This document shows, piece by piece, positions 1-64,000 of a stretch of 64,000 nt of DNA. A program made the position numbers and the translations under genes. Below the pieces are notes generated by a model that worked only from the letters and a program-made list of their open reading frames with translations, was not told the origin of the DNA and made no database searches. Origin of the DNA: Rhizophagus irregularis (Eukaryota; Glomeromycota; Glomeromycetes; Glomerales; Glomeraceae); NCBI RefSeq assembly GCF_026210795.1, contig NC_089437.1, forward strand, positions 3,720,001 to 3,784,000, in the 5' to 3' direction. The first letter of the stretch is position 1; every line of letters begins with the position of its first letter.

Positions 1-426
1 AATTGGTTTTCCGCATCGTAAAAGACTAAACGAGTTAATTAGTATCGTTAAGTAAATAGGGGTACCTATCGGAACGTATTTCAAGATGTCCGACATTTAT
101 TTAGAGAATACACTAAAATAATTTGATAAAAAAATTTTTTGCTTTTGTTCACAATTTATCAATGATTATATCCTCATGTATTGTTTCATTATTTCCACAC
201 TATGAGGTTTTTCCGATTAATGCATGTTGTGTACGAATAAGCAATATTTCACAAAACACAATAATAATGTAGATCTGCATGTTTGACAATGAAAACCTTC
301 GTATGCATGCTGGATGTTGGTCATTAAAACTGTAGATAATTTTGCATTAGTCACTAATATCTATTAAAACTGTCATTGTTCATATTAAAATATAAATATT
401 TCATTTACAAAATTCTAAATATAGAA
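1..426. other. gene-free AT-rich stretch
   Basis: No open frame longer than background and no spliced model could be built on either strand. I see nothing beyond AT-rich sequence. Confidence 0.5.
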
Positions 427-500
427 TTTTTTTGGATTGGATAGAACTCCTCGATCCAAATTAGTAAAATTGGATCGAGTCGATACCAATCCAAAATTTT
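427..500. repeat. nested palindromic hairpin (mini-MITE-like)
   Basis: An outer arm TTTGGATTGG pairs with CCAATCCAAA, and an inner arm CTCGATCCAA pairs with TTGGATCGAG around a loop of about 10 nt. Read as one structure, the two halves are a near-complete inverted repeat with a gap of about 3 nt. It is either a foldback element or a relic of one. No clear target duplication was found. Confidence 0.6.
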
Positions 501-1689
501 AATGAATTTAATGAATTTAGTAATATAATGGCACTTAGAAAATTCCGAATGATATGCAATTTATCTTCTGAAGGTTAGATCAGACATTTGTTTCGGATTG
601 ATGATTAAATTATTTTGGTTACATATTAAGACCTGCCTTTATTACTAAACAAATTGAACCTGACCAAATTGATTAATATTGAAGAAATATTAATTTTTTT
701 TTTTGCTCTATTTGTTTTTGCTCATATATTTAGTTGTTTTTGATATATAGACGAAACTGAGAGGTAATACAGGAAATAGAGCACTCATATGTTTAGTTGT
801 AGTCATTAATTCATTTATTAAAAATTCGAGTTTGGAGTTCACGTGACCGAAATTTCAAATCTTTGATCAGAATTTATCAGAATTATGATTTAGATAATTT
901 ATCGAATTTTGAGATATATCTTAACCGGTTAACCGGTTAATTACTCGATTAACGTCAACTTAGGTCAAAATAGAAATATTAAACCAAGATTACCAATATT
1001 TCTTGTCAATTTGTGTTTCTTTATCGTAAGTTACAGGAACTCAAATATCTTGCAACATTTGATCTTTCTTTGTTAATAAAGATTCAATTGACATTTTTGT
1101 GGCAGTTAGAGATCTTTTTTATATATAATATTACATTTTTAAACAAAAGTAATCCATTTCGCACAAAACTTCTTAGCTAATAATACAGCTTATACTTTAT
1201 GATTGTTTGAAATTTTACTTTTTTTTAAATGTCAAATGAAAAAAAATTTTTTTTATGGATTTGTCAAAAAGCAAATCAGGCGTAAGCTTGTACATCTTCC
1301 TCTGAAACATTATCACACACAACATAATTAAAGTTCTAACGAAAGGAAATCCGTGCAGCATTAATACTCATTTCATGTGGACATTACTGTCATAGAAAAA
1401 TTGCAGACATATCTCACTTTTGTATCATATCATCATAAAAAAATGGTTAACTACAAAATTGTCAGCGTAATTCATCATTTTTCATTTGCGAAAGTCGTGT
1501 TGATTTGGGTTAAGAAGCAATTCTCATCAAATAATTAGTTATTTTCACACTGGAGTCTTGCATTTTCTGTTTGCATTTTGTCGACTTCTTTAATTTTAGA
1601 TTTTCCACAATTTTAGAGCTTGGCACCTCACGGTCGCTCCATCTTAGAGTGCTTAAAAATACATAATTTTCTGATTATAATTTTTGAAC
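501..1689. other. gene-free AT-rich stretch
   Basis: There are no supported genes. Near 924-942 the 8-mer AACCGGTT occurs twice in tandem within a palindromic run. The minus strand from about 1690 down to about 1480 may continue the decayed transposase described next, but no further conserved block is readable. Confidence 0.45.
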
Positions 1690-1821
1690 TTTGGTTGTTT
1701 GACTCTTCCTTGTAATGCTATCTTTTGCTTTCAATTTTGGTAAATAACCAATAAGCACTTTAACATAAGGCTTATTTCACTGCCAATTTGGTATATTTCC
1801 TAGTAAGATATAAATTGGATG
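1690..1821 (-). mobile_element. Plavaka/KDZ-like DNA transposase remnant
   Basis: Read on the minus strand, this stretch translates as HPIYILLGNIPNWQ, an in-frame TGA, then NKPYVKVLIGYLPKLKAKD. The pattern (P-x-Y-x-x-x-G-N-I-P ... K-P ... x-L-x-G-Y-L-P-x-x-K) is the one I recall from fungal Plavaka transposases of the Kyakuja-Dileera-Zisupton superfamily, where that block precedes the catalytic core. Flanking sequence is too decayed to delimit the element and no terminal repeats were found. The assignment rests on one motif block recalled from memory. Confidence 0.5.
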
Positions 1822-1955
1822 CTCTGAAGTTTTTCTGAGATGATCACAAGTTGTAGGCTTCTTCATGTTCTGTTTGTTTATGATGTCTCTTAGTGTTTCT
1901 TGTCCATATATTGAACACAAGTCTGATCATGAAAGATCATTATTAATCATAATTT

Positions 1956-2197
1956 TTAATGACTGTTAAATAATATTTTCATTTCTACATCTATCAGCGT
2001 TATTTCTTCGATGAGCTGCCTGGTACCGACCTAAAAAATAGATAATACAAATAAATATATTGGTTAAATAAAAAATTAATTAATTGAATAATTACCCATT
2101 TGTACCAAAATTCGTCTGACAGCTCATCATGGAAATCACCGATCATAAAATGATGGCGTGTACGTCCGATACCCCAGATTTTAAAGTATTGCTTATC
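1956..2197 (-). pseudogene. unidentified two-exon gene fragment (C-terminal part)
   Basis: Two exon-like segments (2197..2096 and 2030..1956) join in frame across a 65-nt intron with a GTAATT donor and TTTTAG acceptor. They give about 58 residues with dense, protein-like composition, including WGIGRTRHHFMIGDFHDEL and SDEFWYKW, and end in a stop. The upstream boundary also looks like an acceptor (ATTAG), so this is probably the tail of a longer gene whose earlier exons I cannot find. A short open stretch at 2539-2625 on the same strand (28 aa, FEFWERTARRICKDLGFRYS) may be another relic. No family recognised. Confidence 0.35.
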
Positions 2198-2629
2198 CTA
2201 ATGATAAAAGGGTTTATATAAAAAACAAAAAACGTATCATAACAATGGATAGCCCAGAGATCTTCATTAGATCGAAATAATTTTTATGATATCTTCTAAC
2301 AAGCTATATATTAAACAGAATTATGTACACTTTCCAACCCACCATTAGCAACAAATTCAACATTTTCAAGATTTGAATATTTAATCCATTCAATTAATCT
2401 GAATTCATATTTACAATTTGCATTGAATTTCAACTACTTTATGCTTAAAAATAATAAAATGCATTAAACTTTTGGTCACATTCCGGACATACTAACATTA
2501 AAATTCTAAACCAAATTTCAGAACCTCTGCTCGCATTGTCAAGCAGAGTAACGAAAACCTAAATCTTTGCATATCCTCCTTGCCGTTCTCTCCCAAAACT
2601 CGAAATGGCTTCTTCCGGTCATCATGTGA

Positions 2630-5100
2630 TTGTAAATAGCCATGATATATTCTTTTATTCGTTAGTTTATTTTCCCCAATCTCAATTGAAATATTATTAA
2701 TATCAATGTAACTTGTTTTCCTGTGATATCAGATCGTAAATATTGATCTTACATTTATGAGGATTTTTGTCATCAGTTTCACTGATTTCTGGGGAATGAT
2801 CATATCTTTTTTGTTTGCCATATTTGTTTTAATAATATTTTTTTTTCTCTAATATAAAAATATAATAATATAAAAATATAAAAAATATAAAAATTAAAAA
2901 TATAATAATATAAAAATTATCTCTGAGATCCTAAATGTCTTCTATTATGACGCCACCTTCTACTATAATGGGTCTAATAAGGTCAAGTAAATATGACATC
3001 ACAACCTAAATTGAATCATGCTTATTATTATCAACCATAAGATTTTAATGTCTCAAGAATGTGTAAGAATTGCTTCATATTTTACATTAACTGTAAGGAT
3101 CTCATAATGATACCAATCTATTTGCCACCTGTTCTAGAATATTGTTGGATTTGTCTTTTTGATATGAAAAAGGCCTGACTATTAAATGATACTGTATATT
3201 CTTATGCCTCCATAACTAAAGAACATGATAATGCACTATTTTTTATGGTCTTTGCAATGTTCATTTCAATTTTTGCTATTATTGGAAATATTTAGTATAA
3301 GTAACATTAATATGTTTCAAATATACAAAGATAAAATATAACTTATATTGTTAATCAGACAAGAAAAAAAAAGATCCTTACAGAATTTTATAATCCAACT
3401 TTCATCATTTAATACATTTTTGAAACCTGGAAGTATGTTAAACTTAAAACCATCCAAAGTTAATAAAACTAACAACAGTTAAAAAAAAGTAAATAAAAAA
3501 TAATTACAATTTCTGGTACATGTTATTCATCAAGTTCTCTGGCTGGTCTCTTTGAAATTTGTATTCATCTTATAGTTATAATTAATAAATAAAAAATCAA
3601 AGTATTCTCCTTTTATAACATTCTTCAAAAACTTTCTGAGGTTTATCAAAGATTTAGCTTTCTTTAATAGAGATGAGTTACCATAATATTATTTTCAGAT
3701 ATTTGAAATAACTGATAAAAAAATAAAAATGTAGAATATATGTATACATATTTTTATAATTGTAGGCCATCTTAGAAAAACAATGAGTTTTTGTTATGGG
3801 TCAATGTATGATTGGTTAACTAATTTTCGGTTAGTCCAATCAAGACTATACAGTAACTTTTTTTTACTTTAAGCGTATGATAAAAGAACTTTTCTAAATA
3901 CCATAACTGATAATATTGTTTTGACTTCTATTAAAGACCGTAAAGAATTAAATTTTTTAGATTCTATCTTGTAACCTGTCCCGTGACAATTTTCAATTAT
4001 GATGCTAAAAAATACAGTGCATTAACATTAGAATAGTAATGAATAGCTTTTTTGTAATAAATTATTGCCCATATTTAATTAAAAATTCTGTAGAATCATA
4101 GGAAATTAGTAAATTATATATATATATGTAATTTTTAGTATGGTTATATTTGTGAATTTTACTATATTATTAGAAAATTCATTATAAATTCCATGAATAT
4201 GTTACCTTTATGGGAAACAAAACACGGATCAACTTTTGTTTAGCAATGAATATGATATTGTTGTTTCATTATGATCAGGCAAAAATTGTCAATTATCTTC
4301 TTATTTATATAGAAAAGGTCAAGAAACTTTGACATTATTTATTAGATGGATAATACATTATTTAATATTGGAATAATATGAAGTTATGAACTAAATTAAA
4401 GAAATTTTAGTTTATTTTTAAATTTCAGAACAACTTATTATTGTCCGAAGCAATGTTGTCTCCCACATGATTTTACACACACGTGATAGTAACATATTAT
4501 TTTAACTATTTACCCTAATTATCAAGATATATAAAATTTTGTCACAATTATAATAATTAGTAAAATTCTGCAGTCCGTACATGTGCTTACTATTATTTTA
4601 TTTTATATAAGAACGCATATGACTTCATAGGTTATGCGCAAAATATTTATGAATAATGTGCACTCTGCGCGTACACTGAAAATTACTAAAATAAATTGAA
4701 TTTCTCTTTGGAAAAAAACTTAAATTGTGAACGCTTTAGGGCGTTTAATAGTCATCATTTCTAGTTATTTGTAATTTTAATATTATTTGATGTATTGATG
4801 TTAATATGAGAATGGGTAAATGTATAATAATATTTTTTTGAAGAAGTTTATTATTTATTTTATTTATTTTGAGAATTGATAAACAAAATAGACAATATCT
4901 CATTTATCAAAGGTTCTGCAAGCGCCATCATGTTCAGTTACCACCAATTTTTGGTAGTAGTTAACGGAAAAATAAATAGCGAATTCCCAACAATCGGTAA
5001 TAAAATATACAATGAAAATAAACGAAAGTGTATATTTAAAAAATCGGAAAACAATCGGAAGGGAATATCCAGCGTAGTATGATGTAGCTGTTGTTTAGTT
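2630..5100. other. gene-free AT-rich stretch
   Basis: There is a simple repeat (ATAATATAAAAAT-type) at about 2850-2910. The open frame at 4876-5082 (68 aa) has no ATG-start context or protein-like signal. No gene is supported. Confidence 0.45.
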
Positions 5101-5104
5101 GTTA

Positions 5105-5700
5105 TCAATTTTGTATTTTCACAGGAGGTGTTGGTGTTTCTATACCTTCTTATTTCTTTCGACTGTCCTTCTGTTAGCCACTCCTTTTGGTACTTCCGCT
5201 GACACCTTTAGTGGTATTTCAGGAGGTAACTTAGGTGGTTCATTAGGAGAGAACTTCGGCGGTTCTGAATGGATTGACACGCTAGGTGGTAGTTCGGCAC
5301 AATTATTTGTAGAAAATAATTTAAATGGTTCTCGCGGTTATGGCCCTGTGGATTATTTGGTGACATTGCAGTGCTGGTTAACGAAGCCAAGATGAAAGAT
5401 ATTCTTAAGAGAATAAATAGCCCAAGCCATCATACCATGAAGAGGTAACGCTAATAATTATTTATATTTGTTGTGTCTAGAGTGAAACTAATATTTGATG
5501 CATACTTTCAAGAAATTAGGGAAGCGTAAACTCGATCAAACAGATTTTGATTCATCATCGGCAATTTTCGGAATTGTAATGACTGCATTTTGTCAGCCGC
5601 TTACATATTTTTCAAGACCCATACAACAATTACTAACTTAACAGTTTTACAAGAACCGGGTGATGTTTTTGAAGTGCCTTAAGTTAATTGGCGAGCAGGA
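5105..5700 (+). pseudogene. decayed Crinkler-like gene fragment (fossil)
   Basis: Scattered blocks across this stretch resemble the C-terminal region of Rhizophagus Crinkler (CRN)-type proteins as I remember them: an NGSRGYGPVDY block, then a VNEAKMKD block, then a KRK..FGIV block. They lie in different frames and the gene is clearly broken, with several breaks. Divergence looks substantial, so the copy is not recent. The first part can be read as a 98-aa open frame with a hydrophobic start (5099-5395), but I do not believe that frame is a functional protein. Confidence 0.35.
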
Positions 5701-7689
5701 ATTAATATTTAAAATAATATAAATGCAAAGGCGCATTTATATTTAAAACTTTTATGACGCATATTGACTGCGAAATAAGAAATTTTTTTGTGCAAATTAT
5801 TTTTTAAAAAAAGTTTTTTTATGAATTTATATAAATTTATAAAAAAAATTTATTTTTTCGTTGGTAACCCAAAAATAAATTCGTAAATACTGCACAAATA
5901 AAGTAAGTTTAAAAAAAAATTATATTAAGCGTCGACTATACTTAAAGTATGTGACTTTATTGTTAAGAATCTTCTTTTATTCTATAGCTATTTTTCCGCA
6001 CGCCATCATAAAGTAGTACGATAGTAAATGAGTGTAAAATTTTGGTAAATCTTACAACTTACTTATATAAAACATTATTACAGCAAACCGGGTAAAGCCA
6101 GTATTTGACTATTTAAGGGATCCGTCTGATGTGAGCAAGAATTATGGTGCTAACGTGCTAACATCATTGCACTCGGTGTTATTTGTTATTTGAATCAAAA
6201 TTTATAATGATATATATATAAAAAACAGATTTTTTTTTTAATTTGAGATTATATATTATTGAATTGTTAAGAACCAAAGATGAATTATTTAATAAATTGG
6301 AAACTTTTCTTCTTTTTTATACTTGTATCTGACCGCTCACCGACATTCAAAAACAAATGCAACAGTTAAACTTCTAACTAATCCTAAACACTAATCCCGT
6401 TCATCTTTCTTTGGGAAAATTATAATAACGCGGTGATCATAAATTTCATCCAGTCATTAAAATGTAGAAAAATAAAAGAATAACTGTTCAAAAGCTATAT
6501 TTCTTTGATATCTAAAAAGAAAAGAATCTTAATATGAAGACTATGAAGATTTAAAGTTTGGCCAATAGTAGTTTCAAGATGGTAGAATAAGGGAAGATAG
6601 AAAAAGGTTCAAAAAATTTTTCGTTCTCTGACAATTCGACAATTCTTAATTACGGATAAATTTCTTTTTACTGAGCGAATGAGTTTACCTAAAAAAAAAA
6701 AAAAAAATTTCTGTTATTAATTGTTAGAATTTACTCGCATTATTTAATTATTGCACTATTATGCAAATGTCACCTACTTTTTTTAAAAAAATCCATGTAA
6801 AAATAATGGAATATGCGAATGTGCGAATGAATTATTTGAAACGAATTTTTTCAAATGATCGATAATTTTGGTAAGAGTCTATCAATTTTTTTAATGGCAA
6901 ACCAAATTTAGGTTGTCATTGCAAAATATAATCTTGTGTAACAGTTATTATTCAAAAAAACAATATAAACAATTTAAATGTAGATCAATATTAAATACAG
7001 TATATTAATATATATACATACTACAGGTATTGTTTCAGAAAAAATTATGATTATTCAAATATAATTCATATGCAAATCTTCCGGATCTCAAACGCATCAT
7101 CCTTCTAAAATTATGTAATAGGATAAGGTGCTGCAAAAAATTGTAAAACATAACAAACCTTAATCTAATTATTTTCGGATTTCTTCTCCGGAGCTTTTCT
7201 TTCCACTTTTGAGCAATTATTGCTTCTTAGTTCTTTCTATTTTCCGTTATAAAATCTCATTGAATCATCTTTACTTACAATATTCACCCTACCTACATAC
7301 ACCGAAATTTTTCGATACTGTACATTATCTTTAAAATCGATGATGATCTTTTAATAATACCAAATACTTATAATCATTTAGGAAAATTTGCCAGAATTCC
7401 GAAAATGATCATTCATTTACGAAATTACCTTTAAACCTTTCATTCAAATTCCAAAAAAGGCCGTCTTATATGTACCATGCTGTATATACGTGTGATTCAA
7501 ATGAAATAGCATAAGAGACGTATTAAAAACAAAAATAATTTTTAAAGATCGATCAAATAATGAATAAAATCTAAAATTAGCCATTTTTAAGCAAAAAAAC
7601 GTTCAATAAATCTCGTTAGATTATTACAATAATATAATCATCATTATATACATTCAACTCTCAAAAATTTTCATGTGTAAAGAACACCT
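5701..7689. other. gene-free AT-rich stretch
   Basis: No gene is supported on either strand. A block at about 7170-7260 (TTTCGGATTTCTTCTCCGGA...) resembles one at about 15045-15150, so upstream sequence of the secreted-protein family has been copied more than once. Confidence 0.45.
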
Positions 7690-8990
7690 TTGGAACAATG
7701 AAATTAATCTAACGATTAGTAGTGGATGATTATTATAGGTCATCGTTTATTTTTAAGAGAAAATTCGATTATTTAAAAAAGTAACCGAAATCGTAATTTG
7801 TAATACGGTCGCGCAGATGCTTGCGTGGAATCTTGTGTAAATTATTTTTTTTTTCAAATAATGATCAAATGAAATCATTTAATAAATCTCATTTTTAGTA
7901 AAAACCCTTATCAGGCTTTTAACCTTATTTGGCGTTCATTCTCAAATCTTTCTATTTAAATTGTGTTACAAACATTTTGTATTTCGGAAAAAAAAATCCT
8001 AAAGGATCATCATTTCTAAAACGAAATTAGATTTTCGTATACAGCAAAACTATATTGAATGCATTACACTATGTAGTATTCTGGTTGTGTTCATTTGAAT
8101 TGTGAATCTGTCATATCTTCTTTTTCCGCTTATCACAACACTGCAAAATAATATGAATAATTCACATGCTAATTTCCGTACGAGAGAATAAAAGGATTGA
8201 AAGATACCTTTAATAAATTAAATTAAATTGTCATTTCTACTAAGAAAATAATAAAACAAAAATCCGATAAGCTATGCTATGATAGCATTCATGAAAAAAA
8301 GCGTGATAAGAAACTGATGAGATTTAATCAATTTCCGGATTCCTTACTCCATTAAAAAAAAAAATTAAAAATGATCAGACGGTCTGACTTTATTTAAACT
8401 TACCATTTGTAGTCGTCCACGATTGAATGTTACGTACTTATCTCTTTCCGACTTCTTTAAAGTTTTCCTTTTTTATTTAGTAATCATTTACTTCAATTGC
8501 CTCGTTATGTCTCACGAAAATAATTTTTCTTTTTATAAATGTAACAGGAGTTTACATCCCGGGAGATCCGTTGTATCCTGCCAAAATCTAACATTCATTT
8601 GCAAGAATATTTTCATTAAATCCTTTTGAAGAATTGGGCGTATTGTTTCAACTTTGCCATTTCCAAAAAAAATTCTTTATATATATTATTTTTTTTTAAC
8701 GTATTAAGAGCATCGAAAAAAAATTTTAAAAAAACCGGTTATTTTAATAATAGTAACTGAATAAATATTTTTATCAAATAATAAAATATTGATATGAATT
8801 AAAAGAATAATTATAGTTCGATTTTATATATATAATATATATTACAATATTACATATATTTACAAACTTTCTTATGTCATTATTTTTTTTTTGTATTCTT
8901 GTAAACAAAATTTCACTGTGACCGGTCTTAAAATTAGTAAAACAAAAAAACAAGCGCACCCTTCAAAGTTATAATTAGATTTTACATTTT
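7690..8990. repeat. diverged 5' flank duplication, copy 1 (partner about 13190-14230)
   Basis: Ordered blocks here recur upstream of the 15794 gene. Examples are AACCGAAA..GTAAT..GTAATAC (7780 / 13270), AAAGATCCGATAA-like (8260 / 13700), GGGAGATCCGTTG (8560 / 14090), TTTGCAAGAATxTTTCATTAAA (8595 / 14110) and AAAAACCGGTT (8730 / 14205). The block TTAAAATTAGTAAAACAAAAA at about 8928 matches about 15500. This indicates that genes 9171 and 15794 arose by duplication of a unit including more than 1 kb of upstream DNA. The 68-aa frame at 8423-8629 lies inside this block and has no support as a gene. Confidence 0.6.
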
Positions 8991-9100
8991 GTTCGTTAGT
9001 CTGTTTTTAAATTTCTTTTCCAACGAATACCTCGATGCTGTTACACGATATTTTAATATACTGTATCAGAATAAATGTATATTACTTTCATTATTCATAA

Positions 9101-9126
9101 ATTATATAAATAAGTCCTATAAACGC
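9101..9126 (+). promoter_or_regulatory. family core promoter (TATA plus AGTC)
   Basis: ATTATATAAATAAGTCCTAT lies about 68 nt before the ATG. The same TATATAAAnnAGTCnnA arrangement is found before genes 25534, 35976 and 33605 (minus), and looser versions before 15794 and 28826. Confidence 0.55.
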
Positions 9127-9170
9127 CTTAATTTTAAAAAATATCATCGAAAAAAAAAAATCATCTAACC

Positions 9171-11258
9171 ATGTTATATAAACACATTTTATTATTAATA
9201 TTTATAAACTTAAATGTTATTTCGCTAGTTTATGGTAATAGTAAACCACAATGCACCAAATGTCTTTATAAATGTTGTAATAGTAATTTTGATGATTTGA
9301 AATCATGTAAAAATATATGTGAAACAGACCATTGTGATGGTATAGACATTGATATTGAAGATTATAATTGCCCAATCCCATCAATGGAAGTTTGTCACAA
9401 ATGTCTTAATAAATGTTGTAAAGATTCTGAAGGACATAAAGATTTTCATGATTGTACTGATACTTGCAATTTAAAAGATTGTAAGAATTTAGGATATTAT
9501 TATGAATGTGAGAAATTAGAAATAGTAATAGTTACAACACCACCAATTTGTACTGAATGTCTTACGAAATGTTGTAATGGAAATCCTCATAAATTTGGTG
9601 ATTGTAGTACTACTTGCAGCAAATCAAAAAAGTGTAAGAATATAGACTTTAACCATGAAATCTATAAAGAAAAATGTGGGGGAGGCAACGGTAATAATGA
9701 AGGCAACAACGGTAATAATGAAGGCAACAACGGTAATAATGAAGGCAACAACGGTAATAATGAAGGCAACAACGGTAATAATGAAGGCAACGGCAACAAC
9801 GGTAATAATGAAGGAAACAACGGTAATAATGAAGGCAACAACGGTAATAATGGAGGCAACGGCAACAACGGTAATAATGGAGGCAACGGCAACAACGGTA
9901 ATAATGGAGGCAACGGCAACAACGGTAATAATAAAGGCAACGGCAACAACGGTAATAATGAAGGCAACGGCAACAACGGTAATAATGAAGGCAACGGCAA
10001 CAACGGTAATAATGAAGGCAACGGCAACAACGGTAATAATGAAGGCAACGGCAACAACGGTAATAATGAAGGCAACGGCAACAACGGTAATAATGAAGGC
10101 AACGGCAACAACGGTAATAATGAAGGCAACGGCAACAACGGTAATAATGAAGGCAACGGCAACAACGGTAATATTGAAGGCAACGGCAACAACGGTAATA
10201 ATGAAGGCAACGGCAACAACGGTAATAATGAAGGCAACGGCAACAACGGTAATAATGGAGGCAACGGCAACAACGGTAATAATGGAGGCAACGGCAACAA
10301 CGGTAATAATGGAGGCAACGGCAACAACGGTAATAATGAAGGCAACGGCAACAACGGTAATAATGGAGGCAACGGCAACAACGGTAATAATGAAGGAAAC
10401 AACGGTAATAATGAAGGCAACAACGGTAATAATGAAGGAAACAACGGTAATAATGAAGGCAACAACGGTAATAATGGAGGTCCAGGCCCAGCGACTAAAG
10501 GACCAGGTCCGGGAGGTCCAGGACCAGGACCAGGCCCAGGCCCAGATACGACCAAAGGACCAGGACCAGATCCAGGAGCAAAAGATCCAGGAGCAAAAGA
10601 TCCAGCAGCAAAAGATCCAGCAGCAAAAGATCCAGCAGCAAAAGATCCAGCAGCAAAAGATCCAGCAGCAAAAGATCCAGCAGCAAAAGACCCAGGAGTT
10701 AATCCACTAGCAACTCCAGTAGCACCAACCCCACTATCACCACCTTCTGCTATACCTAAGCCCGAAAATCCATTAGGTCCAGTTCCACCATTCCCACCTC
10801 AAGAAATTACGACTTGTACTACTTCTGATGATCCTGTATGTTCCCCACCAGGATCGTAAGTATACTTTTTATAATAAATTATACAATTTTTTTTTTCCTT
10901 AAAGAGTATTAATAAATATTTTGCAAAATTTAGTACACCAACAGTTGTAACGTATACGCAACCGGGTGTGGAAACACCAACTCCCCTTGGTGATATTGTA
11001 AATTTGGTAACAACACAAATAACATCATCAATATACGTTCCTAGTTATACAACAACAAATTCTTTAGGACAAACCATTATCGCGGAACCATCTATTTTAT
11101 TAGTGATACAAAATATTGCTGTTACTGAAGCTCCTATTACTACTGTGAAGGTTTCGGATTCTACAATCCTACACGACTTTAATAGCCACGGTATATGGGG
11201 TGTTACAATGAGTATAGTTATAGTCACTACAACTTTAATTTTTATGGTTATTACGTAA
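9171..11258 (+). CDS. secreted, probably GPI-anchored Cys-rich protein with Asn/Gly repeat stalk
   Basis: Two exons, 9171..10855 and 10934..11258 (phase-2 intron), encode 669 aa. A signal peptide covers about residues 1-22 (hydrophobic core, then VYGNS). Three Cys-rich domains of about 40 residues follow (C-x2-C-x3-CC-x9-11-C-x3-C-x4-C...C, about residues 27-168). Next comes a stalk of about 270 residues built from GNGNNGNNE/G repeats, then a Pro/Gly-rich part, eight A/G-A-K-D-P repeats, and PVPPFPPQE. The C-terminal module begins TTCTTSDDPVC; exon 2 adds a Thr-rich stretch (YTTTNSLGQ), ILHDFNSHG and a hydrophobic tail of about 20 residues, as expected of a GPI-anchor signal. I infer an extracellular wall or membrane-surface protein. 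Function is unknown; it could be an adhesin-like structural protein or a symbiotic effector. Opposite-strand long frames here are shadows of the repeat. Confidence 0.85.
9679..10480 (+). repeat. 27-bp coding minisatellite (GNGNNGNNE)
   Basis: The unit GGCAACGGCAACAACGGTAA plus TAATGAA (27 bp, 9 codons) is repeated more than 20 times. Shorter 18-bp units (GNNGNNE) lie at both ends. Most differences are GAA/GGA (Glu/Gly), plus single ATT (Ile) and AAA (Lys) variants. Near-identity of units suggests recent expansion or homogenisation, so length variation between isolates is likely. Confidence 0.95.
10577..10693 (+). repeat. 15-bp coding repeat (AAKDP)
   Basis: GCAGCAAAAGATCCA (AAKDP) is repeated, with GGAGCAAAAGATCCA (GAKDP) variants at the start and end; there are about eight units in total. 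It forms the second part of the stalk of the 9171 gene. Confidence 0.9.
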
Positions 11259-13189
11259 AAGAACAAATGCTTAGAAAACGTTTAACTTCTTGTTGCTTAT
11301 TATTTAATAATTTATGTATTCATATAATAAAAATTTTTAAATTTACTTAATAAATGATTTATGTAAATGTGTTTGTTAATAGGTATTTGTCGCTTAAATT
11401 TATTTTTAATACAGATGTATTGAACATTAATTTTTATTTGCTGAAAAATAGATTGAAATCTGTATCTTAAAACATTATAAATCATAATCATGTGTAAATA
11501 ACTGATTATAGAAAGCATTGGTTGATTTTTTTCACATATTTTTTATAACTACCCCAAGAAAAAAATTATATACGCGTGACAATCAGAATTGAAAACAATG
11601 AATTTGGTTACTTTGATATTGGTAAAATGGAAAAACGAAAATTTTTTGAAAATTTTGTAAGTAAATTATTAACGTCTTAATAATAAATAGTAACATGTTA
11701 ATGGCAATAAGAAAGCTAAAGAAAATGGTGAGAGGTAGACGCAGTAGTTCATTATTAAAAGGTATCTAAATGAGCCTAAATGGCCGTAAACTTTTTTGAT
11801 GAGCTACGTGAACCGTGAGGAAGTTTTATAAAGTTAAATTTTATCCTGCTCAAGGTTCTGGAAATTTTCTAAATTTATTAATTACTACTAAATTTATTTC
11901 CTATTCTCCAAATATTAGTCTTTATGGAATTTATTCGCTATGAAAAAAGAGATTTAAAGTAAGATGATACATTTGTATAGAAGATATAATTTCGCAAGAT
12001 CGAATCAATTCACAAAGTCACAACCAACCCATATGACAAAAAAATTGCGCAGCTGTAATTAACCTTCTTAATAAATACTCAACATACTAATCATTTTTTT
12101 TTTCGCATAAATTTTTGGGCTCTAAAACTGACCAAAAACATCCAAAAATTGGGAGCAGAAACGCAAATCAAGTGTAATAGGTGGTGGTTCCTCAATCATC
12201 ATCCACAATTCGACATTATCAGGAAACTCTTTAGGAATTGGTGGCATTGCTGGAAGCTTATTAATTATTTTAAGCCCCTCTTCCACCAAATGCCCAAACA
12301 TCAAATGTTATCTTCAAGTCCCTTTGTTCCCTAATCACAAGAAGTGAAAATGATAAAGAAACAGACAGTGATGGGACTGACACAAGCGAGGTCTAAGAAT
12401 CTTACATTTGATAAATACGTGGATGGTGATGCTGGACGTGCAGATAGTGATGATGATGAAGAGACTCCTAATTATAATTATGATGGGTTAATGCGGAAGC
12501 AATTGAACGAGACAAGCAGGCAAGCAGGTTAATTACTGAAGAAATAAATAAGATGAAAGACAAAATATTCAGTAAGATATCATAAAATATGTCCAGAGAA
12601 CTAATGGAAACTACCTTCTGGAAAGTTTGCAGAAGATATTCTCTATGAATACACACTAAATTTGGAATACGTAATTTAAGCGTAAGATCTTTTCATTGAT
12701 CCTGACAAGCATCACATTAATACATATAATATTCTTCCAGAACCACAATTGGATGATAACTTATTAGACTTTCTTTTATACTACCGACAAGTGAGTATCA
12801 ATTACTATCAATATCTGCGTAGCAATATTAAATCATTGTGACAATTGTGTCCTCTAGAAAAACCCTCAAGGCCTACGTAGGCCAGTATCGATTTACCTTC
12901 TTATGACCCGCCGCAGAGAGATTTCAACTATCACTACATAAATGTAGTTTTATTTTTTTAATATGTATATATATTTGAGAAGGAAAGGCTTACTGCGCCA
13001 AATGTTTGACCGCATATAAATTAATAAAGTTTTGCGGGTTAACCAATCATAATTCATTACATTGCTAATTGCTAATTTCATTTTTTTTATCAAAATTTTT
13101 ATGAGTAATAAAACATATTTTCCTCATAATAATAATTAATACAAGGTAAAACAAGTAAATATCAATTCTTTGCTAAATAATTTAAATAC
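11259..13189. other. intergenic stretch with two open relics
   Basis: Two adjoining open stretches lie here. The first is on the minus strand at 12122-12304 (60 aa: LPAMPPIPKEFPDNVELWMMIEE). The second is on the plus strand at 12344-12532 (62 aa: acidic, GDAGRADSDDDEETPNY). Both have protein-like composition but no spliced gene could be extended from either. They may be fragments of decayed genes. The remainder shows nothing. Confidence 0.35.
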
Positions 13190-14230
13190 GTCCTGGTTAC
13201 TAAAAAAGGAATTTTATTTTTATAGACATTTGTCATTTTATTTTCCAATAAATTTAGTAAAATAATTATTAACCGAAAATTGTAATTCGTAATACTATCG
13301 CACAAATGTTATTGTTTTGTGCTAGTTTTTAAATTACAATGAACTTTCATTTTTAGTAATGTATTTATGTTTTTTTAACAATACGAGTTATTTCCTGAAA
13401 CAAATGTTTATATTATTGTATGACTGTGTGACAAATATTTCGGATTCGGATCTACGAAGAATATTAAGATTTTAAAACTTCAGTAAAACTTCAGTTCGAA
13501 TGTAGTAAAAATAAAATAGGACAATATTGAGCGTAATATATACTATATAATATTTTCTGATCAAAGCGGACTTTATTTTCCGTTTATTGTAAAACTACAA
13601 CCATTATAAACGATATAAACAATACATAATAATTACCGCAAGAAAGAAGAAAAGTTTGAAAGAAGTATCCAATAAATTGTTCTAAGAAAATATAAAGGCA
13701 AAAGATCCGATAAATGATGTTATACCAGTAATTTAAGTAGCTATTTTCTTTTAAAAGCGCGATTAGAAATTGATAAGATGATTATTCTCGGATTCATTTC
13801 TCCGTTCATTTTAATTTCTATTACAAATGAAAAAAAATAGTAGTAAAGTAAAATTTAAAATATCCCAATTTGCATTTTTTTTAAAAAGAACAGACTGTTT
13901 AACGTTCCATTTATAGTAACCCGCAATTGAACGTTACATACTTCCGCCCGCTGTTCACCGAATTCCTTTGTCTCATCCATAATGAACATTCACTCTAATA
14001 TTTTTCTCATAAATCATAATTCAATAAACTCCCCTCTTTCACTTATCTAAATCGTTTAGGTGCAACAGAATTTTACATTCTAGATTATCGGGAGATCCGT
14101 TGCCGTATCATTTGCAAGAATGTTTCATTAAACTTCTTTTAAACATTGAGCGTATTACAACTTTGTAAACTCCAAAAAAATCATTTTTGTGGAAGCAAAG
14201 ATAAAAAAACCGGTTTTATAAAGAAAACGA
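13190..14230. repeat. diverged 5' flank duplication, copy 2 (partner about 7690-8760)
   Basis: Collinear blocks shared with 7690-8760 run through here up to AAAAAACCGGTT at about 14205. Sequence from 14231 to 15715 is otherwise gene-free, except that about 15490-15560 matches about 8925-8990, which extends the homology closer to the gene. The 64-aa minus-strand frame at 15326-15520 has no support. Confidence 0.55.
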
Positions 14231-15715
14231 CACGATAAATATTATAATTCGAGTTAACTATTATTAAACATTATATAAAAAGAAATCCAGTAATAATTAC
14301 ATCATACTTCACGTCCGTTGACCTAACATATAATTATTTTATCAAAAGTTCTTAATCTATTAATTAATAATTAATTTTCAAATCATTTAAATGCGTAAAG
14401 TATTTGATAACTTTTCGAATTATAAATATCATAAATCAATTCATTGTCAAAGCCTAAAACACTTTCACTTACTTTTTGCTGGCTTACATTATGCGATTTT
14501 TATTATTTTAAGGATATAATATAACAATAATGTCACGTGACTTTGTCTTTACATAATCAATAGTAAAAATCTGAAATTTTCGTATTACCTTTGCATTTTA
14601 TCTATAGTCGTACAAAATATTTTATTTGGTAAATTATTGCTTTTTTTCCTTTATGAATAAAATTTTTGTTTTTTAAATGAATGATCATTTTTGGTTTATC
14701 AAATTCTAATTGGGAAATCAAAAATTTGTTACACGTAAAAGTTTGTTGTAACAAAAATTTCTAGAATGTGGCAAGATGGATTATAACAATATTACTACTA
14801 ATTTAATGCATAAAACAATGCTTATATCATACTACGAAAAAAGAACGTTCTTTCTATATTTTAACCACGAATAACCGCGTGGTTTCCTCGCGCTTTTTCT
14901 TTCTCCTAATCATGCAAAGTTATTTACAATAATCAAAAAAAAAAGTATAATACCTAATCTGTGCATTTGTGTGTATAATTCTTAGATAATGATGTCAACT
15001 TAAACATTTAATAAACATTCTTTAGAAATTGTGTGATAAGATAGATAGTCGGATTGTTTCTCCGGATCCAGTCACTTTTTTATTGAGGCGTTAATTATCT
15101 TTTGTCAATTTCCTTCATATGGAAGCATCATTTGTTCTTTCTACTTTTTTTTTGTTTGCGATGAAGTACCCGCAAGAAACTATAAATAGCATTCTTATGT
15201 TAAGGTATGTTAAACAAATGTCCAACTTAAACCACTTAAAATCAAGATCGAGATCGGGGATGATCCGTTGACCAATCACACCGAAAATTCATATTCATTT
15301 GCAAAATGATGATCATGACGCTTAGTTATGAAAAATTCCCTTTTAAAGTAATTAGGCTTATAATTTTATTGTTTCTTAAGATCATCAATAAATATCGGTG
15401 AAAAAGTAAAAAAACTTTTTTGTTTTTTAAAAGTTCTTTACTTTCGTCATCTGTTATGACTTTAAATTTATGATGACGAATTTTTCCCATGATAACTAGA
15501 TTTAAAATTAGTAAAAACAAAAAAAAAGTACCTTTTTAAGTTATATATTTTGTTTTTTTTAATATCAATTAATTCATTAATTTTAAATTGCTTCGTACAA
15601 GTAAAATTTTTTATTAAACATACAAAATGATAAATTTAGATAAATCGGTACTTTACATAATATTAAAATAAATAACAATATCATATTTTATGTAATTCAA
15701 ATTTTCTTCAAATTT

Positions 15716-15742
15716 AATATAAAAATAAGATGTTTTCAGACG
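15716..15742 (+). promoter_or_regulatory. family core promoter, divergent copy
   Basis: AATATAAAAATAAGATGTTT followed by CAGACG lies about 77 nt before the ATG of the 15794 gene. It keeps the TATA-AAG spacing of the family promoter but not the AGTC. Confidence 0.35.
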
Positions 15743-15793
15743 TTCAAAAGAATTCACTAAAGTTTTATAAACTTTTTAAAATAAATATTCAAG

Positions 15794-16772
15794 ATGAAAT
15801 ATAATCAAACTCTTTTATTTTTAATCTTTTTATCAATTACTTTCAATTTTATATTGCCAATTTATGGAAATAGTAAACAAGAATGTGAAAAATGTCTCGA
15901 TAAATGTTGTAATAATTATAAAAATAATCATCAATTAGAAACTTGTAATGATAATTGCAAATTGGAACATTGTGATGGCGTAAAAATCAATTATAAAAAT
16001 CATGAATGCACTAAACCAGTAGATCCTCCTACTTCTACTCCTAAATCTGAACCCCCTGAACCTAAAACCCCTGATCCTCCTAAAACAAGTCCTCCTCCTA
16101 TAGATACTGATCAACCACTTAACCCAACATCCGTTCCACCAGTTCCACCTACTACACCTATTCCCGATCCACCCGTTCCACCCACTACACCTATTCCACC
16201 CGTTCCACCCACTACACCTATTCCACCCGTTCCACCTACTACACCTATTCCACCCGTTCCAATTCAATCTCCAACTAATTCATTAGGTCCAGTTCCACCA
16301 TTTCCACCTCAAGAAGTTCATACTTGCACTACTTCTAATGATCCTGCATGTTTCCCACCAGGATCGTAAGTACATGTGTTTTAATAATTTAATTCGTTTT
16401 TCTTTGAGAGTAATAATGATTAATTATTTTACAAAATTTAGTACTCCAGTAGTTACAACATTTACGCAACCAGGTGTGGAGACACCAACACCACCTAGTG
16501 GCAATGAAGTATTAACAACAACACAATCAACATCTACGTTGTATGTCGCTGGTTATACAACGACAAACTCTCTAGGACAACCTATTATCGTACCTCCATC
16601 CAGCTTATTAGTGGTGAATGAAGTTGCTATTGTTACTAAAGCTTCTGTCGAGACTGTGATGGTGGCTTCGGACTCTACAATTTTACATGATCTTAATAGT
16701 CATGGCTTATGGGGTATCACAATGAGTTTATTTATAGCCATTACAACTATAGTTTTCATGGTTATTGCGTAA
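15794..16772 (+). CDS. secreted, probably GPI-anchored Cys-rich protein with Pro-rich stalk
   Basis: Exons 15794..16365 and 16442..16772 (phase-2 intron at the same codon as in the 9171 gene) give 300 aa. A signal peptide ends near LPIYGNS. There is one Cys-rich domain (ECEKCLDKCC ... HEC, about residues 29-72). The stalk is TPIPPVPPT repeats in place of the Asn/Gly repeat. The conserved module follows: SLGPVPPFPPQE, TCTTSNDPACFPPGS, then exon 2 with QPGVETPTPP, GYTTTNSLGQP, ILHDLNSHGLWGITMS and a hydrophobic tail. It is the closest relative of 9171 in the window; the 5' flanks are also homologous. Role unknown; surface location inferred. Confidence 0.85.
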
Positions 16773-17721
16773 AAGAATACGTAAAGAACGCATTATTATT
16801 TTAAATGTATTTATTTTTTATTATCAGTATTTAATATCACTTTGTTATGAATACATAAATAAAGTTTCAAATAATATTTTTATCGTATCCTAAAGAACCA
16901 AATAAATTTGCCCCAGTTTTTTTGTACTCTATATTGAAGCGTCTAAGAAAAAATAAAAGTGAGCGAAAAGAATTTATAAAAATGATCTCTCATCCCTAAA
17001 AGATATTAGTAATTTAACAAATATAACAAACATATCAGTCAAATTTCCAATAACAAAGATATTTTTCTTTTTGGTTGATAAGGATACTTATTCACACAAA
17101 AGTAATATTTTTTTTTGCATATTTCTGTTTCGTTAGATTAACTAGAAATGAAAGCTAGAATAAGAAAGGTTTGTTAAAGATATACTTTATCAGTTTGAAA
17201 TGAAATGCCAATGTCACAAGTGAAGAATTCGTGTTTTAGCCTCGACGGTGCAAAAATTTTTATTATTCCGACCATCGTCACCACAGCCAAACATCTTGAC
17301 TAGTCGATCGTATCATTCAAATGACGAACTAAATATTAAATTAATATATCAAACTTAAAAATTATCGCAAAATACAACAATGCAGAAAAACATATCGATA
17401 TATAATACTTCTTTAGTATTAATAAATGAAACGCAAAAGTGAACTTAAAAAACATGTTTCTATTCAAGTCTTGGATTTAAATAAATCGTTCAAGTTGTTT
17501 AAATTTCGTAAATATAGAGTAGAATTTTAATTGATATTTTTATTACTTTCCAATGATAAATAAACAAAAAGTCCCTGAAAATGATTTCTAGAATTTTCAA
17601 TAAATTTTTTTTATAAAACCTTATATCATGATATAAAGATACTCGATAAAAATTTATTTTCGTTCTTCATTAATCACGAGAAAAAAAAAAGAATCATCAA
17701 ATAAATACGATAATTCGCATT
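16773..17721. other. intergenic, nothing recognised
   Basis: This lies between two convergent genes. It is AT-rich and contains no protein-like frame. A slightly GC-richer block at about 17235-17330 (CCTCGACGG ... CGACCATCGTCACCACAGCC) has no identified coding potential. Confidence 0.45.
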
Positions 17722-19506
17722 TCATTCCCATTTAATCAAGAATAGATCCTTATCACTAATATTCCTAAATTCTTTTATCGTGATGCCTTTTTCTTCCGAC
17801 CATCCTCTGACAAATTCCTCATATTCTGCAAATTTGTCAAAACCATTAGAATTCCTAACAACCAATAATTTCAAATTAACCGCACAATTTTCTAAAAAAT
17901 ATCGAAATTCAGAAACATATCTAATTAAACCATAAAGTCCTAAACAAAGGAGACGCCCGGGTAATTTCTTTGCCAAATTAATGATAAAATCATCTTTGAT
18001 AGTATATGTTTCTGAAATGTAACAAAAATTAAGCAATTCTAGTTTTGAACAATTTTCTAGGATAATGAAAAGATTTTTTATATCCTGTTCCGTGATAACA
18101 TATGTAGAGAAGAAGGCAAGATTTCTACAATTTTCCCCAACAGATCTCAAAAGATTAAAATTATTCATGAACGGATTTTGTAAAAGAATTTCATTTAAAC
18201 TAGAAGATATTTTTTTATTTTGAAAAATTTTTTCGAATGGGTTAATTTTCATGACAGACAATTCTTCATTACTTTGATTGTTAATTAACTTTAAACATCC
18301 CAATTTTGATAAATCTGCTGAAGAAATCCATTCAATATTCTTTAATGTAATGTATGAATCTTCTAAATATAAAGATTCTAAATTTTCACATCTGATTAAA
18401 AATTTGAATGCTTCCTCGTTCCTCACACATATCTTTAAAAATTCAATTTTTTTAAGCGTACCAGCTACCGTTTCTAATGATGACATGATTTCAAATACGC
18501 CTTCATCATAATAATCGTCCCTTGAATTATCATCTCCAATAATTCTAATATGTTCGAGTTGATGTTGATTTTTGATTAAAGACGTTAATGGTTTCTGAAT
18601 ATTAGGTAAATCATGTTCTTCAATTTGAATCGTTTTTAAAGATTTGCAAGTATTTGATAAAATTCTCAAAACATTTAACTTTGAAAATATGCGACCATAA
18701 TTTAAATATTCCAATCTTGTAAAACAATTCTTCGTTACATCCATCTTCAAATGATATTTAAGACAATCCTCAATCCTAAAGATTGTATTATAAAATCTTG
18801 TGACCTTTAATATATCAACGTGTTCTTCATCAGAGTCAAAATTTTCTTCAGAATCATCACCACCCCAATTATCATCATCATTATTGGTATTGAGAAATCT
18901 TCTAACATCCTTATATCTCAAATCAATTTTCAGCCATATAATATTAGCCCTTCTAGTTGCAATAATTCTTAAAATTGTTAAAATATAACTTAAAATCTTA
19001 TCTAGTTTAGAAGGTTCTAATATAGGTGAAGATTCTTGGCTTTCGGATTGTTCCGCTTGTCTTTTTTTTTCTATTTTCCAAACATCAAATACTTCTTTAT
19101 ATATAATGAAAAATTCTGTAACAACACTAAAAAGATTTTGAAAATCCAGATGTGTAACAAAACTAGGATAATCAAACATAGCATGTTTTGGTAAAGCAAA
19201 ATCTTCCACCACCTTTTCCCGTGAATCATCATTTATTAAATTTTCATCATCATCATTTTCGTCTAATAAAAATTTTCTCAAGTGTTTACCTAAATCCTTG
19301 TCCTTTTCAATAAAAGGTAAAAATCTAAAAATGATCTCTATTTGATTATTCAACTTGATATCATTCCGGAATGGTTTTTTATATAAAAATTTGATGGAAT
19401 TTTGACTCCAAGCATGATTTACTTGAATAATCGAATATAATGATTTGATATCTTCTACGTAACTAAATATATGTTGTAAAGTTTCATTTGGTAATCTTGA
19501 CGCCAT
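17722..19506 (-). CDS. F-box protein with leucine-rich repeats
   Basis: One uninterrupted exon of 594 aa. The N-terminus (LPNETLQHIFSYVEDIKSLY...VNHAWS, about residues 4-45) is a typical fungal F-box, which would bind Skp1 in an SCF ubiquitin ligase. The middle is acidic and variable (DDDEN, DDDNWGGDDSEEN). The rest, about residues 230-560, carries irregular leucine-rich segments (CENLESLYLEDSYITL; LKLINNQSNEE), which would be the substrate-binding part. Such single-exon F-box/LRR genes are hugely expanded in Rhizophagus. The substrate cannot be predicted. It is isolated, with no partner gene nearby. Confidence 0.85.
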   Translation of the reverse strand: MASRLPNETLQHIFSYVEDIKSLYSIIQVNHAWSQNSIKFLYKKPFRNDIKLNNQIEIIFRFLPFIEKDKDLGKHLRKFLLDENDDDENLINDDSREKVVEDFALPKHAMFDYPSFVTHLDFQNLFSVVTEFFIIYKEVFDVWKIEKKRQAEQSESQESSPILEPSKLDKILSYILTILRIIATRRANIIWLKIDLRYKDVRRFLNTNNDDDNWGGDDSEENFDSDEEHVDILKVTRFYNTIFRIEDCLKYHLKMDVTKNCFTRLEYLNYGRIFSKLNVLRILSNTCKSLKTIQIEEHDLPNIQKPLTSLIKNQHQLEHIRIIGDDNSRDDYYDEGVFEIMSSLETVAGTLKKIEFLKICVRNEEAFKFLIRCENLESLYLEDSYITLKNIEWISSADLSKLGCLKLINNQSNEELSVMKINPFEKIFQNKKISSSLNEILLQNPFMNNFNLLRSVGENCRNLAFFSTYVITEQDIKNLFIILENCSKLELLNFCYISETYTIKDDFIINLAKKLPGRLLCLGLYGLIRYVSEFRYFLENCAVNLKLLVVRNSNGFDKFAEYEEFVRGWSEEKGITIKEFRNISDKDLFLIKWE

Positions 19507-20872
19507 AATCTTTTTCTTTTCTTTTATTTCTTTTCAATTTGTAATTTTTTTTTTTTTGGAGCAAAATAGCGTTCAAGGGAAAAAAAAACGTTGGCTGATT
19601 ATTACGACGTAATAAATCTTTTTTCAGTAATCAGTAATATGATTTCATTTGCGTAACATACTAACATATACTTAAACGTACTTAATCCTTGATTACTTAA
19701 TATATTAGCCCAAACGACACGTTCTCACAGTATCGTATGATAGCACTCGTCTATGTTTGGTTACAATTGATATCTTTTTTTATGTGATAAACGAAAAACG
19801 ATCTTCAAGTTTATTTATCTTTAGTTTTATCATAAATACATATTACAGCGAGGCGTGGTATAAATAATCATGATTTACTGATTACTCTGAAATCATATCT
19901 ATAAAATTAATTTCAAGATAATTTTTTTTGCAGAATTTATTATAATAATAAAGAATTAATGATTTAAATCAGCGAGTAGTGCTAAGATCAAGCGTACGTT
20001 TACTATATTCCTGATTCTAGAAAAGCTCAAATCTCGATGTCCACAGAATTTGACGAAAACTAGATCGGTTGTATTATTAAATATGTACATAACAAATATA
20101 AAATTGTAACAACAATTTATTGAAAAAATTCCCTCTTTTTACGGACTTTCGTTTTAAACAAATTAATTAATTTTGGTATATAACAAATAATTTTATAACT
20201 CAAAAAAGTTTAATAATACACATAATACACGTTTCATTGATATAAGATTGATTACTACGAAAAGTTAAAAAATTTTTGGCTTACCTAACTACAAATTCTA
20301 AAAGAATTTCGAAAATCGGTCAAAATTAAATAAAACTCGGAGTAACTTGTTTCAACCTCTTCAATCAAGTTATAAATAAAATTCAGTCACGTGTTAGTAT
20401 TAAAACATACTATATTTGCTAGTAATAATATCGGTTAATACTTTTAACCATTTTTACTGCTGTTCTTTTGAGCTGTACAGGAATTTTTTTTTTTTTCAAC
20501 ACGATCCGCACGCAAATTACGAATAAGTTCTTTCCGGTATCCAATTTTTGATATTTATATTAGTTGATTTGTGATACGATCCGTAGTATGTGCGGCTATG
20601 TTCAAATATTGAATATCTACTGGCTGCAAAGCCTTAAATTGATACGCATGTTTGTCATACCTGCTCATTTTAACCTGTCTTGGCATTTGTTCAACAGACG
20701 TAGTATTAGGACCGTTTTTTTACCCGTTTTTACAACCATCTTTTTTATTTCTTCTTTTTTATCTTATTAGAAAGATTTTTACACAGCCACTTTTTCAAAA
20801 AAGTTTTCTTTTTTTTTTACCTCTTCTATAAAATAATAAAATAAAACGGAGGTTAGTTATTATTCCGGAAAA
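19507..20872. other. divergent intergenic region
   Basis: This lies between the F-box gene (minus) and the AP-1 accessory gene (plus), so it must hold both promoters. A 68-aa frame at 20564-20770 is not supported as a gene. No repeats stand out. Confidence 0.45.
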
Positions 20873-23763
20873 ATGTTGAAATTTCCAATTCTTAAAAAAA
20901 TGGTTCGTAAACCAACAAATAAAACAAAAAATGAGGATGTAGTAGAAGTAGAAAGTCCTAAAACACCAGTTACGCCGGAGTTTATTGGTGATGATGTTGT
21001 ATCATCACCGATATCACCAACATTTATGACAATAGAACATGAAGATACGAAAATATGGTCTTCATCATTTTCTTGGAATATGCAATCAACAACTTCTGAG
21101 TTTGATAATACTACGATGAGTAATGTTTGGGAGGAACATAATAGTCAATTAGATATTCAATCAGATATTACTAAAAAGGATGAAATAATTGAAAATAAGA
21201 AAGATGATTTTGAAGAAAATGTTTGGACTGATGTACAAGTTGTTGCTGGAATGCCAAATAATCAATCAATTTTTAGTGTACCTTTTATAGTTCCTGATTC
21301 ACCAACTATTTCAAAATCACAAGTAGATAATGTATCAACGATATCAAAAAATGATGAATCATTTCCTTCTCATCAAGAACGAGATCATGATAGTGAAGAT
21401 TCGAATGAATTAACTAATTCCGAAAGTTTTGAGTATGTTGATTTAGGAAAAGATAATATTTCATCATCAAAAGAATTATCAAAAGAATTTGATATATTTA
21501 CGAATTCTGATATAAAACTTGAATTAAATAATAATGAAATTTTTAATGAAAATAAGGATTTATATGAGCAATGTGAAAATGAAAATTCAGAAAAGATTGT
21601 TGTAAATGAAGATGATGATTTTGGTGCTTTTGAATGTAGTGAAGAAAATGAGAGTAATTTTGATGATTTTAGTGAATTTAAGAGCGAAAATACAAATGAT
21701 ATTGATAGTTGTCAGGGAAATGAAAAATCTTCTTCTGATAATGATGACGATTTTGATGATTCTAAAAATAACGAAAAAAACGAAAAAATTCCTTTCGGTA
21801 ATAATCTAGTGTCACAAAAAGGATTAAGCTCGGATTTAGAAGATTTCATGGTAAAAAATATTCAGTCTCGAGAAAAACCTTTCTGAAAAAAAAAAAATTA
21901 CTGACTTTTTTTTCATTTATTTCATAAACAGTCCACAACAAATACTGTTGCTGAGTGGATTTCCGTTTTGGATAAAATATATGATTTACAAATATCAAAT
22001 GAAAGCGTCAATAATGAAAGACCTGTGTCAATTGAAGATCTTGTATATAATTCACATGAGTAAGTCTCTTAAAAAAAAAGGTTTGTTGAATATGTTTGAT
22101 TACCTAATTAATTTTTTCTTTTTAATTCATTAGAATGATGGATACTAAATTAAATTGGAGTTCATTTATACAACTTTGGAGTGATCAAGGCGGTGTAGTT
22201 AAATTTTCATGGCGTGGTTCGCGGATTAGAAAGGCATTTTTGGAATCCGTTAATTCTATTTCTGCGATTAAACCAGCGGATCGACTTCCCGGTAGCGATT
22301 TATTTAACGATGATTTCCCATCTCCAAATCATTTTACTCATAGTGATATGACAAAACAATATGAGGAGAGTTCAACGGAGACACTTTTTGTTGATACTAA
22401 TAATATTCCAATACAGAATGATGATAACGAACAAAGTAGAGATTCGAATAGAGATTCTTGGATATCGATGTCAGACATTTCATTTTTGGAATCTTTCACT
22501 TCTAAAGTATCAAGTAAATTTGACAAGAAAAAAACACAGCAAAAGTCTGAATCATTTTTTGAAGATTTTCTTGATCTCAAAACAAAATCTCCGACGCCAC
22601 CTGTTAATAATTCTCGAATAGATAGCGTTATAGCAAAGATTGGTCGAAATTCAACCAATTTAAGTGCGAAACTTGGTTCCTTGAAGTCTCATGTATTTGG
22701 ATCCAATGATACTTTGATATCAACTAAGGAAAATTCATCATCATCAAGCGTCAAACCTCCCGTCTCCGCAAATTTATTAGACGATCTAATAAACGATACG
22801 ATAATTTCAGAAAAAACAAATGAAAAAAATAATTCTAATGGTTTGCATATCACGCCTGTGAAAAACGAAGATATTTCAAATTTTAGAGATATGGGTTTAG
22901 ATTCCCGACCGTCAAATGATTTGAATCAACAAAGCTTCTTTTCAAATTTAAATGATCATTCATCGTCCATTAAGAATAATACGACTTCATCGAGAGTGAA
23001 TACAAAATTAAACGATGACGATGATTTATTAAACTCTGAAAAAATGTTAGATGACACAAAGAACAATTCATCGTTATCTTCAGAATCAGTTTTAGCTAAT
23101 AACGATAATAATTTGAGTAATCTTGGAAATCAAAAACAAGAAGATAATTGGATATTTTCTACTGATCTTTCATTTTTGGAATCTTTAACTAATAATACGA
23201 AACCCACATCATCAAATTCTCGTAAATCTCAACAAAATTCACTTTTTGATTTTTCAGAATTTGATTTAGATCTATCTTCAAATGTGCAACCAGTACAACC
23301 GCAGAAAACTCCAAATGATTTTCTACAATCAATATCACAATTGATAGCTAATGATGATAAAAGGGAAAAACAGGAAAATCAACAACCAAATAGTGCATCT
23401 GATTCAAACTCTAAACAATTATACACATCTTCAATGAACGGTAGTTCCACATCGATCTCATCAGAATTTGGCGAAATGGTATCAGCAAATGATATGGAAA
23501 ATCAAAATTTAAATGATGATTGGATGTTAAATAATAATACATCAACGAATCAGGATAATTGGATGTCAAATTCTGGACTTTCATTTTTAGAGACTTTAAA
23601 ATCATCCTCCAATAATAGTTACCATAATAATCAAAAATCCAAACAAAATTTTGGAGATTTAGACGAATTTATATTACCTTTAAGTAATAATAGTAATAAC
23701 AATGATAAAATTAAGAAGTCAAATAATCAAATGCAACAACAAATTCACGAACTTTTTTATTAA
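20873..23763 (+). CDS. aftiphilin/Laa2-like AP-1 and clathrin accessory protein
   Basis: Exons 20873..21850, 21932..22059 and 22134..23763 encode 911 aa. The N-terminal third is acidic and disordered, and carries DDFGAF (about 247-252) and FDDFSEF (about 262-268), which fit the gamma-ear binding motif of AP-1/GGA partners. After intron 2, LNWSSFIQLWSDQGG then VKFSWRGSRIRKAFLESV (about 375-408) resembles the clathrin-binding box of aftiphilin (F-x-W-x-GS-x3-K-x2-L). The rest is Ser/Asn-rich, with three copies of a W-x6-SFLE(S/T) motif followed by K..QQ..F..F.L. I infer a role in AP-1/clathrin sorting at the trans-Golgi or endosome. The upstream ATG at 20873 is preferred; a second in-frame ATG follows 9 codons later. 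Confidence 0.7.
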
Positions 23764-25461
23764 AAATTGTAATTTTATTGTAAGATATATATTATGTATA
23801 GATTATATAATAGATACTATTTACCATATATCATTATTTGTTTCATTCAAAAAAAAAAAAGAAAATCACATTCGATGAATTTTTAGTCAAAAAGCTTGCA
23901 ATAAATCTATTTTTCGTTAAATTAATTGACTTCAATAAACTTGATTACCATATTTTGAGTTATCCACAATTATCATAATTTTAAATATACTATTTTATAT
24001 TGTTGTTGTCAACTATCTATCTTGTGAGCTATCGCTCAGAATTTTGATCAATGTGAAAATGCGCTGCGAAACATAAGGCAGATGCCACTCCTATCATATA
24101 TGGAATTGCCACAAATCTACAGTCGTTATGCTAATTTAAGAACTAAATCATAATAAGGTACACAAAGGTTTAGCTAGAAGTCTGATGAGAGCTACGGGTT
24201 AAAATAGTAATACTGTAGTTAATACAGTCAGATAATTATTCTTATCACGTGACATTCAACCAATCAAATATGTAGATATCTCTCGTTAGACAAATAATAC
24301 TCTCATCTATATATGTTTTGATTCAACAACTTGAAATGTCCATATTTTTAAAATTCATTGAAATTTGAAGTTTAATAATTTTAATGCGCATTTAACCTAA
24401 ATGGATCCTATCGGAATAATTAATGTTGGCCGAAATTATAATAGTGCGAGCCACATATTACAAATGTTTAATTGATGGCCGCACATGATCGATCACAAAT
24501 ATCGGATGGTGTAGATTCGATCATTGCCATCTTAAGATGAAATAAAAAGCCATTGATGTGATGAAGACGCCTTCCAAAATTTTATAGATATAGAAATTCT
24601 ACGGAAATGGATCGATCATATGCCGGTAATCACTTATAGATATTTTTAAAATGAATTATTCATATGCACTGTTTTTATTTCTGAAAATCTTAGATAAATT
24701 ACAATCAGATGCACGACGCAAAAAAAAAAGAAAAAGATTATTAATCAAAACACACTAATAAATATGATAATCTAATTTTCTTGTTTGACACATATTGGCC
24801 GAGTATCAAATAATTAAATATATCTTAGAAATTTTTTGTTTTTATTCTCAAATATTAAGTAAATTAAATCAAAGAATTTTTCAAAGAATTTTTCATAAAA
24901 TGATACTTTTTCTTTGACCTTTCCATATTGGTCTAACAATCCAATTTTTCCGGGAGTAATATTTATAGTAAAATATTATCCATTTTTGAATATGAATGGA
25001 TTATGTAAAATTTTTCGGAAATTTAAGGTTCTATTAAAGAAATTCCAAATTGATATTCGAATTTTCTAAAAAAAGGATAATAATTAATTTTACATTACCT
25101 TCTTTTATATGTTACTTTGCGTAACAATACGTTGTAACATAGTTTTTTCCCTCACATTTTATATATATATATATATATCAAGGTTAAAATTAAAAAATCA
25201 TTCAAGCTTTGGACATAAAAGTTAGTAGCCGATCCGGATGTTTAGGGCGTATTCCTTAAAAAGGACTGAGTTGAACGGATCCAAAACTTTAATTTATGAT
25301 CATTTTGTCTTGCTTTTCATGATTTTCCAAATGGTATCAACAATGTAACACATAAAAACGAGTTTGAGTACATTACATAGCCCATTTTTTTCAAAAAAAA
25401 AAAATTTTTTTTTTCATAGAATTGCGGGATTACATACATAGAAATGGCTGAATTACAAATT
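23764..25461. other. intergenic, nothing recognised
   Basis: AT-rich with no supported frame. There is an (AT)n microsatellite at about 25160-25178. The stretch 24860-24900 contains a short tandem AAAGAATTTTTC. Confidence 0.45.
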
Positions 25462-25483
25462 GTATATAAATAAGTCTAAAACG
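25462..25483 (+). promoter_or_regulatory. family core promoter (TATA plus AGTC)
   Basis: GTATATAAATAAGTCTAAAA then CG lies about 70 nt before the ATG of the 25534 gene. It is nearly identical to the motif before the 35976 gene. Confidence 0.6.
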
Positions 25484-25533
25484 TTATTATCAAATCTCAT
25501 TAAAAATTTTCGAAAAATTTAAAATTATTTAAT

Positions 25534-26749
25534 ATGACACATAATGGACTTGGATATAAATATATATTTATATTAATATTAATAATATTAACATTAATTA
25601 CAACGTCACCAACTTATTGCTCTCTTCAAAAGAGGCAGGCACCAGAACCGGTGATAGATCCAAAAAATCCACCACCACCACCTGGTCCTTGTAAAGACTG
25701 TGCTGACAACTGTTGTGCAAGTTACAGAACTTGTTTGAATGATCCAAATTCTAATCCTACTTCATGCAATGATGCGTCAAAAAATTGTAATATCAATTGC
25801 AACGCGGGAGGATGCAAAGGTATAACTTATTATCTAAATTGCAATAACCCAGAACCAACACCTATACCAAAAAATCCACCACCTCCTCCGGGACCAGCAC
25901 CTAGTACACCTAAAGTAAATCCAAAAAATCCACAACCACCTCCAGGACCAGCACCTAGTACACCTAAAGAACCTGTGAAAAATCCAAAAAATCCACAACC
26001 ACCTCCAGGACCAACACCTAGTACACCTGAAGAACCTGTGTTAAATCCAAATAATCCACCTCCTCCTCCTGGTCCTTGTTTGGACTGTATTATCAAATGT
26101 TGTGCACCTTATTCAAGTTGTATACAAGGCACCAATTCTAATCTTAATCTATGCGAAGATGCATTAAAAAAATGTAATATTGATTGCAACGTGGGAGATT
26201 GCAAAGATGTAGATAATTTTTATTACGATTGTAACTCGCCCAAAACTGTGCCATCTAGTTCTATTAAACCGCCAGTAAAAACACCTATAATTACTTGCTC
26301 CTCCTCTAGTGATCCTAAATGTTTTCCACCAGGAATGTAAGTTTTATTTCTTTTATCATTTTTTTTTTTATTTTCTTTGAAAATATTAAAAAAATGAAAT
26401 ACAAATTTGCAGTGCTCCAATAATTACTACTATTACAAAGGAAGGAGTAGAAACACCAACACAAGTCCCTAATAACGTAAAATTGACAACAACCATAACA
26501 ACACTTACATCATATTTTGCTGGGTACACAACAACTAACTCTCTGGGATCGTCTACATCCATCCTTCCATCCACTCTATACATAGTGAAGAGTATTGCAA
26601 TTACTGAACCTACTGAACCCGCAAATAATAATACAGTTGCTTCAGATTGTACTACAATTTTGTACAATTTTAATATCTATGGTTTATGGGATGTTACATT
26701 AAGTTTAGCTGTAATCATTGCAACATTTATTTTTATGATATTGGCATAA
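25534..26749 (+). CDS. secreted, probably GPI-anchored Cys-rich protein with two domains
   Basis: Exons 25534..26336 and 26413..26749 (phase-2 intron) give 379 aa. A signal peptide ends near SPTYCSLQKRQ, where KR could be a Kex2 site. Two Cys-rich domains (PCKDCADNCC...YYLNC and PCLDCIIKCC...FYYDC) are separated by a stalk of NPPPPPGPAPSTP repeats. This subtype has extra Cys residues compared with 9171 and 15794 and closely resembles the minus-strand gene ending at 32916. The C-terminal module is present: TCSSSSDPKCFPPG, EGVETPT, AGYTTTNSLGS, ILYNFNIYGLWDVTLS and a hydrophobic tail. Here the NSHG motif is changed to NIYG, so the predicted anchor site may differ. Function unknown. Confidence 0.85.
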
Positions 26750-28040
26750 AAAAAGAAAATGTGTTTTATTTGTAAATTAAATTTATTGTATTAATGTAAT
26801 ATTAAAAAAAGTTAATGAGGTAGACAATCACAAGTAATTCAATCTAGATAAAAAAGTAAAACGTTATATATTGAATTTATAGAAACTTATTTATTACCTA
26901 CTGTTTATGATTAATTATTCTATTTATAAAATGTTCATTAGTTATAGTAAGAACCAATGAGATTTAAAAATCTCTCTACTAACGCGGGTCCCTATCTTAG
27001 GTTGTAATTAATACATTTCTTTCTTAAATTACACTAATTCTTTTTCTTTAAATAACATTTTCATTCCCAAACATTTTTTACGTTACTAATTAAAGTCATA
27101 TTAAGTTTTATCTCCGATTGTAAAATTGTTAGTAAAAGTCTTTATTTGTGAACTCATTATGGCATAGTGAGAGAAATTCTTTTGTTTTCTCTATCGTAAT
27201 AAATTTAACACGTAAACTATTGGACGAGGAAAATTATTTTAATAATTATAGTACCGTCAATAAAATGACTCATATCTGATATGTTTTGTTTTCTTATTAC
27301 GGCTAATTATCATCGTGTAAAAGAGTATCTTTAGATTCACGAAAATTTTTACATTTTAATTATGTATATTTTAAATTATGTAATTAATATTTAAACTTAT
27401 TTTTCTTGCCACATTTTCGACCTAATTTTCCAGTTCGCCTTATTTAGCAATTTAAAATATACTAACGCTAACCATAACGAAATAGGACTTTGGTTTATCC
27501 ACAATGAGCCGAAAAAGGCAGGGTTAATTGTTTTTAACAAATAAATAAACAAATCGATTGCGGATTGGTTAAAGGATTTTGCGATCTAGTAAAGATACTA
27601 AAAAAAATCATTAGGCGTTTATGAAAATTTTTATTAGATTGATATTGAAAGAAAGATATAAGACCGAAACGAGATTACTTTCATTAACACCACTATTTAT
27701 ACTTATTATGAGGCGTCAAAACCGGAGATCGGAGATCATTATTATACCTAAAATAGTCGAGAAAAGAAAATGATTAACTATTAACATGTTCAATAAAAAA
27801 TTATGCGTAAATACGGAATTATGATTTCGTTTTATTAACTCATTATGGTATACACCTTCCTAAGGAATCAATTTTTTCTATGAGAATAATTCGACCGATA
27901 AAAATCATTGATTTAGCTTTAAAAATACAAGTGAAATATATACATACTAATTTTCATAAGATTATTCACGATAATCTCTTTTTAAAAGTTCTGTCTCATT
28001 ATTCTTCGAATGACTTCCATTTCTTTCCATTTACAGTAGT
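26750..28040. other. intergenic, nothing recognised
   Basis: AT-rich, with no supported frame or repeat. Confidence 0.4.
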
Positions 28041-28444
28041 ATAGTAACAGGACCCAGAAATATATATATAAGGGTCAGGTGGCAAAAATTTTTTTTACTA
28101 TGAACTGTACGCAGAGACTTTTTATATGCATAATTGACACCTGATATTGAAAATCCTGCAAATAAAATTCAGACATTAAGTTATTAATTATTTTATCAAT
28201 GACTTCTATATTATCAATTAATACTAAATATTACAATGCGGTTAACGTACAGTAAATATATAAGATTAGCAAACTAATTTTTTACATATAAAAATTTCGA
28301 TAAAAAATACGCAAATATTGATGACCTAATGACCTAACTATGGATGAAAATTCTTTAGATTGTACGCAAATCAAAACTTTACTATGATCTGTGTAACCTA
28401 CCCCTGTATATATATTTCTGGGTCCTATAGTAACTAAATATATA
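28041..28444. mobile_element. hAT-type non-autonomous TIR element (MITE) with 8-bp TSD
   Basis: The element 28049-28436 (388 bp) begins AGGACCCAGAAATATATATA and ends with its inverted copy (TATATATATTTCTGGGTCCT). It is flanked on both sides by ATAGTAAC (28041-28048 and 28437-28444), a perfect 8-bp target duplication. The arms stay similar further in (ATAGTA..., GTACGCA). There is no coding capacity. An 8-bp duplication is typical of hAT elements, though the end sequence is not the classical CAGGG. The intact duplication suggests a fairly recent insertion. Confidence 0.8.
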
Positions 28445-28698
28445 GATTATAGAGCCATTTGTTTTTATCAGCCATTTGCTAACCCAAACCGTATTATTAT
28501 CACTTGGTCTTGGCAATATACTATACCAAATATAGTATCCTGTTTTTGGTGTAGTTTACTTTGTAAATACATCATCTATTTATCATCTATTTATTTTTTA
28601 ATGAAATCATCCATTAGTTATCACAAAATTAGAAATTTAATTCTTAAATGAATGAATTTCTTTATCTAAATCGTGGCAGTACATTTTTGAAAAAAAAT

Positions 28699-28720
28699 GT
28701 ATATAAGCAGGACAAATCCG
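28699..28720 (+). promoter_or_regulatory. family core promoter, variant
   Basis: GTATATAAGCAGGACAAATC then CG lies about 126 nt before the ATG of the 28826 gene. The match to the family motif is good, but it is farther from the start because of an expanded 5' leader with repeated ATTTTAAAAA units (about 28760-28812). Confidence 0.5.
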
Positions 28721-28825
28721 CACACTAACAACCGATATAAAGTTTTAAAAAAACAAAAAAATTATTCAATTTTAAAAATTATTCAATTTTAAAAACTTTT
28801 CAATTTTAAAAACAAATTATTCAAC

Positions 28826-29137
28826 ATGTTCCTTCTTGGATCTAAATACAATTTTGTGCTCGTATTTTTAATGATGGTGTTGGTTTTAACTTCACCAACT
28901 TATAGCATTCCGCAAGGAGGTATTAACAAATTTATCGCTTATTTAATCCCATTTCCTGCAAAAAAAAAAAATCATACAACATTGATTGAATATGGGAAAT
29001 AATGCATAACATTTATACTAACGTCGATTCTCCGATTAAAAACATTAGATCCTGATACTCCTCCAACTCCTCCTCCTCCTGGTGGTCCCACACCACCTGG
29101 CAACAGTACTGATGTTCCTCCTACTGCTACTCCTTAA
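28826..29137 (+). CDS. short secreted Pro-rich peptide, truncated family member
   Basis: Exons 28826..28919 and 29049..29137 (phase 1) encode only 60 aa. The first about 28 residues are a signal peptide ending SPTYSIPQG, very like the start of the 25534 gene (SPTYCSLQ). The mature part of about 30 residues is Pro/Gly/Thr (PPTPPPPGGPTPPG), with no cysteine and no C-terminal anchor module. The family promoter is retained. It may be a degenerate paralog that still makes a small secreted peptide, or a pseudogene. Intron borders (GGTATT...ATTAG) are acceptable but unproven. Confidence 0.55.
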
Positions 29138-29641
29138 ACGTTGATTCACTTACACGACAACTCTATCTACTTGATATGTGATGAATATTTCCGTTACTGA
29201 ATCTATTGGTCACATATTATACGATAATTTTATATGATATTATAATGCTTATGCGAATTTTTTTATTATATAATAAAGTTTTATCAAATTTCTTTATAAA
29301 TTAACAAAAAAAAAAATTATTGTTGGAAATGAGCCTTTCAGTGTTATTGCCTATTACTAACGATCATCAAAACTTTTGTTTCGCGATATTACATATACAG
29401 TACATAACTTATTATCCCACTTTTTGACGTTGTCACTCGTAAAATCTAATTGATAATGCGTGTAATCTACAGCCAATCATTCAGACATTTGATTCAATTA
29501 TAAAAATAATGATTTTCTTTATTAAAGAACAATGCACTAAATATTTTAATACTTTAAGGATGCCATTTATATTAAAAATTTTAAATTTTAGCTAACCAAA
29601 TTTTTTAATTATAATTGTAACAAGTTTTACATGTCAGTGAT
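29138..29641. other. intergenic, nothing recognised
   Basis: AT-rich sequence downstream of the short secreted-peptide gene, with no supported feature. Confidence 0.4.
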
Positions 29642-30107
29642 TTAACAATTATTATCACGATTAAAACATAGTAAATAAGCAGATTGGCATTCCTTGAAGA
29701 TATTATGAACGCGATCGCATCCGTAGTATACGGTTTGGAAATTATTACAACTGAAGGTAAAAGTACTGGTTGGCATACAAGTTTTCTTTACTGAATACGA
29801 ATGAGGAATTGGGGATTCGATGTAGTTTAAAGCTATACATGAATTATTTTTAACCATTCGAATAATCCAATCAAAATTTCTAATTAATTCATTCATAAAA
29901 TTAGATTCTCTAATAAATGAATTATTAAATTAGTTAATATACTAGTTAATATTGATCCGTAATCTTCTTTTTTTAAATTCAATAAATTATTAAGTTCATG
30001 GAACGATCATCTTCGCAAATTTTAAGAATATCATTTTCTTTTAAGAATTGAATTTGCATTATCCATTCATCAGGATGAATATTTCCATCATATTTTGAAA
30101 GTTTCAT
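29642..30107 (-). pseudogene. remnant of a Rhizophagus multigene family (KYDGNIHPDEWI type)
   Basis: Two separate short pieces are visible on the minus strand. One (30107..29979, 42 aa) contains KYDGNIHPDEWI. The other (29896..29642, 84 aa) begins MNELIRNFD and ends in a Cys-rich tail. Both resemble parts of a large Glomeromycotina protein family that I remember as having a gag-like N-terminal region, sometimes followed by a MIR-like domain. The copy is broken and lacks most of the usual length. I treat it as a fossil and do not model a protein. Confidence 0.4.
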
Positions 30108-31163
30108 TATTCTTTTATTTCTTTTTCTTTATATATATATACAGTATATATATTTTTATTCTTTATATATATATATTTTTTTATTCTTTTTATTTTTATT
30201 TTTTTATTTTTTTTTATTACTGAAAATTCGTTCACTTAATAACCAACCCAAACAGATATCCTAACTTTGTTACTGGTAAAGTCTGCTAGTTTTAAAGGAG
30301 GATTTTGTGTTTTTTGATGTATAATTAATTCAATTATTTCTGATTGCAACTATTGCAACTCTAAAGTAATTAAATTTTTTAGTTGATACATCATAATAGT
30401 GTCCAATAATAAGTCAAGATGAGTTGGGTGCCCTGAGCTATTCTACTTCCACCATACTTTTTAATTATTTAAAGTAATAAAAGTTTTCCTATTTTTTTTT
30501 TTTAATCTAATAAATTTTTGTATTTATTCCACTCATGGTGCATTTGAATTCCTACTATTGAAAGTGGTTTGTCAATACACGCAAATTGTGTAATAGGCGG
30601 ACGGAGTCATGATATGCAAAAGTGAGTACAAAATATAGAGAGTCATGATTCTAGTTCATGTGGACATCGTTTAAATTTTGATGGTGGAACTTCGTGAAAA
30701 AAATTTAATAATGTATAAAAATTTTTTTTTGATATTTTTTTTTTAGATAAATTTAAATAAAAATTTAATAGAAAACACAACTTAAACTAATAAAAGAAAA
30801 TTACACAGATTACAGAAATCATAAGAGTTAGACATTTTGTTCTTTTATCAAAAATAATTTTTATTTCATGTTTTGAATGAAGAATTTTATAAAATAATAT
30901 CATGAAAAAATTTTTTACTATGATAAAGAGGTTCTAACTAAAAATTGATCATTCTTTAATGAAAAATAATTAAGAAAGATAATAACCAAGGTACGTGATC
31001 AATAAATTGCATAATACGAGATTAAAATCTTATATTAATATGAACGCATGGTAAACTTTTACTAAACTCTTTTTTAATTATTTTTCGCCCATTTCCTTTT
31101 TACAAGGATCCCATACTCCTTTAAAGAAAATTTGTAGGTTTACCTAAAGAATTTATTTTTATA
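30108..31163. other. intergenic, nothing recognised
   Basis: T-rich runs and (TA)n at about 30130-30175. A 10-bp word GAGTCATGAT occurs at about 30604 and 30640. No gene is supported. Confidence 0.4.
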
Positions 31164-32718
31164 CCCAGTAAAAAGTCATCATATGGAAATTGTACAATTT
31201 TTGTTTAGTTTTTGTAATTATTGTCCAATTTTCATTCAGTATTCGTATAGTTAAATCAAATTTTATTTTTTTGTAAAATTTAAATGTACAATTATTGTAA
31301 GATTTATTACATTTAATAAACAGAAATTGTACAATTTTTATATTTTAACTTTGCAACTATTATTTATTATATTCATTTAAACAAAATTCGTACAATTTTT
31401 TCAATTTTTAAATTCATATGAAACTTATAAATTTGTACTAATTTGTAGCATAAATCTGTAATTAATTATAATTATATTGATCTTCAGACTATTTTTGTAA
31501 TGATTTTCGCGTTATAAAAATATGTATCACGTGTATGTCAGTATGTGATGATATAATCCGCAGTTCGATGACTTCGATCAACTTTTTTCTTTTAAACTTT
31601 TTTTTCCTTTTAAACTTTTTTTTTCTTTTTAAACTTTTTTTTCTTTTTAAACTTTTTTCTTTTAACTTTTTTTTCTTTTTAAACTTTTTTTTTGCTTTTT
31701 TTTCACATTCTTCCCTTTTCCTTCAGTTCGTTCGCCCTTTCACTTCCCTTTGTACCTTCCTTCGTCTCTCCCTCGTTCTTTCCTTTTCCTTTCCTCCCTT
31801 TTCCCTTTACTTTTACATTTCCTTCTCTTTTTTTTCCCACTTTTCTCGCACTTTTTGTTGAAGAAATCTTAAGCATTTCTCTCCTTTGGTGCAAATTTCT
31901 GGTAAGTTCATTTTTTTTTTTAATTGTTTAATTTTAATGAACAATTCTAATAGTTGTTTTTCTTACTTTTTTTTTAGACTTCGAATATTTGGACGTGGGA
32001 ATAATGGTAGGAAATTTTTTTTCTTAAATCTTAATTATCTATTTTAACAAATTTTTCTTTTTTTTTTTAGATGCTTCTTACGGTCTTCTTGGACGTGGAA
32101 TTTTGGCGTAACAATTTGGTAGGGTAGAGGTTTTTTTTGAATTATTCTTTGATAAAACGTTTATTTAACAAAATGTTTTCTAACACTTTGATTTTTCTTC
32201 TTTTAGGCAGTTCTTCAGCTCTTTGGACAAGGACTTTAGTGGGAGTATTATTTTTTTAGTTTCTTTTAAAAATAGTGGTTACTTATTTCTTTCTCTTTTT
32301 TAGACGGCTTTTTGGTCTCCTGGATGTGACATTTCACAAATTTTCAAATTCTTCCTTTAATATTAACAAACAGATATCAATAGTTCTTTTCTTTATAGAT
32401 ATTTCTTCAAATCTCTTTGGATGCCGTTATAGTAAGTTTTTTTTTCGTCTTAGTTTATTTATTATGATGAAATGCATATATATACAGTAATTCATATATG
32501 AATAATAAATCAAACATGTAAAAATAATATACAAATTTATTTTGAATGTTACATAAAAACATTGCAAGTTTGTGACGAATTTACTTTGAATTCTATATAA
32601 AACATTACAAGTTTACTACAAATTGTTTACAAATACTGTACAAATGGATGCTCATAATCGTATTAAATTTGTAACTTACATTTTTTATACAAAAAATCAA
32701 CATAAACTTTTTACTGGG
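31164..32718. mobile_element. TIR-bounded element (CCCAGTAAAAAGT ends) carrying an exon-like cassette array
   Basis: The left end CCCAGTAAAAAGT (31164) is matched by ACTTTTTACTGGG (to 32718), and ATA flanks both ends (a possible 3-bp duplication). Both subterminal regions, about 300 and 240 bp, are crowded with TTTGTA/TACAAA words, as in elements whose transposase binds subterminal repeats. There is no transposase frame. The core (about 31580-32460) has a strongly pyrimidine-rich block with repeats of about 20 bp (CTTTTTTTTTCTTTTTAAA), then the cassette array. Superfamily unassigned. The open frames at 31535-31931 are low-complexity artefacts. Confidence 0.6.
31978..32432 (+). repeat. five diverged exon-like cassettes separated by intron-like spacers
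   Basis: Cassettes start at 31978, 32071, 32207, 32304 and 32399. Each is preceded by a polypyrimidine tract ending in TAG, and several are followed by GTAGG or GTAAG. They share a core of the form TTCTT...CTCTTTGGACGTGG.ATTT (examples: TCTTCTTGGACGTGGAATTT, CAGCTCTTTGGACAAGGAC). No long protein frame joins them. They could be duplicated exons of a non-coding transcript or a decayed gene. Confidence 0.5.
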
Positions 32719-32915
32719 ATATTATTGATAAATGCTAGTGTTGAAACTATCAGTGCACTCACGCACTATATACAATAACTTTTAATATTTAAAGAAAATA
32801 TAAAAAAAGATTAATTATAAATGTGTTATGCTTCATATTTGGTGGTGTCGTTTGCTGAAGGATTATCGTTATTTGTTGAGAGTTATTGCTGTCATTGTTA
32901 TCTCTTTTGAATCTT

Positions 32916-33605
32916 TCACATTACATTGTTTCCTTTTGGTGGTTGTTGTGAATTCGAGCCTTGTGAACCTGCTGGGTCTTTTTGTGAGCCTGGATCTTGC
33001 GGACTTGGGCCTTTTTGTGGGCCTGGATCTTGCGGACTTGGACCTTTTTGTGGTGGTGCTGAAGGTTCTGGATCAAAGCAATCAAAATGATAGGTCATAT
33101 TTTTGCAACCTTTCATAACGCAATCAAGATTACATTGTTTTAATCCATCTGAACACAGACTAGGATTTGGCCCATTTATGCAAGTTATAAAAGCCGCGCA
33201 ACATTTGTCAATACAATTTTTACAAGGACCAGGTGGTGGTGGTGGTGCTAAAGGTCCTGGATCATCTACTACAGGACCTGGACCTTTTTGTGGAAAGCAA
33301 TCAAAATGATAGGTCATATTTTTGCAACCTTTCATATTGCAATCAAGATTACATTGTTTTAATCCATCTGAACACAGACTAGGATTTGGCCCATTTATGC
33401 AAGTTATAAGAGCCGCGCAACATTTGTCAATACAATTTTTACAAGGACCAGGTGGTGGTGGTGGTGCTAAAGGTCCTGGATCATCTACTACAGGACCTGG
33501 ACTTTTTTGTCTCTCTTGAAGAGTACAATAGGTTGATAATGTTGTAATTAATATCAGCATTATAAATATCAGTAAATTTCTACATTTAAATCCAAGATAA
33601 ATCAT
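32916..33605 (-). CDS. secreted Cys-rich protein with two near-identical domains, no anchor module
   Basis: A single exon of 229 aa. I use the ATG at 33605; the frame stays open upstream but without an ATG. A signal peptide ends near TYCTLQERQ. Two Cys-rich domains (PCKNCIDKCCAALITC... and PCKNCIDKCCAAFITC...) each follow a GPVVDDPGPLAPPPPPGP linker; the whole 73-aa block is a direct 219-bp repeat. The C-terminus is Pro/Gln/Gly-rich (QKGPSPQDPGP) and stops without the Thr-rich/GPI module found in the 25534 and 35976 genes, so this protein is probably freely secreted. It is divergent from, and head to head with, the 35976 gene. Confidence 0.8.
   Translation of the reverse strand: MIYLGFKCRNLLIFIMLILITTLSTYCTLQERQKSPGPVVDDPGPLAPPPPPGPCKNCIDKCCAALITCINGPNPSLCSDGLKQCNLDCNMKGCKNMTYHFDCFPQKGPGPVVDDPGPLAPPPPPGPCKNCIDKCCAAFITCINGPNPSLCSDGLKQCNLDCVMKGCKNMTYHFDCFDPEPSAPPQKGPSPQDPGPQKGPSPQDPGSQKDPAGSQGSNSQQPPKGNNVM
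33078..33515 (-). repeat. direct 219-bp intragenic duplication
   Basis: Two adjacent copies (33078-33296 and 33297-33515) differ at only a few positions, and both encode linker plus one Cys-rich domain. This is a recent in-frame domain duplication. Confidence 0.9.
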
Positions 33606-33649
33606 ATTAAACAATTTTAAGTTTTTCGAAATTTAAAATTTGTTATTAA

Positions 33650-33676
33650 TGTGTTTTTGACTAGTTTATATATATA
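33650..33676 (-). promoter_or_regulatory. family core promoter (minus strand)
   Basis: Read on the minus strand, TATATATATAAACTAGTCAA then AAAC lies about 70 nt before the ATG at 33605. This is the same spacing as at 25534 and 35976. Confidence 0.55.
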
Positions 33677-34239
33677 TTTTCACATTTATATAATTATGTT
33701 ATTTATAATTAATAAGTAAACAATTCTACTTGTTTAAATGTTATTTAAATTACTGCTAATTGCAAAGCAATTTTTTTTTAAAAAAAAAAATTCATTCATT
33801 TAAGTGAATTTTTCACTAGTTTTTGAATTTTAGAAAATTCTCACACAAACTAAATCACAACGAAAATGGGAGGTAGAGGGCATTTATTATAATTATGCAC
33901 AAGAATCAACAAAGGAAATTTCATAAATCAACCTAGATAATCAAAATGTCTAATGCAATTTGGGTTTAGTGTGTGATAAAATAAAATTGTGTATGGTGTG
34001 TGTTACCTATAAACCAGTTTATAAGCGAGTAAGGTGTATCATCATCAATATACCCGTTTAATCTGAAGTTAAAAATGGGTTAAACTCTATTTCCAATTGT
34101 ATGTATTTTTTATTATTTACTTATGTTCTACATTTTAACTGCAATCTTTATTTTCTGGGCATTATCAATTGTTGAGTTTGATAAGAATATTTTTAATAGT
34201 GAAAGTACAATTTAGGTAATTGAATAATGCGGAGAACGA

Positions 34240-34720
34240 GTTATTTGAATTTCTCATATCGGGTCGTCCATTTATTCTATTTAATCGATCACATGATTGC
34301 GGCAATGGAGGTCTAGAACAGAATGTGAGATTACATGGCCACAGAAACCTTATCTGAATGTTTAGAATGAAGAACAGTTTAAATCCAATTTATCTCAAAT
34401 GAGAAACAAAAAAAAGGAAATAAGTAAAACTATTTTAATTTATTTATAAGTGTGGGAACTGAAAAAAAATCCATGATCGATTATCTTTTTATACAAATCA
34501 GGACTTCATTTACTGTTGTAGTAAACTCAAAAAACCAAAGATTTCGCTGCGCCAAAAATGATCGTTGATTTATGAAAAATTTTTCTTTGTGGGTGATACA
34601 CCTTAACGATTAACGTACCTTCTGCTTTTGCTTCTTGCGTTGTTTACTTCATATTTTAAAAATTAAATTTCACCATCATCTGTTTATGGAGCTTATTTAG
34701 TGTGAAATTTAATGTAATCA
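34240..34720 (+). repeat. diverged direct duplication, copy 1
   Basis: It shares collinear words with 35355-35830: AATTTCTCA.ATCGGG, ATGAGAAACAAAA, GGGAACTGAAAAAAAA, TCGATTATCT, ATGATCGTTGATTTATGAAAA. It ends where a gene start would be expected by analogy with copy 2, but no gene follows. Confidence 0.7.
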
Positions 34721-34825
34721 TTAAAATAAATGATTATTGACACAACATTTGTATAACGATAAACAGTACATACAGTACATCTTACTGACGATCATCGCAA
34801 CTTTATTTTAATTCAAATTTACCAC

Positions 34826-34950
34826 CGCGTATCTCCACCATCACCAAGGAAGTTCCGCAAATGAGCGGCTCGAGCGGCCGGAAATTGAGTCGGGACCAAG
34901 AATTGGTTCAGTTCTCTAAAACGGAATAAGTCTGTCCTGCTCGCTTCTTT
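34826..34950. other. GC-rich island of unknown nature
   Basis: This stretch (CCACCGCGTATCTCCACC ... GAGCGGCTCGAGCGGCCGG ... GTCGGGACC) is much GC-richer than its surroundings. The minus strand has an open stretch reading FRELNQFLVPTQFPAARAAH then LRNFLGDGGDTRW. It could be a transferred or retroposed fragment. No family recognised. Confidence 0.4.
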
Positions 34951-35354
34951 AAATGAATATATAATTCTGGTTACAACTTTATATATAGTATACGTAGAAT
35001 AAGAAAAAATATATTTCGTACTTCATTATATTTATACAAGAAATCGAATTTACAAGTGAAAAGATAAAATTGCGGATTTTGTCAATTAAATTGGTAATAT
35101 TCGTAAAAGTTGGAACCGGAAAAAAAACCCTTAAACGGTTTATTTTAACGCGTTTAGACTTATTTCTCCTATCTGAATATTTAATAATCTAAAAATTTTG
35201 TATTAAATAACTTAAAGTATAAAATTGGTCGTTCTTAAAATATTTTCCTAAAAAAAAAAAAATATTTCTTTGTTTGCTAATATTGACTGGATGCCAATTT
35301 TTAGAATTTATAAAAGAGATTATAATAATCAACTCCAAAGAAAAAATATAATGT

Positions 35355-35830
35355 CAAATTTCTCAAATCGGGACATCATTTAATCGTTCAAATATTTGTT
35401 GTGACAAAAAAGATTAAAAGAAAACTTCTATCTAAATGTTGATTAACTTATTTTGAATGAATTCAATTTATCCTATATGAGAAACAAAATAAGGAAATCA
35501 TAAGTACATTTAAATTAAAAAGAAATGAGGGGAACTGAAAAAAAAAATCGATTATCTCTTCACAAAAACAGAACTTCATTTAACGGCGATCTACGTAGAA
35601 AATCCAAAAACCGTATTAAGGCTGATTATTGGCAGATTCACAATACCAAATATGATCGTTGATTTATGAAAATTTCCCTTTGTGTACCTTTTCTCTTTTT
35701 GATTAGATATTCAATGAACAAACATTCTTTTTTTTAGAAGATGTTTAAAGTTTCTAATATTATATTTAAAAGATTAATTATTTCCACCATTATCTATTTA
35801 TATTTTAATGAAACTTTTTAGTGTAGTAAT
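35355..35830 (+). repeat. diverged direct duplication, copy 2 (upstream of the 35976 gene)
   Basis: Partner of 34240-34720; it ends about 80 bp before the TATA motif of the 35976 gene, so the block is part of that gene's 5' region. Confidence 0.7.
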
Positions 35831-35907
35831 TTTTTTTTTGCTTGTGGTTAACTGGTAACACACAAATAAATTTAATGCGTAATTTAAGATCTTATCAATT
35901 TTAAAAT

Positions 35908-35929
35908 GTATATAAACAAGTCAAACTCG
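35908..35929 (+). promoter_or_regulatory. family core promoter (TATA plus AGTC)
   Basis: GTATATAAACAAGTCAAACT then CG lies about 67 nt before the ATG of the 35976 gene. Confidence 0.6.
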
Positions 35930-35975
35930 AATCAATAATAAATCTCAAGTTTAAAAAACTTAAAAACTATTTAAT

Positions 35976-37261
35976 ATGGCTTATTTTGGATTTAAGCATA
36001 AACACGTACTCATATTCATAATACTGATATTATTTACAACATCATCAACCAATTGCAGTTTTCAAAAGAGACAGGGTTCTTGTAATGACTGTATTAATAA
36101 GTTTTGTGCTTGCTCTTTCAACGGCGGCGGTCAATGTGGAACAATACTTAACGAATGCAATTTATATTGTGGAAAAATAGGTACTATTAAATGTACAGCA
36201 ACATCTATAGAGACTATAAATTTACCTCCTACACCTACACCTACTCCAAAAACTCCACCACCAAAAGCACCACCAAAAGTACCAACAAAAGTACCAACAA
36301 AAGTACCACCAAAAGTACCAACAAAGGTACCAACAAAAGTACCACCAAAAGTACCACCAAAAGTACCACCAAAAGTACCACCAAAAGTACCACCAAAAGT
36401 ACCACCAAAAGTACCACCAAAAGTACCACCAAAAGTACCACCAAAAGTACCACCAAAAGTACCACCAAAAGTACCACCAAAAGTACCACCAAAAGTACCA
36501 CCAAAAGTACCACCAAAAATGCCACCAAAAGGTGCACCACCAAAAGAACCAAAAGGCGCACCACCAAAAGAACCAAAAGGTGCACCAACAAATGAACCAC
36601 CAAAAGGTGCACCACCAAAAGTACCACCAAAAGGTGCACCACAAAAAGAACCACCAAAAGGTGCACCACCAAAAGCACCACCAAAAGAACCACCAAAAGT
36701 ACCACCACCTGCACCTCCACCAAAAGAACTACCACCACCAATACCAAAAGCTCCACCACCATTAGGTGTAACGCCAACGCCAACCATCCCTGCTAAAACA
36801 ACACCTACTACTTGTACCTCTGGAGATGATCCTAAATGCTTTCCATCAAACATGTAAGTATTAAACATTTACTATAATAATAACCATTTTATTCTTTTTT
36901 TTCCTTCAAAATATTAAATTAATTTATCAATTATAGTGTTCCGATAGTTACAACATATACAGAATCAGGTGTAGAAACACCAACACCAGTTCCTGAAAAC
37001 GCAAAATTGACAACAATCGAAACAACACTTACATCATACTTTGCTGGTTATTCAACAATAAATTCCTTAGGTATACCTACATTCGTCCCTCCATCCACTC
37101 TATATGTAGTGAAGAGTATTGCCGTTACTGAAGCTCCTACCAATACTATAGTTTCAGATTCTACGACAATTTTACATGATATTAATAGTCATGGTTTATG
37201 GGGTGTTACTATGAGTTTATCCGTAATAACTGCAACTTTCATTTTTATGATGATTGCGTAA
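35976..37261 (+). CDS. secreted, probably GPI-anchored protein with KVPP repeat stalk
   Basis: Exons 35976..36853 and 36937..37261 (phase-2 intron at the family position) give 400 aa. A signal peptide ends near TNCSFQKRQ, with KR a possible Kex2 site. One shortened Cys-rich domain (SCNDCINKFCACSF...TIKC) has lost the CC pair (now FCAC). The stalk is a 12-bp KVPP/KVPT repeat (about 36270-36520), then GAPPKEP variants, so it is basic and proline-rich. The C-terminal module is well conserved: TCTSGDDPKCFPSN, ESGVETPTP, YFAGYSTINSLGIP, ILHDINSHGLWGVTMS and a hydrophobic tail. I infer a wall-anchored protein. Other long frames over the repeat are shadows. Confidence 0.85.
36262..36525 (+). repeat. 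12-bp coding repeat (KVPP)
   Basis: GTACCACCAAAA is repeated about 20 times, almost without change after the first few ACA variants (KVPT). The uniformity points to recent slippage expansion. Confidence 0.95.
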
Positions 37262-37847
37262 AAAAATGAAAAAAATGTAAATTTTTACTTGTTTTTATTT
37301 TTGTAAATTAATTTCATTTGATAAATACCTATAGTAAATATGTATTATATTAATTATATTATTATTGGGTTCCATATAAGAATGTAATCATTCAAAATGT
37401 GATTTTTTCGTATTATAATATTTATTTTCACGTGAAATCATATTACTTCGAAATTTTCAGTTAAAACATTTTGTTTATTTCTAGTACAAATAAAAGCAAA
37501 AAACAAGAAATATCGTAAAAACTAAAAATGAAAATGAAAAAAATTTAAGAAAATTTATAATAGATAATGATTTAGAAAGATGAGAGGCTAAAAAAATGAA
37601 AACAAGAACCAGTCTTGTAAATAATAATACAGAATTATAATAAAGCTAGATAAAAAGAATTGAATCGATAATTTTCTTCTGTATAAGAAAATGTATAACC
37701 TTAAAATGTCCACTAAATAATAAATGTTTTACGAAAAAAGCTCAAATATGTAAAAAAAAAAAAAGAAATTCTTCGATAGGATAACATATTTAATAATCTT
37801 TTTGTGGAATAAGTAATAAGTTCTTTCCTATATTGTTAGTGACTTGA
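37262..37847. other. convergent intergenic region
   Basis: The 3' flanks of the 35976 gene and of the zinc-finger gene meet here. AT-rich, with no feature recognised. Confidence 0.45.
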
Positions 37848-38781
37848 TCAATTGTCGTTTGAATTGCCACAGAAGTAAGGATATGACGCATCAAGTTCTT
37901 GTGAAATTACATTTTGTGGCATCGAAATATTATTTACACCCTTATTATTATGCACTATATTATTGTTGTGTAATTGCGTTGAAATATCGTTATGATTATT
38001 TAATTGAATTTTATTTTTTGATTTCGCTGCGCCGCGAGATTTTCGAGAAGTGGTTTTATTGTGAGTTCGATAATGTGCTGCAAAATTATCAGAACGTCCA
38101 AATCTTTTACCACACCCAGGATAACTACAAGTATACTTCCTTTCACCAGTATGAGTGATCATGTGACGTTTGAGATGTTCGAGTCTTTTAAAGCTCCAAG
38201 TGCATCCAGGCCAATCACATGCGTGACGGTTCTTTGCAGAAGAACTGGTTAAATTAGAGTTGCGTTGAGATACAGTAGTAGAATTAATGCTAGAAGTTGA
38301 ACATATAGGCTGCGCCTCATTTAATGAATGTGTGAAAGTTATATTGCCAGAGATTGTTGAGATGTCGTTAGAGGATGTTGGAGGAGATATGTGGGGCATG
38401 ACTTGATTCATAAAAATGCTCGTATTTTGTATTGAAAGATGATGTGGTTGTGGAGGAGTTGGTAAAGAAAAAATAGGTAACATCCAATTATGAATTAAAC
38501 TTTGTTGGGAAGGAATATCTCTTGTTGTAAAGGTGTTGCCTTGAGAATCCGTAAAAAAATGAAAATCTCGATTTGATTCAAAATTAGATAACAAAAATTT
38601 TGGGTCAATATTACTATTATTAATAACTGCAGTTGAATTATTATTAATTAGAGGATTGGATTTTAATGTAGTTGACGTTGAATTTGCTTTAGAATCTAAT
38701 AAGAAAATAAAAAAAAAAATTATATGTAAATATAATATGAAATAGAAGATCGAAACCAAATTCGATGAAGAACTCACCCAT
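37848..38781 (-). CDS. C2H2 zinc-finger transcription factor (two fingers)
   Basis: Exon 1 is only ATGG (38781..38778), followed by a GTGAGT...TTATTAG intron (38777..38696) and exon 2 (38695..37848). The protein is 283 aa and starts MDSKANSTST. Two adjacent C2H2 fingers lie at about residues 160-212: CDWPGCTWSFKRLEHLKRHMITH, linker TGERKYT, then CSYPGCGKRFGRSDNFAAHYRTH. They are followed by a basic stretch (TSRKSRGAAKSKNK). The first finger motif FKRLEHLKRH is like fungal Msn2/BrlA-type regulators. The rest is Ser/Asn-rich. It is a nuclear DNA-binding regulator; targets unknown. Reading without the intron would give a false hydrophobic N-terminus. Confidence 0.8.
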
Positions 38782-40086
38782 TGTTTTAAATAAATCGTAA
38801 GATTAATTTATGAAACTAAAAAGAGTTGGTGGGAAAACATATGTATTATAATAAATTATAATTAAATCTTTTCTTTTTGCAAGAGCGAAAATATTATTAA
38901 AGAAAGTAAGCGAAAAGAGTATTATTACCAAAAGATTTTACCTATATATCCGCAGTAATTATCTAAAACCGATGTCACCGATGTCATAAAAAAAAATCAT
39001 CACACATGATGGTTTAAAAAAATATAATCAGTAAATGGTAATTCAAATAATTTTTAAGCAAGCAGGTTTTTTTAAACCAACCTTCGGGAGTAGTACTTAA
39101 ATTTAAATTTGAAACTCAAGGTAGGAGAAAAAAATCAAAGGAAAAAAAACGCGCGAGAAAATGAAGTTTGAGGAGTAAAAGGAAATGCCCTAATATTTAT
39201 TAAAGACAAATAAACCAAAAAAAGTTATAAATGAGGAGGTTCTACGACAGGTTTAAAACCCAAAGACAATCTATTTAAAAGAAAATTACCAATTTTTTCT
39301 AACCATTTTGTAACTTTCAAATGTAATGCAAGTTAACAGAGTTCCAATCATCTTACAACTATTATTTGACGAAATATTACTAAATTTTCAAGCGCATTTT
39401 AAGTGATCAATATATTTATTTGCTCATTGTGATGTTTTTGCGTTATTGCATATAAAGCCAAAAAAGTAGAGTTGATCAAATGAATTTACTTAAAAAACGA
39501 ACAATTAAGGATTAATTAAAGATTTAAACAAAGATTGATTTGTAAATAATCAAAAGAAAAACCAGAATTAAGGGGTGAGAAAATATTACGGGATTTCTTT
39601 AATATTATAATAATACGTATTCTTTTTGTTATCGTAAATAATCCTTAAATATATCCCTGCCGAAAAATCTCTTGAATACCTTATTCAAGAAAGATAGTTG
39701 TATCACAACATATTTAATGATTTGAATTATATTGTGTATTATAAATAACCTTTTAATACTTATGATACACAACAAACATGACAAAAATTTGTAACAATTA
39801 CGCGAATATGTAAACATTTTTCATTCATTGGTGCAATTGTTCGGATGCTCGTGGAAAATCTGTGGAAAACTGCGGTAAGGTATTTAAAAAACAATTATAC
39901 GCGCCCAAATTTGCACATTAATAGACAATACAAAAAAGAATCGATTTTAATTGGTCCGAGTCAGGTGACCAATACAACGATCGGGCTTATATAAATATTA
40001 AATATTAGTAATTGATTGACATTGTCCTCTGGCATTTCCATCAATTAATTTTTGATTTTTAAAGAATAAATTATTGCTCCTTTATA
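38782..40086. other. divergent intergenic region
   Basis: Promoters of the zinc-finger gene (minus) and the PB1 gene (plus) must lie here. No other feature; the minus-strand frame 39629-39817 is unsupported. Confidence 0.45.
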
Positions 40087-41369
40087 ATGAATAATCAATA
40101 TCAAAAACATATTCAAGATGATGTTAGCGAAACTTCTCATTACAGTAAATTAGTTTATATATATATATTTTTCTTTTACATATTTTTTTTTTACGAAAGA
40201 AGTTAAATTAATTTTTTTTTTTGAATTTTTGAAACAGCTACTCCGCCATCTTCGCCCTTAACACAAGCGATTGATCACAATATTAAGAGAATTGATAAGA
40301 TAAAACTGGATAGCCACATAACAAAAAATTATCAAAATCAAAATACTTCAAAAATTGATAACAACGATAATATGTTTGAAGATTTATTGTCAACATCAGA
40401 TACAGCCAGTCAAAAAAGAAATTCTGCATCAAATGCTCCCCCTTCTAATTTTATATTTGAAACTCAAAAAAATAGAGTAATCAATTTAACTTCCAATATT
40501 ATTGAAAATATGAAACAAAAAGAAGAAGACTTGATTAAAATTGATATTAGTCAATTTGAATTCTCGTATCCTACAAAGCCTCAAAGTTTTATTAAAACTA
40601 CTGAATTAGGAGATCTGGCATTTCTTTATCGGGTTAATAAAAATATAGTATCTGTTTGTTTTAATAGAATGCAATATGAAGCGGCGATTCCACTAAGCCA
40701 GGTGACTGGATTTTGTGTTACTGACAATGGAAAAATTCTTATAAAAATGAAGAAGAATTATCAACACTATGTAAATATAATAATTTTTTTATTGTTATAA
40801 TTATTATGTTTTTATTATCATGTAATTCCAAACGTTTTATTTTATAGTTTTGCCATCATCTTGGAGAATATCCGTATCTCCTTGAACCTACTCCAATGAA
40901 TTATGATCCAACTGGTAATAAATTCGATAGAGCACAATCATTATTGCTAACTCCTCACTCATCAGTAAGGCTTCCAACTTTATCATCACTGGAATCCAGA
41001 ATTGATAGATTATATTTTTGTAAAAATGGAATTCATAATGAAGTTAATACAGAAGACGAGCTAAAGGTATGTCTTATGGCTATTCTATATTGATACAATC
41101 AATGTTTTTTTTTCAATATTAACTTTGTTTCTTAGATATATATAACATGTGTTTTCCCACATGAACGTCGAGCAATCGCATTTCCTATTAATGCCCAATT
41201 CCATATATTATTGGATACCATCGAAAGTAGATTTGGAAAAAAATCTCCGATTCCTCGTTACAGGAAGAACAAAGAATGGATTGAAATAAATAATGATGAA
41301 ACTTGGAGAATTATAAAAGGTCAAGCAATTGGAAAGAGAATATTGAGGTTAGAACTTCATATTTGGTAA
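40087..41369 (+). CDS. PB1-domain protein of unknown function
   Basis: Exons 40087..40144, 40238..40770, 40848..41066 and 41136..41369 give 347 aa. The N-terminal 100 residues are polar (Asn/Ile/Lys, PPSSPL). A middle block of about 130-290 is globular (LGDLAFLYRVNKNIVSVCFN; FCHHLGEYPYLLEPTP). The last about 80 residues fit a PB1 fold: KIYITCVFPHERRAIAFP, FHILLDTIESRFG, IPRYRKNKEWIEINNDETW, RILRLELHIW. The basic residues in strand one and the poor acidic OPCA loop suggest a type II (basic) PB1 that binds an acidic PB1 partner, as in polarity or NADPH-oxidase scaffolds. No other domain is seen, so its pathway is not assigned. Confidence 0.7.
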
Positions 41370-41807
41370 ATAAGGAGCTGGAGGTTAGATTTGTGGTGAT
41401 TAAGAAGGGATAATATTACTATTGAGCTTTTTCTGCAATTTAATTGATGATTTTCATAATAATTTCCGTAACTACTTCATATTGTAGTTGTGAAAAAGTA
41501 TTTTATTGATAATTTTACAATGTACAATAATAGGATATAACTATTTTTTAGATATATGAGAATAAATTTAAAAACAGTTCAAATTTTTCCAATCTCCTCG
41601 CAATAAAGACCATAGATAACCTATACTAAATAATTTTCAATGTTTTTTTGAAAAAAAAAATTAGCACAATTACAATGGTTTATGGAAGTAACACGAGAAG
41701 GGTCAAGAAGGTAAATGGACGGATGTAAAAATATCGGTCTCCCATCTAATAATTTTAGTAATTAAATATCTAATACAATATCCAACAAATTTCACACAGT
41801 CAAATTT

Positions 41808-43289
41808 TCATGCCATATTTCCATTATAAAAATTTAAGTATTGTTTAAAATCAATTTTATCGTAGGGTACAATAATATCGTCATATTGTCGTCGTATAAA
41901 ATACCATTTATCTATAGATATCCTTCTCACAAAACCCCATGGATCCAGTCGTGATGATCCAAAGAGAAATGCAAGGGTATTCATGACAATACCTATTAAT
42001 TATCAAAAAAGAAAAGGAAAAGGTATAACAGGTAAGTTATAACTCTTTAATCTATTATTTATGAATCAAAAATATACTAACCAAATGCACCGCCAGCTGA
42101 TCCAAAAATACTAAGAATGGTCGTTGTTCTATATAGTATATAAATAAGATGTTGTATTCATAGTAATGTTTATTAGTACTATATAAACTGTTAATTTACC
42201 GTTTTTCACTAGTCTCCTCCACTATAAAGTCTCCTGGACTAATACTGAAGTAGCCATTTGTTCCAATTGGCATATTATATGGATCCTGGTTGAAAGGAAA
42301 GTAATTGACCAAACATTCTATACTTGATGTGGTGTGATAAGTAGGAGGTAATCCAAAGATAGATCCAAAATTCCAAGGAGGAATGCTATTGTATGTTTTT
42401 GTTCTAAATTTTACCTAAATAAATAGATAGAAATAATCAAATAAATATCCATAAATAACTCAGAAAACAACTAATAAATAATATAGAAACATCTTACCAG
42501 TGAAACTCTGTCAACAATTGCAGGGACAAAGATTCCTTGAAGCTGAAGACGTAATTCAACAGCTTTATCCATCTTCAATAATGGATTGAAATCTATTTCA
42601 TTAATATATAAGCAATTTTAAAATATAATCCCATATAAAGAAACGTAACGTGGTGAAATCTCAAAAAATAGATAAAATCATGTGGATGAAAATTTACTTA
42701 CTGTGTGATATAAAATCTAATGTAATCAAGGCCACTCCAAGTTCCTCAGCTTCTGCTTCTGTTGTGTTTATGTTGAAATAAAATTTTAACTTATTCAGCC
42801 CATCTGGCTTTTCACGTACGTATTTTAAGCCCGAATTGAAAGTGCGGCAATATCTTTGGTCACCACTATTATAAGTGATGTTTGAAATATATCTCAAGCA
42901 TCCTGGTATTTCTATATTATTATTCAACTTGTAATCGCAGGCTAACATCTCAAAATACCCTGGAGAACACATTTTTATATCTATCAATAATAAAAGGTGT
43001 AAGTCGTATGAATTTGTCTTTATTTGTTAACAAAACTTACTGGGAACATGTATTGTATCTAAGAAATCATATTTGATATTCAGAAGGGGATAATCTGTTG
43101 CAAGCTGATATATCAAATAACCCAAATAGAGAAGATAGGAAAGGATGGCAAATGTGTATGCAAAACGTCGAAAAATAATAATTACTGAATCCTTCTGTGA
43201 GAGGAGTATTGTAATAACTAATAAGTATACCGCTCTACAACGAATATATCTATTAATCAATATACAAATACGTGTATACATACCTTCAT
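41808..43289 (-). CDS. two-TM membrane protein of lineage-specific family, copy 1
   Basis: Seven exons (43289..43284, 43194..43041, 42980..42702, 42592..42498, 42414..42200, 42128..42082, 41992..41808) give 326 aa. Exon 1 is just ATGAAG. A first TM lies at about residues 12-34 (FAILSYLLYLGYLIY), then an ectodomain of about 210 residues with Cys (KMCSPGYFEMLACDYK, PGCLRYISNITYN, RYCRTF) and N-glycosylation sites. A second TM follows at about 247-271 (ILSIFGSAGGAFGIVMNTLA), then a basic cytosolic tail (RLDPWGFVRRISIDKW). Function unknown; I believe proteins with this ...PWG tail are common in Rhizophagus. The last about 30 residues (RRQYDDIIVPYDKIDFKQYL...) differ from copies 2 and 3. Confidence 0.8.
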
Positions 43290-44811
43290 ATTGAAAGCTT
43301 ATAGAAATAACTTACTGTCAACTTTTTAATCATCTTACATTTTATATTTATATACGAAACTAGATACAATTAATAAAATTTAAGTTTATACATGAAACTT
43401 TCACAAATATATTTCAAATTGGTTTATAAATAGAGTATTGTTTTTTTTACAAATTAGATGGTGCCAATATTTATTGTTTATTTTGGGACACGAGTGCAAT
43501 GTGACAAACAATTCAATTTGCAAACAAAAATTTTTTTTCGACATTACACGTCGATTGCATCTAGAAGGTTAATTATATTAATTATATTTGACATTTAAAA
43601 ACTAAGCAAGTTAAGATGTATTGACTATTGAGTAAACCAAATATAATTAGCCAGATAGCAAAAAAAAAATTTTAAAGCAACGAACACTATGCGCAAAAAA
43701 TTTAAAGTAACGTGAAATTATTTTCGCTAAATCTCCCGGATCACGATCATTTTCAGCCTTTGAGCTTTTTCTTAAAATATCCCACTATTTTTATAATTAT
43801 GTAGAATGTTCTATCTCTTTTCGTGTAACTTTAGGATTAAACTTCTTCCGATTTGTCATACCGTTATTCCGCAGATACATTGAACATTAACATGTAAGGA
43901 CATAAAATATCACAGCATATCAACTTTATATCTCGACCAATAACAGGTATATGGAATATTTAATGGTGGTCAGTAATTTTATGTTCTTAAAATAAGGTTA
44001 CATGAATTCCACACGTGAACTTAATTACAGTATCCTGTATCAGTCATATTTAATATAAATTTTAAAGAAATTAAATTCAATTGAATTCGGGTAAATTTAG
44101 GTGAAGAACATTTTTCAAAGTTGAGATGGTTGATAGTATTCCGTAACTGAGGGTAGGAAATGCCTATTATTTTAGCTAATATCTCTTATTATTATTATAT
44201 ATTCACTATTTCGTGATTTACTAATTAGCATCCATAAATATAGACGTTTTAGCTTTGCTATCTACCTGCAGATATCCCGTAATCTCACAAAAGTGACAAA
44301 ACTACATCCAAATAATAATTGCTATTAATCTATTATGACCTAAATTCATGACCCAATAACTAACTGTACAACACACTGTATGGTGAAATTTAGTAATTGT
44401 TTGCCATGTTTGCCAGTTATGACGTTTTAATTACGCGAAATAACCATCTGAGATTTTTAATCAACTCGCTAATTATATTCTTTAAATTATGTTTTTGCCT
44501 CTTACATGTTATGATTATAACTCTATTTGTATTTAGAAACTTAGTTGTCATGAACTTGTCATGAACATAAGAATCTTTCTTGCTCCTAGACAAAATCAAG
44601 CCATAATGAAATTAGCATATCGTATACATTATATGAACTAATGTAATTATTGATTAAGGCCAATATTTCATTCGTTCCAAAGGGTTGGCTTTCTTTTTTA
44701 TGGTTGGCAATAGTTAATTTCATATATCGATTAAATAATTTGGCGATAATCTAAACAATCCATGGATCATGAAAAATACACGAGAAATCTCTCAAACTCA
44801 CAATCTTGATA

Positions 44812-44886
44812 CTATCCTAAAAGATTAATTTTTTTATTTTATTTTATTTTATTTCTAGAAGAGGAGTAAACGCTATCCTAAAAGAT
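44812..44886. mobile_element. tiny A-tailed retroposed insert with 14-bp TSD
   Basis: A 47-bp segment (44826-44872) is flanked by CTATCCTAAAAGAT on both sides and is absent at the same place in unit 2. On the minus strand it reads CGTTTACTCCTCTTCTAGAA then (ATAAA)n. The tail and long duplication fit LINE-mediated retroposition of a very short RNA end. Confidence 0.75.
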
Positions 44887-45029
44887 CGATGTGTTTAATA
44901 CTAATTCTTTCATAATGAACAATTTATATTTTATACACGTGTTGCCGGTGTTGGATTAGATATAATTATATAAGATCACAAAGACTGTACAAATTATTAT
45001 TATTTTTTTTTAAAAAAAAAGAAAAACTT

Positions 45030-48000
45030 CTTTTTTAGATATGAGATTAAAATTTAAAATATTTAAATATTTCAAAATTTTCCGATCTCCTTACAGTAAA
45101 GAAACCATAGATAACCTACACTCAACCACTATTTTTATAACTATTTAGTAAATAGCATATTTAACAATATTCAACTAATTTACCAGCTTTTTATGTCATA
45201 TTTACAGAAAATGAATTTTAGCTATAATAGAATAATTAGTTGAATTCGATTCTAAATTTGAATTTACAAATACGGTATGTCCTAATTCGAATATAAATAT
45301 TATAATGGTATACAAATTTTTATGTTCGCATTATTTTTTTCCCTTCATAATTTATAACTTTATAATTCAGCTTTTTATTTCTGAATTTCTGAACAATGGA
45401 ACATATTATTTCACGAGGGCATAATAAAAATCATTCCAATTTGGACAAATTTTTATGAATAACCAAGTATTTTTCAAGGTCAATTTCATCATTGAGTAAA
45501 TTGTCATCATCTTGTGGTATAAAAGTTCGCAGAAGATACCATTTATCTATAGATATCCTTCTCACAAAACCAGTCGTGGTGATCCAAAGAGAAATGCAAG
45601 GGTACTCATGACAATACCTATCAATTATCAAAAAAGAAAAGAAAAGGTATAACAGGTAAGTTATAACTCTTTAATTTATTAGTATTTATGAATCAAAAAT
45701 ATACTAACCAAATGCACCGCCGGCTGATCCAAAAATACTAAGAATGATGGTCGTCGTACTATATATAGTTTATAAATAACATTAGTTGTATCATACATAG
45801 TAATGTTCCTTAGTACTATATAAACTGTTAATTTACCGTTTCTCACTAGTCTCCTCCACTATAAAGTCGCCTGGACTAATACTGAAGTAGCCATTTGTTC
45901 CAATTGGCATATTAAATGGATTCTTGTTGAATTCGAAGTAATTGACCAAACATTCTATACTTGGTGTGCTGTGATAGGTAGGAGGTAATCCAAAGATAGA
46001 ACCAAAATTCCAAGGAGGAATGCTATTGTATATTTTTGTTCTAAATTTTACCTAAATAAATAGATAGAAATAAATATCCATAAATAACACAGAAAACAAC
46101 TAATAAATAATATAGAAACATCTTACCAGTGAAACTCTGTCAACAATTGCAGGGACAAAGATTCCTTGAAGCTGAAGACGTAATTCAACAGCTTTATCCA
46201 TCTTCAATAATGGATTGAAATCTATTTTATTAATATATAAGCAATTTTATAATATAATCCCATATAAAGAAACGTAACTTGATGAAATCTCAAAAATAGA
46301 TAAAATCATGTGGATGAAAATTTACTTACTGTGTGGTATAAAATCTAATGTAATCAAAGCCACTCCAAGTTCCTCAGCTTCTGCTTCTGTTGTGTTTATT
46401 TTGAAATAAAATTTTAACTTATTCAGCCCATCTGGCTTTTCACGTACGTACTTTAAGCCCGAATTGAAAGTGCGGCAATATCTTTGGTCACCACTATTAT
46501 AAGTGATGTTTGAGATATATCTCAAGCATCCTGGTATTTCTATATTATTATTCAACTTGTAATCGCAGGCTAACATCTCAAAATACCCTGGGGAACACAT
46601 TTTTATATCTATCAATAATAAAAGATGTAAGTTCATTTGTAAGTTCGTATGAATTTGTCTTTATTTGTTAACAAAGCTTACTGGGAACATGTATTGTATC
46701 TAAGAAATCATATTTTATATTCAGAAGGGGATAATCTGTTGCAAGCTGATATATCAAATAACTCAAATAGAGAAGAGAGGAAAGGATGGCAAATGCGTAT
46801 GCAAAGTGTCGAAAAATAATAAGATTTACTGAATCCTTCTGTGAGAGGAGTATTGTAATAACTAATAAGTATACTGCTCTACAACGAATATATCTATGAA
46901 TCAATATACAAATACGTATATACATACCTTCATATTGAAAGCTTATAGAAATAACTTACTGTCAACTTTCTAAACATCTTACATTTTATATTTATATACG
47001 AAACTAGATACAATTAATAAAATTTAAGTTTATACACGAAACTTTCACAAATATATTTCAAATTGGTTTATAAATAGAGCATTGTTTTTGTTACAAATTA
47101 GATGGGACCAATATTTATTGTTTATTAACATAAATTTTGGGACACGAGTGCAATGTGACAAACAATTCAATTTGCAAACAAAATTTTTTTTTCGACATTA
47201 CACGTCGATTGCGTCTAGAAGGTTAATTATATTAATTATTTAAAAACTAAGCAAGTTAAGATGTATTGAGCAAACCAAATATAATTAGCCAGATAGCGAA
47301 AAAAAACATTTTAAAGCAACGAACACTATGCGAAAAAATTTAAAGTAACGTTTCGCTAAATCTCCCGGTTCACGATCATTTTCAGCCTTTTGAGCCTTTT
47401 GACTTAAAATATCCCACTATTTATAATTATGTAGAATGTTCTATCTCTTTTCGTGTAACTTTTAGGATTAAACTTCTTCCGATTTGTCATACCGTTATTC
47501 CGCTATTCCGCAGATACATTAAACATTAACATGTAAGGACATAAAATATCACAGCATATCAACTTTATATCTCGACCAATAACATGCATATTGAATATTT
47601 AATGGTGGTCAATAATTTTATGTTCTTAAAATAAGGTTACATGAATTCCACACGTGAACTTAATTACAGTATTCATATGTAATATAAATTTTAAAGAAAT
47701 TAATTTCAATTGAATTCGGGTAAATTTAGGTGAAGAACATTTTTCAAAGTTGAGATGGTTGATAGTATTCCGTAACTGAGGGTAGGAAATGCCTAATATT
47801 TTAAACTAATATCTCTCATTATATGTTCACTATTTCGTGATTTACTAATTAGCATCCATAAATATATCTGTTTTAGCTTTGCAATCTATCTACCTGCAGA
47901 TATTCCGTAATCTCACAAAACTACATCCAAATAATAATAGCTATTAATCTATTATGACCTAAATTCATGACCCAATAACTAACTGTACTACACACTGTAA

Positions 48001-48590
48001 TGTATGGTGAAATTTAGTAATTGTTTGCCATGTTTGCCAGTTATGACGTTTTAATTACGCGATATAACCATCTAAGATTTTTAATCAACTCGCTAATTAT
48101 ATTCTTTAAATTATGTTTTTGCCTCTTGCATGCTTATGATTTATAATTTTTATTTGTATTTAGAAACTTGTCATGAACTTGTCATGAACTTAAGATTCTT
48201 TCAGAATCTTTCTTGCACCCTAGACAAATCAAGCCATAATGAAATTAGCATAACGTATACATTATATGAACTAATGAAATTATTGATTAAGGCCAATATT
48301 TTATTCGTTCCAAAGGGTTGGCTTTCTTTTTTATGGTTGGCAAAGTTAATTTCATAGATCGATTAAACAATTTGGCGATAATTTAAACAATCCATGGATC
48401 AATTGGATCATGGGCAATAAATACACGAGAAATCTCTCAAACTCACAATCTTAATACTATTCTAAAAGATCAATGTGTTTAGTACCAATTCTTTCATAAT
48501 GAACAATTTATACACGTGTTTGCCGGTGTTGGATTAGATATAATTATAAAAGATCACAAAGACGGACTGTACGAATTATTATTATTATTT
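45030..48590. repeat. triplicated unit, copy 2
   Basis: Middle copy of the direct triplication, closest to unit 1 in sequence through both gene and 5' flank, but sharing the gene's 3' end with unit 3. Confidence 0.85.
45562..46933 (-). CDS. two-TM membrane protein family, copy 2, frameshifted C-terminus
   Basis: Exons 46933..46928, 46838..46682, 46608..46330, 46221..46127, 46051..45837, 45758..45709 and 45617..45562 give 285 aa. It matches copy 1 closely through TM1, the Cys-containing ectodomain and TM2 (IFGSAGGAFG). In the last exon a 10-bp deletion relative to its sisters (after CGACTG, removing GATCCATGGG) shifts the frame and ends the protein at SPRLVL. The PWG tail remains encoded downstream (45561-45431) but out of frame. 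It is therefore a C-terminally truncated protein or an incipient pseudogene. Confidence 0.7.
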
Positions 48591-48614
48591 TTTTTTAAAA
48601 AAAAAAACTTCTTT

Positions 48615-51600
48615 TTTAGACACGAGATTAAAATTTAAAATATTTAAATATTTCAAAAGTTTCCGATCTCCTTACAGTAAAGAAACCATAGTAGATAGCC
48701 TACACTCAACCACTACTTTGTAAATAGCATATTTAACAATATTCAACTAATTTAACAGCTTTTATGTCATATTTACATAAAATGAATTTAGCTAATTAGT
48801 TGAATTCTAAATTAGAATTTGCAAATATACCCTAATTCGAATATAAATATCGTAATGGTATACAAATTTTTATGTTCGCATTATTTTTTTCCCTTCATAA
48901 TTTATAACTTTATAATTCAGCTTTTTATTTCAATGCAACATATTATTTCGCGAAGGCATATTATAAATTATTCCAATTTGGACAAATTTTTATGAATAAC
49001 CAAGTATTTTTTAAAATCAATTTCATCGTAGAGTAAATTGTCATCGCCATCTTTTGGTATAAAAGTTCGTAGAAGATACCATTTATCTATAGATATCCTT
49101 CTCACAAAACCCCATGGATCTAGTCGTGGTGATCCAAAGAGAAATTTAAGAGTACTCATGACAATACCTATTAATTATCGAAAAAAAAGAAAAGTAAAAG
49201 GTATAACGGGTAAGTTATGACTCTTTAATTTATTATTTATGAATCAAAAATATACTAACCAAATGCACCGCCAGCTGATCCAAAAATACTAAGAATGGTC
49301 GTTGTTCTATATAGTATATAAATAAGATTAGTTGTATTCATAGTAATGTTTATTAGTACTATATATATGAACTGTTAATTTACCGTTTTTCACTGGTCTC
49401 CTCCACTATAAAGTCTCCTGGACTAATACTGAAGTAGCCATTTGTTCCAATCGGCATATTATATGGATTCTGGTTGAAAGGAAAGTAATTGACCGAGCAT
49501 TCTATACTCGGTGTACTGTGATAATTAGGAGGTAATCCAAAGATAGAACCAAAATTCCAAGGAGGAATGCTATTGTATATTTTTGTTTTAAATTTTACCT
49601 AAATAAATAAATAGAAAATAAATATCCATGAATAACACAGAAAACAACTAATAAATAAAATATAAAATCTTACCAGTGCAACTCTATCAACAATTGCAGG
49701 GACAAAGTTGCCTTTAAGCTGAAGACGTAATTCAACAGCTTTATCCATCTTCAATAATGGATTGAAATCTATTTTATTAATATAAAAAATTTATATAATC
49801 TCATATAAAGCTTCGTAACCCCGTGAGATCTCAAAACAGATAAAATTCGTGTGGGTGAAAATTTACTTACTGGGTGGTATTAAATCTAATGTAATCAAAG
49901 CCACTCCAAGTTCCTCAGCTTCTGCTTCTGTTGTGTTGATTTTGAAAAAAAATTTTAACTTATTCAGTCCATCTGGCTTATCATGTACATACTTTAAATC
50001 CGAATTGAAAGTACGGCAATAAATTCGCTCATCGGCATTATAAGTAATGTTAGAGATATATCTCAAGCATTCTGGTATTGTACTATTATTATTTAATTTG
50101 TATTTACAAGCTAAAATATCAAAATACCCTGGGGAACACATTTTCATACCTATCAATAATAAAAGGCGTAAGTTCATTTGCAAGCTCATGTGAATTTGTT
50201 TTTATTTGTTAACAGAACTTACTGGGAACTTGCATTACATCTAAGAAATTATATTTGACATTAAGAAGGGGATAATCTGTTGCAAGCTGATGTATCAAAT
50301 AACCCAAATATAAAAGGTAAAAAAAGATGGCACATGCGTATGTAAAGTATCGAAAAACGGTAAAAAAATTTACTGAATCCTTGTTCGCTGAATCCTTCTG
50401 TGAGTAGTATTATAATAAGAATATATAATATCTCTACAACGAATATGTACGTATACAGTATACATACCTTCATATTGAAAACAGATACGAATTATTATTT
50501 CCAATACAATTAGTACTCAATTATGTTTACAAACGAATTATATTTATAAAAAAAAATATTATTTTATTTTTACAATTTAGGTTATGCAATGGTGAACTTT
50601 AGATTATTTATTATTTATATTAATTTTGGACACGAGTGGAACGTGAAAACATAAAATAAAAATTCGCAAAACCACAGATTGCAAAAAAATCCGACATTTA
50701 TACATCGATTGCGCTTAGTTAAAACTAAGCAAGCTGATATATCAAGTAAACCAAATATTATTATTCAGATGGTAAAAACATTTTAAAGTGTATATAAAGC
50801 AGCGAACATTATGTGCATAAATTTTCATGGTTCGCTATCCGTTTTAAAAATTACTGGATAACCGGATATGAAAATCCTTAGCAGTGACGGATCTTAACGG
50901 GAACTTACACACATATTACGTTCCTTATTGTGCAACTTTTAAATAATGAAAGGCTTCCGACTTGTCATACCGTTATAAACAAACACACATTGAATATTAA
51001 TATATAAGGATATATTTTAAAACATCATATCTCGACCAATAACAGGCATATGGAATATTTAATGGTGGCCAATAAAATCACAAATAATGTAATCTTTTTA
51101 CAGTAAATGAGATTATGCGAATTCCATAAATTTTAAGGAAATTAATTCGATTCGGAATTAAAGTATTTTTCAAGTTCGAATCCATTAACTTATAAGCTAA
51201 TATTTTAAATAGCCTATATAGCCACTAATTCGTGACTTATTAAGTAAAGCTTGCGCAATAATAAATAGAAAACATTTATCTATCTCCGTAATCTCATGAT
51301 CCTAAAAAAAATATAGAAAATACGTCACGCTACCTATTAATCTGTTATGAGTTAAATTCATGTCCCATTAACTAACTATATAAACACCCAACACACCTGC
51401 ATGGCGAAAATAGTGGAGAGCCCGTATTATTTAGCAATTGTTTGCCCGCTATGACGTTTAATTACGCTATCCAGCCATCTAACTGGGATTTGAAGTTTTA
51501 CTTGCATGTTTATAATTTTAATAAGTTTTCTCAACATAAGATTCCTTATATTTTCACTCCTTATTGTATTCAGAAACTTGTCATGAACTTGAATGAACTA

Positions 51601-51970
51601 ATAAGGGTTAAAAACCTTAATATCTTTCTTGCATTCTAGACATAAAATCAAGTCATCATGAAATTAACATACCGTTACACTATATGGACTAATGTTGTTA
51701 TTGATTATATAAAGAGCCTATTCGAGCTTAGCTTTTTTATGGTTGGAATTGGAAATAGCTAATTTCATTGATCGGTTAAATATTTTTGCGAAAACCTAAA
51801 CAATCAGTAACAATCCACGGATCAAAAAACACTACGAGAAATCTCTCAAACTCAATCTTAATGTTGTTTAGTACTTAATTCTTTCATAATGAACAATGTT
51901 ACACACGTGTTGGATTAAATCAGTATAAATATAAACGACCACAGAGATTGTACGAATTAATTTTTTTTTT
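48615..51970. repeat. triplicated unit, copy 3
   Basis: Most diverged copy, and the one directly joined to IAH1. Its right end (about 51200-51987) is the promoter side of IAH1, so the ends of units 1 and 2 are copies of the IAH1 upstream region without IAH1. Confidence 0.8.
48968..50473 (-). CDS. two-TM membrane protein family, copy 3
   Basis: Exons 50473..50468, 50397..50223, 50149..49871, 49768..49674, 49598..49384, 49306..49260 and 49167..48968 give 338 aa, with the same phases as copy 1. The N-terminus is MKKDSANKDSVNFF: the KDS block is doubled by a small duplication next to the acceptor, so either of two acceptors could be used. TM1, ectodomain (KMCSPGYFDILACKYK), TM2 and the tail GSPRLDPWGFVRRISIDKWY then FIPKDGDDN...KNLSKLE are all intact. 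Function unknown. It is head to head with IAH1. Confidence 0.8.
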
Positions 51971-51987
51971 TTTAGGAAAAAAAAACT

Positions 51988-53023
51988 ATGAGCAATCTAT
52001 ATAACCAAATTGTTATATTTGGTGATTCTCTTACTCAGGTTTTCTTTTTAATTTAAAATTAAAATGATAAATTTGGTATTTAGCAAATCTTTTATCTTAT
52101 ATATTATGTATTTATTTATTTTAATTTAATTTAGTTTAGTCATAATGCTTTTGAAAAAGGATGGGGTGCTGCACTTCAATATTCTTATATTAGAAAATTG
52201 GATGTCTTAAATAGGGGCTTTTCAGGTGCTTATAAATAACCTAAATTTCATTCATAAGATTAATATATTAAACTAAGATAAATGTTATCATATTTAGGTT
52301 ATAATACTGAATTAGCAAAACATTTACTCCCACAATTATTACCAAAGAAAAATAATCCAACTAAAAATCCAAAAGTATTTTTATTAATTATATTTTTTGG
52401 AGCGAACGATGCGGCTATTCAACCATCAGTTCAACATGTTTCACTCGAAAAATATAAAGAAAACCTTAAACAAATGATTAATATCATTAAAGATCCAGAC
52501 TCTCCTTATCATTCACCTGAAACAAGAATTTTACTTGTTACACCACCCCCATTAAATGAAGAAGCTCGAGTGAAGCATAAAGGACTTAAAGATAGAAAAT
52601 CCGATGTTACTGCTAAATATGCTCAAGCATGTGTAGATTTAGCTAATGAGTTAAATGTTCCCGTTCTAAATTTATGGAAATTGATGACTGATAAGGTGAC
52701 ATTAACTAACGTGACCTTAAATGATTTATTATCTGATGGTATACATTTTTCCTCTCTTGGAAACGAAGTGAGTAATTCAAATCGATTGGGTTAAAAGAAT
52801 TTACTTTTATTATTTAAATACGAAATTTCTTTTCTTGTTTTTTTTTTAGACTTTATTCCATGAATTATTGGATACAATTCGAAAGAATTGGCCAGAATTG
52901 GATCCTGATAATTTGAAACCGCTTACGCATCTATGGACTGAGTTAAATTATGAAATAAATCTCGAACAACAAGTCAATTCTCTTGAATTTAACATTATTA
53001 ATCAACTTGGTGATAGTCTTTAA
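51988..53023 (+). CDS. IAH1: isoamyl-acetate-hydrolysing esterase (SGNH/GDSL hydrolase)
   Basis: Exons 51988..52038, 52135..52225, 52298..52767 and 52850..53023 give 261 aa (yeast Iah1 is about 238). Block I is IVIFGDSLTQ with the nucleophile Ser14. The WGAAL and LDVLNRGFSGYNTELAK blocks supply the oxyanion Gly, FFGANDAA is block III (Asn), and SDGIHFSSLGNE gives the catalytic Asp and His. All four SGNH residues are present. The family hydrolyses acetate esters and related short acyl esters in the cytosol. The first exon ends exactly after the GDSLTQ motif. It is divergently arranged with the third membrane-protein copy. Confidence 0.9.
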
Positions 53024-53200
53024 AAAAAAATAATAATTAACTGACCTATAAATTATAATTTTCTTTCTTTTGTTTAGAAGATTATGTTTAGTGTATACAT
53101 AAAATTAATTTAATGAATACGAAATTTGTGTTTTTTTGGCGCAGTAATCGACATTCATTTCTATAAATTCTATTCTTTTAATCAAATTTTTTGAAAAATC

Positions 53201-53580
53201 ATGTCAAATTATTATCTTTTATCTGCTAAAAAATGGAATGAAGAATTATCTTTAAATGAAAATTTATTTCCTATAGATCCAGCTATTAAAGAAATTTTTA
53301 AAAAAGATGGTCAAAGTCTTGATAATTTTGTACAACGGATTAAAGAAAATGAAATTCAACCAACAGTTCCTTCTCATTCATCGCCAATTTTTATATCCTT
53401 CTATTTTTTTTTTGATATTATGAATGTATTTATTTAATGATGTGATTTATATGTCTTTAACCTTCGCGCTATATATTACGTTGCTAAGGATTATATTATG
53501 AGAAAACGGAAACGAAGAAAAATCACGGATCAAAATCAACAACAAAATTCAAAAGTGTATGATGAAAAAAATTTTGGTAC
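53201..53580 (+). CDS. small hypothetical protein, tentative two-exon model
   Basis: An open frame from an ATG at 53201 gives 75 codons (AKKWNEELSLNENLFPIDPA...QSLDNFVQRIKENEIQP) ending in a hydrophobic stretch (PIFISFYFFFDIMN). A 63-nt intron (53426..53488, GTATTT...CTAAG) would lead in frame to a second exon, 53489..53590, DYIMRKRKRRKITDQNQQQN..., giving about 109 aa with one TM followed by a basic tail. Without splicing the protein is 78 aa. No homology recognised. The gene is close behind IAH1 (about 180 bp). Confidence 0.4.
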
Positions 53581-53669
53581 TTTATCATAAAAATATTATA
53601 TTTTATTAACACTAATACTTATTATCATATTAAATTAATTTAATTAATTTCATTAAAAAAGATGATAAT

Positions 53670-54838
53670 ATGTCCATTGACATCTTGTCAGACGAAGTAA
53701 ATCAAAAGTCGGAATCGACGGAAGATCATGTTACGTCTCTAAATTTTGAATTAATTCAAACTTTAAAAAGCTTATTCGAACAGATTACACAACACAGTAA
53801 AGAATGTGACACCAAAGAATTTTTATCTAAATTTAACGATTTGATTAGACTACCTCATGTTCAAGTAAGTATAAAGAAAGAACGCGTTTTTCCTTTGATT
53901 TAAAAATCAAAATAAATTTAAAATCTATTATATTAAACCATTATTTTATTATTAAGCTTCGTGAATCCTTTGAGAAATTAGAGATTACCCGAATTGATGA
54001 TAAATTATTAGAAACTTTGTGTAATGACATAATACAGCATGAAGATATCATGTATCAGAATTATGTCATTTTCTTCAAATTTACATTTTTGGAAAAGGTA
54101 TTTTATGACTTAATGAATCACTTAATTTGTAATCCGGATTTTGAACCCTTAACATTTTAATTTATATAATTTATATGTAGATACGTTTAATCACGTCGAA
54201 GCCTTCACGTGACTTACTGTCCATTCTTTCAAAAATTACAAAATCTAAAGGCAAACCAGTCGTCTATGGATTACTATTGCCTTTAATTAAAGAGTCTCAA
54301 GAGATTGCTCGACCACAATTGGAAGTTATTACTCGAATAATTAATGGAGGATTGAGTGAGGAATCTATCGTATCTCTAATAATGTAAAAATATACTGAAT
54401 ACTTAAAATTCTTTCTCATTACCAATTTTCCCTTCTAATAATCAACTCAATTTTTTTATATCAAAAATATTTAGAGAATTATTCTCTGATTTCCGAATGT
54501 TTAATGAGTCTACCAGTGTAACCCTACCCAATCATCTTGAGAAATGGGATGATTCAATGATTGAAATATTATTTTCGATATTTAATCAAAAATTTCAAAT
54601 TGAAAATCAATATATTCTTAAAAGATTTTTATACCACTTGAATCTTAATCTTGAACTTCAACCTAATAATCAGAAATTAGGTCAGATATTATTATTACTT
54701 GTTACTAAGCATTCTGAAAGTATTATGGATCATTTGGAGGAAATTAAAGTTGCAGCAGAAAAGTCAACTACATTCTTAAAAAAGAGTGTTCTTGGAAAGG
54801 TAAATTCATTAACAAATAAACGTACATCACATAAATAA
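53670..54838 (+). CDS. Fanconi anaemia group E (FANCE)-like C-terminal repeat protein
   Basis: Exons 53670..53864, 53957..54097, 54181..54383 and 54475..54838 give 300 aa. The protein is all helical in appearance. Residues about 110-290 (GKPVVYGLLLPLIKES, EVITRIINGGLSEES, LFSIFNQKFQ, LNLELQPNNQKLGQILLLLV, HLEEIKVAAEKSTTFLKKSV) resemble the FANC repeats of the FANCE C-terminal domain, which links FANCC to FANCD2 in the Fanconi core complex. This is from memory of the family pattern. The C-terminus is uncertain: the GTAAAT at 54800 could be a donor leading to a very short last exon (54886..54897, DEF). Confidence 0.5.
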
Positions 54839-54902
54839 TGGAAAGAAAACTCGGGTGAGTTGATTTTATTTCAATTGTTCTAAAGGATGAATTCTAAACA
54901 TA

Positions 54903-55999
54903 TCATAATTTTATACTTAATATTTCATAATCATAATCTTTAGCTTCTTTGGGTAATAAAACTTCACTTGGTGAAATTTCATCAATTTGATAACTATAAA
55001 CAATTAATAAATAAGTATTATTCTTTTCTCATAAAGAATGGAAAGGAAATGATTACTTTACCCAAGTCGATTAATATAAAAATCCATTGCCAATTTATTT
55101 TCTTTTAGAGGAACAAAAAATAAAACAAACAAAAGAATTTAGTAATTAGTTATAATTAAATGAAATTTCATAACAATTCTTGTAATAAATACGTACTTTT
55201 AAACGTGGTTAACATAACCTTATTCATTTTCCAATTTTTTCCAATATTTTCCAATGTTCTCATTAAGAATGTACCTAAACCTTTTCTTCTTGCTTCTTCA
55301 GCTAATTGAATTTCATAACTGTATATACATTATTATTTAGTAAATTATTCAAAACTTAAGCAAAAGGAGGTAATTAATACATACCAATATATGACTTCAA
55401 TTTCTTTATCATCATCTGCCATAGTTTCTTCCCAAGTAAATTGAAACATGGCAAATCCAATTGGTTTTTCATTATTTGACGCGATTAAATATTTACAATC
55501 TTTATCATTCATCTCTTGACGTTTTTGTTTAGAATTCCATCCAAGATTCGAACCTTTATACCTTAAAAAAAAAAAGAACCTATTATTATAAAGAAATGTT
55601 TATTTGTATTCAAAAAAAATATGAACTTACAAGTTTTCCATGTTTGATTTTAATAAGTCAAATGCCCATTCTTTCAATTTAGTTGGTAAAGTTGTAATTG
55701 TATAATATTCAATATTTATAACCATGCTTTTTTTTTTAAAAAAAAAAAAAAGGATAAGTAATCAAAATAAAAAGTTAAAATAAACACGAACGGCAATAAA
55801 AAAAATGTATACAAATATTTACTCATCGCATTCATATTTAATTGAAGGTCCAAGAAAATCGACTACATTGTCTGCCTTCAAATTATTTTACGCGTACTTA
55901 CGCGTAAGTTACATAATATTTATGATGAGATAAAATTATTTGAATACCAACCTCATTTGCTACTTTAATGAAATCTTGGGTATTCACAGAATTATTCAT
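54903..55999 (-). CDS. NAA40: N-alpha-acetyltransferase 40 (NatD/Nat4), histone H4/H2A
   Basis: Seven exons (55999..55952, 55875..55823, 55726..55631, 55561..55385, 55318..55197, 55101..55062, 54993..54903) give 208 aa. Conserved NAA40 signatures in order are WAFDLLKSNMENLYKGSNLGW, KRQEMNDKDCKYLIA, IYCYEIQLAEEARRKGLGTF (with the acetyl-CoA loop RRKGLG), KVMLTTFKKN and a final DYEIL. The enzyme acetylates the N-terminal Ser of histones H4 and H2A with acetyl-CoA. It is a little shorter than human NAA40 (237 aa), mostly at the N-terminus. Convergent with the FANCE-like gene; the 3' ends are less than 100 bp apart. Confidence 0.9.
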
Positions 56000-56236
56000 T
56001 TAACGCTTACAAAATACTGCATATACATATACTACAAAGTGAGGAGAACTTTTAAAAACCAACATCTAGTTAAACATTAGATCTGCAATCACGACTTTGT
56101 AACACAAAGTGATAATCACTTTTCCGCTCATCATGTTATTAAATAATTTAATAAATTTATTAAATAATTACATTTTACTCATTTTTTGTACACAATAATT
56201 TTTACTATATACTAAAGAATGTTTCAATATGTCAAA

Positions 56237-58959
56237 CTATTTAGCTTCAATTGAACGGAATTCTTTTGCAACATCGGTCATGTTCTTCAGTGCTGATTCA
56301 ACCTCAGCCCATCCACGAGTCTTCAAGCCACAATCAGGATTAACCCAAATTAGATCCTTAGAAATATATTTAAGGATTTCTTGTAGACGAGCCTTCAATT
56401 CTTCTTTTGAAGGAACACGAGGAGAGTGTATATCATAAAGGCCTGGACCAATTTCATTTGTATATTCATGTTTCTCAAATGCGTTTAGGAGTTTTAAGTC
56501 TGATCTAGAATTTTCAATAGTAATTACGTCGGCATCCATACGCTGAATCGATTCAATGATGTCGTTGAAGTCGGAATAGCACATATGAGTATGAATTTGG
56601 GTGGAAGAATCAACGCCAGTACTAGAAAGAAGGAAGGCATCAACTGCCCAGTTGAGATATTCATTCCAATCTTCTTTACGGAGAGGTAATCCTTCACGGA
56701 TAGCAGGTTCATCAATCTAAGAAATCGCAAATATGATTACTGTTAATTATTACAATTTTCATAATTTTCATAAAAAAAACCAGAAATGTTGCTTACCTGA
56801 ATAACAGAAATACCAGCAGCTTCTAGATCATGTACTTCTTCTCGAATGGCAAGAGCCAATTGGAACGTAGTGTCTTTACGGGGCTGATCATCACGAACAA
56901 ATGACCATTGGAGCATAGTAACCGGACCAGTTAACATACCTTTCAAAGGCTTCTTAGTTAGGGATTGAGCATATTTAATAACATCTACAGTCATAGGTTT
57001 TGGTCTGAAAACATCTCCAAAAATGATGGGTGGTTTGATGCAACGTGATCCGTAAGATTGAACCCAGCCATTTCCACTGAAAACATAGCCTATTTGGCAA
57101 TTAATTAGTTATTTTTTTATTCTATTAAATTACATGACAGGCAAACTAATAAATATAAATACCCTCTAGATTTTCACCAAAGAATTCAACCATGTCATTA
57201 CGTTCGAACTCTCCATGTACAAGAACATCTATGCCAATTTTTTCTTGAAAACGAATACATTTTTCAATTTCTTTATTGACGAAATCATCATACCCGGCTT
57301 GATCTATTTCACCTTTCTTGAGCTTAGCACGGACTGCACGGACTTCTTTTGTTTGAGGAAAAGATCCGACAGTGGTTGTTGGAAAGGAAGGAAGACCTAA
57401 TTTTTGTTGCTGTTTTTGTCTTTCACGAAAAGGTAATTTACGCTTAAACATATCAGGATTGAGAGTTTTCATTTTCTCTTGCACAACGGCATTATGAATA
57501 CGAGGTGACGTTTTTCGATTTTGAACTCTAAAATGAGAATATTCACTTAGTCAACCACAAGCCTATGATATAAACTATTCCTAAACAGATAGATCATAAG
57601 TACTTACGATTTGCGGTTAGCATCAATCTCGCTCTGAACAGATTGGTTACCATCATTCAATACTTTTGAAATAGTTACTATTTCCTTAATCTTTTCAGTA
57701 GCAAAAGATAACCAATCCAAAATTTCAGGATCAATTTTCTTCTCGGCTTGAACAGAATGAGGAGTGTGTAAAAGAGAACAAGATGGTGCAATAAAAACAC
57801 GTTCAGAACCAAGAGTATCAATAGCTTTCTGAGCTGTGGTCAAAGCAGCATCAAAATTGGCTTTCCAAATATTACGCCCATTGATCAGACCAAGAGATAA
57901 GGAAACTGTCGAAGGTATGCTTTTCAAAATTGTTTCCAATTGACCAGGAGCGCGAACTAGATCAATGTGAATTGCACTTATGGGAGTATTGATTACGAAG
58001 TCAATATTGGTACCGATACGTTCGAAATATGTTGCAATCAAAATTTTTAGTTGAGGAGACACTTTAGTAAGTGCATTATAAGCAGAAGAATACTCTTTCT
58101 TAAGGTTGGAAGACAGATCAGTTACTAGAAATGGTTCATCAATTTGAATCCATGTAGCTCCAGCACCAGCCAATTTAGATAATAATTCTTCATATAAAGG
58201 AAGAAGCTTGCTCAATAACTGAATTGGTTCAAACTCATGAGGGGCACCCCTTATAGGCTTTCCAAGTAGTAGATAAGAGATCGGACCCAAAATGACAGGC
58301 CGAGTTTGAATACCGATGTCTTTCGCTTCTTTAAACTCGTCGAGTATTTTAGCAGGGTTGAGAGTGAATTGTTGATTTGGTTCAAATTCAGGGACAATGT
58401 AATGGTCTGCATTAAAAGTTTTAAGCTAGGATTAATAAAGTTTGGGCTAGACCATGCCGTATTATTACGTAACGCATAAAAATATTTGTCGTAATATGTC
58501 GCGATATGGCATTATTCTAATAAAATCATATTACTTACAATTAGTGTCGAACCATTTCTTCATTTCACAAGCAGGAACGTCAACTTCAGCTTTTTGAAGA
58601 CCTCTACACATGGCAAAGTAGGTTTCAAGACCGGGGTGAAGGTTCTTGTAACGAGCAGGAATGACACCAAAAGCATAAGAGTGGTCAACCACTTGGTCAT
58701 AAAAGGAGAAATCATTAGAGGGAATGTGTTCAAGACCAGCTTTATTTTGGAGTGACCAATGTTCTTCACGAATTTTCTACAAATTAAAAGCATGAAATTA
58801 ATAATATAAAATATTGAAAACATACCAAATACTGCATACCTTTGAACCACTAAGAAGAGCATTTTCATCAACTTTTCCAGACCAAAAGTTTTCAACAAGG
58901 CGTTTCAATTCACGGTTAGCGCCCATACGAGGGAAACCTAGGTTCGTTGAGATAACCAT
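56237..58959 (-). CDS. MET6: cobalamin-independent methionine synthase
   Basis: Six exons (58959..58840, 58776..58539, 58406..57608, 57527..57163, 57089..56797, 56716..56237) give 764 aa, matching the family length (yeast Met6 767). The N-terminal half begins [20 protein letters not shown]. The C-terminal catalytic barrel starts at [20 protein letters not shown] and has [38 protein letters not shown] with Zn ligands His649 and Cys651, and NPDCGLKTR with the third ligand near Cys733. It transfers the methyl of 5-methyl-THF-polyglutamate to homocysteine in the cytosol. All key motifs are intact. Confidence 0.97.
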
Positions 58960-59469
58960 TTTATTATATATAGAGTTATTTGATAGGGAAAATTTTTTTT
59001 TATCTGTATTCAGTCTCCTGAAAACAAATTAGTGAAAACTTTTTTTTAGGTGAAATTCTTTTTTTTTATGTAAAAAAAAAAAAAAAATGATCGATTATCA
59101 GTGGCTCTTGTGAATAATTGAGCCCCAGCTAAGCTTTTGAGTCTAACATAATCTAACATGGCAAGTGAAGGTTAATTAAAATAATTTATCAAGATAATCA
59201 ATCGATAAATCTGCACAATAATAAACTTAAAATTATGCCCAAAAATATAAAATTGCATTAGAAATTTCCATTAAATTTTAAAATTATGCCAAAAATATAA
59301 AATCGATAAATCTGCACTAGAAAAATTTCCAATAATATTTCATTAAACTTTAAAATTTATAATCATGCCCAAAAAATTTTCTGGGCTAATCTAGATTTAG
59401 ATTGACAAATAATTAAAATATTTCATATGATTTTTATTTTTTTTTTTTCAGACCAACTAAAAAAAGTTT
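58960..59469. other. MET6 promoter region with short internal repeats
   Basis: Upstream of MET6 and downstream of the minus-strand enzyme gene. Between about 59200 and 59370 the words CGATAAATCTGCAC, AAATTATGCCCAAAAATATAAAA and AAATTTCCA.TAAA recur two to three times, forming imperfect tandem units of about 60 bp. Confidence 0.5.
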
Positions 59470-60924
59470 TTATTTTTTCATTAATCTTAAAATTCCTAAT
59501 CCAACTAATCCAACAGAAATAATTCCAATAAAATTCACCCAATTTTTAATTCCGCCAGATTTTTTATTTTCTTGTGTTTTGTTTTTCCAATAAATCCTTC
59601 TTTTTTCCCAAATTTCTTTATCTTTTCCATCTACCATATCTTGTAAATCATCAAATTTAATATCCACCATTAAATATTTGTGATCGCTTGCATTATAATC
59701 ATGATTGCCAATCCATCTATTAACAACATCAAAACCACGTAATAGTGTCCAATCAAGTTTAGCTTTAAATAAACCAAAATAATTTGGATTGTGAATAGTT
59801 ATATCATTGGTACAAGACCAAGGATCATAAAAACCTGGATTTCTAGCTGATTTTAGTACATCAATAGGGAAACCCGATAATGTCGTTACTATAGATAATT
59901 CTTTTTCCTTTAAACAACAATCATTTTTTAAAGAAAATAAACTTTTAAATATTTTAAAACCACCTGATTGTAATTTTAAATTTATTTCACCATCTTTTAA
60001 ATGCCAATCAAATAAATTTTTATCCCACCATTCAGATTCTGTTATACCAAGTGAAAGAATTCTATATCGATCTCGACAAAATTTTGGTGAAAGACGAGCT
60101 ATAGAATGACCCAATGTATTCAAATCTCCAAAAATTAATTGATATGGATGAGTTTGAATATTAGAAGTGGAATCTAATAGTATATCAGAAAATTGTGATA
60201 TACGACCAATTATACCGCTAAATACCTGATGAATAAGATTAAAATAATATATTGATTATTAAAAGTTTCAATTATGTAATGGTGGCATAATCCCTTATTG
60301 GATAAATACCTCTAAATGCACACAATAACATAGTATCGGTGGTCCGAAAGGAGTTTTTACTTCAGCTACCAATGTATATCTCCTAAAATATCACATGAAA
60401 TTTTTTTAAAAAAACTCTTTTATTACATTCATTTACTTTATTTAAACTTACTTTCCCTCTCGAGGTTCATTTAATTTCTCGCCATCTTTATTCCAATCCA
60501 TAGGATGATATTTATGATCAAGTACTCTAAACGTAATATCATACTTTGTAAAAATAGCATTTCCGTGTACACCACCACCTTGATCTCTTTCACTTCTAAT
60601 CTCATTTTCTAATTCCAAAAATTCACAAACAAATCCTCCTTTCCATTTTAATTCTTTGGCAATTTCCTTAAAATGATTTTTGGATAAAGATCTTTTACAA
60701 TTTATATCAATTTCTTGAATTAATGCTATATCTGGGTCAAGAGACTTTAAAGTGGAAAGAATTAATTCCGAACAATAATTTCTTTCTACGTTCCATTGTA
60801 AAACTTTTAAAGTAGAATTATCATTAGATGGTGTTATAGTTTCGGATGTTAAGTCGTGATTTAATGGGCGAAAGTCATATATAAGTAGTTCTCCAGGATT
60901 TGGAAGAATAAAATTTTCTTCCAT
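59470..60924 (-). CDS. endonuclease/exonuclease/phosphatase-fold enzyme with C-terminal membrane anchor
   Basis: Exons 60924..60452, 60382..60310 and 60225..59470 give 433 aa. EEP-fold motifs are all visible: LQWNVERN (Asn), ALIQEIDINCKRS (Glu), CVHLE, LIFGDLNTLGHS (Asp/Asn), KLDWTLLRG and ASDHKYLMVDI (catalytic Asp-His near the end of the domain). The last about 45 residues are a basic linker and one hydrophobic helix (NWVNFIGIISVGLVGLGILR then LMKK), so it is a tail-anchored membrane enzyme. Possible activities are Mg-dependent phosphodiesterase on nucleic acid or on sphingolipid/phosphoinositide headgroups; the sequence alone does not decide. Confidence 0.8.
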
Positions 60925-61242
60925 CGATTGATAAAATTGATAAAATTGATAAAATTGAAATGATTGATTTGAAAATATTTTTCAAGTGTTACCAATCCTT
61001 TCTATATATGGTATCAGCATAATGTTTATATGCAAATCATATTTGACGCAAAAGCAGCAAATAATATTTTGTGTAATTAATATGCTGCTTTGTTTTGGTT
61101 ATAAAAAACCAAACAAAGAAATTTAAAATTTTCTATATATAAATAGTTGTAATCTTCGTAAAAAAAAACAAACTTAAAAATTCTTATTTTCTTCTATTAT
61201 AATCCGGATTTTATTAAGTATAATATTTGATCTGTTTAAAAT
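60925..61242. promoter_or_regulatory. bidirectional promoter between EEP-enzyme gene and AGM1
   Basis: A 318-bp gap between divergent starts. A repeat of ATTGATAAAA (about 60926-60957, three to four units) forms the 5' leader of the EEP-fold gene. No clear TATA element could be assigned to either side. Confidence 0.45.
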
Positions 61243-63776
61243 ATGGAAAATTCAATCAATTACGATCAAATTAAAGAAGCTGCTTCTTATCATCCAAAAC
61301 CTCAAAATATCACTTATACTTATGGAACTGCAGGTTTTCGTATGAAGTATGATTTATATTTTATAATTATTAACAATAATTGATTGATTTAAATAACAAT
61401 TAATAATTAAATTCTTTTTATTTACTATATTTAGAGCAGATTTATTGGATTCTGTGATTTTTCGAGTTGGTATCTTGGCAGTTTTACGTTCAAAAAAACT
61501 TGATTCCAAAACTATTGGTATCATGATTACCGCTTCTCATAATCCAGAACAAGATAATGGTGTTAAGCTTGTTGATCCTTATGGTGAAATGCTGGAACAA
61601 TCATGGGAAAATTATGCTACCCAATTAGCAAATGCTCAAACTGAAGATGAATTAGTTGATGTTATTAAGCAAATCATTTCTAGCAATAACATTGATGAAT
61701 CAAAAACCGCAAATATAGTTTATGCTAGGGATACTAGACCTAGTGGGCCAGCTTTAGTTTCTGCACTTGTTGATGGTCTTAAATCTCTTAATGCCAAGAT
61801 TATCGATTTTGGTATTAAAACAACTCCACAACTTCATTATGTTACTCGTTGTTATAACGTTAAAGGTACTGAAGATGATTATGGTGAACCAACGGAGGAA
61901 GGTTATTATAAGAAACTTTCAACTGCTTACCGTAAAACTGTGGTAAGTTGGCGTTAATATACTTAAATTTAGCATTCCTATTGATTGAATTTTAATGTTG
62001 ATCGTCAATTTATTAGGAAGGCAAACAACGTCTAACTCCAATTAATATTGACGCGGCAAATGGTGTTGGAGCTCCAAAAATGAGAGAACTTAATCAATAT
62101 ATTGGAAATGAATATTTAGAAGCTATATTGATTAATGATGATTATAAGACTCAAGGCAAATTGAATTATCAGGTAATAATATTCTCTTATATTAAATTCT
62201 ACTTTATAAATATTGTAATGATTGTATAATTAATTATTATTTGTTTGCAAAGTGCGGTGCCGATTTTGTTAAAACTGGTCAAAAACTTCCTACTGGAAGT
62301 AATATTAAACCAGGTGATCGTGCGGCTTCATTTGATGGTGATGCTGATCGTATCGTATATTATTACATTGATGAAGGTTGGTAAATTATTATTAAAAATG
62401 TGTTGTTTTATTTTATTTTTTCAAATTACTGATTTTTTTTTTCGTAATTTAAAAGAGAATACATTTAAATTATTGGATGGTGATAAAATTGCTGGATTAG
62501 CTGGTGGTTTTATTATCGATCTAGTCAAAACTGCAGGTCTTGAAGGAATTGATGTTGGAGTTGTTCAAACTGCTTATGCAAATGGAAGTTCCACAACATA
62601 CTTGGAAAAAGTTTTGGTAAGTTTTCGTTAATATATGCTAATACCAGTTTTTTTTTTATTTATACAGTCAACTCGCTCTGAGTGCACTCCTATTGGGACC
62701 ATAATGAAAATTTGAAATAATATGCATTTAGAGAAGATGTACATTAGATAGAGAAATTTATATGTTATCTGGACGAGTAAGAGGGAATAAATATATAATG
62801 CGTGCATTTAGGGAGAGTGCACTTAGAGAGAGTTGACAGTATTTGTTTTTGTTATAAATTCTAATTGTTAAATTTAAATACATAATTAGAATGTACCAGT
62901 ATCTTGTGTACCTACAGGTGTTAAACATCTTCATCATGAGGCAGAAAAGTATGATATTGGTGTTTATTTTGAAGCCAATGGACACGGAACTGTATTATTT
63001 AGCAAAAAAGCTTTAAAAACAATTCGATCTGCTGAAGGGTAAACATAATAATTTTTAAACCCATGTTTATTTCTTTTTATTCTTCTATTCTTAACAGAAA
63101 CTAATTATTTGTTAATTTTTTAAGTCAAACAGCTGAACAAAAAGAAGCAATCGAAAAATTACGAGCATTAACTGATTTAATCAATCAAACAGTTGGTGAT
63201 GCTTTATCAGATTTATTACTTGTAGAAACTATTTTAACCAATCGTCAATGGTCTTTAAAAAAATGGGATCAAGCTTATTCTGATTTGCCAAATCGTTTAG
63301 TAAAAGTAATTGTAAGTATTTATAAAAGTTACAAATAATAAACATATATTTAAGAATCACATTAAATATTTTGAAAAAAAAAAAATCTAATTTTTATTTT
63401 TTTTTCTTTTTAGGTTGAAAATCGGCATATATTTAAAACTACTGATGCCGAACGAAAACTTTTAGAACCAGTAGGACTTCAAGAGCAAATTAATGAATTA
63501 GTATCAAAATATAAGAATGGTAGATCTTTTGTTAGGTAAGAATGAATGATAACAATAAAAAGATCTATCTACTACTATAGATATATATATATGAAAATTA
63601 ATTTTAATTATTTAAATTCCCTCTTTCGTAATAGACCATCAGGAACTGAAGATGTTGTACGTGTATATGCTGAAGCTGCTACAAGAGAAGAATGTGATGA
63701 ATTAGCTTATAAGGTTGCGGGGTTAGTTTATGATCAAGCTGGTGGTACTGGTGGTAGACCTAAAGAATTTTTATAA
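61243..63776 (+). CDS. AGM1: phosphoacetylglucosamine mutase
   Basis: Nine exons (61243..61346, 61435..61942, 62017..62172, 62253..62376, 62456..62616, 62890..63038, 63125..63311, 63414..63535, 63635..63776) give 550 aa (yeast Pcm1/Agm1 557). Signatures are [16 protein letters not shown], the phosphoserine loop TASHNP (Ser about 68), metal-binding DGDADR (about 285), sugar-binding [10 protein letters not shown] and phosphate-binding [15 protein letters not shown]. It converts GlcNAc-6-P to GlcNAc-1-P on the way to UDP-GlcNAc, needed for chitin, N-glycans and GPI anchors. Intron 5 is unusually long (273 nt) because of a MITE. The gene appears complete. Confidence 0.97.
62665..62839. mobile_element. 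Tc1/mariner-type MITE in AGM1 intron 5
   Basis: A 175-bp element flanked by TA on both sides. The ends CAGTCAACTCGCTCTGAGTG and (inverted) CTGTCAACTCTCTCTAAGTG match over about 23 bp. There is no coding capacity. The TA target and TIR of this type fit Tc1/mariner-derived MITEs. The host intron keeps good splice sites outside it (GTAAGT at 62617, TTAG at 62889). The 75-aa minus-strand frame here is spurious. Confidence 0.85.
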
Positions 63777-64000
63777 TATAATGTGATTATAATGTGATTA
63801 TATATTTTGAAGAGAATATATAATATTAATTTAATTTTAATAATGAAACCATAAGAAAAATTATGGATTCTAATTAGAATTAATCTTATTTATTTATTTA
63901 ATAAAATTTATTTTCATTATATAAAATTGTTCCGTAGCAGCCTTTTTGTTATTGGATGAAGCTCAATAAGGGGAGTGTTGATAGAGTGAGACAAATAAAA
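63777..64000. other. AGM1 3' flank
   Basis: AT-rich; no gene begins before the window ends. Confidence 0.5.

Follow-up and report, generated by a model that had tools for sequence, protein, structure and literature searches.

An unnamed family of probable surface proteins in Rhizophagus irregularis with two conserved ends and a rebuilt repetitive middle

Little is known about the proteins on the surface of arbuscular mycorrhizal fungi. AGL proteins combine conserved ER and GPI signals with fast-changing repeats (Schultz et al. 2022, PMC8786786), and the authors of that report knew of no further GPI-anchored protein described from this group. As far as the description there extends, the AGL/IDP proteins (RiAGL1-5) are secreted and predicted to be GPI-anchored, with conserved ends, species-specific disordered tandem repeats, a mature N-terminal Gln and clustered genes. 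Yeast adhesins of the Flo/Epa type likewise join an N-terminal head, a repeat stalk with length polymorphism and a GPI-type end (according to the relevant part of PMC8621652), while KEPs are described as having a secretory leader, a KR site and repeats (PMC6339444). SsGSR1 from Sclerotinia (PMC10269696) and Ssr1 from Candida albicans (PMC5491155), likened here by description only, are reported as wall proteins that carry a GPI anchor and tandem repeats of variable kind. The family presented below shares this logic with all of these; its closest described counterpart is the AGL proteins, but its signal, intron position and tail are different.

The window analysed is a 64,000-nucleotide stretch of the R. 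irregularis genome (NC_089437.1, positions 3,720,001 to 3,784,000). Four of its genes, G1, G2, G3 and G5, were located with a common C-terminal module in an exon of its own, as the initial annotation had proposed. G1 (9171-11258, plus strand) encodes in exon 1 (9171-10855) a leader, three Cys domains of eight cysteines each (9246-9680), an Asn/Gly 9-mer array (9702-10463; 27-bp unit, 30 copies, 92% matches), GPGP and AAKDP arrays (the latter at 10568-10695; 15-bp unit, 8.5 copies) and a pre-anchor Cys pair; a phase-2 intron of 78 nt (10856-10933) separates it from exon 2 (10934-11258), the anchor module with its hydrophobic end. G2 (15794-16772, plus strand) contains a leader, one 8-Cys domain, a TPIPPVPPT stalk and the Cys pair in exon 1 (15794-16365), followed by a 76-nt intron (16366-16441) and the anchor exon (16442-16772). 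In G3 (25534-26749, plus strand), exon 1 (25534-26336) carries a leader ending in LQKRQ, two 10-Cys domains with a PPPPGPAPSTP stalk between them, and the Cys pair; its intron (26337-26412; 76 nt, phase 2) precedes the anchor exon at 26413-26749. G5 (35976-37261, plus strand) has a leader ending in FQKRQ, one diverged 8-Cys domain, a KVPP stalk (array at 36257-36707; 12-bp unit, 36.6 copies) and the Cys pair in exon 1 (35976-36853), an intron of 83 nt in phase 2 (36854-36936) and the anchor exon at 36937-37261. These stalk types match those named initially, and Cys domains occur, one to three per gene, in the five genes expected (the four above and G4).

G4 (32916-33605, minus strand) has a leader with QERQ instead of KRQ, two 10-Cys domains and a KGPSPQDPG stalk, and includes a tandem duplication (33075-33510; 219 bp, 98% matches) whose unit is one linker plus one Cys domain. 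An anchor exon was not found in its 400 downstream bases: their score with G5 exon 2 as the query was 34, where shuffled sequences averaged 31 and reached 50 at most. A query extended by the intron scored 61; the shuffled values apply to the exon-only query. The sixth gene meant by the initial annotation is perhaps the stretch at 28826-29002 (plus strand), a guess on our part; this probable gene comprises a signal sequence only, and a short Pro-rich end could follow after a putative intron, to about 29136, with the splice placed by eye. Two of the window genes match R. irregularis proteins exactly outside the repeats. The exons are joined alike in database proteins of R. irregularis (P0005 and P0006 for G1, P0002 for G2), R. 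diaphanus (P0003 for G2, P0010 for G3) and R. cerebriforme (P0009), all of which are gene models rather than transcripts.

Searched against all six frames of the complete 146.7-Mb genome, the G5 module (exon 2 codons 36959-37258) matched G3, G2 and G1 with E-values of 2.6e-33, 3.1e-27 and 1.1e-24, a likeness far above chance, although the module is not nearly invariant as first described: G1, G2 and G3 are only 51-67% identical to G5. At least 15 genes on seven contigs carry it (13 rows of this search plus C12d and C26 from further searches), and all of them except C14a were modelled. Their common plan consists of a leader usually ending in KR|Q, a stalk, a Cys pair, one phase-2 intron and the anchor with a hydrophobic, GPI-like end. 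The single phase-2 intron lies directly 5' of the anchor in all 14 models (phase computed for ten genes, taken from the gene model for G2 and read off for C12d, C18 and C26), and the C-x7-C pair is present in 12 of them and, by reading, in C14a, being absent from C26 and C18. Relatives were found in Rhizophagus, Funneliformis and Cetraspora. The relative from Cetraspora (Gigasporaceae) has the leader, KKRQ, a stalk of its own and the anchor; used as a query, it matched ten rows in the R. irregularis genome, nine of which are anchors of this family. The spread over seven contigs and the shared Cys pair directly 5' of the intron are points absent from the initial annotation.

The Cys-rich domain, previously taken for a fixed component, is an optional head: only five of the 15 anchor-bearing genes have one, and ten lack it. 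Each of the 11 domains counted holds eight or ten cysteines, which presumably form disulfides. Neither this domain nor the anchor module has a credible Pfam or PDB sequence match; the earlier impression that no described family is involved holds to this extent, although the logic was already known from the published account of AGLs (PMC8786786). The resemblance to flocculins, whose repeats are Ser/Thr-rich in contrast to stalks made mostly of P, G, N, K and D, is also limited by the absence of a Cys head from those ten members. In hmmscans of eight pieces of the window (Pfam matches to E 1), nine Cys domains (to E 0.1) and the anchors, there was no match to PA14, GLEYA, Flo11 or a flocculin domain. 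The flocculin repeat profile PF00624 was thus missing from the anchor matches; a genome search with it was empty, as were its 14 controls.

We favour, with some reservation, the reading that these genes encode a family of surface proteins held by a GPI anchor (or tethered to the membrane at the C-terminus in some other way), with in-place turnover of the stalks. The leader would direct the chain into the secretory pathway, and in most members a Kex2-like cut at KR|Q would then expose an N-terminal glutamine. The terminal hydrophobic helix of the anchor, following the short Cys pair, would be exchanged for a GPI anchor that fixes the protein to membrane or wall. The stalk would act as a long, low-complexity, probably disordered spacer rich in Pro, Gly or Asn, rebuilt in place as short DNA repeats are gained, lost and homogenised, while selection holds both ends; the surface coat could therefore change fast in its length, charge and chemistry. 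In one clade (the window cluster and the C1 copy), small Cys-stapled helical domains would serve as heads on the stalk.

Leader and anchor are inherited together, their similarities being correlated (Mantel rho 0.50, P about 0.001), whereas stalk similarity tracks neither leader nor anchor (against the anchor, rho -0.15 to 0.02, P >= 0.41 in nine tests). A cruder first comparison, in which Cys domains were kept in the stalk, gave Pearson coefficients for stalk overlap of 0.23 (anchor) and 0.36 (leader), and a Spearman coefficient of -0.01 (anchor). Turnover of the stalk is also evident in the young duplicates G5 and C1 (anchor dS 0.078, leader dS 0.108), which differ by an entire repeat array: residues 51-257 of the 378-residue C1 stalk have no 8-mer in common with that of G5. 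Database alleles of G1 are 100% identical over 171 and 139 flanking residues, yet their stalks measure 140 and 171 residues versus 359, differences between assemblies that may in part be collapsed repeats. Between G2 and its counterpart in the closely related R. diaphanus, the stalk (91% over 78 aligned residues, 12 gapped columns) is nearly as well kept as head and tail (93%), so it seems that repeats are gained and lost within each stalk, which is rebuilt where it stands. The proposed diversification by stalk replacement is thus borne out insofar as stalks change and ends stay, but no exchange between genes was seen.

Whether such changes are selected for diversity is a separate matter. They could reflect neutral repeat drift in a spacer for which any make-up suffices, a reading compatible with a GPI-anchored surface protein and one that has a good, if not quite even, chance of being right. 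The independence of stalk similarity from leader and anchor, the mere 16 residues of the C31 stalk and the well-kept G2 stalk of R. diaphanus are all in line with it. Against it, reading frames remain open through stalks as long as 753 residues and composition is strongly biased, many stalks being P- or G-rich and others also N-, K-, D- or E-rich (the AGL stalk is described as P/G/A-rich and disordered, PMC8786786); the exact sequence could still be neutral.

The tail of the anchor fits a GPI signal in its layout, as judged from hydropathy and a predicted helix. The last 20 residues have a mean hydropathy of 1.78-2.48 in all 14 models and are uncharged in 12, with one charge each in G3 and C12d. 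AlphaFold placed a helix at residues 87-108 of 109 (last two blocks pLDDT 91 and 95) in an anchor model that is weak overall (mean pLDDT 67, pTM 0.26). Such a helix has the length needed to cross a membrane, and a type I transmembrane topology with hardly any cytosolic tail and no GPI would also account for the single charges in G3 and C12d and for the short polar KNVD that ends the Cetraspora tail, a less typical GPI signal. This alternative is rather unlikely, as the hydrophobic stretch is flush with the C-terminus in every modelled gene, which is the usual layout of GPI signals.

Secreted precursors, whose stalk or peptides would be released by Kex2 and other proteases and whose hydrophobic segment would be only a temporary tether, appear doubtful as well. 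KR ends the leader in 12 of the 14 models (the next residue being Q in 11 and A in one) and is absent from G1, G2 and R. cerebriforme P0009. The leader also occurs in three genes that show no anchor within 5 kb: two lie on C11, and one, with an internal stop in its leader, on C25. Of these, C11:809124 and the C25 gene have a second KR near the end followed by a short peptide; R. irregularis is reported, in the part of the literature concerned, to be rich in Kex2-processed repeat proteins (PMC6339444). The Kex2 sites of KEPs, however, lie between the repeats by that account, whereas the 14 modelled stalks and anchors contain no KR; C14a, which is outside this set, shows a second KRQ. The anchor, moreover, is kept by at least 15 genes and is under constraint in most pairs compared (dN/dS 0.23-0.40 in six of seven; about 0.8, based on few changes, in G5/C1).

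Three C7 genes taken for AGLs have a signal peptide of 22-24 residues ending in AAQ, where the frame stops, fitting the published intron, and tails such as GNTLKSSGVSFAAIAVLGAIFA; KR is lacking behind their hydrophobic core, as are the Cys pair and the 100-residue anchor module. An hhalign comparison of one of them with anchor alignment A3 gave a probability of 0.1. By the published description (PMC8786786), AGLs have fewer than about 200 residues, a different short tail and, in Rhizophagus, an intron adjoining the ER signal at its cleavage site, compared with 207 to 1035 residues and an intron directly before the C-terminal module in the 14 models. By the features tested, the proteins of the present family are not AGLs, and their membership in the AGL/IDP family, despite the same logic, similar repeats (the C12a stalk, too, has PADGK), gene clusters and mature N-terminal Gln (as far as described in PMC8786786), is most improbable.

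The probable GPI-anchored surface family would form a second candidate set besides AGLs, with conserved modules of its own that are searchable in further genomes, and could influence how these fungi encounter plants, soil and one another. Should long reads confirm that stalks differ from strain to strain, the differences could provide strain markers and make the role of isolate-specific coats in compatibility or soil behavior testable. A much bolder and improbable extension is a Glomeromycotina-wide surface-variation system, with fixed secretion and anchor cassettes, stalks rebuilt per gene, strain and species, and Cys heads added in one clade, that gives each isolate its own coat for recognition of partner and self (anastomosis, plant interface).

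A shared promoter had also been proposed, which is overstated. Among 17 upstream stretches, a TATATAA box lies 67-71 bases 5' of the ATG in G1, G3, G4, G5, the C1 copy and C14a, but the boxes of G2 (TATAAAA at 76) and the sixth gene (at 126 and 90) differ. C12a, C12b, C18 and C31 have no TATA-type box within 150 bases upstream, and in the other five stretches boxes lie at differing distances.

Four of the five Cys-domain genes in the window (C9:3720001-3784000 of genome G000, which spans 146.7 Mb in 32 contigs) share a single layout. In G1, G2, G3 and G5, a long exon 1 encodes the leader (the N-terminal signal part), one to three Cys domains, a repeat stalk and a C-x7-C pair, after which the window genes continue with FPPG or SPPG (FPSN in G5); the short exon 2 encodes the anchor, a C-terminal module of 107-111 residues (counted after the split codon) with a hydrophobic run at its end. 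Besides its leader and stalk, G4, on the opposite strand, has two Cys domains, and a search for a second exon did not find one; a probable sixth gene, at 28826, has a signal sequence only. The G1 stalk contains two tandem arrays, 30 copies of a 27-bp unit and 8.5 copies of a 15-bp unit; the arrays in G2, G3 and G5 have 4.5 copies of 27 bp, ~2.9 copies of 63 bp and 36.6 copies of 12 bp, respectively. In G4, a 219-bp tandem duplication (98% matches), whose unit is one linker plus Cys domain, shows directly how Cys domains can be gained or lost in number. An F-box-like gene (17722-19506, minus strand) and a C2H2 zinc-finger gene (37848-38807, minus strand) lie within or beside the cluster. With regard to window positions 12340-12532, the database model RhiirA4_452559 (P0008) connects the G1-like anchor with a frame that lies downstream of it and thereby loses the hydrophobic tail; this joining is probably an annotation error.

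The family extends far beyond the window. The G5 anchor matched 13 places in the genome, and the anchor of C12b, a family gene on contig C12, added C12:4894054 and, weakly (E 0.01), C26:618949, which on reading follows the family plan without the Cys pair; two further rows of the latter search (E 0.38 and 0.66) were left out of the count. At least 15 family genes result, on contigs C9 (4), C12 (4), C14 (3), C1, C18, C26 and C31, all counts being lower bounds. Fourteen were modelled throughout, the exception being C14a, whose exon 1 is interrupted and may need a further intron. An intron lies directly 5' of the anchor in all 14 models; it is in phase 2 and 69-88 nt long in the ten genes computed, and in phase 2 by reading in G2, C12d, C18 and C26. 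Eight of the 15 genes (on C12, C14 and C18) are located no more than ~400 kb from a contig end and the other seven are not, although the contigs may not be whole chromosomes.

Stalks range from 16 to 753 residues, Cys domains included, with units such as PKDP, APKDGG, NPNDPNNPKQ, GGDGGKAP, GGDNGGGPK, PPSPPPPKTP, PPEKPPEK and PKDAPKDA. The initial annotation had called them entirely different; the wording is slightly overstated, as a Pro-Lys core is common to many of them.

Across the 14 genes, leader identity tracks anchor identity (Mantel rho 0.50, P 0.001, 2000 permutations), whereas stalk similarity by 4-mers, 3-mers or composition is unrelated to that of the anchor (rho -0.04, -0.14 and -0.14, respectively; P at least 0.56), with or without C31, or C31 and C1; stalk 3-mers are likewise unrelated to the leader. 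In Cys-bearing genes the stalk was counted here from the last Cys that precedes the anchor pair, so that G3 contributes just 21 residues. An earlier, cruder run that kept Cys domains in the stalk gave Pearson coefficients of 0.23 (stalk-anchor) and 0.36 (stalk-leader), with a stalk-anchor Spearman coefficient of -0.01. The correlation of the ends and the independence of the stalk therefore show that leader and anchor are inherited together while the stalk changes under them. No sign of leader/anchor shuffling was seen, although the trees are too weak for testing it.

The pace of stalk change is illustrated by G5 and C1, which are a young duplication (anchor dS 0.078 over 107 codons, leader dS 0.108 over 33 codons) extending past the gene on both flanks. 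Long blocks match on either side (84.9% over 1816 aligned bases and 71.8% over 1064) and enclose an unmatched interval of ~510-570 bases in C1 versus ~150 in G5, the spread reflecting the choice among several overlapping repeat matches. The unmatched C1 stretch is a PPxPPPPKTP array (residues 51-257 of the 378-residue stalk) that has no 8-mer in common with G5. Within R. irregularis, the database proteins P0005 and P0006 are identical to G1 outside the stalk (over 171 and 139 residues), whereas the G1 stalk comprises 359 residues here versus 140 and 171 in these alleles, with a GPGP block missing from P0006; collapsed assembly repeats could explain part of the differences. P0002, identical to G2 outside the stalk (75 and 137 residues), has only small stalk changes. 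By these exact matches the genome belongs to R. irregularis or to a very close species. Compared with G2, the R. diaphanus protein shows 91% identity in the stalk and 93% at both ends, P0004 62% versus 89% and 96%, and P0007 57% versus 81% and 82%; P0004 and P0007 stop before the anchor, and their 'tail' values refer to 28 residues. For the anchor itself, seven pairs were computed: six have dN/dS of 0.23-0.40, and G5/C1 gives 0.84, with few changes behind the figure.

A KR dipeptide closes the leader in 12 of the 14 models (G1 and G2, as well as the R. cerebriforme relative P0009, are without it) and occurs nowhere in the 14 stalks; leader and site fit secretion and Kex2-type trimming. The last 20 residues are hydrophobic in all 14 models and uncharged in 12, which fits a GPI signal. 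The anchor is modelled, at low overall confidence, with a few beta strands and then a helix at the C-terminus, and the Cys domain as a two-helix hairpin (pLDDT 74). On the basis of the leader features, the GPI-like tail and these models, family members are read as putative tethered surface proteins carrying a low-complexity spacer. The spacer sequence would be weakly constrained and rebuilt as repeats slip or exchange unequally, and the heads placed upon it would be optional; the diversity of the spacer would be about as likely to reflect neutral drift as selection.

The Cys-rich domain occurs in five of the 15 anchor genes (G1, G2, G3, G5 and C1), and each of the 11 domains counted (nine from the window, including G4's two, plus C1 and P0009) has 8 or 10 Cys. 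Outside the window, two Cys-domain searches of the genome list two rows: C14:4000428 (minus strand; E 3.2e-8), a broken G4-like copy in which Tyr replaces one of the first Cys and which is probably a pseudogene, and a weak match on C19 (E 0.18) with stops inside. The diverged domain of C1 was recognized by reading rather than by these searches.

Three protein searches yielded 23 proteins in total (P0001-P0023). They reach only word-sharing proteins in the query's length range, and two of them scored only the ~8000 candidates sharing most words, so absence elsewhere does not follow. Fourteen of the 23 carry a species name, all of Glomeromycotina (R. irregularis, R. diaphanus, R. clarus, 'Glomus cerebriforme', Funneliformis geosporum and Cetraspora pellucida, the lineage of the last two having been looked up); the other nine carry none. 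The Cetraspora protein combines leader, KKRQ, QAP-type stalk and anchor, and as a query against the R. irregularis genome (best E 6.1e-10) it finds family anchors in nine of ten rows, the tenth being a C24 stretch (E 0.09). Anchor and Cys domain gave only weak rows against Pfam, none credible, and no credible match among PDB sequences. No description of the present anchor family was recognized among the open-licence papers listed by literature searches, and one might exist elsewhere.

Some genes have a family-type leader, LQKRQ and a stalk with no anchor seen within 5 kb: two on C11 (minus strand) and one on C25, the latter with a TGA inside the leader. C11:809124 and the C25 gene end in ...TDHCKDG..RKRDEIPDG.CGAWFF..., in which a second KR site precedes a short peptide that is possibly released by Kex2; the other C11 gene ends differently. 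A 139-residue frame at C22:2511457 has a leader, KRQ and a GGDGGPG stalk, with no anchor module seen within 4.6 kb.

The AGL/IDP proteins, Glomeromycotina repeat proteins with a predicted GPI end, follow the same logic as the present family (PMC8786786). The APADGK motif located three frames in 9.9 kb on C7; as the paper reports four genes in 10.7 kb (PMC8786786), these are taken for AGLs, matched by motif and layout rather than against the published sequences. They differ from the present family in their signal, in a frame stopping right after it and in their tail. About 20 kb away, at C7:4838.4-4840.3 kb, a 642-residue frame, as read by eye, starts with APADGK repeats that give way to a probable transmembrane segment and then to a long tail, which makes it a case of AGL-type repeats on a receptor-like protein.
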